From Prevotella fusca JCM 17724 (GTDB lineage Bacteria > Bacteroidota > Bacteroidia > Bacteroidales > Bacteroidaceae), in assembly GCF_001262015.1 (NCBI RefSeq), contig NZ_CP012074.1:82501-146500 (forward strand): 64,000 nucleotides of DNA, given 5' to 3'. This document shows positions 1-64,000 of this stretch, in pieces. The notes beneath the pieces are model-generated. The model saw nothing but the letters and a program-made list of their open reading frames with translations, did no database searches and was not told where the DNA came from. The stretch's first letter is position 1; each line of letters begins with the position of its first letter. The position numbers and the translations under genes are program-made.

Positions 1-1
1 A

Positions 2-412
2 GTGAGTCAGGGCAGTGTGCATGTATCTCTTGATATTGTGCGCACTGGAAATGATTTCTTTACCCTCGACTTCCATGAGGCAGGCGCGGTAATGGTTTCG
101 TGCGACGTCTGTCTTGACCAGATGGAGCAGCCCATAGAGACAACACAGCGTCTCGAAGTTAGATTTGGAACAGAAAACTCAGAAGAGGATGACCTTGTGA
201 CGGTGGCCGAGGACGAAGGAATACTCGATGTTACATGGTACCTCTACGAATTCATTGCTCTCGCAATCCCTATCAAGCATGTGCATGCACCTGGAAAATG
301 CAACCCTGCTATGGTACGAGCTCTCGAGGAGTATTCTGCCGCCCGAAGCGGTGAGGAAGACGAGCAGGTGATGGATCCGCGCTGGGAAGCTCTATTAAAA
401 TTGAAAGAATAA
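2..412 (+). CDS. DUF177 (YceD-like) protein, N-terminus cut by window edge
   Basis: Partial gene: the frame is open to the first base, and the visible 136 residues lack roughly the first 35-45 residues expected of the family, so the GTG at position 2 is probably an internal Val codon. The acidic middle with a C-x-x-C pair (VSCDVCLDQM) and the DPRWEALLKL C-terminus are typical of DUF177/YceD. The family is almost always encoded directly upstream of rpmF, as here (22 bp gap). Its proposed role is in 23S rRNA or large-subunit maturation; that is family knowledge, not visible here. Confidence 0.85.
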   Translation: MSQGSVHVSLDIVRTGNDFFTLDFHEAGAVMVSCDVCLDQMEQPIETTQRLEVRFGTENSEEDDLVTVAEDEGILDVTWYLYEFIALAIPIKHVHAPGKCNPAMVRALEEYSAARSGEEDEQVMDPRWEALLKLKE

Positions 413-434
413 AATATTAAACGTTTAAAGAATT

Positions 435-620
435 ATGGCACATCCAAAAAGAAGACAGTCAAAGACTCGTACACTCAAGAGAAGAACTCACGATAAGGCA
501 GTAGCTCCTACATTGGCAGTATGCCCTAACTGTGGTGCTTATTATGTTTACCACACAGTTTGCCCAACTTGTGGTTACTATCGTGGCAAGGTTGCTGTCG
601 TAAAGGAAACAGCTGAGTAA
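435..620 (+). CDS. rpmF: 50S ribosomal protein L32
   Basis: 61-residue basic protein starting MAHPKRRQSKTRTLKRRTHD, the conserved L32 N-terminus. A zinc ribbon follows, with two Cys pairs, CPNC and CPTC (about residues 30-46), so this is the zinc-binding form. It binds 23S rRNA in the large ribosomal subunit. It lies between the DUF177 gene and fabH, with only 2 bp before fabH, the classic DUF177-rpmF-fab arrangement linking ribosome assembly to fatty acid synthesis. Confidence 0.97.
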   Translation: MAHPKRRQSKTRTLKRRTHDKAVAPTLAVCPNCGAYYVYHTVCPTCGYYRGKVAVVKETAE

Positions 621-622
621 GC

Positions 623-1642
623 ATGAGTAATATCAATGCGATTATAACAGGTGTCGCAGGTTACGTGCCTGACTATGTCCTCAACAACGAGGAACTGTCT
701 CGCATGGTTGATACCAATGACGAGTGGATTACCACCCGTACAGGTATCAAGGAACGCCGCATCCTCACAGAAGAAGGACTCGGTACTTCCTATATGGCAC
801 GCAAGGCAGCCAAACTTCTGCTGAAGAAGACGGGTGCTGACCCTGACAGTATTGATGCTGTCATCGTTGCCACAACGACCCCTGACTATCCGCATCCTTC
901 AACAGCTTCCATCGTTTTGGGCAAGCTGGGTCTGAAGAATGCTTTCGCATTTGACTTTGCTGCTGCATGTTGTGGATTCATGTATGCTTTCGATGTTGCC
1001 TGCAACATGATTCAGAGCGGTCGTCACAAGCGTATCATCGTTATCGGTGCTGACAAGATGTCGGCACTTACCGATTATCGTGATCGTGCAACGTGTCCGC
1101 TCTTCGGTGATGGTGCGGGTGCTGTGATGGTAGAAGGTACAACCGAAGAAGGCGTTGGTTTGATTGATTCTTATCATCGTACTGACGGCAAGGGACTTCC
1201 TTTCCTCCATGTCAAGGCGGGTGGTTCTGTATGTCCTTCATCCCGTTTTACAGTTGACCATCGTCTGCATTACACTTATCAGGAGGGTCGCACAGTCTTC
1301 CGTTATGCTGTAACGGCAATGGGAGACGATTGTGATACACTGTTGGAACGCAATGGATTGACGCAGGATGACATTGATTATGTAGTCTGTCATCAGGCTA
1401 ACCTGCGCATCATTGAGGCAGTTGCAAAGCGGATTGGAGTCCCAGCTGAGAAGGTCTTGGTAAATATCCAGCGTTATGGTAATACCAGTGCTGCTTGTAT
1501 GCCGCTCGTTCTCTGGGACTTCGAGTCACAGCTGAAGAAGGGTGACAACCTCATCTTCACTGGCTTCGGAGCTGGCTTCGTTAATGGTGCCACTTACTAC
1601 AAGTGGGCATATGACGGAGATTCTGTAGCGGTTAAGAAATAA
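623..1642 (+). CDS. fabH: 3-oxoacyl-ACP synthase III (FabH)
   Basis: Ketoacyl-ACP synthase III, 339 residues, full length. It condenses acetyl-CoA (or another acyl-CoA primer) with malonyl-ACP to start fatty acid synthesis in the cytosol. The catalytic triad is visible: Cys116 in AAACCGF, His257 in VCHQAN and Asn287 in YGNTSA. The motif carries a second Cys (CCG) where many FabH proteins have CSG. The start is 2 bp after rpmF, so it is co-transcribed, and a strong terminator follows about 20 bp after the stop. Confidence 0.97.
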   Translation: MSNINAIITGVAGYVPDYVLNNEELSRMVDTNDEWITTRTGIKERRILTEEGLGTSYMARKAAKLLLKKTGADPDSIDAVIVATTTPDYPHPSTASIVLGKLGLKNAFAFDFAAACCGFMYAFDVACNMIQSGRHKRIIVIGADKMSALTDYRDRATCPLFGDGAGAVMVEGTTEEGVGLIDSYHRTDGKGLPFLHVKAGGSVCPSSRFTVDHRLHYTYQEGRTVFRYAVTAMGDDCDTLLERNGLTQDDIDYVVCHQANLRIIEAVAKRIGVPAEKVLVNIQRYGNTSAACMPLVLWDFESQLKKGDNLIFTGFGAGFVNGATYYKWAYDGDSVAVKK

Positions 1643-1661
1643 AGACTCTAAGTTATCATAC

Positions 1662-1706
1662 AAAAAAACGCATCTTTCTTTTCTTATAAGATAGGTGCGT
1701 TTTTTG
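1662..1706 (+). terminator. Intrinsic terminator after fabH
   Basis: A hairpin whose arms AACGCATCTTTCTT and AAGATAGGTGCGTT pair at 12 of 14 positions, followed by a run of six T. An A-run on the other side could allow bidirectional use. It ends the DUF177-rpmF-fabH operon. Confidence 0.85.
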
Positions 1707-1816
1707 TTAAGGGACGTTAGCAGATGTATTCTTTGCTTCCGTTTCTCTCATAATAACAACAACAGAACATTTCAAAATCTCCTTCCCCGTGAAGGACATA
1801 GTGGTGGAAATATTAT

Positions 1817-2698
1817 ATGCACAAGGCAGGATTTGTAAATATCGTTGGTAATCCGAATGTCGGTAAGAGTACGCTGATGAATCAACTCGTCGGTGAGAAG
1901 CTCAGTATTGCTACATTCAAGGCACAGACAACACGCCATCGTATTATGGGAATTGTCAATACAGGGGATTCTCAGATAGTCTTTTCGGACACGCCAGGCG
2001 TACTGAAACCAAACTATAAGATGCAGGAGATGATGCTCCAGTTCTCTGAGTCAGCCTTGGCTGATGCCGATGTCCTGCTTTATGTAACGGATGTCGTTGA
2101 GAACCCGGAGAAGAATATGGACTTCCTTGAGAAGGTCTCAAAGATGACAATCCCTGTCATTCTTCTTATCAATAAGATTGACGAGAGTGACCAGAAGATG
2201 CTTGGCGACCTTGTGACGAAGTGGCATGGGCTGCTTCCTAATGCTGAGATTCTTCCCATATCGGCTAAGAATAAGTTTGGTACCGATATTCTTCTGAAGC
2301 GTGTCCATGAACTGTTGCCGGAGAGTCCGGCATTCTTCGACAAGGACCAGCTGACAGACAAGCCGGCAAGGTTCTTCGTGTCAGAGATTATCCGTGAGAA
2401 GATTCTACGCTATTACGACAAGGAAATTCCTTATTCTGTTGAGGTTGTCGTTGAGCGTTTCAAGGAAGATGACCGTCAGATTCACATCAATGCAATCATT
2501 TATGTGGAGCGTAGCAGTCAGAAGGGTATCATCATCGGACATCAGGGAATGGCACTCAAGAAGGTGTCTACTGAGGCACGCAAGAGTCTGGAGCGGTTCT
2601 TTGATAAGAAGATATTTCTTGAGACTTTCGTAAAAGTGGATAAGGACTGGCGCAACTCGCAGAAGGAACTGAATAATTTTGGGTATAACCCGGAGTAA
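1817..2698 (+). CDS. era: GTPase Era
   Basis: Ribosome-assembly GTPase, 293 residues, full length. G1 is GNPNVGKST (residues 11-19), G3 is DTPG (58-61) and G4 is NKID (119-122). The C-terminal KH domain contains GIIIGHQG (about residue 236). Era binds the 3' end of 16S rRNA during 30S maturation. A second ribosome GTPase gene, der, follows 291 bp downstream on the same strand. The stop codon abuts a short G/C-rich palindromic repeat. Confidence 0.97.
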   Translation: MHKAGFVNIVGNPNVGKSTLMNQLVGEKLSIATFKAQTTRHRIMGIVNTGDSQIVFSDTPGVLKPNYKMQEMMLQFSESALADADVLLYVTDVVENPEKNMDFLEKVSKMTIPVILLINKIDESDQKMLGDLVTKWHGLLPNAEILPISAKNKFGTDILLKRVHELLPESPAFFDKDQLTDKPARFFVSEIIREKILRYYDKEIPYSVEVVVERFKEDDRQIHINAIIYVERSSQKGIIIGHQGMALKKVSTEARKSLERFFDKKIFLETFVKVDKDWRNSQKELNNFGYNPE

Positions 2699-2812
2699 GG
2701 GAGAACCTCCTACAACCCCTCCGAAGGAGGGGAGTGCCTGGAGGGATAGGCCGGAGAGAGATTTTATTAGCCTTATTGGACTAATAAGCCTTATTAGCCT
2801 AATAGTTCCCTT
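2699..2812. repeat. Two dispersed palindromic repeats after era
   Basis: First, a palindrome centred on CCCCTCCGAAGGAGGGG (about 2714-2732), related to copies near 33830, 56460 and 56670. Then an AT-rich palindrome built from TTATTAGCC / GGACTAATAAG units (about 2764-2806), related to copies near 29150, 30605 and 37225. No gene is supported in the era-der gap. Confidence 0.7.
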
Positions 2813-2989
2813 GATAATAAAAACAAATAGCCCTGACTGCTTAGTAGGGTACACTCTCGCACAATGCGAGGGCTGGGGAATGGTCATCCTCGGCAAATAT
2901 TCATCGGGTGCCTGACCACATCCGGCGCCTTCTCATAGTAAGATAACGGCATAGCCCTGTTGTTATGAGGAGGGAAAAGACCAGCATAA

Positions 2990-4303
2990 ATGGCAAATTT
3001 AGTAGCTATCGTGGGACGCCCGAACGTAGGTAAGTCCACACTTTTCAATCGATTAACCCAGACACGTCATGCAATTGTAAGCGATACTGCAGGTACAACA
3101 CGTGACCGTCAGTATGGTAAGTGTCAGTGGAACGGACGTGAGTTCTCCGTTGTTGACACTGGCGGATGGGTTGTCAAGTCAGATGATATCTTTGAAGATG
3201 CAATCCGCAAGCAGGTGCTTGTGGCAACTGAAGAGGCGGATCTCGTGCTCTTTGTGGTTGATACAGAAACGGGTATTACCGACTGGGATGAGGATGTTGC
3301 GCTGATTCTTCGTCGCACCAAGCTCCCTGTACTTCTCGTTGCCAATAAGGTTGATAACAGTGGTGAGTATTATCAGGCAGCTGAGTTCTATAAACTCGGA
3401 CTGGGAGAACCAATCTGTATCAGTGCTGCTACGGGTGGTGGTACGGGTGATTTGCTCGATATTCTGCTCGAAAAGATGAAGGATGTACCTGATGAGACAG
3501 TGGAACTGGACATCCCTCGCTTTGCAGTCGTAGGTCGTCCTAACGCAGGTAAGTCAAGTATTATCAATGCCTTCATCGGTGAGGACCGTAACATTGTGAC
3601 AGAGATTGCAGGAACAACGCGCGATAGTATCTATACCCGTTACACCAAGTTCGGCTTCGATTTCTATCTGGTTGATACCGCCGGTATCCGCCGTAAGAAC
3701 AAGGTAACCGAAGACTTGGAGTTCTATAGTGTCATGCGTTCCATCCGAAGCATCGAGAATTCTGATGTCTGCATCCTGATGCTGGATGCAACACGTGGTA
3801 TTGAGGCGCAGGATATGAACATCTTTCAGCTCATACAGCGTAACAACAAGAGCCTTGTTGTCGTTGTGAACAAGTGGGACTTGGTGGAAGACAAGAACCA
3901 GAAGGTTATCGATACCTTTGAGAATGCTATCCGTAAGCGCATGGCACCGTTCGTTGACTTCCCAATCATTTTTGCTTCTGCACTGACCAAGCAGCGTATT
4001 TTCAAGGTTTTGGAGACGGCAAAAGAGGTTTATCAGAACCGCACGATACATATTGGTACAACGAAGCTGAACGAGGTGATGCTTCCTATTATTGAGGCAA
4101 CGCCGCCACAGTCAGTGAAGGGAAAGTACATTAAAATCAAGTATTGCTCACAGCTACCTAATACACAGATTCCTTCTTTCGTTTTCTATGCGAACCTCCC
4201 ACAGTACGTCAAGGAGCAGTATCGCCGTTTCCTGGAGAACAAGATACGTGAGAACTGGAACCTGCACGGCTGTCCGATTAACGTGTTCATCCGTCAGAAG
4301 TAG
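2990..4303 (+). CDS. der: GTPase Der (EngA), double G-domain
   Basis: 437 residues with two tandem GTPase domains, diagnostic of Der. The first P-loop is GRPNVGKST (residues 9-17), the second is GRPNAGKSS (about residue 182), each followed by a DTAG-type G3 and an NKxD G4 (NKVD, NKWD). A C-terminal KH-like domain ends the protein. Der acts in 50S subunit assembly. It is followed after 17 bp by a small lipoprotein gene and may be co-transcribed with it. Confidence 0.97.
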
Positions 4304-4320
4304 TCGCAGGAGGGGTGTGT

Positions 4321-4725
4321 ATGAAGCGGATCATGCTACCCTTTCTTTTTGCTTCGGCATTGCTGTTGGTAGCTTGTGGAAGTAAGAAGGAAGAGGTTGA
4401 TCAAGGAGAGTTGGCTGCACGGGCAGCCAAACTCTATTATGAACAACTGCTTGAAGGCAAGTACGAAGCCTTCTTGGAGGGTGAGAACCGTCCGGGAAAG
4501 CTGCCCGATGGCTATCGGAAACAGCTTCTGATTAATCTTCAGCAGTTTATGGAGCAGCAGAAGAGTCAGCACAAAGGGATTGATTCCATCTCGCTGGCTT
4601 CATCTGTATTCTCGGAGAAAGACAGTACGGCCAGTGCTTTTCTGCTTTTTCATTATGGTGACAAGACTACGGAACAGGTAGTTGTGCCGATGATAAAGAG
4701 GAAAGGTGTGTGGATGATGCGATAG
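4321..4725 (+). CDS. Small lipoprotein, unknown function
   Basis: 134 residues. The ATG at 4321 is preferred over an upstream GTG because AGGAGG lies 7-12 bp before it and it gives a clean type II signal peptide (KRIMLPFLF...LLLVAC, lipid Cys at about residue 19). The mature part is charged, with a helical stretch around LYYEQLLEGKYEAFLEG and a beta-rich C-terminus. This resembles small Bacteroidales lipoproteins of the NTF2/DUF4878 type, but I cannot assign it to a family. It sits right after der. Confidence 0.75.
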   Translation: MKRIMLPFLFASALLLVACGSKKEEVDQGELAARAAKLYYEQLLEGKYEAFLEGENRPGKLPDGYRKQLLINLQQFMEQQKSQHKGIDSISLASSVFSEKDSTASAFLLFHYGDKTTEQVVVPMIKRKGVWMMR

Positions 4726-4874
4726 GCATTGTGTGGATAATGGCATGTTTACCTTTAAGGCTGTTTGTACTAATGGAGATTACGGGTAGTCCTGGCGATA
4801 GAAAGTCGGTTTAATCTTAGATTCTTTTGCCTGAGCTGGGTCTTTATTGTCGGACGGATTTCCTGAAATAGAGA

Positions 4875-6134
4875 ATGAAAAAGATGAAACAAAGCAAGTA
4901 TCTCCTTTTGACGCTGCTGCTCATGGTCTTGGGAAGCAGCTGTGATAATCAGCGTAAGGTTCCACAGCAGGAGAATACTGCTGATACGGTTGTTGTGGTC
5001 AAGAAAGACTTGCTAAGTCTCTATGATAAGCAGATCAGAGCCTATTATCTGGACTTGACAAAAGTGTCGGATGGAGGAATCCTTTCTTTTCCGCAGAAGG
5101 CTCAAGTGGAATACACTGATATTGCTGTCGAACTGATAGATGAAGCAATCCGTCGCATGGGCTATAAACCCGTTGATAACGAGAGAGCCAGAGAAGCTAT
5201 TCTGAAATATTTTGGTGTTGATGTAAGCCAAAGTAATGATATTCAATTGACGAGAGGCTTCAGAACGTACATCTTTAAGAATGGCAATGCAACAGAACGG
5301 GCTAAGCAGGAAAAGGCGATGGGTGGTGACAGTTTCGACGAACAAGAGTATTTCTGGAACAGACTTGTCTATGTACCAAACTACAATTACATCATTACTT
5401 CCCCCACAATTGACAGTGCGGTAAAGATTGAGGGGCTGTCTGAATATGCCATAGATGAGAATCACAGGAAAACAATAAAACGTGGAAAACTCTATTTTAA
5501 CTTCAATGATAGCATATTTTTCAACGAAAACAATTTTATCTTCTATGATAGTAAAGACGCTCTTGAATGGTTGAAGAAGAACGAAGCTGCGTTTCTCATA
5601 GACCTGCTGCGTGAGTATGGATATGACAGGAACGAAGAAATAAACAAGTTAGTAATGGCTAACATGTTGAAAGAATATACTGATGTTGATGACCCTTGGA
5701 TTCTTGACAATACTTTAGCCAGTAAAAGAAAGGCGAAGCACGCAAAAGTTGAAATCAGAAAAGGACTTTTGAAAAGCATCTTGAAACTACCTGCAACAGA
5801 AGAAAATATGGAGTGGATAAGGCTCTTCAATGATTATATAGACTACCTGTTGAATATAGAGGAGCAAAAACTTCCTATGTGGATGACTGAATTCACGAAG
5901 GAAGAACGCTATAAGGTTGCAGCCTATCTTTGTTATTATCTCTATAAGTTCAGTAAGAAGTATGACCGAGAGGATACTTCTCTCCTTGGACACGAGCTCT
6001 ATTACAACGATTCTTTCCGCAACTATATTGATAGCCGGCATTATTTTAGTCTCCCTGGTTTTGAAACACTATGTGACAAGGTTTATGAGGAGTATGATGT
6101 GGCTGTGAAGATTAAAACAAGCCAAGACGAATGA
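4875..6134 (+). CDS. Lipoprotein, unknown function (419 aa)
   Basis: The N-terminus KYLLLTLLLMVLGSSC is a type II signal peptide with lipobox GSSC, so the product is probably an outer-membrane-anchored lipoprotein. An in-frame Met at 4884 (MKQSK) is an alternative start. The mature protein is mainly helical and charged, rich in Tyr, Asp and Glu, with a YDSKDALEWLKKNEAAF segment; no known motif was recognised. Codon composition is more AT-rich than flanking core genes, so it may be lineage-specific. It is monocistronic, with repeats downstream. Confidence 0.75.
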   Translation: MKKMKQSKYLLLTLLLMVLGSSCDNQRKVPQQENTADTVVVVKKDLLSLYDKQIRAYYLDLTKVSDGGILSFPQKAQVEYTDIAVELIDEAIRRMGYKPVDNERAREAILKYFGVDVSQSNDIQLTRGFRTYIFKNGNATERAKQEKAMGGDSFDEQEYFWNRLVYVPNYNYIITSPTIDSAVKIEGLSEYAIDENHRKTIKRGKLYFNFNDSIFFNENNFIFYDSKDALEWLKKNEAAFLIDLLREYGYDRNEEINKLVMANMLKEYTDVDDPWILDNTLASKRKAKHAKVEIRKGLLKSILKLPATEENMEWIRLFNDYIDYLLNIEEQKLPMWMTEFTKEERYKVAAYLCYYLYKFSKKYDREDTSLLGHELYYNDSFRNYIDSRHYFSLPGFETLCDKVYEEYDVAVKIKTSQDE

Positions 6135-6646
6135 GAATGATAAACTTTCCATTTGCTTTTGTTGACAGAATTGTGAACCCGATTCTTTCTAAGTATGTGG
6201 GACTTTGCGTCTGTCGATCTTATGGGAGAAACTTTTTTTTGTCCTGTTTTTTCTTTCCTTCATTTTCAATCTACGCTCTCTTGCACTTCAATTAAGGCTT
6301 AATTGCGGTTCAAAAGGGCGTTAATTGAAGCTCAATTAAGGCTTAATTGAAGTCCAATTAAGCACCTTTTTCGCACGACTTTATAACTAATTGATTTACT
6401 GCTGGTTGCAAACTTGCTTTTTACACATGTTTTTCCTTTGTTTGCAGATGATTTATTCGAAATCATGTAATGATTTTTCAAAACCCTATCTATGTTGGGT
6501 ATGAACTCCTCTTGTCCTTCTAACTTTACGTAGCTGATACGCCTTCGTTACAAAGACAGACAATCTGCTCGACAATAAAACAAAACCTGTTCAGGCTCAA
6601 ATGACTGATTTGCGGTTGGCTTTATCGGACAACAACAGAAATAGAT
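6135..6646. repeat. Non-coding repeat region with CAATTAAG palindromes
   Basis: No gene is seen in this 0.5 kb. About 6286-6368 carries several CAATTAAGGCTTAATTG-type palindromes. About 6345-6475 is a partial copy of the long repeat also found at 32766-33231 and 54104-54575; shared blocks include GATTTACTGCTGGTTGCAAA and ACTTGCTTTTTACAC. Confidence 0.75.
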
Positions 6647-6686
6647 AAGCCCTTATCCCCCTGTTTAGCAGGAAGGATAAGGGCTT
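6647..6686 (-). terminator. Intrinsic terminator of the mla cluster
   Basis: A perfect 12 bp stem, AAGCCCTTATCC / GGATAAGGGCTT, with a 16-base loop, 40 bp beyond the mlaF stop codon. A T-rich tail lies on both sides, so it may be bidirectional. Confidence 0.75.
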
Positions 6687-6726
6687 GTTTCTGTATATTT
6701 CAGAACTGATAAGTTGCTGAATTTCC

Positions 6727-7497
6727 TTATAATGTAGTCTTGTTTTTTTCCATGCTCTTGACTTTCTTGAAGAGGTCAGAGGCGAAGACAAGGTCGTTCA
6801 GTTTCTTGTTCTGGGACGAGATTACGGAGTCCTTGTCGCCTTGCCATTCTTTCTTGCCGTCAGCAATGAAGATGATATTTTCACCAATGCCCATCACCGA
6901 GTTCATGTCGTGGGTGTTGATGATGGTTGTCATATTGAACTCACGTGTGATACTTGTCAGCAGTTCGTCGATGACCAATGAGGTTTTTGGGTCCAGTCCG
7001 GAGTTAGGCTCGTCACAGAAAAGATATTTCGGATTCATAACGATGGCTCTTGCAATGGCAACACGCTTCTGCATACCGCCCGAAATCTCACCGGGGAACT
7101 TCTCTTCGGCGCCGGTCAGGTTTACACGCTCAAGGCATTCCATAGCCCTTTTGTCACGTTCCTGTGAGGTCATGTCCGAGAACATATCCAAAGGGAAACG
7201 CACGTTTTCCAGCACGGTAAGCGAGTCGAAGAGAGCTGCACCCTGGAAAATCATTCCCATCTCACGACGCATGAGAATCTTCTCTTTCTTTGTCAGGTTG
7301 ACAAAGTTACGTCCGTCATAGAGTACCTCGCCCTTTGTCGGGTCGAGCAGACCAGTGAGCGAACGCATCAGAACAGTCTTTCCTGCACCGCTCTGTCCGA
7401 TGATGAGGTTTGTTTTTCCGTCTTCAAAAACGGTGTTTATATCCTTCAGCACTTCTTTATTGCCGAATGATTTATAGAGATGTTTTACTTCAATCAT
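6727..7497 (-). CDS. mlaF: Phospholipid/lipid transport ABC ATPase (MlaF type)
   Basis: ATP-binding subunit, 256 residues, of the Mla/Ttg2-type transporter that moves phospholipids between the membranes. Walker A is GQSGAGKT (34-41), the ABC signature is ISGGMQKRVAIARA, and Walker B is LFCDEPNSGLDP. The MQKR variant of the signature is typical of MlaF. Its permease partner mlaE lies upstream on the same strand, but 587 bp intervene, holding an inverted-repeat-bounded four-helix-bundle gene. A strong terminator follows the stop. Confidence 0.93.
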   Translation of the reverse strand: MIEVKHLYKSFGNKEVLKDINTVFEDGKTNLIIGQSGAGKTVLMRSLTGLLDPTKGEVLYDGRNFVNLTKKEKILMRREMGMIFQGAALFDSLTVLENVRFPLDMFSDMTSQERDKRAMECLERVNLTGAEEKFPGEISGGMQKRVAIARAIVMNPKYLFCDEPNSGLDPKTSLVIDELLTSITREFNMTTIINTHDMNSVMGIGENIIFIADGKKEWQGDKDSVISSQNKKLNDLVFASDLFKKVKSMEKNKTTL

Positions 7498-7520
7498 ATT
7501 ATGAGTATTTGTCAGGAGTT

Positions 7521-8064
7521 AAGGAGTGAAATGGAGTTAAGACAAATGTTCATCCATCTAATCTGTCATAGCATGGTTATTGGCAATACCACGGCAATAT
7601 GCATTGAGCAACTTACTTGCTTCTTCAATCTTATTGTGAAGCTGTTGATACTGCTCCATGTATATATATTCTAAATCTCGTGATAAGATAATATAGTCTC
7701 TACACTCCTCTGAACTTCCTTGTGCAATGTTCATAAAACGTAATTTATCTTGTCGCCCCAGTTTCTTATATTCTTCTGCTATGTCAGCTTCGATAGATAC
7801 GGCTGCTCTTCGGAACTGAGACGTTAGTCCAAACTTTTCCTCAGAAGGAAATAGTTTCGTTACTTTATATACACAAAGAACAAAGCTATGAGCTTTCTGC
7901 CATGCAATTATTTTTTCAAAACTATATGTTTGAGGATAGTAGAACATAAACTTTAATGCTTTTATTTTAGAGTATAATAGCTTGAGATGAGTTAGGAATT
8001 AAATTTGAAGTTGTTTTCTGATACTGTACAAAGCTGGTGTTGTCTTAACTCCATTTCACTCCTT
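7521..8064. mobile_element. Inverted-repeat-bounded cassette with four-helix-bundle gene
   Basis: A perfect 25 bp inverted repeat lies at 7521-7545 and 8040-8064 (outer end AAGGAGTGAAATGGAG, inner end TTAAGACAA). The 544 bp element contains one gene, transcribed with the surrounding mla genes, and sits in the mlaE-mlaF gap: 20 bp after the mlaE stop and 23 bp before the mlaF start. In RNA the arms would form a long stem with the gene in the loop, as in 23S rRNA intervening sequences. No transposase is present. Mobility is inferred from structure only. Confidence 0.7.
7558..7947 (-). CDS. Four-helix-bundle protein (23S rRNA intervening-sequence family)
   Basis: 129 residues. The family layout is clear: an N-terminal FEKIIAWQKAH helix start, the FPSEEKFGLTSQFRRAAVSI core, a variant of the usual SIPANIAEG box (SIEADIAEEYKK), and a C-terminal helix pair (SSEECRDYIILSRD...). 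Members are encoded in 23S rRNA intervening sequences and as stand-alone genes, and a relative (Avd) serves in diversity-generating retroelements; the molecular role of stand-alone copies is unclear. It is the only gene inside the inverted-repeat cassette. Confidence 0.9.
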   Translation of the reverse strand: MFYYPQTYSFEKIIAWQKAHSFVLCVYKVTKLFPSEEKFGLTSQFRRAAVSIEADIAEEYKKLGRQDKLRFMNIAQGSSEECRDYIILSRDLEYIYMEQYQQLHNKIEEASKLLNAYCRGIANNHAMTD

Positions 8065-8083
8065 GACTTCTTTAACTCCTTTG

Positions 8084-8830
8084 TTAACTCAACAACTGTG
8101 TGAGGAATACATCGCTGAAGAGAATTAGCACGCTTGAGCAGACTACTGCATCCGTGGAAGCCTTGCCCACTTCAACACTTCCGCCATTCACCGTATAGCC
8201 CATATATGAGGATACGCTTGAGATGATAAAGGCGAAGAAGAATCCCTTGATGATACTCATCCACATGAACCATGAGTTGAAGTCGTGCTGCAGTCCTGCG
8301 GTAAGGTCTATGGGGGTGATGATGTGTGCGATGTATGCCGTAGCGTATGCACCGACGATACCGGTTGCTGCCGAGAAGATGACAAGGAACGGCATAATGG
8401 TAATGAGTCCCAGTATTTTGGGGAGGATGAGGTAACTGGCAGAGTTGATACCCATAATCTCCAAGGCATCAATCTGTTGTGTCACGCGCATCGTTCCTAA
8501 CTCAGATGCAATGTTTGAACCCACCTTGCCCGACAGGATAAGACACATGATACTGCTGGAGAACTCCAGAAGCATAATCTCGCGTGTTACATAACCCGAT
8601 ACCCAATGCGGCATCCAGGGGCTCTGCACGTTGAGTTTTATCTGTATACATATAACGGCACCGATGAAGAAGGAGATGAGTAGGACGATGCCGATGGAAT
8701 CAACACCCAGCTGTGACATCTCCTTGATATAGCGTTTCAGGAACATCCTCATTCTCTCAGGGCGACTGAGTGATCGTCCCATCAGTATAAGATAATTGCC
8801 GAATGTGTTCAGCCACTTGAAGATAAGCAT
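8084..8830 (-). CDS. mlaE: Phospholipid transport permease (MlaE type)
   Basis: 248 residues with the ATG at 8830, chosen because a TAATTTTG promoter element lies at 8857-8864, which excludes an upstream ATG at 8944. The MlaE domain shows IVLLISFFIGAVICIQ, an EFSSSIMCLILSGKVGSNIASELGTM stretch (written here as two parts, the second starting SGKVGSN) and about five membrane segments. It is the inner-membrane permease of the lipid transporter whose ATPase gene is downstream beyond the cassette. An MlaD-like substrate-binding gene is not in the immediate neighbourhood. Confidence 0.93.
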   Translation of the reverse strand: MLIFKWLNTFGNYLILMGRSLSRPERMRMFLKRYIKEMSQLGVDSIGIVLLISFFIGAVICIQIKLNVQSPWMPHWVSGYVTREIMLLEFSSSIMCLILSGKVGSNIASELGTMRVTQQIDALEIMGINSASYLILPKILGLITIMPFLVIFSAATGIVGAYATAYIAHIITPIDLTAGLQHDFNSWFMWMSIIKGFFFAFIISSVSSYMGYTVNGGSVEVGKASTDAVVCSSVLILFSDVFLTQLLS

Positions 8831-8856
8831 GATCTTTCTGTTTGGTTTTAAAGTTG

Positions 8857-8864
8857 CAAAATTA
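8857..8864 (-). promoter_or_regulatory. Promoter -7 element for mlaE
   Basis: TAATTTTG on the minus strand matches TAnnTTTG, about 27 bp upstream of the chosen ATG. Confidence 0.6.
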
Positions 8865-8944
8865 ACCAAAATATCACAGAAAGCGGAAAGAAAGACATTA
8901 TTTAATAAAATCTTTCCTTTTGCTCTGAAAGGTAAAGTGCCCAT

Positions 8945-9313
8945 ACGTTTAGTGCACTAAGTGTTTCCTCTTTCTCTATGTTGATGGATAGTTTCTGAAA
9001 CAAACCGGCATATTGTGGCAATAAATTATGAACTGCAGCTTGTTCAATTGTTGTAATAACAAAAATGTAGCAGATACTTATGGGGGCATTAATAGGATTA
9101 TTTGATGTCTGATGTTAATTTAACAGCTTTTTATTTGTATAAGTTTTAAAAAAGTATTAATATTGCAGACAAATCACTTATATGTTATGTTGTGATTGCA
9201 TTTTTACAGAGTCTGGTAGAAGATAAAAGCATATCGAACATATTGTTTGTGTTCGGCAGATAAATTAAATAACTTCTTTCCCTTAACGGGGGAAGCCTAA
9301 CTAACAAAAGCGT
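8945..9313. other. Divergent intergenic region
   Basis: It separates mlaE from the T9SS-tagged gene. It holds the promoter at 9134-9165, a small hairpin CGAACA/TGTTCG (about 9235-9255) and a CTTTCCC/GGGGGAAG hairpin just before the next start. No gene is seen. Confidence 0.6.
9134..9165 (+). promoter_or_regulatory. Promoter for the T9SS-tagged surface protein gene
   Basis: TTTG at 9134-9137, a 20 bp spacer, then TAATATTG at 9158-9165 (one mismatch to TAnnTTTG). This implies a 5' leader of about 140 nt with two small hairpins. Confidence 0.6.
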
Positions 9314-10660
9314 ATGATGAAAAATTTACTTGTTTCAGCTTTGTTTCTAAGTTGTGTGAAACTTGTTTCGGCTCAGACTATTCCAAGTGAGCGTGTTGTT
9401 CTCAGTATAGCGCCTAATGCTACTGATGTTTCTTTTGTGGTTCGTACGGATGCAAATGCCCCTTTGGTCTGCAATTTTGGAGAGAATGAGGGGATCAAGA
9501 CTTTCAATGCGGCAACGGATGGCAGCCTGACGAAGGTTGAATATACCTTTGTATATGCTTCCCCGAATGAGCGGACTATAGAAGTGGCTGCTGATAAGTT
9601 AGTTACTTTGCGTATTGTGCAGAAGAAACAGGTCAATGGGGTGTTGGAGGTGAAGTCTTCGGTACTACAGAACCTGAATGTTGATTATGTGGACTTGGTT
9701 AAGCATAACAAGGTTGACGTGACGCAGTGTCCTAACCTGGAAGTCCTCACTTTGACTTTTACTGGTGTGGAAGAGATAGTCCTGCCTAAGAGTGATATGT
9801 TGAAGTCCGTGCAGGCTTCACCAACAATTCTGGGTCAGGGGTCACTGAAAAAGGTTAATAACTGGGATGCGCCAAATCTTACCCAGATAGGTTTCGTGGG
9901 TGCTTCTATTGACACATTAGATGTGAGAAACAATACTCATCTGACGTCACTCATCTGTTCTTTACCAGCAAAGAACAAGGGGCTTCGTGGTATCAAGGGT
10001 GCCAAGAAGCTGAAGGAGCTGACGATGCTTGATGTTCGGGGAAACAACTTGGCTTTTGACCAGATTCCTGACCGATATGTTGTGGATGCACCACTGGAGG
10101 ATTTCAGGTATTCATCGCAGGGCTCTTATCTCGTTCCAAAGAGCAAGATGGATGGTCTTAGTGTCGATTTGTCCGACCTGTTCTTTACTCGTGGTATCTC
10201 TACGGTGCGTGAGAAGACGGAGTTCGTATGGAAGTATAAGGCGAATGAAACAGCTGCTTATCAGCCTGTTCCTGCTGATATGATGACAAGCGAGTCTGGC
10301 AAGTTTACTTTTGATGCCAGTCTTTCGGAGGACGAAGTTCTGCGTGTGTACTGTACGATGCGTAATGGTGGCTATCCTGGTATTGGTGTGAAGGGAAAGA
10401 ACACCATCAGTACTTATATGCTCAAGCTCGATAAGACCGCTGCAGGTATTTCTGGTGTGACGGCAAATGCGTCTTCGTTTGTTGTTTCTGCTACGGATAC
10501 AGGTTGTCGTATCGAGTCGTCCAAGCCTCAGAAAGCTACTGTCTATGGTATTGATGGCAAGATTGTTTGGTTGGGTCAAGTACCAGCATTGGTTGACTTG
10601 GAGCGTGGTATATATGTCGTTCGTTCAGAATCAGGTGATTATATGAAGCTGATGCGATAG
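9314..10660 (+). CDS. Secreted protein with LRR-like region and T9SS C-terminal domain
   Basis: 448 residues. The signal peptide KNLLVSALFLSCVKLVSA probably ends near residue 20. Residues about 130-270 contain spaced LxxLxL / LDVRNNTHLTSL / LDVRGNNL repeats like a short leucine-rich-repeat region. The last ~75 residues (ATVYGIDGKIVWLG ... GIYVVRSESGDYMKLMR) fit a type IX secretion sorting domain of type A. It is therefore predicted to be exported across the outer membrane by the Por system and anchored or released. It is monocistronic and followed by a terminator. Confidence 0.8.
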   Translation: MMKNLLVSALFLSCVKLVSAQTIPSERVVLSIAPNATDVSFVVRTDANAPLVCNFGENEGIKTFNAATDGSLTKVEYTFVYASPNERTIEVAADKLVTLRIVQKKQVNGVLEVKSSVLQNLNVDYVDLVKHNKVDVTQCPNLEVLTLTFTGVEEIVLPKSDMLKSVQASPTILGQGSLKKVNNWDAPNLTQIGFVGASIDTLDVRNNTHLTSLICSLPAKNKGLRGIKGAKKLKELTMLDVRGNNLAFDQIPDRYVVDAPLEDFRYSSQGSYLVPKSKMDGLSVDLSDLFFTRGISTVREKTEFVWKYKANETAAYQPVPADMMTSESGKFTFDASLSEDEVLRVYCTMRNGGYPGIGVKGKNTISTYMLKLDKTAAGISGVTANASSFVVSATDTGCRIESSKPQKATVYGIDGKIVWLGQVPALVDLERGIYVVRSESGDYMKLMR

Positions 10661-10693
10661 GTTGAGGGAGAAAGTCGTCACTTATAAAAATAT

Positions 10694-10725
10694 AAACAGC
10701 AGGGTGGGATACCATTCTGCTGTTT
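10694..10725 (+). terminator. Intrinsic terminator
   Basis: A perfect 9 bp stem AAACAGCAG / CTGCTGTTT with a 14-base loop and a T-rich tail, 33 bp after the T9SS-tagged gene. Confidence 0.75.
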
Positions 10726-10799
10726 GTCGTTTTAGTGATATTTTCGTGTATTTGCGGAGTATTTAACCTCTTACTGACAGCTATCTGCTTTTTATTTCG

Positions 10800-10807
10800 T
10801 AATTTTG
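10800..10807 (+). promoter_or_regulatory. Promoter -7 element for lptB
   Basis: TAATTTTG matches TAnnTTTG. It overlaps a possible TTG start at 10805, which argues for a downstream start of lptB. Confidence 0.6.
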
Positions 10808-10897
10808 CAGCGATTGTGGAGATGGTATCAGGTGATGACGGGACGAGAGCGTCGGAGCCTTTTTCTGTTCCCTATGGTTTCAGTAAAGTTCATTATC

Positions 10898-11776
10898 ATG
10901 CTGGATTTGCAAAAAGAGAAAGATAACGCAGAGTTTGATAAGATTGTTGTACGCCCCGAAGGCGAGGGGAGCATCCTCCGCACGGACAGATTGGTGAAAC
11001 GGTACGGAAAGCGTACGGTTGCCAATGGTGTGAGCATCAATGTCAAACAGGGAGAAATCGTGGGACTGCTCGGACCGAATGGTGCGGGCAAGACGACATC
11101 GTTCTATATGACGACTGGTCTGGTCGTTCCGAACGAGGGACATGTATATATTGACGACCAGGAGATTACCAACTTCCCAGTCTACAAACGTGCCCGTGCC
11201 GGCATCGGCTATCTTCCGCAGGAGGCGAGTGTCTTCCGCAAGATGAGTGTGGAGGATAATATCATGAGCGTGCTGGAGATGACGAAGCTGTCGAAGCAGG
11301 AACGTATCGACAAGATGGAAAGTCTTATCCGCGAGTTCCGACTGGAGAAGGTGCGCAAGAACCTCGGTGACCGTCTTTCCGGTGGTGAGCGTCGCCGTTG
11401 CGAGATAGCCCGTTGCCTGGCTATCGACCCGAAATTCATCATGCTCGATGAACCGTTTGCAGGTGTCGACCCTATTGCCGTTGAGGATATTCAGCACATC
11501 GTATGGCGTTTGAAGTTCCGTAATATCGGTATTCTCATCACCGACCATAATGTACACGAGACGCTGAACATCACCGACCGTGCCTATCTTCTCTTCGAGG
11601 GGCGCATCCTCTTCAAGGGTACGCCAGAGGAACTGGCTGCCAACAAGATTGTTAAGGAGAAGTACCTCGGTACAGACTTCGTCCTGCAGAAGAAAGACTT
11701 TCAGCTGCTCGACCAGCGTAAACGGGCGCAGGAGGATACCTTGGAGGTTGCTGCTCCGCAGGAAAAGTTCTTGTAG
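10898..11776 (+). CDS. lptB: LPS export ABC transporter ATPase LptB
   Basis: 292 residues with the ATG at 10898 ([13 protein letters not shown]). In-frame starts at 10835 and 10874 are possible; the TTG at 10805 is unlikely because it overlaps the promoter. The LptB hallmarks are [15 protein letters not shown], Walker A GPNGAGKT (59-66), [18 protein letters not shown], the signature [16 protein letters not shown] and Walker [14 protein letters not shown]. It powers lipopolysaccharide extraction from the inner membrane. The C-terminal extension after about residue 250 is polar and lineage-specific. Confidence 0.93.
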
Positions 11777-12075
11777 TCGTGTTCTTGTCATGCAGAAAGC
11801 ACCGTGTGTAGCGAATTATTTTCATGGTAAGAAAGAATTATTTTCATGAAGAAAAATATTTCTTTTCGTGAAGAAAAATATTTCTTTTCATGAAAATAAT
11901 TCGGCAATGATACCTTTCTTTCATCCTATAACGTCCCGGAAAAGAAGCCTGCTTGTGGTAAAACTCTGCATAAGAATCGGCTGTAAGCAGGCTTGTTAGT
12001 TCTTGTGCCCCAGGTTATCTTGGTTAAAAAAACAAATTTCCACTTATATATTATAAGGTTATGCGATTTTTTAAG
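11777..12075. repeat. Palindromic repeat and hairpin upstream of tig
   Basis: 11813-11902 is bounded by a perfect 14 bp inverted repeat GAATTATTTTCATG / CATGAAAATAATTC and filled with AAGAAAAATATTTCTTTT-like palindromes; a related copy is at 33374-33462. A perfect 10 bp stem AAGCCTGCTT / AAGCAGGCTT (11946-11995) may terminate lptB transcription. No gene is seen. Confidence 0.7.
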
Positions 12076-12083
12076 TACCTTTG
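12076..12083 (+). promoter_or_regulatory. Promoter -7 element for tig
   Basis: TACCTTTG is an exact TAnnTTTG match. The leader to the tig ATG is about 85 nt. Confidence 0.65.
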
Positions 12084-12171
12084 CACTCCAAAGACCGCAA
12101 GGGGGTGGTGTGCCTTCTTGTGAATCTATGCTTTTGATAAATAATAATAAACATAATATATAACATCAAAG

Positions 12172-13539
12172 ATGAAAATTTCATTTGAGAATCCCGACAA
12201 AGTGAACGGTTTGATGACCATCACTGTTGAGGAAGCTGATTACAAGGATGAGGTTGAGAAAACCCTCAAGGATTATCGCAAGCGTGCCAATGTTCCTGGT
12301 TTCCGTCAGGGTCAGGTGCCTATGGGACTGATTAAGCGTCAGTATGGTCCACAGGTGAAGATGGATGCTATCAATAAGATTCTTGGTGAGAACCTCCAGA
12401 AATATATTGCTGACAACAAGATTCAGATGCTGGGTCAGCCAATGGGTTCTGAGTCTCAGGAAGCTGTTGACTTGGAGAAGCCAGCTCCTTACGAGTTCAA
12501 GTTTGATATTGCTGTAGCTCCAGAGTTCAAGATTGAACTGAACGGAAAGAATAAGATTGACTACTACGAGATTGCAGTTGACGACAAACTGATTGACCAG
12601 CAGGTGGAGATGTTCCAGAGTCGTGCAGGTCGCTATGACAAGGCGGAGTCTTTCGACCCAGAGCAGCGTGATATGCTGAAGGGTGACCTCCGTGAGTTGG
12701 ATGAGAATGGAAACACACTCGAGGGTGGTATCACCGTTGAGGGTGCATCATTGATGCCACAGTATATCAAGGTTGAAGACCAGAAGAAGCTCTTTGATGG
12801 TGCTAAGACTGGTGACATCATCACTTTCAACCCGACAGCAGCTTACCCGGACAATGATATCGAGGTTTCTTCACTCTTGAAGATCAAGAAAGAGGAAGTT
12901 GCAGAGCACAAGGGTAACTTCTCTTATCAGATTACTGAGATTTCACGCTTCGTAAAGGCTGAGAACAATGCTGAACTTTGGAAGGGTGTTTACGGTGAGG
13001 ACGCTGACATCAAGGATGAAGCTGCTTTCCGCAAGACTATTGCTGACGGATTGACAGCACAGTTGAAGGGTGATTCTGACTATAAGTTTGTTCAGGACCT
13101 CCGTGCTTACTGCGAGAAGAAAGTAGGCGAGCTGACATTCCCGGATGCTATCCTGAAGCGCATTATGCTGGCTAACAACCAGGATAAGGGCGAGGAGTTT
13201 GTAGAGAAGAACTACGCTCAGAGCATTAAGGAGCTGACATGGCACCTGATTAAGGAGCAGTTGGCTAAGGACAACAACATCAAGGTTGAAGACGACGATG
13301 TTCGTGAGAGTGCTCGTCAGATGGCTCGTGCACAGTTCGCTCAGTATGGTATGACCAATATTCCAGAGGACTATCTGAATGGTTATGCTGATGAGATGCT
13401 GAAGAAGCGTGAGAATATTGACTCATTCGTTGAGGCTGCTCTTGACCGTAAGATCGCTGCTGCCATCAAGGAGGTAGTTAAGCTGAACGTTAAGACTGTA
13501 AGTCTTGAAGAGTTCAATAAACTCGTAAGCGAGCAATAA
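12172..13539 (+). CDS. tig: Trigger factor
   Basis: Ribosome-associated chaperone, 455 residues. The N-terminal ribosome-binding domain has the exit-tunnel signature near residue 43 (VPGFRQGQVPMGLIKRQYG). The middle region is divergent and lacks a recognisable FKBP active site, as in other Bacteroidota homologues. The long helical C-terminal domain forms the chaperone arms. It is upstream of clpP and clpX in the conserved tig-clpP-clpX order, but clpP has its own promoter. Confidence 0.95.
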   Translation: MKISFENPDKVNGLMTITVEEADYKDEVEKTLKDYRKRANVPGFRQGQVPMGLIKRQYGPQVKMDAINKILGENLQKYIADNKIQMLGQPMGSESQEAVDLEKPAPYEFKFDIAVAPEFKIELNGKNKIDYYEIAVDDKLIDQQVEMFQSRAGRYDKAESFDPEQRDMLKGDLRELDENGNTLEGGITVEGASLMPQYIKVEDQKKLFDGAKTGDIITFNPTAAYPDNDIEVSSLLKIKKEEVAEHKGNFSYQITEISRFVKAENNAELWKGVYGEDADIKDEAAFRKTIADGLTAQLKGDSDYKFVQDLRAYCEKKVGELTFPDAILKRIMLANNQDKGEEFVEKNYAQSIKELTWHLIKEQLAKDNNIKVEDDDVRESARQMARAQFAQYGMTNIPEDYLNGYADEMLKKRENIDSFVEAALDRKIAAAIKEVVKLNVKTVSLEEFNKLVSEQ

Positions 13540-13588
13540 ATTTAAGAAAAATCTTCCTTTATATATAGAGGTTATCGATTTTTTTGCT

Positions 13589-13596
13589 TATCTTTG
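13589..13596 (+). promoter_or_regulatory. Promoter -7 element for clpP
   Basis: TATCTTTG is an exact TAnnTTTG match, giving a leader of about 112 nt that contains a terminator-like hairpin. Confidence 0.6.
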
Positions 13597-13661
13597 CTTT
13601 AGATATGCTGGCTGGTGTCGCTCTGAGTGGCATGGTGTTTGCATAGATGGCAATGATAGGA

Positions 13662-13686
13662 GAGGTCGATAGCCTCTATTTTTTGT
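13662..13686 (+). promoter_or_regulatory. Terminator-like hairpin in the clpP leader
   Basis: AGAGG / CCTCT stem with a short loop, followed by ATTTTTTG, about 30 nt upstream of the clpP start. It may be an attenuator or a stabilising leader hairpin. Confidence 0.4.
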
Positions 13687-13714
13687 CACAATAAATCATA
13701 TAGAAAGGAAAACA

Positions 13715-14407
13715 ATGAACGATTTTAGAAGGTATGCCACAGGGCATCTTGGGATGAGTGGTATGGTGCTTGATGATGTCATAAAGGCACAGGCGCAGTA
13801 TCTGAACCCATATATCCTTGAGGAGCGTCAGCTGAATGTGACCCAGATGGACGTGTTTTCACGTCTGATGATGGAACGAATCATCTTCCTCGGCACACAG
13901 GTGGATGATTATTCAGCCAATACTATTCAGGCACAGCTTCTTTACCTGGATTCTGTTGACCCGGGTAAGGATATATCTATTTATATTAACTCTCCTGGCG
14001 GAAGTGTCACGGCGGGTCTGGGTATCTATGATACCATGCAGTTTATCTCCAGTGACGTTGCTACACTCTGTACAGGTATGGCTGCCTCAATGGCTGCCGT
14101 ATTGCTCGTTGCAGGTCAGGAAGGCAAACGTTCTGCCCTGAAGCACAGTCGTGTTATGATTCATCAGCCGCTCGGTGGTGTGCAGGGTCAGGCGTCTGAT
14201 ATTGAGATTGAAGCACGGGAGATACAGAAGTTCAAGAAGGAACTCTATACCATCATCAGCGAGCACTCTCATCAGCCATTTGAGAAGGTGTGGAACGACA
14301 GTGACCGTAACTACTGGATGACGTCCGCAGAGGCTAAGGAGTACGGTATGATTGATGAGGTCCTGATGAGGAAACCAGTAAGTAACGCTTCAGAAGAAGT
14401 AAAGTAA
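13715..14407 (+). CDS. clpP: ATP-dependent Clp protease proteolytic subunit
   Basis: Serine protease, 230 residues. The catalytic triad is Ser125 (GMAASMAA), His150 (RVMIHQPLGG) and Asp197 (NDSDRNYWM). SPGGSVTAG forms the oxyanion region. It forms the tetradecameric chamber fed by ClpX, which is encoded 10 bp downstream. The N-terminus (about 30 residues before NPYILEERQL) is longer than in E. coli and may include a propeptide, as is usual in Bacteroidota. Confidence 0.97.
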   Translation: MNDFRRYATGHLGMSGMVLDDVIKAQAQYLNPYILEERQLNVTQMDVFSRLMMERIIFLGTQVDDYSANTIQAQLLYLDSVDPGKDISIYINSPGGSVTAGLGIYDTMQFISSDVATLCTGMAASMAAVLLVAGQEGKRSALKHSRVMIHQPLGGVQGQASDIEIEAREIQKFKKELYTIISEHSHQPFEKVWNDSDRNYWMTSAEAKEYGMIDEVLMRKPVSNASEEVK

Positions 14408-14417
14408 AGGATAGATA

Positions 14418-15656
14418 ATGCCCCAGAAGAAATGTAGTTTTTGTGGTCGGGGTGAGAAGGAAGTAAAGCTCCTTATCACTGGCTTGAACGGCTATATCTG
14501 TGAGGAATGTGCACAGCAGGCTTACAATATCGTCATGCAGACAGGTGCGTTAGCGCAGTCGCAGAATGGCAATGATGAGGCTTTTAAGCTCAAGAAAGTT
14601 CCTAAGCCAAAGGAAATCAAGAAGTATCTTGATGAGTATATCATTGGTCAGGACGAGGCGAAACGTTATCTTGCTGTAGCTGTTTACAACCATTACAAGC
14701 GTTTGCAACAGCCTAAGGATGATGACGGTGTTGAGATAGAGAAGAGCAATATCATCATGGTAGGTTCTACAGGTACGGGTAAGACATTGCTCGCCCGCAC
14801 CATAGCAAAGCTCCTTGATGTGCCCTTTACCATTGTTGATGCGACCGTATTCACTGAAGCCGGATACGTAGGTGAGGATGTGGAGAGCATTCTCTCACGC
14901 CTGTTGCAGGTTGCCAATTATGACGTTCCTGCCGCCGAGCGTGGTATTGTCTTCATCGATGAGATTGACAAGATTGCACGCAAGAGCGACAATCCGAGTA
15001 TCACCCGTGATGTTAGCGGTGAGGGTGTACAGCAGGGTTTGCTGAAACTCCTTGAGGGAACGATGGTGAACGTGCCGCCAAAGGGTGGACGTAAGCATCC
15101 TGACCAGGATTATATACATGTTGATACCCGCAATATTCTCTTTATCTGTGGTGGTGCCTTTGACGGTATCGAACGTAAGATAGCACAGCGACTCAATACA
15201 CATACGGTTGGTTACAACTCTGTGCAGAACGTTGCCAAGATAGATAAGACAGACTTGATGAAGTATGTCCTGCCGCAGGACTTGAAGTCGTTTGGTCTCA
15301 TTCCTGAGATTATCGGACGTCTGCCGGTACTTACTTATCTTAATCCGCTTGACCGTGAGGCATTGCGTAAGATTCTTGTTGAACCCAGAAACTCCATCGT
15401 AAAGCAGTATATCAAGCTGTTCAGCATGGACGGAATTACGCTCAGCTTCACGGAATCTGCTCTTGACTATATCGTAGACAAGGCTGTCGAGTATAAACTC
15501 GGAGCCCGTGGCTTGCGCTCTATTGTTGAGGCTGTGATGATGGATGCCATGTTCGATGTGCCGTCACGACGCATCAAGTCGTTTGAGGTGACGGAAGAAT
15601 ACGTCCGTCAGCAACTTGATAAGGCTCATATTCAGAAATCGAATAAAGTCTCATAA
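14418..15656 (+). CDS. clpX: ATP-dependent Clp protease ATPase subunit ClpX
   Basis: AAA+ unfoldase, 412 residues. The N-terminal zinc finger uses Cys6, Cys9, Cys28 and Cys31. Walker A is GSTGTGKT (116-123), Walker B is [11 protein letters not shown], sensor and pore elements are present (GYVGEDVES; the RKHPDQDYI loop), and IGRLPV begins the C-terminal subdomain. It delivers substrates to ClpP. A hairpin (arms AGCCTGCTGAAG / CTTCAGTGGGCT, 10 of 12 paired) lies about 15 bp after the stop and may end the transcript. Confidence 0.97.
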
Positions 15657-15757
15657 CCTAATATATACAGCCTGCTGAAGTGAAGAAGACTTTGCTTCAG
15701 TGGGCTGTGTGTCTTTCTACTGAACCGAAAAAGATTGGAACATACCCAGCTATTAAC

Positions 15758-17941
15758 ATGACACAAGAAGTCAATCTTACCGAAAAACTAAAACATTACT
15801 TTGGCTTTGACAAGTTCAAAGGCGACCAAGAGGCTATTATCCGCAATCTTCTTGACGGACAAGATACCTTTGTGCTGATGCCGACAGGTGGTGGCAAGAG
15901 TCTTTGTTATCAGCTTCCTTCATTGATTATGGAAGGAACGGCGATAGTCGTTTCTCCGCTCATTGCATTGATGAAGAACCAGGTGGACGTCATCAATGGA
16001 ATCAGCGAGGAAGATGGTGTGGCGCATTATCTCAACTCTTCCTTGAAGAAAGCCGAAATCGATCAGGTGCGTTCGGACATTGTTTCTGGTCGCACAAAAC
16101 TGCTTTATGTGGCTCCGGAGTCCTTGAACAAAGAGGAGAATATGGAGTTCCTTAAGTCGGTGAAGATTAGCTTCTACGCTATAGATGAGGCACATTGTAT
16201 CTCTGAGTGGGGACATGACTTCCGCCCTGAGTACCGTAAGATTCGTTATGCCATCGAAACGATTGGCACTGCGCCTGTCATTGCACTTACCGCAACGGCT
16301 ACTGACAAGGTACGTACTGACATTGTGCGCAGTCTGGGCATTGAGGATTGTGCGGAGTTCAAGAGTTCTTTCAACCGTCCTAACCTTTATTATGAGGTGC
16401 GTCCGAAGAAGAATGATGACGATACGAATAAGCAGATTATCAAGTTTATCAAGCAGCATGCGGGCAAGAGCGGCATCATCTATTGTCTTTCACGCAAGAA
16501 GGTGGAAGAGCTGGCAGCCATTCTGCAAGCCAACGACATCAAGGCTGCTCCCTATCATGCCGGACTTGACTCGGAGACACGCTCCAAGACACAGGACGAC
16601 TTCCTTATGGAAGAACTGGATGTGATTGTGGCAACGATAGCTTTCGGTATGGGTATCGACAAGCCTGATGTGCGTTTCGTCATACATTATGACATTCCGA
16701 AGAGTCTTGAGGGTTATTACCAGGAAACTGGACGTGCCGGACGTGATGGAGAGGAAGGGATATGTGTCGTGTTCTATTCCAAGAAAGACCTCAATAAACT
16801 GGAGAAGTTCATGGAGGGAAAGCCTGTTGCTGAACAGGATATCGGGCGTCAGCTGTTACAGGAAACGGAAGCCTATGCGGAATCATCTGTCTGTCGTAGG
16901 AAGATGCTGTTGCATTACTTTGGTGAGGAGTATCCGAAGGAGAACTGCTGTATGTGCGACAACTGTCTGCATCCCAAGAAAAAGATTGAAGGTCAGAAGC
17001 AACTTCTCATTGTCCTTCAGGCTGTCAAGACGCTGAAAGAGAACTTCCGGCAGGAGTATGTCATCGACTTTGTGCGGGGTAGGGCTACTGACGACCAGAA
17101 AGACCACAAGCACGACGAGTTAGATGAATTCGGTGAGGGTGAGGACGAAGATCCGAAGATATGGAATCCTGTGATACGTCAGGCGTTACTGGCTGGCTAT
17201 CTGAAGAAGGATGTAGAGAACTATGGACTGTTGAAGCTGACTTCTGCCGGTAAGCGGTTCATGAAGTCGCCCGAGTCGTTTATGATAGTTATGGATGCCG
17301 AATTCAAGGAGGAGGATGAGGACGATGAGCCAATGATGGGTTCGGCGGTGCTTGATCCGGAACTCTTCTCCATGCTGAAGAACCTTCGCAAGAAGATTGC
17401 GCGTAAGTTGGAAATCCCCCCTTATGTTATCTTCCAGGATGTTTCCTTGGAGCAGATGGCAATGATGTATCCTGTCAACGAACAGGAACTGCAGAATATC
17501 CAGGGCGTCGGTGCCGGTAAGGCGAAACGTTATGGAAAGGAGTTCTGTGAACTGATAAAGCAGCATTGTGAGGAGAATAACATCGAACGTCCGGAGGAAC
17601 TGCGTGTCAGGACAGTAGCAAAGAAGTCGATGCAGAAGGTCAAGATTATACAGAGTATCGACCGTCAGTTGCCGCTTGATGACATCGCATCAGCTGAAGG
17701 ACTTGATTTCGATGACCTGCTGACAAAGATAGAGGAGATTGTCTATAGTGGAACGAAACTCAACATCGACTACTTCCTTGAGGATGTGTATGATGAAGAC
17801 CAGATAGACGATATCTACGATTATTTCATGGATAGCGAAACTGACAGTCTTGATGCTGCGATGGAAGAACTTGATGGCGATTACAGCGAAGAAGAAATCC
17901 GCCTTGTCCGCATCAAGTTCCTGTCAGAGATGGCCAACTGA
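15758..17941 (+). CDS. recQ: ATP-dependent DNA helicase RecQ
   Basis: 727 residues from the ATG at 15758; a GTG at 15680 lies inside the hairpin after clpX and is unlikely. Walker A is PTGGGKS (42-48), the DEAH box is at 143-146 (IDEAHCISEWGHDFRPEY), and the RecQ C-terminal zinc site is a Cys cluster (SVCRRKM...CCMCDNC, about 371-400). A winged helix and an HRDC domain (about 560-640) follow, with an acidic tail. It is a 3'-5' helicase of recombination and repair. Confidence 0.96.
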   Translation: MTQEVNLTEKLKHYFGFDKFKGDQEAIIRNLLDGQDTFVLMPTGGGKSLCYQLPSLIMEGTAIVVSPLIALMKNQVDVINGISEEDGVAHYLNSSLKKAEIDQVRSDIVSGRTKLLYVAPESLNKEENMEFLKSVKISFYAIDEAHCISEWGHDFRPEYRKIRYAIETIGTAPVIALTATATDKVRTDIVRSLGIEDCAEFKSSFNRPNLYYEVRPKKNDDDTNKQIIKFIKQHAGKSGIIYCLSRKKVEELAAILQANDIKAAPYHAGLDSETRSKTQDDFLMEELDVIVATIAFGMGIDKPDVRFVIHYDIPKSLEGYYQETGRAGRDGEEGICVVFYSKKDLNKLEKFMEGKPVAEQDIGRQLLQETEAYAESSVCRRKMLLHYFGEEYPKENCCMCDNCLHPKKKIEGQKQLLIVLQAVKTLKENFRQEYVIDFVRGRATDDQKDHKHDELDEFGEGEDEDPKIWNPVIRQALLAGYLKKDVENYGLLKLTSAGKRFMKSPESFMIVMDAEFKEEDEDDEPMMGSAVLDPELFSMLKNLRKKIARKLEIPPYVIFQDVSLEQMAMMYPVNEQELQNIQGVGAGKAKRYGKEFCELIKQHCEENNIERPEELRVRTVAKKSMQKVKIIQSIDRQLPLDDIASAEGLDFDDLLTKIEEIVYSGTKLNIDYFLEDVYDEDQIDDIYDYFMDSETDSLDAAMEELDGDYSEEEIRLVRIKFLSEMAN

Positions 17942-17975
17942 TGCCGTCCGCCCCTGTAGTTTCAAGGGCGTGTAA

Positions 17976-18152
17976 TCATCTGTCTGCAAGGGATGCAGGC
18001 TTTGCGCTTCCGTTAACTTGTCTGTAGCGGACGCATGCACCGGCATCCCCTGCGGATATATCCCACAATGCCTTAGCGGCATCTTCTTCCTTTGACGGCT
18101 TGAAAACCTGAAAGGAAGCCACAGTGTTCTGCCCTTTCCAACAGTTGGCCAT
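17976..18152 (-). CDS. Possible small ORF, 58 aa
   Basis: An ATG-to-TGA frame on the minus strand with plausible codon use (starts MANCWKGQNTVASF, ends KPASLADR). Its first codons pair as an 11 bp inverted repeat (ATGGCCAACTG) with the last codons of recQ. No family recognised; a decayed gene fragment is equally likely. Confidence 0.25.
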   Translation of the reverse strand: MANCWKGQNTVASFQVFKPSKEEDAAKALWDISAGDAGACVRYRQVNGSAKPASLADR

Positions 18153-18197
18153 GAAATATTTATAAATCTTAATAATGTAATTTATTTATTCCATATA

Positions 18198-18229
18198 TTT
18201 GGATATTTGTAATCTATTTGTTACCTTTG
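18198..18229 (+). promoter_or_regulatory. Promoter of the toxin-antitoxin pair
   Basis: TTTG (18198-18201), a 20 bp spacer, then TACCTTTG (18222-18229): an exact Bacteroidota promoter. The toxin ATG begins only 4 bp after the -7 element, so the transcript is probably leaderless or nearly so. Confidence 0.7.
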
Positions 18230-18232
18230 CTT

Positions 18233-18583
18233 ATGGATAAACTAGTAAGAGAAATCATTTACTCGCCAGAGTATGAAGCCTATTATGCAGGTTTGGATTC
18301 AAGAACCAAAGAGAAGTACGATTATGTGGAACATATTATCAAAACACAGGATGTGGTAAAGAAGAAGTATGTAAAGCATTTAGAGAATACAGAACTTTAC
18401 GAGGTACGTGTCTCTTTAGGGAGTAATGAGTATCGTACGATTCTCTTTGCTGTGGACGCTGCAAGTTTCATGCAGGCAACGAAGATTCTGTATCTTAATT
18501 CTTTTTTGAAGAAAGATACGAAACAATATAAGCGAGAGATAAGCAAGGCTTACAGGTTGTTGGAAAAATATATGGAGGATTAG
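18233..18583 (+). CDS. RelE/HigB-like toxin (Gp49/DUF891 type)
   Basis: 116 residues from the ATG at 18233 (a TTG at 18218 lies before the -7 element). YAGLDSRTKEKYDYVEHII, the basic KKKYVKHLENTELYEVRV and the core RTILFAVD...KILYLNSFLKK match the HigB/phage Gp49-like branch of RelE toxins, which are ribosome-dependent mRNA nucleases. An antitoxin gene follows after 2 bp in the toxin-first order typical of higBA. Confidence 0.85.
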   Translation: MDKLVREIIYSPEYEAYYAGLDSRTKEKYDYVEHIIKTQDVVKKKYVKHLENTELYEVRVSLGSNEYRTILFAVDAASFMQATKILYLNSFLKKDTKQYKREISKAYRLLEKYMED

Positions 18584-18585
18584 TT

Positions 18586-18897
18586 ATGGTAAAGTTAGAT
18601 GAAAACAAATTGTCGATGTTGCGCACCTCTTCTGAACGTCTGGCAGAGAAGTATGGTGAGCCTGGTTCACCCGAACGTGAAGAGTTCGAGGCACGTGCCA
18701 AGGCTTATTATTATGCAGAATTACTAAAAGAACAGCGTAAGCAGCAGAAGATGACACAGCAGCAATTGGCTGATAAGATAGGCAAGGAGCGGGAATATAT
18801 CTCAAATATCGAGCGTGGAAACAGTGATATGCAGCTTTCTACCTTTATGCAAATAGCGAATGCTTTAGGACTTCGTTTTGCATTGGTTGTAGGGTAG
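18586..18897 (+). CDS. HigA-like XRE antitoxin
   Basis: 103 residues; a helix-turn-helix of the XRE/Cro class occupies the C-terminal half (KMTQQQLADKIGKEREYISN, then IERGNSDMQLSTF). The N-terminal ~40 residues are charged and probably hold the toxin. The protein should neutralise the upstream toxin and repress the shared promoter. It starts 2 bp after the toxin stop. Confidence 0.87.
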   Translation: MVKLDENKLSMLRTSSERLAEKYGEPGSPEREEFEARAKAYYYAELLKEQRKQQKMTQQQLADKIGKEREYISNIERGNSDMQLSTFMQIANALGLRFALVVG

Positions 18898-18949
18898 TTA
18901 TGCTGGTGATAAGAAATAAGTTGACTCCGCTTCGGTAGTATATTGCAAG

Positions 18950-19036
18950 GTATTTAGCACTCAGCACCATTGGTGTTTACCAACAGCACGATATGTGCGG
19001 GGTAACAACACGATATGTGTGGAGTAATAACATGTT
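18950..19036. repeat. Tandem GCAC-N-GTGC palindromes
   Basis: Three or four ~22 bp units, each an imperfect palindrome around AGCAC...GTGC (AGCACCATTGGTGTT, AGCACGATATGTGCG, AACACGATATGTGTG). Related arrays occur at about 46618-46676 and 61633-61715. The remainder of 18898-19315 shows no supported gene. Confidence 0.65.
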
Positions 19037-19315
19037 AGCTGAAGATGGAAATGTAGGGCCTTTACGGTTATTATAAAGAATTATTGTAAGAAGATAATGG
19101 CTAACTCACATGGGAAACATTTGCCAGGAAGTTCTAAAAATAATTCTTTCTTTTCATGTAAAAAAAACAAGAAAGAGACTGAATCAGAAAGTGGTCAGTG
19201 GTTAATGAAGGGTGGTACAAGTTTAGTCAAATCTTCAATTAAGCCTTCTGACGAATGTGTATGGCGTGCATTCTTACTTCTGAATCAGCCTCTTGGTATT
19301 TATAATGTTTTTGTT

Positions 19316-19804
19316 TTATTCTGCGCAGCTCTGTGATTTTACAGCAACGAGCATCCAAACGGTCTTTTCCTGCTCTTTGAGGAAATCGCTCATCAGTGAA
19401 ACTGTTGTATCATCCTTTGCATCTGAAGCAAGTTCGATGATTCTGCGCTCACGTGCAATCAGTGTCTTGTAAGTTGTTAAGAGGATGTCAAGTGCCTCAT
19501 TGCTACAGCTTACGACACCAACTTCTTTGAGTTCTGCTGTCTGTAAATAGGCACTGTAACGGCTCTCCGGAGTACTACCTAACTGAAGGATACGCTCTGC
19601 TACCTCGTCAACCTTCTCAGCAGTGTCGTTGTAAAGCTCTTCATACTTTCTGTGCATGATGAAGAACCCATGCCCCTTTACGTTCCAATGGAAGCCACGA
19701 AGGTTACTGTAATATACCTGAAGGTCTGCCAGTAAAACTGAAAGTTCGTTTACTACGTTCTGTACCTTCTTCTCATCTAAACCTAACAAATCTAATGTTT
19801 TCAT
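19316..19804 (-). CDS. dps: Dps-family ferritin / DNA-protecting protein
   Basis: 162 residues. The intersubunit ferroxidase residues are visible: His39 (RGFHWNVKG), His51 (FFIMHRKYEELY), Asp66 and Glu70 (EKVDEVAERI). Dps dodecamers oxidise and store iron and protect DNA under oxidative stress. It is monocistronic with its own promoter (TAACTTTG at 19846-19853). No OxyR site was identified. Confidence 0.94.
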   Translation of the reverse strand: MKTLDLLGLDEKKVQNVVNELSVLLADLQVYYSNLRGFHWNVKGHGFFIMHRKYEELYNDTAEKVDEVAERILQLGSTPESRYSAYLQTAELKEVGVVSCSNEALDILLTTYKTLIARERRIIELASDAKDDTTVSLMSDFLKEQEKTVWMLVAVKSQSCAE

Positions 19805-19845
19805 CTTTAATATGTTCTTAAGTTGTTGTTTCTTGTTTTCGTTTG

Positions 19846-19876
19846 CAAAGTTATTGAGTTTGTCAATCTACCACAA
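19846..19876 (-). promoter_or_regulatory. Promoter of dps
   Basis: On the minus strand, TTG (19874-19876), a 20 bp spacer and TAACTTTG (19846-19853). Confidence 0.65.
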
Positions 19877-20101
19877 CAGATAAATTCTATACACTCATTG
19901 ATACAGTCTATAGATGCTTGTTATTGTCTGATAATGAGTAGATTATTGTCTACATGTTGACTTTTATAAAGTGTGGATGCGGGCTTGATATTTTATAGTC
20001 ATTGGCGAAAGGCAGGGAATATGTTAAGGAATAAATATTAAATACTTTTAATAAGGTGTGAGAAAAACCGGAAAAAGCCTGTCTGTTTGATTTTTAATTG
20101 C
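19877..20101. other. dps-guaB divergent intergenic region
   Basis: AT-rich DNA between two divergent promoters; no gene or strong repeat is seen. Confidence 0.5.
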
Positions 20102-20109
20102 TAAATTTG
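20102..20109 (+). promoter_or_regulatory. Promoter -7 element for guaB
   Basis: TAAATTTG is an exact TAnnTTTG match, about 27 bp upstream of the ATG. Confidence 0.6.
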
Positions 20110-20127
20110 CATGCAATAAATTTCTAA

Positions 20128-21621
<1,494 letters not shown>

Positions 21622-21643
21622 TAAAAAGACGATAAATAATAAG

Positions 21644-21673
21644 CCCTCTTCCCTGCTTTGTCAGGGGAGAGGG
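21644..21673 (+). terminator. Strong hairpin between guaB and the isomerase operon
   Basis: Arms CCCTCTTCCCTG and CAGGGGAGAGGG pair over 12 positions (one G-T). There is no immediate T-run, so it may be an RNA-processing or attenuating hairpin rather than a full terminator. Confidence 0.5.
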
Positions 21674-21697
21674 TACCTGTGTTTTAAAATAATAACA

Positions 21698-23122
21698 ATG
21701 AAATTCAAGGTACTTCTATCAGTTGCACTGCTCTCAGCAACAATAGCATACGGGCAGACAGACCCGACAATAATGACTATCAACGGACAGCCGGTGAGCC
21801 GTTCGGAATTTGAGTATTCGTACAATAAGAACAATGCTAAGGGGGTGATTGACAAGAAGAGTGTTGATGAGTATGTTGATCTCTTCATCAATTACAAACT
21901 GAAGGTACAGGCTGCACTCGATGCACGTCTTGACACACTCAGTTCTTTCAAGAAAGAGTTTCTCAGCTATCGCAACCAGCAGGTACGCCCGACGTTCATC
22001 ACTGATGCTGACGTTGAGACTGAAGCACGTAGGATTTACCGTGAGACGCAGCAGCAGGTTGAGGCTAATGGCGGACTGTGGCATTGCGCACATATTCTCA
22101 TCGGATTGAGCCAGCATGCGCCACAGGATGAAGAAACTGCTGCAAAGCAGTTGGCTGACTCCATTTACACGGCTCTCCAAGGCGGAGCTGACTTTGCAGA
22201 ACTTGCGAAGAAATATTCAACGGATGTCAACTCTGCCAAGGATGGCGGCGACCTTCCACATCTTCAGAAAGGGCAGACAGTATCTGAATTCGAGAAGGCA
22301 ATGTTGGCATTGAGTCCAGGACAAATAAGCACTCCTGTGCTTTCACCTTTCGGTTATCATATCATCAAGATGTTTGGGCGTGAGAACTTTCCGACTTATG
22401 AAACGCTCCGGGCTGACATCATGCAGTACATTGAGATGCGTGGATTGCGTGAACAGATTATCGACCAGAAACTTGATTCGCTCGTACAGAAGGAGGGAAA
22501 GAGTGTTACGCAGGAGCAGTTGCTCGACAGGAAACTTGCCTCATTAGAAGAGAAAGATGCGGGCATGAAGAACCTTATCCGTGAATATTATGACGGTCTG
22601 CTGATGATTGAAATGAGTAACCGTACTGTCTGGGACAAGGCTGCCAAGGACGAAAAGGCACTCGAAGCCTATTTCCGTAAGCATAAGAAACAATATAAGT
22701 GGGCTGAACCACGTTTTAAGGGTATTGCCTATCACGTGAAGACAAAGGCTGATGTAGATGCCGTGAAGGCTTGTGTGAAGAATCTGCCTTTCAATAAGTG
22801 GGCAGCGAAACTACGTGACACGTTCAATGCTGATAATACAATCCGCATCCGTGTAGAGAAAGGTATCTTCCGCAAGGGTGACAATGCGCTTATAGACCGT
22901 GATGTCTTCGGTGTGAAGGCAACTGTTAAGTCAGTTGACGGATACCCGATTGACGCAGTATTCGGCAAGAAACTCAAGGTCCCCGAGAGCCTGGACGATG
23001 TGCGCGACCTTGTTGTATCCAGCTATCAGGAAGAACTGGAGAAGGAATGGGTGGCTGCATTGCGCAAGAAGTATAAGGTAGTTGTTGACAAGAATGTGCT
23101 TTCAACAGTCAATAAGCATTAA
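21698..23122 (+). CDS. Periplasmic peptidyl-prolyl isomerase (parvulin, SurA/PpiC-like)
   Basis: 474 residues from the ATG at 21698, which follows the intergenic hairpin and gives a signal peptide (MKFKVLLSVALLSATIAYG). Residues 12-80 resemble a SurA-type N-terminal helical region (INGQPVSRSEFEYSYNKNN). A parvulin domain follows at about 125-235 (HCAHILI...GGADFAELAKKYSTD...GYHIIKMF). The C-terminal half is a divergent second region. It probably chaperones outer-membrane proteins with the next gene, 17 bp downstream. Confidence 0.9.
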   Translation: MKFKVLLSVALLSATIAYGQTDPTIMTINGQPVSRSEFEYSYNKNNAKGVIDKKSVDEYVDLFINYKLKVQAALDARLDTLSSFKKEFLSYRNQQVRPTFITDADVETEARRIYRETQQQVEANGGLWHCAHILIGLSQHAPQDEETAAKQLADSIYTALQGGADFAELAKKYSTDVNSAKDGGDLPHLQKGQTVSEFEKAMLALSPGQISTPVLSPFGYHIIKMFGRENFPTYETLRADIMQYIEMRGLREQIIDQKLDSLVQKEGKSVTQEQLLDRKLASLEEKDAGMKNLIREYYDGLLMIEMSNRTVWDKAAKDEKALEAYFRKHKKQYKWAEPRFKGIAYHVKTKADVDAVKACVKNLPFNKWAAKLRDTFNADNTIRIRVEKGIFRKGDNALIDRDVFGVKATVKSVDGYPIDAVFGKKLKVPESLDDVRDLVVSSYQEELEKEWVAALRKKYKVVVDKNVLSTVNKH

Positions 23123-23139
23123 GAAAATAAAGGAATTCA

Positions 23140-24582
23140 ATGAAGATAAATAAAGGAAAAACGATAGTCCTGCTTGCAGGAACAGTTCTTACGGCAATGA
23201 GCTTGCATGCTGGTGCGTTCCGTGCCAGTGCTTCTGTTGGTCTGGCTGACTCTGTGAAAACTGAGACAACTGCCATGGATAAGTCGAACAGTGTCGTAGA
23301 TGAAGTCATCTGGGTAGTAGGTGATGAACCTATACTGAAGTCGGAAGTCGAGATAATGAGGCTGCAGTCTGAGGCAGAAGGCATGAAGTGGGATGGCAAT
23401 CCTGAGTGTATTCTGCCCGAACAGATTGCCGTTCAGAAACTTTTTCTCCATCAGGCAGCCCTTGACAGTATTGAGGTGACAGAGTCAGAAATATCCCAAG
23501 GCATTGAACAGCAGATTAACTACTGGATTTCCCTGCCGCAGATTGGTTCAAAGGAGAAGCTCGAAGAGTTCCAGCACAAGAGTATGGCACAGATTCGTCA
23601 GGACCTGCATGACGACTACAAGAACCGTCAGCTCGTGCAGAAGATGCAGGAGAAACTGGTCAGCGATGTGAAGATTTCACCTGCTGAGGTACGTGAATAC
23701 TTCAGAAAGCTGCCCGTAGATAGTATTCCGATGATTCCTACAACGGTTGAAGTTGAGATTCTTACGCAGACTCCGAGAGTTGAGCCGGAGGAGGTGAACC
23801 GCATCAAGAACCAGCTGCGTGATTATACGGATCGTGTTACGAAAGGCGAGACATCCTTTGCAACATTAGCTCGTCTCTACTCTGAAGATACTGGGTCTGC
23901 CCGACAGGGTGGCGAGTTGGGCTACATGGGACGTGGTATGCTCGACCCTGCATTTGCTGCAGCAGCTTTCAATCTTACTGACCCTAAGAAGGTTTCAAAG
24001 GTCGTAGAAAGTGAGTTCGGCTACCATATTATCCAGCTTGTCGACCGTCGTGGCGATAAGGTGAACTGCCGTCATATCCTGTTGAAGCCGCATGTGTCAA
24101 TGGCTTCTGTTGATGCAGCCAAGGAACGTTTGGATTCAATAGGCAAGGATATCAAGAAAGGTAAGTTTACATTTGAGGATGCTACGGCTTATCTCTCTGA
24201 TGATAAAGACACGAAGAACAACCACGGACTGATGGTCAACTCGTCTGAAAACTCCCGTACATCACGTTTCAAGATGAAGGATTTGCCGACAGAAGTGGCT
24301 CGTGTAGTCGAAACGATGAAGGTTGGAGAGATCTCAATACCGTTCCAGATGGTCAATGCCCGAGGCAAGGTTGTCTGTGCCATTGTGAAGCTGAAGGCAC
24401 GTGTGCCAGAGCATCGGGCAACGATTACCGAAGACTTCCAGGCTATGCGTGACATCGTTACTGCTAAGCGCAGGATGGAAATTATCCATGACTGGGTTGT
24501 GAAGAAAGTAAAGGAAACCTATGTAAGGATTAATCCTCGTTATAAAGATTGTAAGTTCCAGTACGAAGGTTGGATTAAATGA
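23140..24582 (+). CDS. surA: SurA-like periplasmic chaperone/isomerase
   Basis: 480 residues; signal peptide then the SurA N-terminal domain (VVDEVIWVVGDEPILKSEVE). It has a parvulin domain at about 195-305 (ARLYSEDTGSARQGGELGYM, EFGYHIIQLVDRRGD) and a degenerate second parvulin-like segment (CRHILLKPHVS onward). It is predicted to escort outer-membrane proteins to BAM. It is the middle gene of an isomerase-isomerase-OstA operon and overlaps the next gene by 4 bp (ATGA). The family call is firm; strict SurA orthology is inferred. Confidence 0.9.
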   Translation: MKINKGKTIVLLAGTVLTAMSLHAGAFRASASVGLADSVKTETTAMDKSNSVVDEVIWVVGDEPILKSEVEIMRLQSEAEGMKWDGNPECILPEQIAVQKLFLHQAALDSIEVTESEISQGIEQQINYWISLPQIGSKEKLEEFQHKSMAQIRQDLHDDYKNRQLVQKMQEKLVSDVKISPAEVREYFRKLPVDSIPMIPTTVEVEILTQTPRVEPEEVNRIKNQLRDYTDRVTKGETSFATLARLYSEDTGSARQGGELGYMGRGMLDPAFAAAAFNLTDPKKVSKVVESEFGYHIIQLVDRRGDKVNCRHILLKPHVSMASVDAAKERLDSIGKDIKKGKFTFEDATAYLSDDKDTKNNHGLMVNSSENSRTSRFKMKDLPTEVARVVETMKVGEISIPFQMVNARGKVVCAIVKLKARVPEHRATITEDFQAMRDIVTAKRRMEIIHDWVVKKVKETYVRINPRYKDCKFQYEGWIK

Positions 24583-26510
24583 CAATAAACAGCAGGTATA
24601 AAGATACATTTTGCGGGCATAGAATCCTGGTAATCATGATTCTATGCCTGTTTGGACTATGGCAGTCACAGTCGGTTATGGCTCAGAAAGTAGCGGAGAA
24701 GAAAGGCAACAAATTCTATATTGACCATGCCGACAATCTGCGTCATAACCAGATGGAGATGCCCGATGTGATGATTGCTAAGGGAGATGTACGCTTTCGC
24801 TACAAGGGAATGACGCTTAAGTGCGACAGTGCTTATTTCAACGAGAAATCAAACTGGTTCAAGGCGTTCAGCCGTGTACACATCACCCGTCCGGGTGGGG
24901 TGACACTGGATTGCCAGCGTCTTCATTATGACGGTTACGGACAGATGGTTCAGGCACGTGGAAAGGTGGTTGCGAGAGAGCCGGGCAGGTCGCTCCGTTG
25001 CGACAGCTTGGATTATAACACAGCATCTAAGGTCGCTAACTACTTTGGCGGACGTGGTACGTTGGTCTATAATGGCAATACTGTTATCGCTGACCAGGGC
25101 GACTACAATACGGAGACACATGATGCCAACTTCTTCGGAGATGTCGTGATGTTCACGCCTAAGTATCGTATCACGACACCAGAGGCGCACGGTAACACCG
25201 AGACAGGTCTTGTCCACGTCATCGGCAAATCGGTTATCAAGACAGCCAAAGGGGAAGTAGTGCACACGAATGATGGTACCTACAACAGCAAGACTGACCA
25301 CATGGAGCTAAACGGACGCTCCACCATTACCTCACCAAAGCAGGATGTTGAGGGTGATAACATCATCTACAACAGTACGACAGGCGATGCAGAAGGTCAT
25401 GGTAATGTGAAGATTGTTGACAAGGCAAACAACCGTACCATCATAGGTCAGGATGTGTTCTATAATGAAAAGACGGGGCATAGCAACGCACGTGGCAACG
25501 TGAAGATTGACGACCGTAAGGTGCAGCGTGTCATTACAGGTGATGAAGTGACCTATAATGCCAAGACTGGCTATAGCGAAGGGCGTGGTAATGTGAAGAT
25601 TGTGGACAAGTTGAAGCAGCGTACCGTGACAGGTCGTGACCTTACCTATAACAGCAATACGCACGAAGGAACAGGTGAAGGCAATGTATATTACATTGAC
25701 TACAAGGGAAAGCACGCTTTCTATGGTGATTACCTGCATTACACTGATTCTGCTGCGATAGCCTTCGGTGGCAATCCCGGACCTGTTGCCAAGGACTTCT
25801 CACAGGGTGATACGCTCTTTGTACATGCTGATACCATCAGTATGAAGGGCTTTCACATGAATACTCCACAGATGTATCGTGAGATATATGGTGTGAACAA
25901 CGTCCGTGCCTACCGTACAGACGTACAGGCTGTGTGTGGTTTTATGGTAGCCAATACCAAGGATTCTTGTCTGACGATGTATGATTATCCTATCGTGTGG
26001 AGCGGTAACCGCCAGCTGGTGGGCGATTCCATCAAGGCGTATATGAACGACTCCACCATCCGTCAGGCGTTTGTCTATGGCAATGCTTTCTCTATCGAGA
26101 AGCTGCCCGACAATAAGTATTACAATCAGATATCCTCGAAGGATATGCGTGCTGACTTCGTGAATGGTGCTGCCCGCCGTGTTGATGCCTGGGGAAATGT
26201 GGAAGTTATCTTCTATCATACCGATAAGGATAGTACGCTCATCGGGCATAATTATACCGAGACGGACACTCTTCGGATGTTCATTTCGCCTGAACGGAAG
26301 TTGCAGAAGATATGGATGTCGAAGTCGAATGGTGTCATAAGCCCGATGACGCAGATACCGCCCGACAAGTTGACACTGCCTCACTTTGAGCTTTTCGATG
26401 AGGTACGCCCTAAGGATAAGGGTGATATATTCCGCCGTGCCGCACGTAAGACGAGTGCAACTGTGCGTAATGCACGGGTATCTCTACCGCCCCGACAACA
26501 TATAGAATGA
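24579..26510 (+). CDS. OstA/LptA-like organic solvent tolerance protein
   Basis: 643 residues. An N-terminal signal segment (residues about 15-37) precedes an extended beta-jellyroll OstA/LptA fold built from repeats such as ARGKVVAREPG, AEGHGNVKIVD, ARGNVKIDD and EGRGNVKIVD. The family forms the periplasmic bridge for lipopolysaccharide transport; the large Bacteroidota version lacks the LptD barrel. It overlaps the surA-like gene by 4 bp, so LPS and outer-membrane-protein transport are encoded together. Confidence 0.9.
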   Translation: MTINSRYKDTFCGHRILVIMILCLFGLWQSQSVMAQKVAEKKGNKFYIDHADNLRHNQMEMPDVMIAKGDVRFRYKGMTLKCDSAYFNEKSNWFKAFSRVHITRPGGVTLDCQRLHYDGYGQMVQARGKVVAREPGRSLRCDSLDYNTASKVANYFGGRGTLVYNGNTVIADQGDYNTETHDANFFGDVVMFTPKYRITTPEAHGNTETGLVHVIGKSVIKTAKGEVVHTNDGTYNSKTDHMELNGRSTITSPKQDVEGDNIIYNSTTGDAEGHGNVKIVDKANNRTIIGQDVFYNEKTGHSNARGNVKIDDRKVQRVITGDEVTYNAKTGYSEGRGNVKIVDKLKQRTVTGRDLTYNSNTHEGTGEGNVYYIDYKGKHAFYGDYLHYTDSAAIAFGGNPGPVAKDFSQGDTLFVHADTISMKGFHMNTPQMYREIYGVNNVRAYRTDVQAVCGFMVANTKDSCLTMYDYPIVWSGNRQLVGDSIKAYMNDSTIRQAFVYGNAFSIEKLPDNKYYNQISSKDMRADFVNGAARRVDAWGNVEVIFYHTDKDSTLIGHNYTETDTLRMFISPERKLQKIWMSKSNGVISPMTQIPPDKLTLPHFELFDEVRPKDKGDIFRRAARKTSATVRNARVSLPPRQHIE

Positions 26511-26590
26511 CGAAGGATTACGTCGGATGCAGACTTGGTTGGATGATTGCCTGTCATTGGAAACTCGATAACTAAGGGCTGGTAACAGGC

Positions 26591-26744
26591 ATACCAAGGC
26601 TTTGTAGAACTATTACCAAGGTTTTGTAGAAACATTACCAAGGCTTTGTAGAACTATTACCAAGGCTTTGTAGAACTATTACCAAGGCTTTGTAGAATCA
26701 TTACTAAGGCTTTGTAATATCATAGCCAATGGTTGGTAATATTT
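26591..26744. repeat. 22 bp tandem repeat, about seven units
   Basis: Units of 22 bp with consensus TTACCAAGGCTTTGTAGAAC followed by TA. Units 3 and 4 (26635-26678) are identical, and the last unit (26723-26744) is degenerate. There is no unique spacer, so it is not a CRISPR. It lies in the 437 bp gap between the OstA-like gene and the next gene; nothing else is seen there. Confidence 0.85.
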
Positions 26745-26947
26745 TGCCAAGCAGCAAGAAAGCGACGAAAAGACCGCTGTTTGCAGGTTATCTGCTGTCT
26801 GTCTGGCTGCCAAAGTCAAGTCGGTTTTTGTGTTATTTATCAATACAGGGAATATTGTCAGTCCCCTTTCAAATCATTGACTTGATGGTATTGGTCATCT
26901 GGCTTGAAACCCTTGACGCTCTAACTTCTTAAATTCCTTATACAAGA

Positions 26948-27235
26948 ATGTTTTTCTTCCAGTCATCACGTCCCCGTCGTTTCCACCATGAGTATATGTA
27001 TGTGGACGAACGCAAGGAACTGCTCAAGGATATGGAGCAGCGTGCACGCCGTGAGCTGAACGGTGAAAAGGTTTCTGACAGCAGGTGTCGGGAGGAACTG
27101 CAGCACAGGTTCAGCGGTTCATTGAAGCCCGAAGTGCTGCGCCATCGAGGCAATCGTTTTACGGCAATGTGGGTGTCGTTGATTCTTTCAGCAGGTGTCA
27201 TCGCCCTGCTTACATTATTTTTATTCATTGCTTAA
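26948..27235 (+). CDS. Small membrane protein, unknown function
   Basis: 95 residues: a basic N-terminus (SSRPRRFHHEYMYVDERKEL), an amphipathic charged helix, and one C-terminal membrane span (WVSLILSAGVIALLTLFLFI). Topology suggests a cytoplasmic N-terminus and a tail anchor. It starts 11 bp upstream of mutL's start region and is likely co-transcribed with it. I do not recognise the family, but a similar small gene next to mutL is common in Bacteroidales (recollection). Confidence 0.75.
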   Translation: MFFFQSSRPRRFHHEYMYVDERKELLKDMEQRARRELNGEKVSDSRCREELQHRFSGSLKPEVLRHRGNRFTAMWVSLILSAGVIALLTLFLFIA

Positions 27236-27246
27236 CAGGATAGTTC

Positions 27247-29118
27247 ATGAGTGATATTATACAACTTTTACCAGACAGTGTAGCCAATCAGATTGCAGCT
27301 GGTGAGGTCATCCAGCGTCCGGCTTCGGTTGTCAAGGAGTTGGTGGAGAATGGGATTGATGCCGGAGCAAAGCGTATTGATGTGCTGGTGGTTGATGCCG
27401 GGCGCACTTCCATTCAGGTAATCGATGATGGGAAGGGTATGTCAGAGACCGATGCACGCCTTTCTTTCGAGCGTCATGCCACTTCTAAGATTCGCAAGGC
27501 GGACGACCTCTTCTCGCTTCGTACGATGGGTTTCCGTGGAGAAGCACTGGCATCCATTGCTGCTGTGGCTCAGATAGAACTGAAGACACGCATGGAGAGC
27601 GAGGAACTGGGTACACATCTGTCTGTTTCGGGCAGCCGTTTTACTGGTCAGGAGCCTTGTTCCTGTCCTGTGGGAAGCAACTTCCTGGTTGAAAATCTCT
27701 TCTTCAATGTGCCAGCCCGCCGCAAGTTCCTGAAGTCGAATACTACCGAGCTCAATAATATCATCACAGCCTTTGAACGCATCGTACTGGTCTATCCGCA
27801 GATTTCCTTTACCCTGCACAGCAACGGGACAGAGCTTTTCAGCCTTCGTGCCTGCAACTATCGCCAGCGTATCGTTGAAGTATTCGGCAAGCGACTCAAT
27901 CAGGATCTTCTGCCGATAGATGTTGATACGAGCCTTTGCCATATCCACGGCTTTGTCGGTAAGCCAGAGGCAGCACGGAAGAAGACACCGCATCAGTATT
28001 TCTTTGTCAATGACCGCTATATGAAGCATCCCTATTTTCACAAGGCAGTCATCACGGCTTTCGACCGACTTATCCCACAGGGAGAGCAGGTTCCTTATTT
28101 CCTTTACTTCGATGTGCCGGCAGAGAATATTGATGTGAATATCCATCCGACCAAGACAGAGATAAAGTTTGAGAACGAACAGGCTATCTGGCAGATTCTG
28201 CTTGCAGCCGTTAAGGAGGCTGTTGGACGTTTCAATGATATTCCAGCCATTGACTTTGATACCGAGGGCAAGCCAGATATTCCTGTGTTTAACCCCAATG
28301 CAGGTACGTCTGCACCAAAGATTGACTTCAATCCATCCTATAATCCTTTCAAGCAGACGGCTCGGCCGAATAAGCCTTCGGCACCGGAAGGCTGGGAAGA
28401 CCTCTATGCCGGCTTGGATTCCGGAGGTGAAATCCGCCAGTCAAAGCTCTTTGAACAGGGTGAGGTGGAGACGATGGACAGTGGAATGGAGGAAGGAACG
28501 ATTATCTCCTCGGCAGTAACACAGTCTGTTGATGAGACAATAATAGAGGACAAGGCACCGTCGCATTATCAGTATAAAGGCTGTTACATCATGACTGCCG
28601 TGAAGTCGGGGCTGATGATTATTGACCAGCATCGTGCCCACATCCGTATTCTCTACGAAGAGTATCTGCGCCAGCTGTCTGAGCATAAGGTACATTCTCA
28701 AAAGGTTCTGTTCCCAGAGATGGTTCAGTTCTCTGTTTCTGACCAGACGGTTCTTGACCAGGTCCTGCCCGAGATGGCGGAGATGGGCTTCCAGCTTGAC
28801 AGCCTTGGTGGTGGCAGTTATGCAGTCAATGGTGTCCCAGCAGGCATTGAGGGGCTGAATGTCATTGCGCTTGTCAATGATATGGTGGCTTCAGCTATGG
28901 AGAGCGGAACGAGTGCGAAGGATGAGATTGACCAGACTTTGGCACTGAGCCTTGCCCGTAATGCAGCCATACCGCAGGGACAGGTCCTGAGCAATGTTGA
29001 GATGGATAATATTGTCAACGAGCTCTTTGCCTGCAGTAATGTCAATTATACGCCTTCTGGTGAACCTGTGATTGCGATAATGAAGCAGCAGGATATTGAG
29101 CATCTCTTTGATAGTTGA
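27247..29118 (+). CDS. mutL: DNA mismatch repair protein MutL
   Basis: 623 residues. The N-terminal GHKL ATPase is intact: [21 protein letters not shown] and GFRGEAL. A low-conservation linker (about 335-430) precedes the C-terminal dimerisation domain. In that domain the endonuclease motif DQHAxxExxxxE reads [12 protein letters not shown], and the later metal-binding motifs read [10 protein letters not shown] and TPSGEP, without the usual Cys/His. So this MutL looks non-nucleolytic although it is full length. Confidence 0.96.
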
Positions 29119-29274
29119 TGGTCTTTTTGTTGGGACTGTTTGTCTTATTAGCCCTATTAGTCTGATTAGTCTAATAGGGCTAATTGTTTGTTATAGCCTT
29201 TATTTAAAGTTGATGCTCAACGTTAAATAAATTGTATTTTTTTGAAAAAAGCGACCGTGATAGATTTTAATTAT
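29119..29274. repeat. TTATTAG-type palindromic repeat
   Basis: About 29143-29186 contains CTTATTAGCCCTATTAG and its inverted partner CTAATAGGGCTAATTG, the same family as repeats at 2764, 30605 and 37225. Confidence 0.6.
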
Positions 29275-29282
29275 TATCTTTG
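29275..29282 (+). promoter_or_regulatory. Promoter -7 element for the OmpA-family gene
   Basis: TATCTTTG is an exact TAnnTTTG match; the leader is about 75 nt. A frame starting at 29282 would overlap it, so the true start is downstream. Confidence 0.6.
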
Positions 29283-29362
29283 TGCATAGGCTTAGCACCA
29301 TTGTCAAGTCTTATTGTCTGGCAATGGACAGGAATGGATTAAGATTGTTAAATAATAAGATT

Positions 29363-30526
29363 ATGAAAAAGTTATTGATACTATTGGCATTGGCTGGTGC
29401 ATCTCTGACCAGTTTTGCGCAAGATGAGGTTCTTACTGATAAGTATAGCGTCGCAACAAATTCGTTCTGGAGCAACTGGTTCGTACAGGTCGGTGCAGAC
29501 TGGAATGCGTGGTATTCCGATCAGGAGCACGGTCGTGATGCTGCTGTCAGTCCTTTGAAGGACTTTCGTTCAAAGTCGGGTGCTTCCTTCGCCATCGGTA
29601 AGTGGTTCACACCAGGTATCGGTCTTCGTACAAAGGTACAGGGTATATGGGGCAAGCGTGTGGGTGCTGACAGCAATCCTGCGTCTCAGCTCGATAACAG
29701 TAACAAGTACTGGATAGCACAGGAGCAGGTGATGTTCAATCTTAGTAACCTCCTTTGTGGTTACAATGAGAACCGTGTATGGAACATTGTTCCGTTTGCT
29801 GGTGCCGGTGTCGGACGCTCTATGTCTGCCAACCGTTATGCCATGGGGTTGAGTGCAGGTCTTCAGTCGTCCTGGAAGGTCAGCAAGGGAATGCGTGTCT
29901 ATCTTGAAGCTGGTTGGAACCGCTATGAGGGTGACCTCGATGGTGCTGCCTATGCGAATAACGAACGCCGTGGATGGGAGTCACACGACAATAACCTTTA
30001 TGCGGAAATCGGTCTGAACTTCAACATCGGTAAGGGCACTTGGGACAAGACACCGGATATGGAAGCCATTAATGCACAGCATCAGGCAGCACTCGACGCA
30101 CTGAATGCCCGCCTTCAGGATGCAGAGGAAGAGAGTGCCCGTCTTCGTGATGAACTGGCTAATCAGAAGCCTGTCGAGACTACATCAGAATCTGTTAAGC
30201 AGTTGATTACAACACCTGTTTCGGTCTTCTTCGATATTAACCAGTCTACAATAGCTTCGCAGAAAGACCTTGTAAATGTACAGGCACTTGCCAAGTATGC
30301 CAAGGAGAACAATAACAACCTCCTTGTGACTGGCTATGCTGACAGTGCAACGGGGTCTGCTGCTTACAACCAGAAGCTGTCAGAGCGTCGAGCAGCTGTT
30401 GTTGCCAACGAGCTTGTCAAGATGGGCGTTGAGAACAACAAGATTACGACTGTTGGTAAGGGTGGGGTAGAGACCTTGTCTCCAATCTCCTTCAACCGCC
30501 GTGCAACCGTTCAGATTACGGAATAA
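29363..30526 (+). CDS. OmpA-family outer membrane protein
   Basis: 387 residues from the ATG at 29363, giving the signal peptide KKLLILLALAGASLTSFA. Residues about 30-235 form a beta-barrel (many aromatic-ended strands such as WFVQVGADWNAWYSD). A short coiled coil follows (LDALNARLQDAEEESARLRD). The C-terminal OmpA peptidoglycan-binding domain (about 275-387) has the NQKLSERRAAVVANELVKMG signature. It is probably an abundant porin tethering the outer membrane to peptidoglycan. A strong terminator follows. Confidence 0.93.
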   Translation: MKKLLILLALAGASLTSFAQDEVLTDKYSVATNSFWSNWFVQVGADWNAWYSDQEHGRDAAVSPLKDFRSKSGASFAIGKWFTPGIGLRTKVQGIWGKRVGADSNPASQLDNSNKYWIAQEQVMFNLSNLLCGYNENRVWNIVPFAGAGVGRSMSANRYAMGLSAGLQSSWKVSKGMRVYLEAGWNRYEGDLDGAAYANNERRGWESHDNNLYAEIGLNFNIGKGTWDKTPDMEAINAQHQAALDALNARLQDAEEESARLRDELANQKPVETTSESVKQLITTPVSVFFDINQSTIASQKDLVNVQALAKYAKENNNNLLVTGYADSATGSAAYNQKLSERRAAVVANELVKMGVENNKITTVGKGGVETLSPISFNRRATVQITE

Positions 30527-30557
30527 GATAAGTATAGTCAAGATATTTCTCAAATGC

Positions 30558-30594
30558 AAGTAGGGATACACGGTCGTGTATCCCTACTTTTTGT
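30558..30594 (+). terminator. Intrinsic terminator after the OmpA-family gene
   Basis: A near-perfect palindrome, AAGTAGGGATACACG / CGTGTATCCCTACTT, directly followed by TTTTG. Confidence 0.9.
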
Positions 30595-30599
30595 TATGA

Positions 30600-30655
30600 T
30601 GATAGGACCAATTGGGCTTATTAGGCTAATTGGTCTAATAAGTCCAATACCAGTT
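30600..30655. repeat. TTATTAG-type palindromic repeat
   Basis: CCAATTGGGCTTATTAGGC and the partner CTAATTGGTCTAATAAGTCC form an imperfect palindrome of the family also at 2764, 29143 and 37225. Confidence 0.6.
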
Positions 30656-30700
30656 CTTTTATCATTGCCCCTTTGTGTTCCCCATCGTGTAAACAATGGT

Positions 30701-32524
30701 TTAAAACCCTTCTGCTGCGTGGTAAGACGAACGGACAAGCGGACCGCTCACCACGTGCTTGAAGCCCTTGTCTAATGCAATCTGCTTGTATTCGGCAAAC
30801 TGTTCGGGTGTGATATAAGCCTTGACAGGCAGATGATGGGCTGTAGGCTGGAGATACTGACCGAGTGTGAGGCGTCGGCAGCCTGTTGCGAGGATGTCGT
30901 CCATAGTCTCTAAGATTTCCTCGTGTGTCTCACCCAAGCCGAGCATGAAGCCTGTCTTGGCAGTGATGCCACAGTTCGTAATCTCTCGCAGCACGTCTAA
31001 ACTACGTTCATAGCGTGCCACAGAACGCACGGATGGTGTGAGGCGACGCACCGTTTCCATATTATGTCCTGCCACATGCGGATGTGTTGCCATCACCTGG
31101 CGTATGAGTTCCGCCTGTCCCATGAAGTCGGGGATGAGCAGTTCAATCTTTGTGTCGGGATTCAACCGTCGTACTTCCTCAATGGTCTTTATCCAGTGGG
31201 CAGCACCATAGTCGGGCAGGTCGTCACGGTCAACGGAGGTAATGACGGCATAACGCAGTCCGAGTGCCTTGATCGACTCTGCCACATGGCGTGGCTCGTC
31301 GGGATTGAGCTGTCTGGGTTTGCCGCTCAAAGTATTGCAGAAGCGGCACTTACGGGTACATATCTCACCACCGATCATCAATGTTGCCGTGCGAGCCATC
31401 CAACATTCCGAGCGGTTCGGACAGAGTCCGCTCGTGCAGATGGTGTTCAGATGATGCTTGGCAAGGATGCCTGCCGTCTCACCTGTCGACTTCTTCGATG
31501 TGAGGTCTATCTTCAGCCACTCCGGCTTCATTACGTGCGGTTCACGTCCGAAGAGCAGACGGAGGAACTGCCGTAGCGTCAGACCACGTATGATGGTTGA
31601 CAAGTCCAGTTCCTGCAGCGTTTCGCCTACAGCTTCCCGTGTGAACTCACAGCCCTTGAGTAGTGCAAGGAAATCGTGGTCGATGTCGCCAAGAAGAAAG
31701 TAGTCGCCCACCATATTGATGCTCCCGATGATGTTGTTCTTCAGTTCCACATGTGCCTCGAGTGTTCCGACACCTTCAAAGCGATGTTTCCGTACAATGG
31801 AATATTTCGGATTCTTCCCATAGACGAACTCATAGGAAGCCAGTTCTTTCTCAATCTCAGCCACCTCTTTCATGTCTTCTTCGGTCAGCTTCAGCACGTC
31901 CTCACCGCACATCTCCCGTCTTACATGGTCCATGAAGTCCGTTATGTTCAGCTGTGTGTAGGTTGCAACGTTTGTAACACGCTGTCTGATAGATGCCACC
32001 CCCTTGCTCTGCAGTTTCTCCTTTGCTGGAGTGAGTGCATTGGAGAGGTGGTCGAGCTGGGTGTCGAAGAGCAGGGAGTTATGCAGCACGCTTCGGTTGG
32101 GAAGCTGATAGAAAGCGCAGCCCGACACCTTTGTGTTGTCGATAAGAATATCATTACGTCCCGACAGCTGTGCATCAATATTCAGTCCTTGCAACATTCC
32201 CGCCATCCGTTGCATGTATTGCGCAAAGGCTTCATTGGCATTGACGGCGCACGAGATATAGGAGAACTGTATGCAACCCTTGTCGGCATAGATACATCCG
32301 CCGCCGCTTTTCCGTCTGAAAATATCTATCTTGTGTTCCTTGCAATAGTCTGTGTTGACCTCATTGTCAATCAGTTGGTTGCGCCCCAGCATTACCGTAG
32401 GGTTCACACGCCAACCCACAAAGTAGTCGTCATCGGTGTAATGACGTGCCACGTATTCTTCCACTGCAAAGTAGAAGGGCAGTTGATGAATGGTATCTGG
32501 TTTTGGCAGTAGTATATATTTCAT
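30701..32524 (-). CDS. lipA: Fused lipoate-protein ligase A / lipoyl synthase
   Basis: 607 residues with two complete enzymes in one frame. Residues 1-330 are a lipoate-protein ligase: RRKSGGGCIY (70-79), GRNDILIDNTKVSG (122-135, catalytic Lys132) and an accessory C-terminal domain. Residues 335-607 are lipoyl synthase: the auxiliary cluster Cys363/368/374 (CTSGLCPNRSECW), the radical-SAM CxxxCxxC at Cys389/393/396 (CTRKCRFC) and the terminal RSSYHA motif. The protein could both attach lipoate or octanoate and insert the two sulfurs. No frameshift is needed. It is monocistronic with its own promoter. Confidence 0.95.
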   Translation of the reverse strand: MKYILLPKPDTIHQLPFYFAVEEYVARHYTDDDYFVGWRVNPTVMLGRNQLIDNEVNTDYCKEHKIDIFRRKSGGGCIYADKGCIQFSYISCAVNANEAFAQYMQRMAGMLQGLNIDAQLSGRNDILIDNTKVSGCAFYQLPNRSVLHNSLLFDTQLDHLSNALTPAKEKLQSKGVASIRQRVTNVATYTQLNITDFMDHVRREMCGEDVLKLTEEDMKEVAEIEKELASYEFVYGKNPKYSIVRKHRFEGVGTLEAHVELKNNIIGSINMVGDYFLLGDIDHDFLALLKGCEFTREAVGETLQELDLSTIIRGLTLRQFLRLLFGREPHVMKPEWLKIDLTSKKSTGETAGILAKHHLNTICTSGLCPNRSECWMARTATLMIGGEICTRKCRFCNTLSGKPRQLNPDEPRHVAESIKALGLRYAVITSVDRDDLPDYGAAHWIKTIEEVRRLNPDTKIELLIPDFMGQAELIRQVMATHPHVAGHNMETVRRLTPSVRSVARYERSLDVLREITNCGITAKTGFMLGLGETHEEILETMDDILATGCRRLTLGQYLQPTAHHLPVKAYITPEQFAEYKQIALDKGFKHVVSGPLVRSSYHAAEGF

Positions 32525-32550
32525 CGTTGGTATTGATTGTTTTATGGGAA

Positions 32551-32558
32551 CAAATGTA
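32551..32558 (-). promoter_or_regulatory. Promoter -7 element for the lplA-lipA fusion
   Basis: TACATTTG on the minus strand, an exact TAnnTTTG match 27 bp before the ATG. Confidence 0.6.
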
Positions 32559-32765
32559 CAAATAAAATAATTAAAGAGAGAATAGAAAGTGAGGAAAATA
32601 GTGGAAAGTGGTTGTTAGGGCAATAAGGCAATTTAGTCTTATTGGGTTAATCGTTATCCCTTTTGAATGCGAGAGGAACTGAGAATGTTCTCTTTTTCCC
32701 TTTTTATGTTATGCCGTCTGGGTAGTTGGATAAGGAGAGTGACATTTTAGCCATGTCCACCCGTT

Positions 32766-33231
32766 ACTATGCCTTTCCGTCTTCTATAAACAACTTGTTC
32801 TCATGTCAATCGTCTTTTGTAAACTATTTTCATCTAACTCAAAGCGGATACATGCTCTTTTGGCTTCTAAAAGACGCCCAATTGGCTTGCAAAAGATGCC
32901 CTTTTGAGGTCTAACTAACGCCCTTTTGAAGTCCAATTAAGCACCTTTTCTTGTGCAGCTCCATAACCAACTGATTTACTGCTGGTTGCAAACTTGCTTT
33001 TTACACGTGTTTTCACCTTTGTTTGTAGATAGTTTGTCCGAGATTATGTCATGATTTTTCAATTCATTGTCTGCGATTTTCAAAGTGTTAAAATGAAAAG
33101 GTTTTCTGTGTCGGAGGATGATAACAGAATAGACAGCCAAGACTGTCTTGGTTATTATTTTGTATAATGCATAACTTCGGTTCTTTTGCTAAAACTATGC
33201 GAAAAGTGTCCACGCATTTAACGGAAGAACC
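32766..33231 (+). repeat. Long non-coding repeat, copy A
   Basis: About 466 bp, similar end to end to 54104-54575. Shared blocks include TTTCCGTCTTCTA, GACGCCCAATTGGCTTGCAA, GTCCAATTAAGCACCTTTTC, AAAAGGTTTTCTG, an AGCCAAGA/TCTTGG hairpin and GTGTCCACGCATTTAACGG. The 3' end is closed by stem 33179-33187 / 33223-33231 (GGTTCTTTT / GGAAGAACC). A 62-codon frame inside it is not conserved and is not called. The strand is arbitrary. Confidence 0.8.
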
Positions 33232-33373
33232 ATTTTAGGGGTGGCTTGTTATAAGAAGAATAAGTAGGAAAAGTTTTCTTTCCCCTTTTTCAAAAGGCTT
33301 TTCATGTTGCCTGTTTCATATTTGTAGTCTGCTGATACGTTGCGTGTTACGTATTTCAGTTGTACACTCCTGC

Positions 33374-33462
33374 GAATTATTTTCATGAAAAGAAATATTT
33401 TCTTTCATGAAGAAAAATATTTATTTACGTGAAAAGAAATAATTATTTACGTGAAGAGAATT
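33374..33462. repeat. GAATTATTTTCATG-type palindromic repeat
   Basis: Begins with GAATTATTTTCATG and repeats ATGAAGAAAAATATTT and ACGTGAA units, like the copy at 11813-11902. The rest of the 33232-33866 gap shows no gene; a CCCCTCCC / GGGAGGGG hairpin lies at about 33833-33851. Confidence 0.6.
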
Positions 33463-33831
33463 TCACAAAGCACGTAATCATACGTAGTTTTGATGTTACG
33501 TTGATGAGTTGGCAAGCTGGAATTAATATGGTATTTATAGTGTTATTTGATGGAAAAAGTGAAAAAGAGACAAAGTTCAAGATAAGTTCAATATAAAAAC
33601 TTTTGCCATTGAATAGATAATCACTACCTTTACAAATAAAATCATGTCACGAGTCATTTATCTTCCAGAATGCCTTTAATTGGAGAACGAATCAAGGATG
33701 GGAATTATAGTAACAGAAGTTTTTCCCATAAGGTCTATTTTACCTTTTTCAATATTGCTTATTACTGCAACATCTAAATAGAGGATATGTCTTATTGCAT
33801 CCCACTCCTCAGCTCTTTCGGTATCTGCTCC

Positions 33832-33852
33832 CCTCCCTTTGTGGGAGGGGCT
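33832..33852 (-). terminator. GC hairpin downstream of asd
   Basis: CCCCTCCC / GGGAGGGG stem 15-35 bp beyond the asd stop; the T-rich side is on the plus strand. It belongs to the CCCCTCC repeat family and may serve as a terminator. Confidence 0.45.
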
Positions 33853-33866
33853 GTCTTTCTTTTATC

Positions 33867-34880
33867 TTACTTCACATTCCCCACCTTAATCAGGTACTCT
33901 GCAATCTGCACAGCATTCAGTGCAGCACCCTTACGGATCTGGTCGCCAGTAAGCCAGAGTGTATTGCCGTTGTCATCGGCAAGGTCCTTGCGGATACGAC
34001 CCACATAGATGTCGTCGTGACCGGCACTCTCGAGCGGCATCGGGTAGACGTAGTTCTGCGGATCGTCAACGACGGTAACGCCTGGGGCAGCCTTCAATGC
34101 CTCACGGATTTCGTCAGCAGAGAGCGGGCGCTCGGTCTCGAACCATACGGTCTCAGAGTGGCTGCGGAGAGAAGAGACGCGGACGCAGGTGGCAGAAGTG
34201 CGGATGTCAGAGTGCATAATCTTACGTGTCTCGTTGAACATCTTTACCTCTTCCTTTGTATAGTCGTTTTCTGTCATTTTGTCAATCTGTGGAATGACAT
34301 TGTATGCCAACTGATGTGGGAACTTCTCGATAGTTTTCACCTCGCCTGTCTCAACAAGTTCCTTGTACTGCTGCTGCAGTTCTGCCATAGCGGCAGCACC
34401 TGCACCGGAAGCACTCTGGTAGCTGCTGACGTGCACCTTCTTGATATGGCTGAGTTTGTCGATAGGGTTCAGTACGACAACCATCATGATTGTTGTACAG
34501 TTTGGGTTGGCAATGATGCCACGTGGACGGTTCAAGGCATCGTCTGCATTGATTTCCGGGACAACCAATGGCACGTCATCATCCTGACGGAACTGGCTGG
34601 AATTGTCAATCATGACAGCACCGTACTTGGTGATGGTCTCAGCAAACTCAGCTGATGTTCCGCCGCCAGCACTGGTAAAGGCAATATCAACATCCTTGAA
34701 GTCATCGTTATGCTGGAGCAGTTTTACCTCGTATTCCTTACCCTTGAATGTATATTTCTTACCTGCAGAACGCTCAGAACCAAAGAGAACAAGCTCATCC
34801 AACGGGAAGTTTCTTTCATCTAAGATGCGCAGGAACTCCTGCCCTACAGCACCACTGGCACCAACAATTGCTACTTTCAT
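33867..34880 (-). CDS. asd: Aspartate-semialdehyde dehydrogenase
   Basis: 337 residues. It reduces aspartyl phosphate to the semialdehyde for lysine/diaminopimelate, threonine and methionine synthesis. The NADP-binding [10 protein letters not shown] is at residues 5-14, the catalytic Cys lies in ANPNCTT (about residue 131), and a catalytic His lies in [10 protein letters not shown]. It is monocistronic with a good promoter on the minus strand. Confidence 0.96.
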
Positions 34881-34920
34881 ATCTTTTATCTTTAATTGTT
34901 TACTAACCTATTCGTAGTTG

Positions 34921-34951
34921 CAAATTTACTATTTTTCCGCAACACAGACAA
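34921..34951 (-). promoter_or_regulatory. Promoter of asd
   Basis: Minus strand: TTGT (34948-34951), a 19 bp spacer, TAAATTTG (34921-34928). Confidence 0.65.
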
Positions 34952-35077
34952 CAGGATGTCACTCTTTTTCTGTTTCCATGGTTATGATTCATGATGAAGC
35001 CGTTGTTTTCTGCCATTCAGTGATGACGTCAGAACTTATTAGGCAGTTAATGTTAGGAGGTTGCCAAAGTTTTTTCG

Positions 35078-35085
35078 TAACTTTG
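35078..35085 (+). promoter_or_regulatory. Promoter -7 element for the antiporter
   Basis: TAACTTTG is an exact TAnnTTTG match 24 bp before the ATG at 35110. Confidence 0.6.
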
Positions 35086-35109
35086 CAAGCAGTAATTTTA
35101 TAGACACTC

Positions 35110-37227
35110 ATGCTGAATTTATCTGAATATTTCCCGATAACTGACCCGACATTGATTTTCTTCGTTGTCCTGCTGATGATATTGCTTTCGCCTATCATCA
35201 TGGGACGGCTGCGCATTCCGCATATCATCGGTATGGTTTTGGCGGGTGTCATCGTAGGACAATACGGACTGAATATCCTTGGTCGTGATGCTTCATTTGA
35301 GCTTTTCGGGCGTGTCGGACTCTATTATATCATGTTCCTTGCTGGTCTGGAGATGGACATGGAGGGACTGAAGAAGAACCGTAACAGGATGGCAGTCTTC
35401 GGTATGCTGACCTTTTCAGTACCATTTATAATGACTTACTTCATGGGAGTCAGCCTGCTTGGCTATCTTCCGTTGGCATCGCTTCTGCTTTCGGCAATCA
35501 TGGCTTCTAATACCTTGATAGCTTATCCGATAGTGGGGCGGTATGGACTGACACGGCATACGAGTTCGACGCTGAGTGTGGGGTCGTCCATGATGGCACT
35601 CTTTATGGCGTTGATAGTCATGGCATCCATCGTCAACTCGTTTCATGGGAATGGCGGAATTGCTTTCTGGTTGCTGTTCATTGTGAAGTTCGTTGTTTAT
35701 TGTGTCGGTCTTATTATGGTGATTCCACGTGTGACACGCTGGTTCCTTCGTCGGTATTCTGATGCTGTGATGCAGTTTATCTTCATCCTTGCCGTGGTGT
35801 TCCTGTCGGCAGCCTTGTCGGATGCAGTAGGACTGGAAGGCATCTTCGGAGCGTTCATGTCCGGCTTGATACTGAACCGTTTTGTGCCAAAGGTGTCTCC
35901 GTTGATGAACCGCATAGAGTTTACAGGTAACGCACTCTTCATTCCTTACTTCCTTATCGGGGTGGGTATGCTGATTAATGTACGCCTGCTTTTTGAAGGA
36001 AGCAAGATTCTTTGGGTTGTGTTCTGTGTCGTTTTCTTCGGTACTTTGGGCAAGGCTGTGGCAGCTTACTTGGCTGCCCGCATCTTTCGTATGTCTTGGC
36101 TGTCAGGCCACATGATGTTCGGTCTGACCAGTGCCCATGCAGCCGGTGCCATTGCGATGGTGATGGTGGGGCGCAGACTGGAGGTTGCTCCGGGTGAATA
36201 CCTCTTTGGTGACGAGGTGTTGAATGGGGTTGTGATAATGATACTTTTCACCTGTGTCATCTCAACCGTCATAACCGAGCGGGCTGCACAGCGGCTTCGT
36301 TTGCAGGAAAAGGAAGAGCTGGACGTGACGAAGAACCTTGATGATGAGAAGATACTTATCCCTGTGAAGTACCCGGAGTATGCCGATAGTCTTGTTACGA
36401 TGGCTACCATGATGCGCAATCCCCGTTTAAAACGGGAGTTGGTGGCATTGAATGTGGTGTATGATGATGTGAATATGCGACATAATCAGGCTGAAGGACA
36501 GCGGTTGTTGGATCATCTTCAGCATCTGGCGAGTGCCTCTGATGTGCCGATGACCACACAGGTACGCATAGCAGCCAACATTGCCAATGGTATCAAACAT
36601 GCCTTCAAGGAGTTCCAGGCATCAGAGATATTGATGGGGTTGCACTTCCATAAGGAGATAAGCCGTAGCTTCTGGGGAGAGTTTACACGAAGCCTTTACA
36701 ATGGATTGAGCCGTCAGATAATCGTGACACGTATCATGCAGCCGTTGAATACAATCCGTCGGATACAGGTAGCTGTGCCTTCGCGTGCAGAGTTTGAGCC
36801 TGGGTTCTACCGTTGGTTAGAGCGACTGGCACGTATGGCAGGCAATCTGGAGTGTCGTATCACCTTTCACGGACGACAGGATACGCTGCAACTTGTCAAT
36901 GAGTTCATCCGCAATCGGTTCTCAAGTGTAAGGGCTGAGTATGAGGAAATGGAGCATTGGAAGGAGTTGCCCAAGCTCGCTACGAGGGTTCGTGAGGACC
37001 ATCTCTTTGTCATTGTGACTGCCCGTAAGGGGACAATATCCTATAAGAGTGCGATGGAACGGCTGCCCGAGGAGGTGAATAGGTGTTTTAAAGGCAAGAC
37101 GATTATGATTATCTTCCCCGATCAGTATGGTAACAGAATGGATGATATGACCTTCGCCCAGCCGCAGCATACCGAGGAGCGCAGCGCATACGAGGCTGTA
37201 AGAGAGTGGATTCATAATAAGGTATAA
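35110..37227 (+). CDS. CPA2-family cation:proton antiporter
   Basis: 705 residues. Residues 1-395 form about 12 membrane spans of the Na+/H+ exchanger fold ([65 protein letters not shown]). The soluble C-terminal ~300 residues resemble a universal-stress-protein-like domain (about 415-700) rather than an RCK/TrkA domain. It exchanges Na+ or K+ for H+ at the inner membrane; the ion is not predictable here. It is followed by a palindromic repeat and lolD. Confidence 0.92.
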
Positions 37228-37283
37228 GGGGGGTAGCCCAATTGGACTTGTTAGCCTAATTAGTCCAATAACCCCAATAAAAG
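37222..37283. repeat. TTATTAG-type palindromic repeat
   Basis: CCCAATTGGACTTGTTAGCC and its imperfect partner CTAATTAGTCCAATAACC, between the antiporter and lolD. Confidence 0.6.
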
Positions 37284-37291
37284 AACAGAAT

Positions 37292-37966
37292 ATGATTGAC
37301 ATTAAGAACATAACAAAAAGTTTCGGGTCGCTTCAAGTGCTGAAAGGCATTGATCTGCACATTGATAAAGGCGAAGTTGTCAGTATTGTCGGACCGTCCG
37401 GGGCTGGCAAGACCACCTTGTTGCAGATACTCGGAACGTTGGATAAGCCCGACGGTGGTTCTGTTGTTGTGGATGGCATTGACGTTGGTAGCTTGTCAGG
37501 AAGCAAGTTGAGCGACTTCCGCAACCAGCACCTGGGTTTTGTCTTTCAGTTCCATCAGTTGCTACCAGAGTTTACAGCTCTTGAGAATATCATGATTCCG
37601 GCTTATATAGCAGGCAGGAAGACCAAGGATGCACGTCAGCGTGCCGAGGAACTATTGGAGTTTATGGGCTTGAGCGACCGTGTCAACCACAAGCCTAATG
37701 AGCTTTCAGGCGGTGAGAAACAGCGTGTGGCAGTAGCTCGTGCGTTGGTAAATAATCCTGCTGTCATCCTTGCCGATGAGCCTTCGGGCAGTTTGGACTC
37801 AAAGAATAAGCAGGAACTTCACCAACTCTTCTTCGATCTCCGTGATAAGTTCGGTCAGACCTTCGTCATCGTTACACACGATGAAGGGCTTGCAAGTATC
37901 ACAGACAGAACGATACATCTTAAGGATGGCTTGATACAGAATGACATCAGTCAAGAGACAGAATGA
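37292..37966 (+). CDS. lolD: ABC transporter ATPase, LolD type
   Basis: 224 residues. Walker A is GPSGAGKT (34-41), the Q-loop is in [18 protein letters not shown], the signature is [15 protein letters not shown], and Walker B is [13 protein letters not shown]. [15 protein letters not shown] is the LolD hallmark within the MacB/LolD group, so it probably powers lipoprotein release for outer-membrane targeting. Its membrane partner (LolC/E) is not nearby. The cassette with the GxxExxY gene begins 10 bp after its stop. Confidence 0.9.
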
Positions 37967-38068
37967 TGTTTGTTGAAAGCCAGAATGACATAAAGACATA
38001 GTTTTTAATGACATATTCTTTATAGAGTATGTTTGTAGACGATAAACTTAATTATTACTATTCGCCTG

Positions 38069-38452
38069 ATGAATATAGAAGAGCTTATAAAGCTGATAAT
38101 CAATAAAGCCTATGAGGTTCGGAGCCATTTTGTAGCTGGGTATTTAGAGAGTGTTTATAAGAAAGCATTGCTAATAGAACTCAGAGAAGCTGGACTGAAA
38201 GTAGAAGAAGAGGTTGAGATGCCTGTGATATATAAAGGGCATGTAATAGGTGATTTTCGTGCAGATATTGTCGTGGAAAGATGTATCATTATAGAACTAA
38301 AAGCTGTTGCTCAGTTATTACCAGCACACGCAATTCAACTTGTAAACTATCTCTCTGTGTCAGGAATAGACAATGGACTGCTTATAAATTTTGGCTCGAC
38401 TGAACGGCTGGAGGTTAAGCGTAAGTATAGAGTCTATAATCCTCATGCCTAA
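38069..38452 (+). CDS. GxxExxY protein, PD-(D/E)XK nuclease superfamily
   Basis: 127 residues. The family motif GYLESVY (24-30) is followed by a PD-(D/E)XK-like core: Glu27, Asp66 (DFRADIVV) and the ELK motif Glu76-x-Lys78 (IIIELKAV). All expected metal-ligand positions are kept, so it could be an active nuclease, though the substrate is unknown for the family. It is the only gene in the inverted-repeat cassette and is followed 8 bp later by a GAAA-capped hairpin. Confidence 0.9.
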   Translation: MNIEELIKLIINKAYEVRSHFVAGYLESVYKKALLIELREAGLKVEEEVEMPVIYKGHVIGDFRADIVVERCIIIELKAVAQLLPAHAIQLVNYLSVSGIDNGLLINFGSTERLEVKRKYRVYNPHA

Positions 38453-38459
38453 AAGGTAA

Positions 38460-38477
38460 ATCGAGCGAAAGCTCGAT
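38460..38477 (+). other. GNRA-capped hairpin after the GxxExxY gene
   Basis: A perfect 7 bp stem ATCGAGC / GCTCGAT with a GAAA tetraloop, between the stop codon and the right inverted repeat. It has no T-run, so it is more likely a structural RNA element than a terminator. Confidence 0.55.
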
Positions 38478-38547
38478 AAGAAAATATGTCATTGAAAGAA
38501 TATGTCTTTATGTCATTCTGGCTTCAGACAATTTAAATATAGAATAT

Positions 38548-39405
38548 ATGTCTAAAATAAAACTTGGAGCATACAATAAGCTCACAGTACAGAAGGTTGC
38601 CTTGCGTGAAGGCAACGGTGACCCGTTCGGACTCTACCTTGATGGTGGACCGGCTGGTGAGATTCTCATGCCCCAGAAGTATGTCCCTGAGGGTACAGAG
38701 ATTGGTGATGAACTGGAAGTATTCGTCTATCTTGACCAGGACGAGCGTCCGATTGCTACCACCGAGGAGCCCTTGGCACAGGTAGGCGACTTTGCTTACT
38801 TGGAGTGTTCGTGGGTGAATGAATATGGTGCATTCCTGTCCTGGGGCGTGATGAAGGACCTCTTCTGTCCTTTCCGTGAGCAGAAGAAGCGTATGGTAAT
38901 CGGCAATAGTTATATTGTTCATATCCATCTTGACGAAGATAGTTATCGTCTTGTTGCTTCAGCGAAGGTGGAACATTACCTTGACGAACAACCACGGGGT
39001 TATAAGCACGGACAGGAAGTTGACCTGTTGATATGGCAGAAGACCGATCTTGGCTTCAAGGTCATCGTTGATAATCAGTATCCGGGGCTTATCTATGAAG
39101 ACCAGGTGTTCCAGTACGTCCATACTGGCGACCGTCTGAAAGGCTACATCTCAACCGTTCGTCCTGATGGTAAGATTGACTGCACTCTTCAACCAACCGG
39201 ACAGCAGCATGCAGAAGACTTTGCTGAAGTGCTGCTCCAGTACCTGAAGGATAACGGTGGCGTATGCGACCTTGGCGACAAGAGCGAAGCAGAAGACATC
39301 AAACGTCGTTTCCAAGTATCGAAGAAGGTGTATAAACGTGCTGTAGGCGACCTCTATAAGCGTCATCTGATTACAGTTGAACCGCTGGCGATAAGGCTGG
39401 TTTGA
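38548..39405 (+). CDS. CvfB-like S1-domain RNA-binding protein
   Basis: 285 residues. Tandem S1-like OB folds at the N-terminus and middle (LGAYNKLTVQKVALREGNGD; EYGAFLSWGVMKDLFCPF; KVIVDNQYPGLIYEDQVF) and a C-terminal winged helix (RRFQVSKKVYKRAVGDLYKR) match the CvfB/YitL family. Members bind RNA and affect gene expression and virulence in Gram-positives; the role in Bacteroidota is not established. tcdA follows after 36 bp. The start lies 23 bp beyond the cassette. Confidence 0.92.
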   Translation: MSKIKLGAYNKLTVQKVALREGNGDPFGLYLDGGPAGEILMPQKYVPEGTEIGDELEVFVYLDQDERPIATTEEPLAQVGDFAYLECSWVNEYGAFLSWGVMKDLFCPFREQKKRMVIGNSYIVHIHLDEDSYRLVASAKVEHYLDEQPRGYKHGQEVDLLIWQKTDLGFKVIVDNQYPGLIYEDQVFQYVHTGDRLKGYISTVRPDGKIDCTLQPTGQQHAEDFAEVLLQYLKDNGGVCDLGDKSEAEDIKRRFQVSKKVYKRAVGDLYKRHLITVEPLAIRLV

Positions 39406-39441
39406 TGGAAGTCGGGCTAAAATAAAGGATAAACAAACACA

Positions 39442-40332
39442 ATGCAGAATCAATTTTCAAGAACCCAGATGCTTCTTGGGAAGCCTGCTATCGACACGTT
39501 GAGAGGTAGTCGGGTGGCAGTCTTCGGTGTTGGTGGCGTGGGAGGTTACGTTGTTGAGGTGCTTGCACGCAGTGGCGTGGGTGCTATTGACATCATTGAC
39601 GACGACCGTGTGTGTCCGACAAACATCAACCGGCAGATTCTTGCCACTACAAAGACAGTGGGGCTGTATAAGGTTGATGTGGCTGAAGAGCGTATCCATG
39701 CCATCAATCCCGATTGTATTGTGCGCAAGCACCCTACTTTCTACCTGCCCGAAACTGCCGGTCAGTTTGATTTTTCCCTTTATGATTATGTCGTTGACTG
39801 TATTGATACGGTCAAGGCAAAGCTCGATATAATCTGCCGTTGTCATAGTCTGGATATTCCTTTGCTTTCCTGCATGGGTGCTGCTTATAAACTCGATGCC
39901 ACCCAGTTCCGTGTGACTGACCTCTTCAAGACCATCAATGACCCGTTGGCAAAGGTTATTCGCAAGAAACTCCGCAAGACAGGTATCAAGCACGTGAAGG
40001 TTGTCTATAGTCCTGAAGAACCGCTTGAAAGCATCGGTCAAGGTGAAAGTTCCGGTCTCTCCGATGGCAATACCTCTGGCGATGACATGCAGGTAAGTAC
40101 CGAATGCCGTCCTGTCCCCAGCTCTAACGCATGGGTACCGGCTGCAGCAGGACTGATTGCAGGCGGTGAAGTAGTGAAAGACCTCATCAACTCCGCTCGC
40201 ACCATGCGCATCCGCCCGGAGGATGAGGCTGCCAGCGAACCTGCCCGCATTGCTCGTGAGCGTGCTGCGATGATGCTTGAGGAAAGCAAACGACTCAAGG
40301 TTACTGCTGGGGAAGGCGAGGGAGAGGCTTAG
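39442..40332 (+). CDS. tcdA: tRNA threonylcarbamoyladenosine dehydratase
   Basis: 296 residues of the ThiF/E1-like fold. The nucleotide-binding GVGGVGG is at 29-35, with DDDRVCPTNINRQ (54-66) and KVDVAEERI. TcdA cyclises N6-threonylcarbamoyladenosine at tRNA position 37 using ATP. A Ser/Gly-rich insertion (about 195-215, SIGQGESSGLSDGN) precedes the conserved PSSNAWVPAAAGL segment. The C-terminal tail is acidic. Likely co-transcribed with the cvfB-like gene. Confidence 0.94.
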   Translation: MQNQFSRTQMLLGKPAIDTLRGSRVAVFGVGGVGGYVVEVLARSGVGAIDIIDDDRVCPTNINRQILATTKTVGLYKVDVAEERIHAINPDCIVRKHPTFYLPETAGQFDFSLYDYVVDCIDTVKAKLDIICRCHSLDIPLLSCMGAAYKLDATQFRVTDLFKTINDPLAKVIRKKLRKTGIKHVKVVYSPEEPLESIGQGESSGLSDGNTSGDDMQVSTECRPVPSSNAWVPAAAGLIAGGEVVKDLINSARTMRIRPEDEAASEPARIARERAAMMLEESKRLKVTAGEGEGEA

Positions 40333-40631
40333 GAATTCTGTGTTTAGGGTAATGAAATATATTTACATTTGTTTTTGTTGTTGCTGTATTGAAACGGAGA
40401 AAAAAGACCTTGTTTTCCCTGTTTGTAACAAACAGACAATCAACAGGTTATAAACCTGTGCAAGAAAAGGTGCTTAATTGGACTTCAATTAAGGCTTAGT
40501 TAGCCTCCAATTAAGCACCTTTTGAACCTCAATTAGGGCTTAATTGGAATGGAATTAAGCACCTGTAATTTTCCAATGTGGGATTTATTTTTACAAACCA
40601 TGTAGAGCAGTTGTTTGGTACAGAACTGTTC
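40333..40631. repeat. CAATTAAG palindromic repeat region
   Basis: 40463-40567 carries both orientations of the AATTAAGCACCTTTT block with TTCAATTAAGGCTTAGTTAG units between, forming a large imperfect palindrome. No gene. Confidence 0.65.
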
Positions 40632-41501
40632 TTACTGAAACCTGTTTTGTATCCAATCCTTTATTATACGCTTGTTAATGCCTTTACTGACTGACAGGTA
40701 AGCTATGTTCTCGTATTGAAAACGTATGTCGAAGAGTTGCTCTATGTGCTCAACGTATGTTCGGAGCTGTAGCAGGTCGGGCATTCCGACATCATTTTTA
40801 TCTACCTTTATTGTGAAGATTTCAGTTTCAGATGCCTTGATGCGGCGCATTTCGGACGAGTTGCAGTTCTCTATATTGATTTCGTAGGTGTTACCCATAA
40901 CACGGGGAGAACCAAAGTTAATGTGGAGTTTGAATCGGCGGGTACGTTCTTCGTCCGTCAGTTCGGAGGGCGTAAGCCTTGCGCCGTCCGTGGTAAGTTC
41001 AATATCGACAGCCCATTTATATCGGTTGGCAGGTGCTGTTCCTAACTTGTTCAGTAGCTGATAGGAGGGCAACGTGTCAAGGACACTGTCATAGTAGGTT
41101 TCTATTTTTGCGCATAAAGGATGCTGTATCGTCGGGAAACTGAAGATTTCAAACAGATAATTAAGGAAGAAGGGAGTCCCGGAAATGTATTGGTCAATCA
41201 GCTGTTGGAAATAGGAGAGTACCGCCGGCGATTGCGAGAAAGCCAGCACAGCCCACACCGCACGCAGGCTGATGATGTCGTGATGCTCTGCTGCTGTTCG
41301 CTCCGTACTGTCATATTCTGCCAGACAGTCTAATAGGAAGGCATCCACTGTTGGTGTAGAAAACTTGCGTAGCTTCTCAACAATCTTTTCATCGGGGTAG
41401 TATGAGTCTGTAATCTTGTTGCATAGCTGTTTAACTAACTTCGCATCAGCTGCATCCAGTTGCCCCAGTCGCTTTTGGATAATATCTTTCAGATAGGTCA
41501 T
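40632..41501 (-). CDS. Conserved hypothetical protein (289 aa)
   Basis: No family recognised. The N-terminal ~150 residues look helical and repeat-like (VWAVLAFSQSPAVLSYFQQL; an ARM/HEAT-like character is possible). The C-terminal half is beta-rich and ends in an LSVSKGINKRIIKDWIQNRF helix. There is no signal peptide, so it is presumably cytosolic. It is convergent with tcdA and divergent from the RraB-domain gene. Confidence 0.7.
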   Translation of the reverse strand: MTYLKDIIQKRLGQLDAADAKLVKQLCNKITDSYYPDEKIVEKLRKFSTPTVDAFLLDCLAEYDSTERTAAEHHDIISLRAVWAVLAFSQSPAVLSYFQQLIDQYISGTPFFLNYLFEIFSFPTIQHPLCAKIETYYDSVLDTLPSYQLLNKLGTAPANRYKWAVDIELTTDGARLTPSELTDEERTRRFKLHINFGSPRVMGNTYEINIENCNSSEMRRIKASETEIFTIKVDKNDVGMPDLLQLRTYVEHIEQLFDIRFQYENIAYLSVSKGINKRIIKDWIQNRFQ

Positions 41502-41770
41502 TTCTTCTTTGTTTTACGTATGCAATAATCGTAAAAAAATCCGAGATATACAAGGTTTCAGTTCTCAATTATAGTATTTTAGCATCCTTTGCTTCCTGCC
41601 TTGAAGGTTTTGTTTGTTCTGTCAGAAAGCCGCCCATGTACTTGCAAAGTACGGGGTTGCCTGCCTTTGCAAAGCTGCCGATGGTAGGCAGAGGTGAAGA
41701 CACTATGTACATTGGGTGTCACAGAACTTACAACGAACTGTAATGAATGTTTAGAAAACTTGGCAGGGGC

Positions 41771-41799
41771 TTGTGTTCTGTATCTTTTTCGTATCTTTG
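41771..41799 (+). promoter_or_regulatory. Promoter of the DUF695-RraB gene
   Basis: TTG (41771-41773), an 18 bp spacer, TATCTTTG (41792-41799), 25 bp before the ATG at 41825. Confidence 0.6.
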
Positions 41800-41824
41800 T
41801 AAGCATATAATACAATCATATAAT

Positions 41825-42580
41825 ATGGAAACAAACAGATTTGAAGCTCCGCAGGACTGGGGTATGTATATGCAACAGCTGGAGGACAAGCCAGCCGTAA
41901 CACGTGTGAATATTGCGCTCAACACGGTGGCTCCCGTGGATGGTTACCGTTATCGCCTGCAGTTGGCAGTGTATTACAGGACGCCGACGGAGAATGGTCT
42001 GCCTGTTGCGGAGGAGAATCCGGAACTGTGGAAGATTGAGGATGCCTTTGTGGAACTGCTCAATAAGGTAGATGCCATTGATGCAGGATTGATGAAATGG
42101 AACAATCGGGTAAACTTCTTCTTCTATGCAAAGGTGGCAGATGTGGGTGATGAGCTCGTCAAGGGGCTGAAAGAACAGTTCCCCGACTATGAGTACAAGC
42201 TGTGGGTTGATGAGGATGAGCAGTGGGAAGGATATTTCCTGACGCTCTTCCCCAATAAGTATTCGATGCAGGAAATACAGAACAACAAGGTGCTTTCTGC
42301 GCTTGACCGTGAGAATGATGACCTGGGGAAGGAACGTGTCATAGAGCACTTCCTCCTTTTCAAGGATGAAGCTGCAGCCAATCGCTTCGTGGAGAAGGTT
42401 GCGGAGAAAGGTTTTGTGGAGTTCCATCGCAGTCCGTTGGAAGATAATGAATACATGCTGCAGATAGGAGTTTCACGCCCTGACATTCCCGATAATATTC
42501 ATAACATCACATGGTATCTGCTGGATGAGGCGGAAGAAGCAGGCGGATATTACGATGGTTGGGGCTGCGGTATGGCATAA
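41825..42580 (+). CDS. DUF695 domain / RraB-like fusion protein
   Basis: 251 residues from the ATG at 41825, just downstream of a clear promoter; a start at 41747 precedes that promoter. Residues 1-140 match a DUF695-type domain (EAPQDWGMYMQQLEDKPAVT; KYKLWVDEDEQWEGYF-like segment). Residues 155-251 match RraB, the RNase E inhibitor family (REVIEHFLLF-like segment, ending GGYYDGWGCGM). RraB inhibits RNase E in E. coli; its target here is unknown. Cytosolic and monocistronic. Confidence 0.8.
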   Translation: METNRFEAPQDWGMYMQQLEDKPAVTRVNIALNTVAPVDGYRYRLQLAVYYRTPTENGLPVAEENPELWKIEDAFVELLNKVDAIDAGLMKWNNRVNFFFYAKVADVGDELVKGLKEQFPDYEYKLWVDEDEQWEGYFLTLFPNKYSMQEIQNNKVLSALDRENDDLGKERVIEHFLLFKDEAAANRFVEKVAEKGFVEFHRSPLEDNEYMLQIGVSRPDIPDNIHNITWYLLDEAEEAGGYYDGWGCGMA

Positions 42581-42627
42581 GACGACAGCTGCCAGCTGTG
42601 GTGTAAATGAGAAAATGTTGGTTTTCT

Positions 42628-42659
42628 TTTGGCGGTTACATGTAAAATTCTTATATTTG
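42628..42659 (+). promoter_or_regulatory. Promoter of the candidate effector-immunity pair
   Basis: TTTG (42628-42631), a 20 bp spacer, TATATTTG (42652-42659), 51 bp before the ATG at 42711. Confidence 0.7.
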
Positions 42660-42710
42660 CGAGTAAACTGACAACTTGGAACTAAGAACCAGGTATAAAA
42701 TATTTTGAAT

Positions 42711-43313
42711 ATGAAATTACGGGAAGTTAACATAGTTGTTTCCAACAAAAGGACAGGGGAGACTTATTTAGCCAGATCCTTTCCATGTAGTGATAGGAAC
42801 CATAATGGAAAGCAAGAATTATATGAAGTTCCTGTATACTATGTATATATAAAGGGGGTAGATGAGAATGGTATAAGTGTTACAAAAACGTGGAAGGCTC
42901 TTCGCTTTATGCCATATTACAAGCCTCGCAATTTCCCTGCACCATATAGAACAGTAGGATGGGCTGATAGTGGACTGCGGCAATTAGGGAGACGGACATC
43001 TCCTCGATACAATAGACACTATCAAGTCCATAACACGTATTCAGAATATAATGGAGCCATCGTTTTAAGAGACAGCTTCTACATTCATGCTGGTCCAGAG
43101 CGATTAGCTCATGAGGGGTGGGGAGCAGCAGGTTGTGTCGAAGTTATTGGTAATTTCGGAAACTTCAAGGCTGATATATATAAGCTGTCTGGTTCTACTG
43201 ATTTTGATATTGAGCGGACTCTTGAGACACTGGTTGAACAAAAGAAATTATTTGTAGAAGTAGAGTCTGCAATGGCACCTTCCTTGAAGAGTAAATTTAA
43301 GAAAGAAGTATAG
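42711..43313 (+). CDS. YkuD/L,D-transpeptidase-like protein, candidate effector
   Basis: 200 residues, no signal peptide. The C-terminal half has YIHAGPERLAHEGWGAAGCV (about 125-144), which resembles the His...Gly-Cys active site of L,D-transpeptidase/Tlde1-like enzymes (HG...S.GC), with YRTVGWADSGL before it. Members without a signal peptide include type VI secretion effectors that act on peptidoglycan. The next gene, 2 bp downstream, encodes a secreted protein, as expected for a periplasmic immunity partner. The family call is tentative. AT-rich, probably acquired. Confidence 0.6.
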   Translation: MKLREVNIVVSNKRTGETYLARSFPCSDRNHNGKQELYEVPVYYVYIKGVDENGISVTKTWKALRFMPYYKPRNFPAPYRTVGWADSGLRQLGRRTSPRYNRHYQVHNTYSEYNGAIVLRDSFYIHAGPERLAHEGWGAAGCVEVIGNFGNFKADIYKLSGSTDFDIERTLETLVEQKKLFVEVESAMAPSLKSKFKKEV

Positions 43314-43315
43314 AA

Positions 43316-43912
43316 ATGAGGCACTGTTTATCACTTTTTGTATTGATTAGTCTGTTGAATCTCTCTTCTGTTGCAGGAAGAGATACGGGTTCGTATGATA
43401 CATTAAAGGCATTGTGTCCTAACGATTCCTGTAAAACAGGCATTACTGTTTCGGAGTTAATGGAGTATTCCTGGGATAAAAAGGCATATCCTAAGGATTC
43501 CTCTTGCAAGATTCATCAGCTTGAAAATATACACCAGTATAACGTAATGCCAGTTTTTAAGTTCCTTGTCAGAAAGAGTGGTAAGGCTTTAAATCTGAAA
43601 GCTGATAATATAGAATATTCTTGCCTGCATACCCGTTTGAAGGCATCTCGCCTTAATGAAAAAGATAGCGTATGTGATTCATATTTCGTTATAGAGAGTA
43701 TTGTATTCCCATCTTCGCAGGAAAGACTATCAAACTATTTTAAAACGAAGATCAATAATAAGCTGTTAAAGGTTGACGTTGTGTCGGAAGCACCCGTTTC
43801 ATGCTTTACTTATTGGAGAGGGAATGCTTTGATAATTGTTTGGTACAATTTCTTTGATGATGAAAAGCTGATAAAGAAATCGGTGGAAACTTACTTGAGA
43901 AACTTGGAATAG
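43316..43912 (+). CDS. Secreted protein, candidate immunity protein
   Basis: 198 residues; signal peptide HCLSLFVLISLLNLSSVAG and no further membrane segment, so periplasmic. It contains eight Cys in the mature part (ALCPNDSC, SSCKIH, YSCLHT, DSVCDS, PVSCF), suggesting disulfides. No family recognised. It is coupled to the upstream YkuD-like gene (2 bp gap). An insertion sequence begins about 25 bp after its stop. Confidence 0.65.
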   Translation: MRHCLSLFVLISLLNLSSVAGRDTGSYDTLKALCPNDSCKTGITVSELMEYSWDKKAYPKDSSCKIHQLENIHQYNVMPVFKFLVRKSGKALNLKADNIEYSCLHTRLKASRLNEKDSVCDSYFVIESIVFPSSQERLSNYFKTKINNKLLKVDVVSEAPVSCFTYWRGNALIIVWYNFFDDEKLIKKSVETYLRNLE

Positions 43913-43948
43913 GGCTGATTTATTATTGGCTCCTTAGATAGTCGTTCC

Positions 43949-45256
43949 TTAAAAAGCCCATTTCGTCGAAAAGTTAACTGAAATTAACTTTTCGGCGATA
44001 CTCTTTATAAAGCACAAAAGAGCTCTCATAGCTCTTCTGAAGTTATATGCTGCAGCTGCCAGCATTATATTCATAGCATCTCCTTTCACACCTTTATAAA
44101 AGTTGCGAGATAATCTGTAATCACTTTTAAGATGTCCTATGGTTGGCTCTATTCCTGCCCGCTTGCAAAACAGTTTGTGTTTCTTTTTCTTTTGATAGTA
44201 ACTATCTTTGTCTTTAGGGGCTTGTGGTATGAGTATTTTTGTTGTTCCAACCAGATCTGTTCCTCTATATCCTCTGTCTCCTGCCAAGTTGTCAATGCGC
44301 TTGCCTGTCATTCTTTCGGTTTGTTGTAAGGATGCTTCTATGGTATGCCCATCATATTCATTCCTAAAAGAAACGGCAGCAAGAATAATTCCTGATAACG
44401 AACGGATAAATGAGGCTTTGTTGCCAAACTCATACTTCTTATGTTCCTTACCCTTACTGATGCATTGTACTTCAGGCTCGTGAAGAGAATATATCTTATT
44501 ACGACTGTTACGTTTTTGAGAAAGGACCTTATAGAAGAGCTCAAACATCTTTTCATAGCCTTTCCTGTCAGGAAGATTACGGTCAGGTTCTCTGACCAAA
44601 CGACCGGCTATGGTGCGCAGACTCCGGTCAGCCTTGACAGCCTTCCTGTGATTCCTGGGGTGATTGCGAAAACGTTGGTTGCGAGAGATTGCTTTCTGTG
44701 TCCTTTGGTAGCTCTGACGTAAAGGAAGTTTCTTCTCACGAACGATTTTGAGCACTCGATTGATTATCTTTTTATGCAACTTCGCATCCGTTGGGTAAGT
44801 GATATTCTTCTCCTGTACCGTAGAATCTATAAAAGCTGTGTTAAAATGATTCTCATTATCATTCTCAGTATTGACACGGATGCTCTCAGCAAGAATGACT
44901 TCCATTCCTTCTTCGCCTATACGATTGCGGAAGTGAACCAAATCAGAAGCTTCGCAAGGTTCTTTGGGAAGAAACTCCAGTTGACCACAGAAATACTGAT
45001 AATAAGCATTTTCACTCCACTGTAAAACAACACTTTCGTCAGAGACATTACGCAAGTGTTTCAAGATTAAAAGTCCGCACATCAAACGAATAGGATGCGC
45101 AGGGCGACCATTTGTACTACAATACAAACGAGAGAAGGAGTCTTCAAATCTACGCCAGTTGATTTTATTACCAAGCGTATAAAGGGGGTGGTTGTGATTG
45201 AGCATATCCTCTAAGGAAGAGAATAATGATAATTGATTAGAGGTCCTTTTTAACAT
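43949..45256 (-). CDS. IS5-family transposase
   Basis: 435 residues from the ATG at 45256 (MLKRTSNQLSLF); a TTG at 45268 would add four residues inside a hairpin. It has the N-terminal DUF772-type domain (RPAHPIRLMCGLLILKHL) and a DDE catalytic core: TAFIDSTVQ (first Asp), DNLAGDRGYRG (second Asp) and the final Glu in GIEPTIGHLKSDYRL. The frame is intact, so the element may be active. A 22 bp hairpin abuts the start codon. Confidence 0.92.
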   Translation of the reverse strand: MLKRTSNQLSLFSSLEDMLNHNHPLYTLGNKINWRRFEDSFSRLYCSTNGRPAHPIRLMCGLLILKHLRNVSDESVVLQWSENAYYQYFCGQLEFLPKEPCEASDLVHFRNRIGEEGMEVILAESIRVNTENDNENHFNTAFIDSTVQEKNITYPTDAKLHKKIINRVLKIVREKKLPLRQSYQRTQKAISRNQRFRNHPRNHRKAVKADRSLRTIAGRLVREPDRNLPDRKGYEKMFELFYKVLSQKRNSRNKIYSLHEPEVQCISKGKEHKKYEFGNKASFIRSLSGIILAAVSFRNEYDGHTIEASLQQTERMTGKRIDNLAGDRGYRGTDLVGTTKILIPQAPKDKDSYYQKKKKHKLFCKRAGIEPTIGHLKSDYRLSRNFYKGVKGDAMNIMLAAAAYNFRRAMRALLCFIKSIAEKLISVNFSTKWAF

Positions 45257-45307
45257 ATATTTCTGCAAGTTTTATACTGTAAAGGTATAAAAACTTGCAG
45301 AAATATA
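45256..45307. repeat. 22 bp inverted repeat at the transposase start
   Basis: Arms 45256-45277 and 45285-45307 pair completely except for one bulged T (TTTCTGCAAGTTTT...AAAACTTGCAGAAA). The loop is about 7 nt. Confidence 0.8.
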
Positions 45308-45378
45308 CAAATAAACAGAGAGATAATTAACTGTAAATCAGTATGATATAATGTATTTAAGGGATGACTAAATAGTAT

Positions 45379-46323
45379 ATGGATTTGAAAAGATTGATGA
45401 CTGACATAGAAGATATGATAACAGATGTACGGACAAAGAAATTTACGTACAATACTTCCTCGAAAGTTCCTTCGCTTTCTGGCTGTGATTTAACATACGA
45501 AAGTGGATATGCAAAAAAAGGCAAGTGTATTGAAACATGTGTTTTGTTTGTTGATATCCGAAACTCTGTGGAGCTGACTTGTAAACATTCTACTGAAACG
45601 ATGGGACAAATTTATACCGCCTTTACTAAAGGGGTACTTTGTGCAGCGAGAGAATATTGTGGATATGTTAGAAATATTATAGGGGACAGAGTGATGGTTG
45701 TATTTCCTGTTAATAGCTGTTTTGTTAATGCGGTAAATTGTGCCATTACAATTAACCATATATCTCACTTGATTAATAAAGTATTCTCTAATGTTGATTT
45801 TCGTTGTGGTATAGGTGTCGATTATGGTGAAATGCGAGTGATAAAAGTTGGCATTGAGCGTAAAGGAGACGAGAACGCAGAAAATAAGGGATTAGTATGG
45901 GTGGGTAAACCTGCTAATCTTGCTTCACGCCTTACTGATTTCGCAGGTAAAATGATAGAAGACGAATTTTATAATGTAACAGGAATGTTTTATCGTTATG
46001 ACCCATTATATATCCCCTCGTTTTTAAAAAAGCCACGCAATGGATGGTTTGAAGAAAGAAGGAGAATTACAGCAGAACAGCTTGCGCATGAATTATATTA
46101 TTCTCCAACTAATGGTTTATGTATTAACATTTATAACATTTCTTCATTTGAGAAAGAAATGGTAAAATATAAGTATAGCCCTATATTGATTTCAGATAAA
46201 GTATATTCGGAGTTCAAAAAACAATTTCCGCAAAGAGCCTCAATGTGGAAGCAAGAAAAGAGAGAGATAAGAGATATAACATTCAAGGTATGGGGAACTG
46301 ATTTGTGTTGGAAACTAACGTAA
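45379..46323 (+). CDS. Class III nucleotidyl cyclase, Pycsar-like
   Basis: 314 residues. The cyclase homology domain shows metal-binding Asp59 (CVLFVDIRNSVEL), Asp103 (IIGDRVMVVF) and the transition-state pair Asn180-x-x-x-Arg184 (GKPANLASRL). There is no membrane segment or sensor domain. Size, the stand-alone soluble form and the DIRNS motif resemble the cyclases (PycC) of Pycsar anti-phage systems, which make cCMP or cUMP; an ordinary adenylate cyclase is the alternative. An expected TIR or transmembrane effector gene is not adjacent. It starts about 8 bp after the insertion sequence, so its promoter was probably replaced. Confidence 0.8.
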   Translation: MDLKRLMTDIEDMITDVRTKKFTYNTSSKVPSLSGCDLTYESGYAKKGKCIETCVLFVDIRNSVELTCKHSTETMGQIYTAFTKGVLCAAREYCGYVRNIIGDRVMVVFPVNSCFVNAVNCAITINHISHLINKVFSNVDFRCGIGVDYGEMRVIKVGIERKGDENAENKGLVWVGKPANLASRLTDFAGKMIEDEFYNVTGMFYRYDPLYIPSFLKKPRNGWFEERRRITAEQLAHELYYSPTNGLCINIYNISSFEKEMVKYKYSPILISDKVYSEFKKQFPQRASMWKQEKREIRDITFKVWGTDLCWKLT

Positions 46324-46773
46324 GTATTTTGTATACAAATGCAGAATGCTTGCCTTTATAATTAAGGTTATTCTCAATTATTTTTTATTTAGTTTGCTGT
46401 CATTTTTAACACTCTTCGTACTGTGCTTATTATCAGTACTTTATGTCTAATAATAGAGTGATAGGAATGACAGCAAACTTTTATATTATAATGTTGTGTG
46501 GTTTAAGTTCTTTTTATATTCCTAATTGGTAAAATAATGCAATGTTAATAAAAACGCTGTATGCCAATGAATGAGAGCTATAATATAAACTTATAAGTTA
46601 TGTGTTATTGCTTAGTACTTGTTGCGTTTATGCCTAACACATATTGTGCGGATGCTTAGCACCAATGGTGCGGAGGGTAAACTCCCTATGCAAATGACTC
46701 TTTGTAATAGGGAGTAACTTATAGAATAACCTGCGTTTTCAGTGAAACTACAGGGTAATTTTAAGGGATGTTA
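46324..46773. repeat. AT-rich gap with stem-loop element and GCAC palindromes
   Basis: 46389-46481 is a stem-loop whose arms both read GTTTGCTGTCATT...CACTCT from outside in; a relative lies at 47931-48012. 46618-46676 holds GCAC/GTGC palindromes. 46681-46715 is a perfect 9 bp hairpin ACTCCCTAT / ATAGGGAGT, possibly terminating the outer-membrane gene. No gene. Confidence 0.65.
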
Positions 46774-47319
46774 TTACCAATTAATTCCAAATCCGATACT
46801 TGCAAAGACGATAGTCCTGTCTTTGTAGAGATTTGTTCGTGAGTTGTAATGGCGGACGCCTAATCCGAATCTTGGTTTGATTTTACATGTTCCTAAGTCG
46901 GTGAACGCCATTGCCTCATAGTAGTCATATTTCCAATCACTGTTTTTTCGTTTCATATTGCTGCCATATCCGATTTGTGCCCCAATATTATAATTCTCTG
47001 AGTGATAGACTGCGTAGCCAAGATTTAAACCTACGATGTGACTATGAGCATAGTCTTTTATACCATTCTCTTTAAAAAGAGCGATAGCGTTCTCATATCT
47101 AAGGTCTGCATACAGGTTATCGGTAATATTGTAACCTAAGTCGCAACAAAGTTCGTAGGGCTTAAACTGTTTTGAAAGTCCTATTCCTTGAACCTGCATT
47201 AAGGTCCTAAATGTTCCTTTCTGTGAGAATGCTGCTATTGGAATTAGTAATAGGAAAAGAAGAATATGTCTTTGTCTCGTTTTTGAAACAAGAAACTCTA
47301 CGTAAGATAGTTTTCTCAT
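46774..47319 (-). CDS. Small outer-membrane beta-barrel protein
   Basis: 181 residues. The N-terminus has a late hydrophobic signal (RHILLFLLLIPIAAFS, about 17-33; an internal start is possible). The mature part is all beta-strand-like with aromatic-rich alternation (LGYNITDNLYADLRYENA, GLNLGYAVYHSENYNIGAQI) and ends SIGFGINW, with the terminal aromatic residue expected for a barrel. No function can be assigned. Low GC; possible lineage-specific gene. Confidence 0.75.
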   Translation of the reverse strand: MRKLSYVEFLVSKTRQRHILLFLLLIPIAAFSQKGTFRTLMQVQGIGLSKQFKPYELCCDLGYNITDNLYADLRYENAIALFKENGIKDYAHSHIVGLNLGYAVYHSENYNIGAQIGYGSNMKRKNSDWKYDYYEAMAFTDLGTCKIKPRFGLGVRHYNSRTNLYKDRTIVFASIGFGINW

Positions 47320-47387
47320 TGTAATAGGATTTAATTAAATAATTAATACTCGTTACAAAAATAGAAAATATAATGTTTTATGTCAAG

Positions 47388-47855
47388 TCTTTTTGGAGAT
47401 ATAGTTTGAAAGTTTTTTTGGTGCTTCCGAAATATGGAGTGATAAAGTAAGCCTACTGCATATGAAAGGCACACAGAGAGAGGGAGAACACGGAGGTGAA
47501 AGTAGACAATATCACGGAGGTGCCGAAGGCACAAAGAGCGACAGAGGTGTAGTGTACGTGTTGCTGATAGCTTTGGTTATAAACGTTTTTAACCTCACTC
47601 GGTTATTAAACCCTAAACATATTGTGGTCTAATGACTGATTGGGGTTTAATAAATCTTGCAAACCACTGCTTTGTAATGAAGTAGATAAAAACATTAATA
47701 AAACTCGCAAATATCCTCTGTTCCTCCACACGTACCAACGGTACCTCTGTGTCTAACGATTTCTGCTATATAAAACCTCTGTGCTCTCCATTTCTCTGTG
47801 TGAACTTTTTTCAAAGTTTTAATCTCAAAAGGTATCACTCCAAATTGCTGAAGCC
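47388..47855. repeat. CACAGAGG-type inverted repeat element
   Basis: The left arm (about 47420-47555) reads TTGGTGCTTCC...ATGGAGTGATA...ACACAGAGAGAGGGAGAACA...CGGAGGTG. The right arm (about 47710-47855) carries the same motifs inverted. A perfect 11 bp inner pair TTATTAAACCC / GGGTTTAATAA lies between them. No gene in this 0.47 kb. A second stem-loop follows at 47931-48012. Confidence 0.65.
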
Positions 47856-47930
47856 CCTTTTTAAACGAAGTTCGAGAGTTGATAGGTAAGTGATACGTAG
47901 GTTAGATGGGTTTGGATGTGAATTAATTTG

Positions 47931-48012
47931 CTGTCATTCCTGTCACTCTTTGTGAGTTCTTAAATGCTTAATATATAGTGATTTAATGAGAAATGTTAAA
48001 ATGATAGCAAAC
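47931..48012. repeat. TTTGCTGTCATT stem-loop element
   Basis: Left arm TTTGCTGTCATTCCTGTCAC, right arm inverse ATGATAGCAAAC; same family as 46389-46481. Confidence 0.6.
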
Positions 48013-48092
48013 GATTTTATACTTATATTTGGGTTAAAGATTAACTCTTTGATAGTATTATGGTATAGCGAAGAACACTCCCAACGAATAAT

Positions 48093-48764
48093 TTATTTTG
48101 CAGATGGAGTTTCGAATTCGTAAGTAACCTTTACGGCTTTGTCACGAGACAGTTGTCCCGGGTTAGTTCCGGGTTCTCCTTCTGGTACTTCACGATGATA
48201 GAAGGCATAGAATTGAGTCCAAGCATCCAAGACTTTTCCGTTGTTATCGTGGAAGGACATAGGGATTGTAGAGAAAATAGGTAAGCCGTGATGATCGACA
48301 AATGATTTCTGAATCAATTCACTACAATAGATTTCTTTATCATCGGGCATGTAGAAACGATCGTATGGTCGACCAAGGTAGCTTAATGCTCGCTTCATAG
48401 AAGTATTCATGTCACAGTCAACGATGACTCTGCCTACTGCAATGAGTGGTTTTCCTTCTTTTCCTTTTGCACGATTGAGGAAGTTGGTAAGAGGAGTAAG
48501 TGACACCGCTTTGCCGTAAGCTTCTAAAGCATAATCGGCACTATCCGTATGATGGAAGATTGCAACGTGGTCAATCTTTAGTCCATTAATACCTTGCGTT
48601 GCATCTGTGATAGGGTTACTTGTTTCCTTCACAACGAACATGAGATCGCCCTCATGCAAGTTACGTAACGATATTTCCTCGTCTTGGAAGGAGTCAGTAG
48701 AGCAACTTACTAAGAGAATAAGGCACAGTAAGAGAAGGTTTGATGGGATTCTTTTTAGTTTCAT
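48093..48764 (-). CDS. YiiX/YebB-like permuted NlpC/P60 lipoprotein
   Basis: 223 residues. Lipoprotein signal LLLCLILLVSC with lipid Cys21. The permuted NlpC/P60 order is seen: LHEGDLMFVV strand, His66 in IDHVAIF, then Cys147 in IYCSELI. Members are cell-wall or amide hydrolases; the substrate is unknown. It is predicted to be anchored in the outer membrane, and is monocistronic between repeat-rich DNA and the asnS terminator. Confidence 0.85.
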   Translation of the reverse strand: MKLKRIPSNLLLLCLILLVSCSTDSFQDEEISLRNLHEGDLMFVVKETSNPITDATQGINGLKIDHVAIFHHTDSADYALEAYGKAVSLTPLTNFLNRAKGKEGKPLIAVGRVIVDCDMNTSMKRALSYLGRPYDRFYMPDDKEIYCSELIQKSFVDHHGLPIFSTIPMSFHDNNGKVLDAWTQFYAFYHREVPEGEPGTNPGQLSRDKAVKVTYEFETPSAK

Positions 48765-48833
48765 GATAATTTATTTTTATGTACGTGTTATGTTTAAGTT
48801 TCGTCGGGAGTGTTCTTATAGGTAAATAAAAAA

Positions 48834-48859
48834 GCGACTATCTTTTGGAGGATAGTCGC
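48834..48859 (-). terminator. Intrinsic terminator after asnS
   Basis: A perfect 9 bp stem GCGACTATC / GATAGTCGC; on the minus strand a T6 run follows, and on the plus strand CTTTTGTGTTTT, so it may be bidirectional. Confidence 0.85.
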
Positions 48860-48874
48860 CTTTTGTGTTTTATG

Positions 48875-50266
48875 TTAGAACTCAGCGTTCTTTGGAGTAC
48901 GTGCGAATGGGATAACGTCACGGATGTTCTGCATGCCAGTAACGAAGAGGATGAGACGTTCGAAACCGAGACCAAAGCCGCCGTGTGGGCAAGTTCCGTA
49001 CTTACGGGTATCAAGGTACCAATCGTAAATATCACGCTTCATACCACGGCTTTCAATCTCTTGAACCAGTTTGTCATAGTTCTCCTCACGAACTGAACCA
49101 CCGATAATCTCGCCGATACGTGGGAAGAGAACATCAGTTCCCTGCATAGTCTTGCCGTCTTCGTTCTTCTTCATATAGAACGACTTGATTTCGCTTGGAT
49201 AGTCAGTCATGATTACAGGACGCTTGAAGTGCTCCTCAACGAGGTAACGCTCGTGTTCACTGCTGAGGTCCATACCCCAATGAGTGATTGGGAACTCAAA
49301 TTTCACGCCGTCAGCAACAGCTTTCTGCAGAATCTCGATACCCTCTGTGTAGGTAAGGCGAACGAAGTCTTCCTTCAATACGCCCTCCAAACGAGCGATA
49401 AGTTCCTTGTCAATCATCTTGTTGAGGAACTCAAGGTCGTCCTTACAATGTTCTAATGCCCAGCGTACACAGTACTTGATGAAGTCTTCCTCAAGATCCA
49501 TCAATTCGTTCTGGTCGATGAAGGCAACCTCTGGCTCAACCATCCAGAACTCTGCCAAGTGGCGTGGAGTATTTGAATTCTCAGCACGGAAGGTAGGACC
49601 GAAGGTGTAGATAGCACCCAATGCGGTAGCACCTAACTCGCCCTCCAACTGTCCAGACACTGTAAGGTTTGTACGCTTTCCGAAGAAGTCAGCACTATAA
49701 TCAACCTCACCACCCTTTGCAACGCGGTCAAGGTCGAGTGTTGTTACCTGGAACATATTACCAGCACCCTCAGCATCGCTGGCAGTAATCAGTGGAGTAT
49801 GGAAATAATAGAAGCCATGCTCGTGGAAGTACTGATGGATAGCGATTGCCATATTGTGGCGAATACGGAATACAGCACCGAAGGTATTGGTACGAAGACG
49901 CATGTGTCCGTATTTGCGCATGTACTCAAAGCTCTGTCCCTTCTTCTGCATAGGGTAGTCGCTTGGGCAGAGACCGTAGATTTCAATCTCCTTGCACTGA
50001 ACCTCTGAAGTCTGACCAGCACCCTGACTCTCTACGAGCGTACCGATAACGCTGATACAAGCACCTGTAGTGATGTTCTTCAGTTCTTCTGCATCGATAG
50101 TTGCTGGGTCAACTACAATCTGAATATTCTTGATAGTAGAACCATCATTCAGTGCAATGAAGTCAACAGCTTTGCTGCTTCTGTGGGAGCGAACCCATCC
50201 CTTTACGTTAATATCCTTTCCAAAGTCGGTGCAAACAAGAGCATCGACGACTTTTGTTCTTTTCAT
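48875..50266 (-). CDS. asnS: Asparaginyl-tRNA synthetase
   Basis: 463 residues, class II. An N-terminal OB fold ([19 protein letters not shown]) is followed by the catalytic domain with motif 2 ([20 protein letters not shown], typical of AsnRS rather than AspRS) and motif 3 ([15 protein letters not shown]). It charges tRNA-Asn directly, so the transamidation route for Asn is not needed. The rluB-like gene lies 139 bp upstream on the same strand. Confidence 0.97.
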
Positions 50267-50405
50267 TTGTTCTATTATAATTAGGTCCTCCCCAAGTCCC
50301 TCAAAAAGGAAGATAAGATATTTGCCAATATGTGTAATGCCTATGTTGTAGCATTGTTCGGTTTCTTACATCCGCTTCTCTTGAAGGGTTTGGGGAGGTT
50401 TCTAT

Positions 50406-51941
50406 TTATTCAAAAGCACCCATGCGCAGCATGTCAACTTCCTTCTCAGTGAGGAAACGCCAGTCGCCACGACGTACATTCTTCTTAGTCAGACCAGCGA
50501 ACTGCACACGGTCGAGTTTTACGACACGATAGCCGAGGCTCTCGAAGATACGACGTACGATACGATTCTTGCCACTGTGGATCTCAATGCCTACCTGAGT
50601 CTGGTCCTGTGGGTCAGCATACTCGATTGCGTCAGCCTTGATTTCGCCGTCTTCAAGCTCGATACCGTCGGAAATCTTCTGCAGGTCATTAGCCGTAACA
50701 GGCTTGTCGAGGAATACGTGATAAACCTTCTTCTTCAAGAACTTAGGGTGAGTAAGTTTTGAAGCAAGGTCGCCGTCGTTGGTAAGGAGCAGTACGCCCG
50801 TTGTATTACGGTCAAGACGACCAACTGGATAGATACGCTCTGGGCAAGCGCCCTTCACAAGATCCATCACAGTCTTACGCTGCTGTGGGTCATCGCTTGT
50901 GGTAACATAGTCCTTTGGTTTGTTCAGAAGGACATACACCTTCTTCTCCAATGACACCGGCTTCTCCCGGAAGAGCACCTCATCAGTACGCAGCACCTTG
51001 CTACCAAGCTCTTTTACAACCTCGCCATTTACGGTTACTGCACCAGAAAGGATGAACTCATCAGCCTCACGACGTGAGCATACACCAGCGTTGGCAAGGT
51101 ACTTGTTCAAGCGAATAGGCTCATTCGGGTCGAAGTTTTCCTCCTTATATTCTATGCGCTTCTTGAGTGAATACTTTGCATTTGGGTCATAATCAGCACT
51201 ATGCTGGCGATAACCACCCTGGTTGTAACCGCCTCGGTTGTTGTATCCGCCTCGGTTGTTGTATCCGCCACGGTTCTGATAGCCACCGCGGTTGTTGTTA
51301 TATCCACCACGGTTGTTGTAACCGCCTCGGTTCTGATAGCCACCCTGGCGTGGCTGGTAACCGCCTTGACGTGGCTGATAACCACCCTGGTTAGCCTGAT
51401 AGCCGTTGTTCTCCTCGCCCTCAGCACCGTTGTTGGCATTGTAGCGTGGACGGTAAGGCTGTGGCTGGTATCCGTTTTCATCGTTGTTGTAGCGTGGACG
51501 ATAGCCTCCCTGCTGCGGACGGCTCTGGTATCCACCACGGTTGTTGTATCCACCTTGACGTGGCTGGTAACCACCTTCCTCACCATTGTTGTTGTAGCGT
51601 GGGCGATAACCTCCCTGCTGCGGGCGGCTCTGGTATCCACCACGGTTGCTGTTATATCCGCCACCGTAGCTGTTCTGGCGTGGGCGATAACCTCCCTGCT
51701 GCGGGCGACTTGCGTTCTGCAAGCCAGAACCAAATCCTTCCGGACGGAATCCGCCCTCGTCGTTACCGCTGTTAGCCTTGTCGCTGCTGTAAGCACGCTG
51801 GCTATGAATACGTGGACGCTGTGAACGTCCTGTGCCACGGTACTCTCTCTGATAGCCGCCTTGACTGGATGCAGAATAGCCCTCTCGGCTATTCTCATTC
51901 TGCTCAGACTGAACTTCTTTGTTTTCAAATTCTTCTGTCAT
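50406..51941 (-). CDS. RluB-like 23S rRNA pseudouridine synthase with disordered N-terminus
   Basis: 511 residues. Residues 1-250 are low complexity: repeated GGYQPRQ, GGYRPRYNN, NRGGYNNRGGY and SRPQQ units rich in Gly, Tyr, Arg, Asn and Gln. An S4 domain follows (IRLNKYLANAGVCSRREADE, about 275-320), then the RsuA/RluB catalytic domain with the Asp nucleophile in GRLDRNTTGVLLLTNDG. It modifies 23S rRNA. The disordered region resembles RGG/YG RNA-binding, phase-separating segments and may help bind RNA. Confidence 0.93.
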   Translation of the reverse strand: MTEEFENKEVQSEQNENSREGYSASSQGGYQREYRGTGRSQRPRIHSQRAYSSDKANSGNDEGGFRPEGFGSGLQNASRPQQGGYRPRQNSYGGGYNSNRGGYQSRPQQGGYRPRYNNNGEEGGYQPRQGGYNNRGGYQSRPQQGGYRPRYNNDENGYQPQPYRPRYNANNGAEGEENNGYQANQGGYQPRQGGYQPRQGGYQNRGGYNNRGGYNNNRGGYQNRGGYNNRGGYNNRGGYNQGGYRQHSADYDPNAKYSLKKRIEYKEENFDPNEPIRLNKYLANAGVCSRREADEFILSGAVTVNGEVVKELGSKVLRTDEVLFREKPVSLEKKVYVLLNKPKDYVTTSDDPQQRKTVMDLVKGACPERIYPVGRLDRNTTGVLLLTNDGDLASKLTHPKFLKKKVYHVFLDKPVTANDLQKISDGIELEDGEIKADAIEYADPQDQTQVGIEIHSGKNRIVRRIFESLGYRVVKLDRVQFAGLTKKNVRRGDWRFLTEKEVDMLRMGAFE

Positions 51942-52077
51942 AATTGTTGTTTTGCTTTTAGTTTTGATACTACCGGCCTCACGGCCAATGAATAACTGTT
52001 GTTTTTGTTTGTTAAATGAACTCCGTCTGACGGAGATACTCAGTTTGACTACTGTCTGTAGTGCTTTATTGGGTTGT

Positions 52078-53424
52078 TTATATTCCCGTATAGTTATGTG
52101 GGGTGATAGCCATCAGCTCAGCTTTCACGCTGTCACTGACGTTGAGTGTCTGTATGAATGCGTGTATCGTTTCCTCGGTCATCTTCTCGTTTGTGCGGGT
52201 GAGAGCCTTCAATGCCTCGTAGGGATGTGGATAGGCTTCACGGCGCAGGATGGTCTGGATGGCTTCTGCCACGACTGCCCATGTGTCTTCGAGGTCTTCT
52301 CCCAGCTTCTCTTCGTTGAGGATGAGCTTGCGCAGCCCCTTCAATGTACTCTGTATAGAGATGACGGTATGACCGAAAGGAACGCCGACGTTGCGCAGTA
52401 CGGTTGAATCCGTAAGGTCACGCTGCAGGCGGCTTACCGGCAACTTCTGTGCCAGGAACTGCAGGATGGCATTGGATATGCCGAGGTTACCCTCGCTGTT
52501 CTCGAAGTCGATTGGGTTCACCTTGTGCGGCATAGCACTTGAACCAACCTCGCCAGCCTTGATCTTCTGCTTGAAATACTCCATTGAGATATACATCCAG
52601 AAGTCACGGTCAAGGTCGATGATGATGGTGTTGATACGACGGATAGCATCGAATATGCTGCCCAGATGGTCGTAATTGCTGATTTGTGTCGTCCATTGCT
52701 CACGCTCTAATCCCAGCTTTTCGCTGACAAAGCGATTGCCGAAAGCACGCCAGTCATGCTGTGGGTAAGCCACGTGATGGGCATTGAAGTTACCTGTGGC
52801 ACCACCGAACTTAGCTGTGATCTTGCAGTTGCGCAAGGTGGCAAGCTGCTCGCTGAGTCGATAGACGTAGACCTCAACCTCCTTTCCCAGTCGGGTAGGA
52901 GAGGCTGGCTGACCGTGTGTCTTTGCCAGCATCGGCACATCTTTCCATGCCTCGGCATATTCCTTCAGCTGTGCAATCAGTTCCTCGACCTGTGGATAGA
53001 ACACCTCCTCGAGGGCTTCCTTTACTGACAGCGGAACACTTGTGTTGTTGATGTCCTGTGAAGTCAGGCCGAAATGGATGAATTCCTTGTAGTCGTCCAG
53101 CCCGCCAATCTTGTCGAACTCTTCCTTGATGAAGTATTCAACCGCCTTTACGTCGTGGTTGGTTGTGTTTTCAATCTCCTTTACACGCATTGCCGAAGCC
53201 TCGTCGAAGTCGCAGTAGATGTTGCGCAGTCGTTCAAACAGGGAGCTGTCGAAGCCTTCCAGTTGCGGCAAGGGCAACTCGCAAAGCGTGATGAAATATT
53301 CAATTTCTACACGTATGCGATAACGGATGAGGGCATACTCTGAAAAATAGTCAGCAAGACATTCTGTTTTACTTCTGTAGCGACCGTCAATAGGTGATAC
53401 GGCTGTTAATGTGTCGAGACTCAT
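52078..53424 (-). CDS. purB: Adenylosuccinate lyase
   Basis: 448 residues of the fumarase/aspartase superfamily. It cleaves adenylosuccinate and SAICAR in purine synthesis. Signatures: LTSQDINNTS (catalytic His region HFGLTSQDIN), KTHGQPASPTRLG, and the flexible loop GSSAMPHKVNPIDFENSEG with the catalytic Ser. Of the longer (E. coli-like) type. It has its own promoter on the minus strand. Confidence 0.97.
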   Translation of the reverse strand: MSLDTLTAVSPIDGRYRSKTECLADYFSEYALIRYRIRVEIEYFITLCELPLPQLEGFDSSLFERLRNIYCDFDEASAMRVKEIENTTNHDVKAVEYFIKEEFDKIGGLDDYKEFIHFGLTSQDINNTSVPLSVKEALEEVFYPQVEELIAQLKEYAEAWKDVPMLAKTHGQPASPTRLGKEVEVYVYRLSEQLATLRNCKITAKFGGATGNFNAHHVAYPQHDWRAFGNRFVSEKLGLEREQWTTQISNYDHLGSIFDAIRRINTIIIDLDRDFWMYISMEYFKQKIKAGEVGSSAMPHKVNPIDFENSEGNLGISNAILQFLAQKLPVSRLQRDLTDSTVLRNVGVPFGHTVISIQSTLKGLRKLILNEEKLGEDLEDTWAVVAEAIQTILRREAYPHPYEALKALTRTNEKMTEETIHAFIQTLNVSDSVKAELMAITPHNYTGI

Positions 53425-53446
53425 AACGATATTTATTTATATGGTG

Positions 53447-53479
53447 CAAATTTAGCAATAAAATCAGTAACAGCGCAAA
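53447..53479 (-). promoter_or_regulatory. Promoter of purB
   Basis: Minus strand: TTTG (53476-53479), a 21 bp spacer, TAAATTTG (53447-53454). Confidence 0.7.
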
Positions 53480-53584
53480 TAATAATAATAATAATCTCAA
53501 AAAGAATGTAGATAAATTCTCAATAAAACAAAAAAGACCTCACAACTGTTTGTTGCAAAGTCATCATCTTTAAGTTTTAAAGGT

Positions 53585-53658
53585 GGGCGTTGACGGATTC
53601 GAACCGCCGACCCTCTGCTTGTAAGGCAGATGCTCTAAACCAGCTGAGCTAAACGCCC
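53585..53658 (-). tRNA. tRNA-Val (TAC), copy 1
   Basis: A complete cloverleaf on the minus strand: acceptor GGGCGTT / AACGCCC, D-arm GCTCAGCTGGTTTAGAGC, anticodon arm CTGCCTTACAAGCAG with TAC, and T-arm GGCGGTTCGAATCCGTC. CCA is not encoded. Its sequence is identical to the second copy 50 bp away. Confidence 0.95.
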
Positions 53659-53707
53659 TTTAAAAATCCCCTGCAACCCCGAAAGGTCACAGGGAAACAC
53701 CCCTTGT

Positions 53708-53781
53708 GGGCGTTGACGGATTCGAACCGCCGACCCTCTGCTTGTAAGGCAGATGCTCTAAACCAGCTGAGCTAAACGCCC
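53708..53781 (-). tRNA. tRNA-Val (TAC), copy 2
   Basis: Identical to copy 1: same acceptor stem, TAC anticodon and T-arm. The tandem pair is probably one transcript. Confidence 0.95.
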
Positions 53782-54103
53782 TTACTTTTTGTAAGGCGAG
53801 TGCAAAGGTAAGGAAAGTTTTTCAATCCCGCAAACAAATGGCAAATAATTTAGTTGAAAATCTTGTTTTACTTGTTTTCCTACTGTGTTTTCCTTCGGCC
53901 AGCGATGCCAAATCTCAATCGGTCATCAGACTGCAATGAGCTCATTATCCTTATTAGCCGTACTGTTCCCTGACATGATTCTTCCGTTCAATACGTAGAT
54001 TGGAAACAGAATAAAGGCTTGTACACTTGCATGGTATGACTATCCAAAAATAGACGGTCTCACAAAAAGGGATAAAGCACAAGATAATAAATGCAGAAAA
54101 CAA
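53782..54103. other. Intergenic, no gene seen
   Basis: AT-rich DNA between tRNA-Val copy 2 and the long repeat; no coding frame or strong repeat is supported. Confidence 0.5.
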
Positions 54104-54575
54104 ATACCATGTCTTTCCGTCTTCTACTAACAACTTATTCCCATTTCAACTAATGTTTGTAAACTATTTTCGTACAACTCAAAACCAATATATGGTCTAT
54201 TGGCTTCCAAAAGACGCCCAATTGGCTTGCAATAGATGCCCTTTTGAGGTCTAACTGACGCCCTTTTGAAGTCCAATTAAGCACCTTTTCTTGCACGACT
54301 CCATAACCAATTGATTTACTGTTGGTTGCAAACTTGCTTTTTACACGTATTTTTGTCTTTATCTGTAGGTATTTTACCCGAAATTATGTCATGATTTTTC
54401 AAGCTGTTGCCTGTAATTTTAGAAGCGTTAACATGAAAAGGTTTTCTGCATCCAGGAGGATGATAATAAAGTAAGTAGCCAAGACCGTCTTGGCTATGTT
54501 TTGCTTAATGAATAAGCTCGGTTCATCCTTTAAAGCTATATGGAAAGTGTCCACGCATTTAACGGATGAACCCGA
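54104..54575 (+). repeat. Long non-coding repeat, copy B
   Basis: About 472 bp, similar end to end to 32766-33231. The AGCCAAGA/TCTTGGCT hairpin is perfect here, and the terminal stem is GGTTCATCC (54520-54528) / GGATGAACC (54564-54572), which differs from copy A at matched paired positions. The strand is arbitrary. Confidence 0.8.
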
Positions 54576-54765
54576 TAAAATGCCTCACCTTTTTCCTACT
54601 GAGCCAAAGTCTGGCTTCCAAACTCTTTCAACGGTTAAATTGATAACCGGGAGGTTTGTCTTTAGCAAATTATCTTTATGAACTGTAATATGTTTCTGCT
54701 GCCAGTCTGGTATGGAATATTTTATGTGTGCAAGACCGACAGTTCCCCAAAATAGTTTATTTTGT

Positions 54766-54797
54766 CTTGCGAGAACTGTTTATTTTGCTTATATTTG
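54766..54797 (+). promoter_or_regulatory. Promoter of the HU-family gene
   Basis: CTTG (54766-54769), a 20 bp spacer, TATATTTG (54790-54797), 38 bp before the ATG at 54836. Confidence 0.65.
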
Positions 54798-54835
54798 CAC
54801 CGTTTTTATATCTCAAAACCGATAAGAAGAAGATT

Positions 54836-55270
54836 ATGTCAGTAGAAATAAGACTGGAACAGAGTAAGTTCAAGGACAAGAAGGGTGCAGGGAAATGGTA
54901 TGCCCGTACGGTCAGTACGGGTGTTGCTACGACGGACGACCTTGCAGATTCCATTCAAGAAAACACTTCGTTTTCACGTGGTGACGTGCGCGGACTCGTT
55001 ATTGCTTTGATTGACGAAATCTCTTATCGCCTTCGCCAGGGCGAAACGGTGGCTCTTGAGGGGCTGGGGCGGTTTCATCTTACGGTGGAGAGTGAGCCTG
55101 TTGACAATCCCGACGACTTCGACATCAAGAAGCATATCAAGAATGTGAAATGCCGTTTTGTACCGACCAGTACACGCAATGCCCGTACGGGAAAGAAGAA
55201 CCAGACCCTTGCCTACGGTGCTCGTGTGGAGTGGGCAGAGCCCGAATATGATGACGAAGACGATGATTGA
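54836..55270 (+). CDS. HU-family DNA-binding protein (Bacteroidota long type)
   Basis: 144 residues from the ATG at 54836, downstream of the promoter; an earlier frame start at 54728 precedes it. The HU/IHF-like core is seen in GVATTDDLADSIQENTSFSR, RGLVIALIDEISYRLRQGET and VALEGLGRFHLTVESE, with an acidic tail (EYDDEDDD). Members are nucleoid-associated proteins, abundant in Bacteroidota. Monocistronic, followed by a strong terminator. Confidence 0.92.
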   Translation: MSVEIRLEQSKFKDKKGAGKWYARTVSTGVATTDDLADSIQENTSFSRGDVRGLVIALIDEISYRLRQGETVALEGLGRFHLTVESEPVDNPDDFDIKKHIKNVKCRFVPTSTRNARTGKKNQTLAYGARVEWAEPEYDDEDDD

Positions 55271-55322
55271 TTTCTTGTATTGATGTGCAGCTGATAATGG
55301 GCTGCGTTTTCATAGCATCTTT

Positions 55323-55353
55323 CCCAGCCTTTATAGAGGGCTGGGATTTTTTG
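55323..55353 (+). terminator. Intrinsic terminator after the HU-family gene
   Basis: A perfect 7 bp GC-rich stem CCCAGCC / GGCTGGG, a 9-base loop, and ATTTTTTG. Confidence 0.88.
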
Positions 55354-56301
55354 TTTCTCTTGTAGGATAAATGGCAGTAGCTTTCATGTTTCAGAAGAAG
55401 CAAGTGCTGCTTACGTTGTTATGTTTCCGTATGTTTTGTAATAAAAAATCATTTATAGGAAATCAATAGATGCTTAATTGCGTTTCAATTAAGGCTTAGT
55501 TGGCGTTCAATTAAGCCTTAGTTATACGCTAATTAGTGCTTAGTTGAAGCCTATTTAAGCACATTTATATTACGTGCTTTTGTAACTTGCTGGTGTTGTG
55601 GTATTTGTGGATGTAAGCGTAAAGCCTCTTTTGGGTAAAAGTTCAGGTGCTGAAATGACGTTGTTTTGTAATAAAATCTCACAAAGACCATCTTTGCATT
55701 TTAGGATAGTCTGTCGTCTTTGGAGCGAAGAGATTATGATTGTCTGATAAAACTTTCCGCATATAAGTTAGTCATTATTATCTTACTAATATTATAATGA
55801 TGACAATAATACTCCCTCTCTTCCTATTATCAACTGATGTGTTGAGTACCAAAAGCCTTGCAATATGTTGCCAGTGCAGACGCAACTTGTTGACAGGCAA
55901 GAGTTGTACTACCAAAAGCAAGCAATACTTATTTGATTAGTGGGATTACTTCATCAAAACTAATAGGATATTATCTGTTGAATAGAGATTCCGTGTGGGG
56001 CGCATGTTATTAAAGTTTTAGAGGACAGTAATTTAAAAAGTTGCCCAAGTATGGATGGGTTGTTGTAGGCAAGAGAAGTCAAAGGGTTTTTATGTTTACA
56101 AGGTATGGATATTCCCGTCTTTCAGCGTTGTGCCTTGATAAGCCTCTGCTGTATGTCGGCCGGTTTCGGGATTGTCAGACACCTTGGAGCTTACTGTTTT
56201 CATTCTTGCAGGTCATGTTTACGTGCCATTCCTGTAGAATTAAGTCCTTATAAATGAAAGAACCGGATAATTGATTTTCAATTACCCGGTTCTTGTTTCA
56301 G
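55354..56301. repeat. Long intergenic region with CAATTAAG repeat
   Basis: 55470-55562 contains TTAATTGCGTTTCAATTAAG and GTTCAATTAAGCCTTAGTT units and ends in a TTTAAGCACATTTAT block, related to 6286-6368 and 40463-40567. The rest has no supported gene; a 70-codon frame at 56041-56253 shows no coding signal. Confidence 0.6.
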
Positions 56302-56384
56302 TGCGCCTAACAGGACTCGAACCTGCACAACGTGAGTTACTAGATCCTAAGTCTAGCGCGTCTACCAATTCCGCCACAGGCGCA
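56302..56384 (-). tRNA. tRNA-Leu (TAG)
   Basis: Minus-strand class II tRNA with a long variable arm: acceptor TGCGCCT / AGGCGCA, D-arm with GGCGGAATTGGTAGACGC, anticodon arm CTAGACTTAGGATCTAG with TAG, T-arm GTGCAGGTTCGAGTCCTGT. CCA is not encoded. Confidence 0.94.
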
Positions 56385-56454
56385 TAACGGCTGCAAAGAT
56401 ACGTAATGTTTTGGAGATAGCCAAATGTTTGAGAATAACTTTTTAAGAAGTCTT

Positions 56455-56698
56455 CTCCCAACTCCTCCGAAAGGAGGGGAGTGTTGGAATGAATAGCTTT
56501 CTTATTACCAGTGCCACTTGCTTTCGTAAGATGTTGGGTGACAACAGGAGATACTGTTTATAATTATCAAAGTCAGTTCCCGTCAGGCGTTCCCTCTTCT
56601 CGGACGGACTGATGTGGGTGCAGAAAAGTACTGCTCGATAGCCATGAAAGTCAGCTCCCGTCAGGCACTCCCCTCCTTTTGGAGGGGCTGGGGGAGGC
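56455..56698. repeat. CCCCTCC-type palindromes and direct repeats
   Basis: Palindromes CTCCTCCGAAAGGAGGGG (56463-56480) and CCCCTCCTTTTGGAGGGG (56669-56686), plus a 27 bp direct repeat AAAGTCAGTTCCCGTCAGGC / AAAGTCAGCTCCCGTCAGGC (starting at about 56568 and 56646). The second palindrome runs into the 3' end of the S41 protease gene. Confidence 0.7.
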
Positions 56699-57709
56699 TT
56701 TTATCATCTTCCTTGCAAACTCTATAATTGTATCCTTGCCTCGTGCAAAGTCCTCAGAAGTGAGGGATACCTTGTGGTCCGGGTCAATACCGAACTCTGT
56801 CATCTGCTTGTCACGGTCGTACATCGGGCAGGCAGAGAAGCGGATTCCCCATCCGTTGGGTAGCTCGGAAGAGAATGGCAGACCTGCTCCGCCACCCGTG
56901 CGGTCGCCCACAATGGTAACATTCGGACAACACTTCATATACTTAACAAACTCGTTGGCAGCAGAGAAGACGCTGCGGTTGGTCAGTACAACGACTGGTT
57001 TATGCCAACGTATACCCTTTCCCGGTTTCAGATATTCTGGTTTTAACGAAGAGAAATCGTTATGGCCTTTTCCCGTTTTATGCTGTATGTAGCCTACGAG
57101 CAGTTCCTTGTTGGTAAAGCGTGCAGCCAGTTCTTCTGCGTTGTTTACGTTCCCCCCTCCGTTGTTCCGCACGTCGATAATCAGTCCGTTGCAGGGCTGC
57201 AGATGAAGGAAGATGTCGTCGAGGTTGCCTGCACCGATAGCTTTCTGGAAACTCTCACAGCGCACATAGCCGATGTTGTCATCGAAAATAGTATAGTCCA
57301 GACCACTTGCAATGAGGTAATCGGTCTTGAGATACAGGCGTTGCAGTGAGTCGGAGTAGTTCTTGGGATAGTCTTCATGCCACGACCAGTAGCGACCTAT
57401 ATTGAAAGAAGTGTATAGATTGACGTGTCCGTCCTTCAGTTCTGAGAGCATGTTTGTCATCACTTCAAACTGTTGTTTGGCAGTCATGGAAGCATCAAAC
57501 TGCCGGGCATAACGGTTGTGTACCTCCTGCCAGTCGATTCCTTTATGTGAGAAGAAGCAGTAATGCTCATCCATGATGCGCCATAAAGCCTCGAAGTTGC
57601 CTTGTGGATTATCGGGGAGTTCGTCATTAGTGACGCAGCTTGTGGCGGTGCCGAGCAGTGTAAGTGCCGGGACAAGTACGTATAGTAAGGAATGAAGTAG
57701 CTTTCTCAT
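56651..57709 (-). CDS. S41-family peptidase lipoprotein
   Basis: 352 residues. Lipobox GTATSC (Cys25). The tricorn-like/CTP fold shows ELKDGHVNLY (about 90-99), DVRNNGGGN (179-187) and the nucleophile Ser249 in NRSVFSAANEF, with GDRTGGGAGLPF after it. It is predicted as an envelope endopeptidase. The ATG overlaps the stop of the upstream gene (ATGA), so the two form an operon. The last 16 residues (KASPSPSKRRGVPDGS) are encoded by a dispersed intergenic repeat. Confidence 0.9.
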   Translation of the reverse strand: MRKLLHSLLYVLVPALTLLGTATSCVTNDELPDNPQGNFEALWRIMDEHYCFFSHKGIDWQEVHNRYARQFDASMTAKQQFEVMTNMLSELKDGHVNLYTSFNIGRYWSWHEDYPKNYSDSLQRLYLKTDYLIASGLDYTIFDDNIGYVRCESFQKAIGAGNLDDIFLHLQPCNGLIIDVRNNGGGNVNNAEELAARFTNKELLVGYIQHKTGKGHNDFSSLKPEYLKPGKGIRWHKPVVVLTNRSVFSAANEFVKYMKCCPNVTIVGDRTGGGAGLPFSSELPNGWGIRFSACPMYDRDKQMTEFGIDPDHKVSLTSEDFARGKDTIIEFARKMIKASPSPSKRRGVPDGS

Positions 57710-58542
57710 GGGATGAACTTGTTGATTGAGAATTTGCGAACAATACCTAATACAATCAGGTTACTCCATACATGCTGGCGCAGGTTATTGACCTTTGCCT
57801 GCTGGTAATCGCCAAGATAGCCGATGCGGAGCGTGGTATGGCGGAGCGTGAAGTCGAGCGTCAGCAGCTGTCGGAGTGATGGAGCGGATGCTGGTGTTGT
57901 AACGACAAGGTTATGGTCGTAGTTCCCTCGGGTGAATATCTCGTAGTAACTCTGTCCGTAGTTTGGTGAGAACATCAGTCCGAGGAGTGGCAATTGCACT
58001 TCGTAACGCAGCTGGAAAGGATGGTTGTGAAGACGGAAACGGTAGGCAGCAACGGCATTCGGGGCGATGTTCAGTTGTCCGTAAGCCTGTGCAGGGTTGT
58101 TGGAATTGCGCATGTTATAGAGGAAACCGAACCGTGCATCAACTCCTCCGCCAGCCTTGAGGAGCAGTTCTCCCTGTCCGACATTCCATTTTCCAAGGGC
58201 ATATTGCCAGTTATACTGGAAGTTGTAAAAGCCACCGAGCTCATTGTTATTGTCCTTTCGGTTATGAACAGAGAGCAGTTGGGCATGATGGACCAGCTCA
58301 CGTGACAGCTTACTTCCGTTTTCACGTACGGAATGAGAGGTGTAACGAAGTTCCGTTCCACTGTATTCTTCGGGTGTAAGGTAGGTGTCGAGCGCATTCA
58401 CAGCACCGATGCCGAGCATCTGTGTATTGGTGATTACCTTGTTGTTGCGCAGGGTGTCCTGTGCAACAACAGGCGTCGGTGCCAAGAAAAGGGTAATCGC
58501 TGAGAGCGAAACATAGGTAAGTAAGGATTTCTTTAGGTTCAT
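57706..58542 (-). CDS. DUF3316-like outer-membrane protein
   Basis: 278 residues from the ATG at 58542, which gives the signal peptide NLKKSLLTYVSLSAITLF; a start at 58620 adds an unlikely 26 residues. The mature part is beta-rich (YNFQYNWQYALGKWNVGQGE; LRYEVQLPLLGLMFSPNYGQ) and matches the DUF3316 family of Bacteroidales. The function is unknown; it is probably envelope-located. It overlaps the S41 peptidase gene by 4 bp, so the two products may act together. Confidence 0.78.
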   Translation of the reverse strand: MNLKKSLLTYVSLSAITLFLAPTPVVAQDTLRNNKVITNTQMLGIGAVNALDTYLTPEEYSGTELRYTSHSVRENGSKLSRELVHHAQLLSVHNRKDNNNELGGFYNFQYNWQYALGKWNVGQGELLLKAGGGVDARFGFLYNMRNSNNPAQAYGQLNIAPNAVAAYRFRLHNHPFQLRYEVQLPLLGLMFSPNYGQSYYEIFTRGNYDHNLVVTTPASAPSLRQLLTLDFTLRHTTLRIGYLGDYQQAKVNNLRQHVWSNLIVLGIVRKFSINKFIP

Positions 58543-58698
58543 AGGCGTATTTGGGAAGTGACCATAAAAGCGCAAGTCAAATCGTTGTTTGTGCCAATCA
58601 GCAGGGGATGTGCGGTTCAAGTATCTGTAACCAGTTCCTTGAAATGGGAACGTAAAGGGTGTACGTCCCCATTTTCAATTAGCCGGTTGTTGGATTTC

Positions 58699-61425
58699 TT
58701 AATCGTTGTTGAAGAGGTTTAGCTGTCCTGTTATCTCATCAATGACCTGCTGCTGTGACTTTCCTGCATCCGGGTCGAGATTCTCTTCCTTTGCAGCAGC
58801 TGCAGACTTCTCCTGCTGTGATTCGTCATCACTGTTCTCTTCATCCGCTTTCTTCTCCTCTGGGAAGCGTGTCGGCTCCAGTTCTTCAATCTTGTCAACC
58901 GTCCATGTTGTCAGTCGTTTGCCCTTTGCCTTAAATCCCTTCACGCCGACAAACTGCTCAGCATCAATCTCCTCAGTGCCACGTGACGCATCTGGACCAC
59001 CGTATGTCAGCTGTATGCGAGGGAAGGTAACATCCGTCAGAAGTACCATCTGCGACTCTGGATTGTCTCCGATGAAGTTCTGATGACGCTTGCTTGCTTC
59101 CATCTGGAAACGTTTCAAGTAAGGATAACCTTGGTTGTCAGCATCGAAGATGACAGCTGTCCATGGCTTGTCAGCATCAAACTTCTCTATGCGCAGGATG
59201 TTGTCCTCATAATGATTGGATGCATCAAAGTTGGTGATATAGAACTCTCCGTTCTTAAGTATCACAAGGATGCTGTCCTGGTCAGAGAACTCTCCAAGGT
59301 AGCGACCGTGGTCTTCGTAGTTGATACGGTTGACATCCGGGTCGAACCACACCTTACGTCCACCCAATGTGGAATGTCCGTGGCTCTTCAATGAGATTCG
59401 GTGAATACTCTCCTTGGTCAGCAGATTACCCTTTGCAGCACGTCCCTTGATGAGGATGCTGGCAAAGTCACGTTCCATAAAGATATTCTGTTTCTTCTTG
59501 TCGGGGTTCGGGTCAAGTGTAATCTTTATCAACTCCGCCTCACCGTTTGGGTTAGCAGTGAAGTAATTGATTCTTGAGCCCGCCGTGCCGAGGGTTACGT
59601 CGTATTCTTTGTCACGTGTGATAGAAGTCACGTTGAAGCGTTTAATATAGTAAGGACCTGTCTTTCCGTCACGATAAACCACGTTATAAATCGTACGCTT
59701 GTCGTTCTTCTTGAACACCTGTACGTGCAGTACGCCCTTGCCCACAAACACCTTGTCGGCAATTCGGATGACCTTGTACTTTCCGTCACGGTAGAAGATA
59801 ATCACATCATCGAGGTCAGAACAGTTCTGAACGAACTCTGCCTTCTTGAGACCCGTACCGATGAATCCCTCCTGACGGTCGATATACAGCTTCTCGTTGG
59901 CATCAACCACCTTGGCAGCCACAATCGTGTCAAAGCTCTTGATCTCTGTACGGCGTGGATGGTCGCTTCCGTATTTCTCTTTAAGGTGTGTGAACCATTC
60001 GATGGTGACACGAACCATCTCGCTGAGGTCCTTGTCGATCTCGGCAATCTCAGCCTTTATCTTCTGGATAAGTTCATCAGCCTTGTCCTTGTTGAACTTC
60101 AGGATGCGCTGCATCTTGATTTCCAAAAGTCGGATGATGTCGTCACGTGTCACCTCACGGATAAAGGTCTTCTTGTAAGGTTCAAGTTTAGAGTCGACGA
60201 AAACAACAACCTCATCAATATCCTTAGCCGTCTCGAATTTGCGCTCCTTATAGATGCGGTCCTCGATGAAGATACGTTCAAGGGAGTTATAGAACAGCTG
60301 TTCCTCCAGTTCATGCTTGCGAATCTCCAGCTCTAACTTCAATAATGCCTTCGTATGTTCGGCAGAATTGCGCAATACATCTGACACTGTGAGGAACTCC
60401 GGCTTGTTATCTCGGATGACACAGCAGTTCGGTGAAATGTTTATTTCGCAGTCAGTGAAAGCGTAGAGGGCGTCAATAGTCTTGTCGCTTGACGTGCCCG
60501 GTGCAAGATGAAGTTGAATCTCCACCTCTGAAGCGGTCATGTCCTCCACCTTTCGAATCTTCAGCTTTCCTTTCTCTACCGCCTTGGTGATAGACTCCTG
60601 GAGTGTGTTGGCAGTCTTGGTGAAGGGAACCTCACGGATGACGAGGGTCTTGTTGTCGAGCTTCTCAACCTTTGCACGCACCTTCAGAACGCCTCCACGC
60701 TGACCGTCGTTATATTTTGATGCGTCAATGCTGCCGCCTGTCGGGAAGTCAGGGTATAGATGGAACTCCTCGTCACGCAGATAGCTGATAGCCGCATCGC
60801 AGATGTCGTTGAGGTTATGAGGAAGAATCTTGGATGACAAGCCTACGGCGATACCCTCAGCACCCTGTGCCAGAAGCAGTGGGAACTTTACGGGAAGCGT
60901 AATCGGCTCTTTGTTTCTGCCGTCGTAGGAAAGCTGCCATTCTGTGGTTTTGGGATTGAAAACCGTCTCCAAGGCAAACTTCGACAGGCGCGCCTCGATG
61001 TATCGTGGTGCGGCTGCACGGTCGCCGGTAAGGATGTTTCCCCAGTTACCCTGCGTGTCAATGAGCAGGTCTTTCTGTCCCAGCTGCACCAGTGCATCGC
61101 CGATAGAGGCGTCACCATGCGGATGGAACTGCATCGTATGACCCACGATGTTCGCAACCTTGTTGTATCGTCCGTCGTCCATTCGTTTCATGGAATGGAG
61201 GATGCGACGTTGCACGGGCTTCAGTCCGTCCTCAATATGCGGTACGGCACGTTCAAGGATTACGTAGCTGGCGTAATCCAGGAACCAGTTTTTGTACATA
61301 CCAGAGAGGTGATGCACGGCAGAGGCATCAAACCTGTCGGCAGGTTTGTAATCTGAATGGGAGTTCTGTTCCTGAGTTTCTTTCTCTGAAACAGACCCGT
61401 CCAAGTCTTTTATCTCGTCATCCAT
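58699..61425 (-). CDS. parC: DNA topoisomerase IV subunit A
   Basis: 908 residues. The breakage-reunion domain has HPHGDASIGDALVQLGQ (101-117) and the active-site Tyr142 in AAAPRYIEARL. A coiled-coil tower (about 440-480, ending near EIAEIDKDLSEMV) and a beta-pinwheel-like C-terminal domain follow, with a low-complexity acidic Ser/Glu/Gln tail (ADEENSDDESQQEKS). The lack of a GyrA-box pattern supports ParC over GyrA. It decatenates chromosomes with ParE, which is not in the window. Confidence 0.93.
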   Translation of the reverse strand: MDDEIKDLDGSVSEKETQEQNSHSDYKPADRFDASAVHHLSGMYKNWFLDYASYVILERAVPHIEDGLKPVQRRILHSMKRMDDGRYNKVANIVGHTMQFHPHGDASIGDALVQLGQKDLLIDTQGNWGNILTGDRAAAPRYIEARLSKFALETVFNPKTTEWQLSYDGRNKEPITLPVKFPLLLAQGAEGIAVGLSSKILPHNLNDICDAAISYLRDEEFHLYPDFPTGGSIDASKYNDGQRGGVLKVRAKVEKLDNKTLVIREVPFTKTANTLQESITKAVEKGKLKIRKVEDMTASEVEIQLHLAPGTSSDKTIDALYAFTDCEINISPNCCVIRDNKPEFLTVSDVLRNSAEHTKALLKLELEIRKHELEEQLFYNSLERIFIEDRIYKERKFETAKDIDEVVVFVDSKLEPYKKTFIREVTRDDIIRLLEIKMQRILKFNKDKADELIQKIKAEIAEIDKDLSEMVRVTIEWFTHLKEKYGSDHPRRTEIKSFDTIVAAKVVDANEKLYIDRQEGFIGTGLKKAEFVQNCSDLDDVIIFYRDGKYKVIRIADKVFVGKGVLHVQVFKKNDKRTIYNVVYRDGKTGPYYIKRFNVTSITRDKEYDVTLGTAGSRINYFTANPNGEAELIKITLDPNPDKKKQNIFMERDFASILIKGRAAKGNLLTKESIHRISLKSHGHSTLGGRKVWFDPDVNRINYEDHGRYLGEFSDQDSILVILKNGEFYITNFDASNHYEDNILRIEKFDADKPWTAVIFDADNQGYPYLKRFQMEASKRHQNFIGDNPESQMVLLTDVTFPRIQLTYGGPDASRGTEEIDAEQFVGVKGFKAKGKRLTTWTVDKIEELEPTRFPEEKKADEENSDDESQQEKSAAAAKEENLDPDAGKSQQQVIDEITGQLNLFNND

Positions 61426-61470
61426 ATAATTCTTGTTTTATCACTTAAAGAAGTGAACTTCATAAGACTG

Positions 61471-61502
61471 CAAATGTACGAAAAAAAATGTAAACAGGCA
61501 AA
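61471..61502 (-). promoter_or_regulatory. Promoter of parC
   Basis: Minus strand: TTTG (61499-61502), a 20 bp spacer, TACATTTG (61471-61478). Confidence 0.7.
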
Positions 61503-61632
61503 TTATAGTTTATTCAAGTGTAGGATTTGGTTATCTGCCTGCAGTCTGCTATTTTTTAACTTACCCCATAGCACTTTTAAAATCCAAGGTGGTCGTTAGA
61601 GATTGAACATCTTTTAATTTATTCCAATGTAT

Positions 61633-61715
61633 TTACTTCTCAGTGTCATTGGTGTTCAGCCTTAGCACGAGTGGTGCTTGCCAACAGCACTACTCGTGCT
61701 GGGCATCAACACATT
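61633..61715. repeat. Tandem GCAC-N-GTGC palindromes
   Basis: Units AGTGTCATTGGTGTT, AGCACGAGTGGTGCT and AGCACTACTCGTGCT at about 22 bp spacing, as at 18950-19036. The parC-glyS gap (61426-61918) shows no gene. Confidence 0.65.
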
Positions 61716-61880
61716 CGTAAAAAAGGGTGGAAAAGTTGATGATTGTCAGCATAATAATATTATAGTACGACGTTGTTTGCGAGAGAACATAACGTCAGGC
61801 AAATCAAAAGTCAGGCTTGTGAATAATCGTTTTAGGCGAAAGTTTCGCAGTAATCCTGTTTTTATTCGGCTAAAAAAGCG

Positions 61881-61888
61881 TAACTTTG
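61881..61888 (+). promoter_or_regulatory. Promoter -7 element for glyS
   Basis: TAACTTTG is an exact TAnnTTTG match 30 bp before the ATG. Confidence 0.6.
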
Positions 61889-61918
61889 CGACAAAAATCA
61901 AGGTATAAATAGATAATT

Positions 61919-63466
61919 ATGGCACAAGAGGATGTTTTCAAGAAGATTGTGAGTCACTGCAAAGAGTATGGTTTCGTCTTCCCAAGTAGTGATATTTATG
62001 ATGGTCTGGCAGCTGTTTATGACTACGGTCAGAACGGTGTTGAGCTGAAAAACAACATCAAACAGTACTGGTGGCAGTCAATGGTATTGCTGCATAACAA
62101 TATTGTCGGTATCGACGCATCTATCTTTATGCACCCGACGGTATGGAAAGCCAGCGGCCACGTTGATGCTTTCAATGACCCATTGATTGACAACCGTGAC
62201 TCAAAGAAGCGTTATCGTGCAGACAATCTCATAGAGGACCAGATTGGCAAATACGAGGAGAAGATTGAGAAGGAAGTAGCCAAGGCTGCCAAGAAGTTCG
62301 GTGACGCCTTCGATGAGACTAAGTTCCGTGAAACCAACCCACGTGTTCTTGAGAATCAGAAGAAGCGTGACGACCTCCATGCACGCTATACAGAGGCTAT
62401 GCAGGGACCTGACTTGGAGGCTTTGAAACAGATTATCCTTGACGAGGGAATCGTTGACCCAATCAGCGGTACAACCAACTGGACTGACGTTCGTCAGTTC
62501 AATCTTATGTTCTCTACCGAGATGGGTGCTTCAGCTGAGGCTGCAAGCAAGATTTATCTCCGCCCGGAGACAGCGCAGGGTATCTTCGTAAACTTCCTCA
62601 ATGTTCAGAAGACTGGTCGTATGAAGTTGCCATTTGGTATCTGTCAGATTGGTAAGGCTTTCCGCAATGAGATAGTAGCTCGCCAGTTCGTCTTCCGTAT
62701 GCGTGAGTTTGAACAGATGGAGATGCAGTTCTTCTGTCAGCCCGGAACCGAGATGAAGTGGTTTGAATACTGGAAGAAGCATCGTCTGGCTTGGCACGAG
62801 GGGCTTGGAATGGGCGACGAGAACTATCGTTACCACGACCACGAGAAGCTGGCTCACTATGCCAATGCAGCAACCGACATCGAGTTCCACATGCCGTTCG
62901 GTTTCAAGGAGGTAGAGGGCATTCACTCTCGTACCGACTTCGACCTCTCTCAGCATGAGAAGTTCTCTGGCCGTCAGGTGAAGTACTTTGATCCTGAGCG
63001 CAACGAGAACTATACTCCATACGTTGTGGAGACATCTATCGGTGTTGACCGTATGTTCCTCTCTGTTATGTGCCACAGCTATACGGAGGAGGCATTGGAG
63101 AATGGTTCAAGCCGTGTCGTTCTGAAGTTGCCGGAGCCGTTGGCACCAGTCAAGTGTGCGGTTCTTCCTTTGGTTAACAAGGATGGTCTGCCAGAGAAGG
63201 CACAGGAGATTGTGAACAATCTGAAGTTCCATTTCAACACACACATGGAGGCTAAGGACTCTATCGGTAAGCGTTACCGTCGTCAGGATGCCATCGGCAC
63301 TCCTTTCTGTGTGACCGTTGATGGCGATACGTTGAAGGACAACACCGTTACTCTGCGTTATCGTGACTCAATGAAGCAGGAGCGTGTGCCGGTAGAAAAG
63401 CTGCGCGAGATTATTGAGGACCGTGTGTCTATCACCGCCCTGTTGAAGAAGATTGACATTGACTAA
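61919..63466 (+). CDS. glyS: Glycyl-tRNA synthetase (alpha2 type)
   Basis: 515 residues, class II, of the single-chain eukaryote/archaea-like GlyRS type rather than the alpha2beta2 form. FVFPSSDIYDGLAAVYDYG is the N-terminal signature. RPETAQGIFVNF and FGICQIGKAFRNEI form motif 2, and VVETSIGVDRMFLSVM is motif 3; the anticodon-binding domain is at about 415-515. It charges tRNA-Gly. An FKBP lipoprotein gene follows after 112 bp. Confidence 0.97.
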   Translation: MAQEDVFKKIVSHCKEYGFVFPSSDIYDGLAAVYDYGQNGVELKNNIKQYWWQSMVLLHNNIVGIDASIFMHPTVWKASGHVDAFNDPLIDNRDSKKRYRADNLIEDQIGKYEEKIEKEVAKAAKKFGDAFDETKFRETNPRVLENQKKRDDLHARYTEAMQGPDLEALKQIILDEGIVDPISGTTNWTDVRQFNLMFSTEMGASAEAASKIYLRPETAQGIFVNFLNVQKTGRMKLPFGICQIGKAFRNEIVARQFVFRMREFEQMEMQFFCQPGTEMKWFEYWKKHRLAWHEGLGMGDENYRYHDHEKLAHYANAATDIEFHMPFGFKEVEGIHSRTDFDLSQHEKFSGRQVKYFDPERNENYTPYVVETSIGVDRMFLSVMCHSYTEEALENGSSRVVLKLPEPLAPVKCAVLPLVNKDGLPEKAQEIVNNLKFHFNTHMEAKDSIGKRYRRQDAIGTPFCVTVDGDTLKDNTVTLRYRDSMKQERVPVEKLREIIEDRVSITALLKKIDID

Positions 63467-63578
63467 TTAAAGGAAGGGTAGCAGAACTGGTGTTTATGGT
63501 TACCTATAGCCCTCTTTCTTAGCATAGGAAGTGTAGGGCTCCTGGTGCTGCAATCCCCTCCAACCAATTAAAAAGACT

Positions 63579-64000
63579 ATGACAAAGAAAATAAAAACCC
63601 TCATCCGCCGTGCGGCAGGTATCTTCTGTCTGGGCGGAATCATGCTCTCTGCGGGTCTCTTCACCTCGTGTTCTGAGAGTGACAGTACTGTAGAAGAATA
63701 TTCTGATTGGCAGTCAAAGAATGAAAGCTATTGGAATAAGCTCTATACCACTACGCAGCAGAAGATCAAGAGTGGTGATAAATCCTGGAAGATAATCCTT
63801 AACTATACTTTCCAAAATCAGAAGCCAGCCTCTGGAACATCACTGACATATAGTCCTGAGAATTATATCATCGCACATGTCGAGCAGAGCGGAACAGGTA
63901 CGACGAACCCATTGTATTCCGACTCGGTATCCGTTCATTATATGGGCCGCATGATTCCATCTGCGACTTACACGTCGGGGCTTATCTTTGATAAGTCATG
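63579..64000 (+). CDS. FKBP-type peptidyl-prolyl isomerase lipoprotein, cut by window end
   Basis: Starts at the ATG at 63579 (TKKIKTLIRRAAGIFC...) with a lipoprotein signal ending LFTSC at about residue 31; the frame runs off the window. The visible 140 residues reach the start of an FKBP domain (SVSVHYMGRMIPSATYTSG; VxVHYxG is the FKBP entry motif, followed by LIFDKS). It is predicted to be a periplasmic, membrane-anchored folding catalyst. Its position after glyS may be co-transcriptional. Confidence 0.85.
   Translation, partial: MTKKIKTLIRRAAGIFCLGGIMLSAGLFTSCSESDSTVEEYSDWQSKNESYWNKLYTTTQQKIKSGDKSWKIILNYTFQNQKPASGTSLTYSPENYIIAHVEQSGTGTTNPLYSDSVSVHYMGRMIPSATYTSGLIFDKS

Follow-up and report, generated by a model that had tools for sequence, protein, structure and literature searches.

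Among described systems, the intervening sequences (IVSs) of 23S rRNA come closest to the elements reported here. The Coxiella 23S IVS comprises 428 nt, is closed by a 28-bp stem, carries a sense-oriented S23p open reading frame (ORF) as well as GACAGAT heptamer repeats near its 5′ end, and is excised by RNase III (PMC4990558). More than 25 years after the discovery of such sequences their function and mobility are still described as unclear (discussion of PMC4990558). The REPIN-RAYT system (Bertels and Rainey 2011, PMC3116915) combines, within one genome, a gene flanked by inverted repeats and dispersed ORF-less hairpins whose arms are similar. PF05635, the S23p/IVP family, is reported to resemble Avd, the accessory protein of diversity-generating retroelements (DGRs) (PMC10053308), and IVP or GxxExxY genes have been reported near cas or reverse-transcriptase (RT) genes (PMC3936711, PMC10910872, PMC8934634). 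TAACTGA heptamer repeats occur in arrays immediately ahead of start codons, in some cases within operons (PMC4679880).

We analyzed two cassettes in a window of 64,000 nt from Prevotella fusca JCM 17724 (Table 1). Cassette 1 spans 544 bp between perfect arms of 25 nt, which are part of 32-nt outer arms (94% match); cassette 2 spans 548 bp between perfect arms of 24 nt, with outer arms of 37 nt (86% match). The size of about 545 bp, the single ORF and the perfect arms that an earlier note on this DNA had described were all confirmed, as was the short distance to the flanking co-directional genes (19 and 23 nt from the perfect-arm ends of cassette 1; 10 and 23 nt for cassette 2) and the lack of similarity between the arm sequences of the two cassettes. 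The ORF of cassette 1 matches PF05635 with an E value of 3.6e-35 and has relatives in the PDB (2gsc and 2rld, 5 chains each). That of cassette 2 matched only PF13366 in the profile search (E value 3.4e-37), PF05635 being absent. Both G..E..Y and D..E-x-K are invariant in an alignment of 16 GxxExxY sequences, including the putative PD-(D/E)XK active-site residues D63, E73 and K75 (first-row numbering). The predicted GxxExxY fold is of low confidence (pLDDT 57), and a PDB sequence search yielded no match below an E value of 0.46. As RNA, each cassette folds better than all of its 100 shuffled versions, with z values of -4.97 for cassette 1 and -7.77 for cassette 2.

Table 1. Features of the two cassettes, their host genes and an ORF-less hairpin in the window.
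Feature	Position	Strand	Remarks
Host gene downstream of cassette 1, ABC ATPase (mlaF-like)	6727..7497	-	PF00005
3′ arm, cassette 1	7514..7545 (perfect part 7521-7545)	-	ends 16 nt before mlaF-like start
Cassette 1 ORF, 129 aa, IVP / four-helix bundle	7558..7947	-	PF05635, TIGR02436
5′ arm, cassette 1	8040..8071 (perfect part 8040-8064)	-	starts 12 nt past mlaE stop
Host gene upstream of cassette 1, mlaE-type permease	8084..8944	-	PF02405, E 1.9e-62
Host gene upstream of cassette 2, lolD-type ATPase	37292..37966	+	profile search
5′ arm, cassette 2	37970..38006 (perfect part 37977-38000)	+	starts 3 nt past lolD stop
5′ arm inner continuation, cassette 2	38003..38027	+	pairs with ~38472-38497
Cassette 2 ORF, 127 aa, GxxExxY protein	38069..38452	+	TIGR04256; PF13366 PD-(D/E)XK
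3′ arm, cassette 2	38495..38531 (perfect part 38501-38524)	+	ends 16 nt before cvfB-like start
Host gene downstream of cassette 2, S1 / CvfB-type protein	38548..39405	+	PF13509, PF17783
ORF-less hairpin, GxxExxY-type arms	47470..47802		outer arms 47470-47497 / 47775-47802, 28 nt, 86%

Cassette 1 shares with the 23S IVSs its protein family and a similar size, and both cassettes share with them the closing terminal stem and an ORF in sense with the predicted host transcript. Short tandem repeats toward the 5′ end are a further likeness, given the periodicity of most IVP arms (below). The host, in contrast, is not rRNA but the mRNA spacers of operons at many junctions: the Rfam gathering scan listed no rRNA in the window, and both cassettes lie between protein genes. 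The second, unrelated protein and the presence of ORF-less copies also set the cassettes apart, and excision by RNase III is a trait of the Coxiella IVS. The IVP cassettes are probably best regarded as intervening sequences of the 23S type that reside in mRNA spacers; the GxxExxY cassettes are an independent solution of the same design with an unrelated nuclease-like protein.

The common design of the two cassettes is not due to chance. Strong inverted arms (score of at least 30) enclose 62 of 81 IVP genes and 60 of 72 GxxExxY genes at related loci, compared with 28 of 435 neighbouring control genes (Fisher, 7e-41 and 8e-44, respectively); span was unlimited in this count, some arm pairs lie more than 1 kb apart, and several of the 28 control positives adjoin an element and carry its kind of arm. 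This genus set derives from 165 family matches, corresponding to 156 distinct genes, three of which were excluded because their flanks were too short; a viral contig (L206) carries two of the 81 IVP genes. Among the best-scoring loci across Bacteroidota, arms were present at 15 of 30 IVP genes, 22 of 32 GxxExxY genes and 7 of 71 controls. Arms fell below threshold for 31 of the 153 genus-set genes and, phylum-wide, for 15 of 30 IVP and 10 of 32 GxxExxY genes, both sets being biased to high scorers (30 best loci per search plus 80 hand-picked regions). Arm-score thresholds were set by us at 30, 34 or 36 depending on the analysis, and cassette sizes are mostly 450–600 bp.

A scan of 864 kb, the window included, for ORFs filling at least 40% of the interval between arms returned eight loci, four IVP and four GxxExxY, two of them being cassettes 1 and 2; no third cargo family appeared among the arm-enclosed ORFs, and a mirror-repeat control gave no locus. 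The scanned stretches of one genome (G094) and 3 of 20 own-genome stretches had been picked for family matches, which affects sensitivity and, to a lesser degree, specificity. The earlier note proposed a single class of stem-bounded one-gene elements, and this proposal has good support, since all eight loci from a reduced version of the scan it suggested belong to the two families. An arm pair around an ORF at 46774-47319, which has no Pfam match, lies narrowly under the 40% limit. TAACTGA repeats form heptamer arrays upstream of start codons, in part within operons. Of the 17 ORFs that arms enclosed at 110 loci fetched by these repeats (score 36, spacing up to 1800), 16 belonged to other gene families, so that arm enclosure is non-specific in such repeat-rich genomes. 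A general link between TAACTGA repeats and the cassettes was rejected: such repeats bracket an IVP gene at only one of 80 loci tested (L389), and the corresponding counts were 2 of 92 sites and, for sites with 900 nt or more to the contig end, 0 of 66.

Where both neighbouring genes run in one direction, the ORF lies in sense in 114 cases and in antisense in 4 (n=118). The median distance from the upstream stop codon to the start of the 5′ arm is 6 nt for IVP (n=51) and 10 nt for GxxExxY (n=44). Both findings fit insertion in polycistronic RNAs. For 81 of the 153 genes, the junction is common to no other gene of the set. Some insertions are common to several species at one junction and absent from other relatives, and proteins at the same junction cluster on trees of ~130 columns (14 changes versus a shuffled mean of 30.3 for IVP; 10 versus 18.7 for GxxExxY). 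Presence is sporadic, with 80 (IVP) and 66 (GxxExxY) of 100 genomes above the search cut-off. Empty sites, for which the earlier note had proposed a search, exist at the species level; no target-site duplication was recognised at these sites, and no strain-level insertion was seen in the loci compared. Conservation of some junctions across species and the fixed sense orientation would also suit genes that simply belong to the operon and serve the host, their hairpins acting as attenuators, terminators or mRNA-stability elements. Against this explanation, which we consider improbable, stand the many unrelated junctions occupied by gene and arms, the sporadic presence and empty sites, the linkage of arms and gene and the ORF-less copies.

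Two IVP genes lie among cas genes, in the orders cas10-IVP-cmr3 (L313, arms of 17 nt) and cas6-IVP-cas4 (L315, arms formed by long arrays), a layout that resembles the cmr example of PMC3936711. Their arms suggest that they are elements inserted into operons and do not belong to the CRISPR machinery. In other bacteria, 30 plasmid records were listed or counted (8 GxxExxY, 22 IVP), and similar arms are present at 6 of the 9 loci examined. Considering close relatives only, IVP occurs on one viral contig and GxxExxY on none; a search of phage records for IVP found none.

The arms are often degenerate tandem repeats, with units mostly of 7–8 nt for IVP and most often of 9 nt for GxxExxY; periodicity was significant (p<0.01 versus shuffles) in 43 of 54 and 21 of 47 arms, respectively. 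They can be found with the gene at unrelated junctions, where close relatives can retain like arms. For one pair with 80% protein identity and unrelated flanks (L022 and L187), DNA homology begins with the 5′ arm or 6 nt within it and stops 9–15 nt beyond the 3′ arm; the edges are less clean for other relatives at unrelated sites. At one junction arms diverge strongly between species, yet complementarity is kept: the arm score in 108 same-junction pairs is 18 between and 38 within elements. Arm sequence predicted the cargo in 95.6% of 113 cases in cross-validation and in 28 of 34 arms in other families, a transfer result that is only suggestive, one of 200 label-permuted trainings having reached 85% on the same arms. 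Since the arms accompany the gene, differ between species while staying complementary and predict the cargo, the earlier note's idea of interchangeable cargo is unsupported. Arm mismatches showed no G-U bias in sense (76 sense, 106 antisense, 294 transversions), those of GxxExxY alone pointing in the opposite direction (23 sense versus 48 antisense, p 0.004); a wobble asymmetry that would have pointed to RNA-stem selection was thus not found, which counts against the explanation favoured here.

Hairpins with matching arms and no ORF were found in both genomes examined (G000 and G094), one type giving 18 matches. These copies and the likeness to the intervening sequences of 23S rRNA had been missed in the earlier note, which was right about the design. 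As such hairpins occur in intergenic spacers, the arms might derive from the target, an ORF having entered the loop of an existing hairpin much as tetraloops are replaced in 23S helices; retention of like arms by related genes at unrelated junctions and the prediction of cargo from arms make this unlikely. Copies of one recent G094 hairpin family have arms that are alike. Within-copy arm matches in G094 averaged 27.1 of 31, compared with 25.7 between copies (107 of 20000 permutations as high), and 27.0 compared with 26.4 when one locus (L452) was omitted (1322 of 20000); concerted evolution of the two arms in recent copies was thus weak, and not significant without that locus.

An arm-flanked gene accompanied by dispersed ORF-less hairpins in one genome recalls REPIN-RAYT. 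The cassettes differ from that system in that neither genome has a match to the Y1 (HUH)/RAYT transposase profile PF01797, in the repetitive nature of the arms and their variation between copies and species, and in the strongly sense orientation of ORF-bearing cassettes inside operons. Inverted terminal arms, ORF-less derivatives and the lack of an internal transposase are equally features of a MITE-like non-autonomous DNA transposon, mobilised in trans by an unrelated IS transposase with the ORF as passenger. Same-junction pairs, however, lack the fixed terminal sequence typical of TIR/MITE copies, only two cargo families emerged from 864 kb, the sense bias is pronounced and a search that covered the Y1 family was negative in two genomes; we give this origin little credence.

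The weak matches of the cassette 1 protein to bAvd and Avd profiles, and the resemblance reported for PF05635, indicate a four-helix-bundle relationship to DGR accessory proteins. Together with the sense orientation, they would fit RNA-mediated retroelements in which IVP recruits a cellular RT that copies element RNA into new spacers. The cassettes themselves, in contrast to DGRs, encode no RT, and GxxExxY would be left unexplained; we consider this route unlikely.

Taken together, these data argue, with a probability of about 0.72, for two parallel families of one minimal kind of mobile element: a single ORF within complementary arms, inserted in sense into short spacers between cistrons. The ORF would be expressed from the host mRNA, and the arms, paired in the RNA, may form a stem that sets it apart, similar to the stems cut by RNase III in 23S IVSs, so that the neighbouring genes would remain translatable. 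The encoded protein may recognise its own arms and also act on ORF-less copies, IVP perhaps binding the arms as a ring and GxxExxY acting as a nuclease on hairpin DNA. More tentatively, and at somewhat less than even odds, the elements may constitute a transposase-free, operon-borne class in which a ring-forming four-helix bundle or a PD-(D/E)XK nuclease, each dedicated to its own arms, mobilises both ORF-bearing and REPIN-like ORF-less hairpins, with 23S IVSs as the rRNA-borne branch.

If IVP elements do live in mRNA spacers, alongside a second family and ORF-less hairpins, the long-standing question of the 23S IVSs would become testable in Bacteroidota. Hitchhiking in operons could explain why IVP and GxxExxY genes are found beside CRISPR and reverse-transcriptase genes, a caution for annotation based on guilt by association. 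The findings also suggest that REPIN-like hairpins between genes may arise by a second route, one that needs no transposase.

The two cassettes of the window encode unrelated proteins, one of the four-helix-bundle family PF05635 (IVP) and one of the GxxExxY family. The perfect arms (bounding inverted repeats) claimed in the earlier note were measured at 25 nt for cassette 1 and 24 nt for cassette 2, and as RNA each cassette folded better than all 100 of its shuffles (z -4.97 and -7.77, respectively). The source genome has two contigs (3.26 Mb), and its genus is represented by >150 genomes. Among the 120 GxxExxY relatives listed, the closest named ones belong to Prevotella scopos, P. histicola and P. 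jejuni, which suggests a Prevotella source.

Features of the window and plasmid loci of other bacteria (L numbers denote fetched loci)
Feature	Position	Strand	Context	Description
Cassette 1	7514-8071	minus	between mlaE-type permease gene and mlaF-like ATPase gene	
Cassette 1 ORF				129 aa; 23S_rRNA_IVP family PF05635, E 3.6e-35; TIGR02436 four helix bundle protein
Cassette 2	37970-38531	plus	between lolD and cvfB-like gene	
Cassette 2 ORF				127 aa; GxxExxY protein, TIGR04256; PF13366, PD-(D/E)XK superfamily
engA cis-regulatory RNA motif	2830-2930			Rfam RF02972, E 9e-19
CGAATTATTTTCATGAAGAAAAAT-like palindromes	11812-11903		also L287, L295, L297, L300, L301	another dispersed family; several copies in source-genome sample
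Hairpin and inverted copy, AGAGTGATAGGAATGACAGCAAA	46391-46479, 47927-47949		surround ORF 46774-47319	ORF without Pfam match
Hairpin without ORF	47470-47802			arms of GxxExxY type; possible decayed element
Palindromes CTCCCCTCC..GGAGGGGAG	56454-56695		also fill mla spacer (cassette 1's position) in L067-L070	
GxxExxY, Sphingomonas plasmid			between fabD and fabG	32-nt arms
GxxExxY, Gemmatirosa plasmid				perfect arms, 32 nt
GxxExxY, Treponema plasmid				arms 11 nt
IVP, Nostoc and Azospirillum plasmids				arms present
IVP, Picosynechococcus plasmid			cas10-IVP-cmr3	17-nt arms
IVP, Pseudanabaena plasmid			cas6-IVP-cas4	arms are long arrays

Within the genus, IVP matches were present in 87 of 100 genomes (between 0 and 15 per genome, with 80 genomes above the family cut-off) and GxxExxY matches in 66 of 100. 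For 153 usable genes, the 600 nt upstream were aligned with the reverse complement of the 600 nt downstream. Arms scoring at least 30 enclosed 62 of 81 IVP genes, 60 of 72 GxxExxY genes and 28 of 435 neighboring ORFs; several of these arm-positive control ORFs adjoin an element and have that element's kind of arm. The 101 best elements have median spans of 526 bp (IVP) and 545 bp (GxxExxY), with median arms of 39.5 and 38 nt. Among the 30 best loci per family from Bacteroidota at large, arms were found in 15/30 IVP, 22/32 GxxExxY and 7/71 controls.

The scan proposed in the earlier note was carried out in part, over 864 kb (400 kb of a second genome, G094, 400 kb of the source genome, and the window), for inverted arms scoring at least 34, located outside long ORFs and with an ORF between them. 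Ten of 39 arm pairs passed, at eight loci, and all eight belong to the two families (four IVP, four GxxExxY); the mirror-repeat control over the same 864 kb gave three pairs, none passing. Among the non-overlapping ORFs of 80-250 aa in the scanned stretches, 11 of 276 belong to the two families (Fisher p 2e-13). The scan shows the enrichment that the earlier note asked about and, with the arm counts against controls, supports well its proposal of a single stem-bounded design common to both families. A GxxExxY gene pair with like flanks, 495 bp from start to start (L051 and L149, G086:C68), is a unit duplicated in tandem. A second IVP gene of the source genome (L002/L300, C1:1465315) has a long degenerate array downstream, not a compact 3' arm.

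Co-directional neighbors surround 118 of the 145 genes for which both are known (background at the same loci, 404 of 536 consecutive ORF pairs), and at these 118 junctions the ORF is sense in 114 and antisense in 4 (p 5e-29). The 5' arm starts downstream of the preceding stop codon by a median of 6 nt for IVP (n=51) and 10 nt for GxxExxY (n=44), and overlaps it in some elements. Nine plasmid loci from other bacteria were inspected; clear arms were absent around GxxExxY in a P. nigrescens and a Fusobacteria plasmid. The repeats flanking the gene in the latter (L307) are direct, not inverted, and contain AATCCGTG.

In answer to a question of the earlier note, empty sites exist in relatives. At the mla locus (30 fetched, 28 resolved by script), the IVP cassette is present in the source genome and L086, a 3'-arm remnant alone in L072, and a spacer of 2-181 nt in 25 of 30; by coordinates, an IVP gene adjoins mlaE in G001, G008, G058 and G089 too. 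Between lolD and cvfB, where the lolD end was located in part of the loci, cassettes occupy the source genome, L097 and L099. The spacer is 23-45 nt in L102-L106; those of 96 nt (L098) and 107 nt (L100) may be hairpin remnants. At between-species distance, no target duplication was readable at either locus.

Two elements with 80% protein identity and unrelated flanks (L022 and L187) have in common the DNA from the 5' arm through 9-15 nt beyond the 3' arm. Arms are also alike in further pairs of relatives sitting at unrelated junctions, although there the homology ends less cleanly. Twenty junctions each carry more than one gene of the set, 72 of the 153 in all, the remaining 81 being alone at theirs. 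Named by our interpretation of the flanking proteins, frdA-frdB accounts for 10 genes, korA-korB for 8 and pta-ackA for 5, and mlaE-mlaF is divided over two clusters. Junction changes numbered 14 on the IVP tree (minimum possible 12, shuffled mean 30.3) and 10 on the GxxExxY tree (8 and 18.7). Since same-junction proteins cluster, many insertions are old, with some moves. For same-junction pairs (n=108), the median score of the 5' arm match between elements is 18 and arm pairing within elements 38, within exceeding between in 100.

Arms also occur without a gene. When 13 nt of the cassette-1 arm were searched in the source genome with at most one mismatch, 14 matches resulted, two being the cassette itself (reversed-pattern control 3); they include three gene-less inverted pairs 46-86 bp apart (L429, L431, L465). 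For 17 nt of the cassette-2 arm, with at most two mismatches, there were 12, again two in the cassette (control 2), and a single inverted pair with 100 bp between its arms (L436). Unpaired arms stand immediately downstream of stop codons (L432, L467) or immediately upstream of start codons (L426, L430). Short-spacer hairpins numbered 25 in 400 kb of G094 (mirror control 1), 16 with tandem-repeat arms as chosen by eye, and 30 in 464 kb of the source genome (control 1). A ~117-bp hairpin type has a conserved core with 18 matches in G094 (control 0); elsewhere in 150 genomes the core matched once, in G067, without such arms. Three arm types occur on this core, and 16 of the 18 copies have complementary arms (score 41-65). 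One such hairpin has arms that match, up to and including their inner edge, the arms of the G094 IVP element L462; arms of G094 GxxExxY elements match other hairpins. Within-copy arm matching in G094 hairpins is only weakly above between-copy matching. Y1/RAYT transposases gave no match in the source genome or G094. Among known systems, REPINs (PMC3116915) come closest to the ORF-less copies. Sequence comparison shows a unit bounded by its arms that recurs at many junctions, stands in sense in operons, has arms that vary by lineage yet remain complementary, and has ORF-less kin.

Arms were periodic at p<0.01 in 43/54 IVP and 21/47 GxxExxY elements, the best period being 7 or 8 in 35/54 and 9 in 24/47, respectively. 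Arm sequence predicted cargo for 95.6% of 113 elements in cross-validation by junction; carried to other families, prediction succeeded in 28/34, with at least one of 200 permuted trainings equally good. The earlier idea of interchangeable cargo is therefore not supported: the IVP and GxxExxY families are parallel, not a single chassis with swappable cargo.

Among open-access papers listed for the two families, most of them judged from the listing, we recognised none that describes the two as one class. Passages of published work place IVP genes within cas loci (PMC3936711; a legend in PMC10910872), put GxxExxY in the vicinity of an RT (PMC8934634) and give PF05635 as the commonest Pfam in DGR-context data (PMC10053308). 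The rRNA insertions of CPR bacteria are largely intron-like (PMC11270868). TAACTGA repeats (PMC4679880) seemed related, but a general link was rejected: of 80 such loci, just one (L389) has an IVP gene between its repeats, and there heptamer arrays form the arms.

The Coxiella 23S IVS, as excerpted from PMC4990558, has a 28-bp stem with GACAGAT heptamers and is excised by RNase III. The stem would, by analogy, isolate the unit in RNA; host operon transcription would supply ORF expression, and the encoded protein would then recognise its own arms. The IVP relatives 2gsc and 2rld have five chains each in the PDB, 2gsc being described as a homopentamer. Speculatively, a ring of five subunits could bind the arm repeats, given a repeat length of about 8 nt and an arm length of about 40 nt. 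Judged from its retained G..E..Y and D..E-x-K motifs, GxxExxY may well be an active nuclease. A G-U signature was sought in arm mismatches and was absent, so RNA pairing alone may be insufficient to maintain the arms, and hairpin DNA is an equal candidate.
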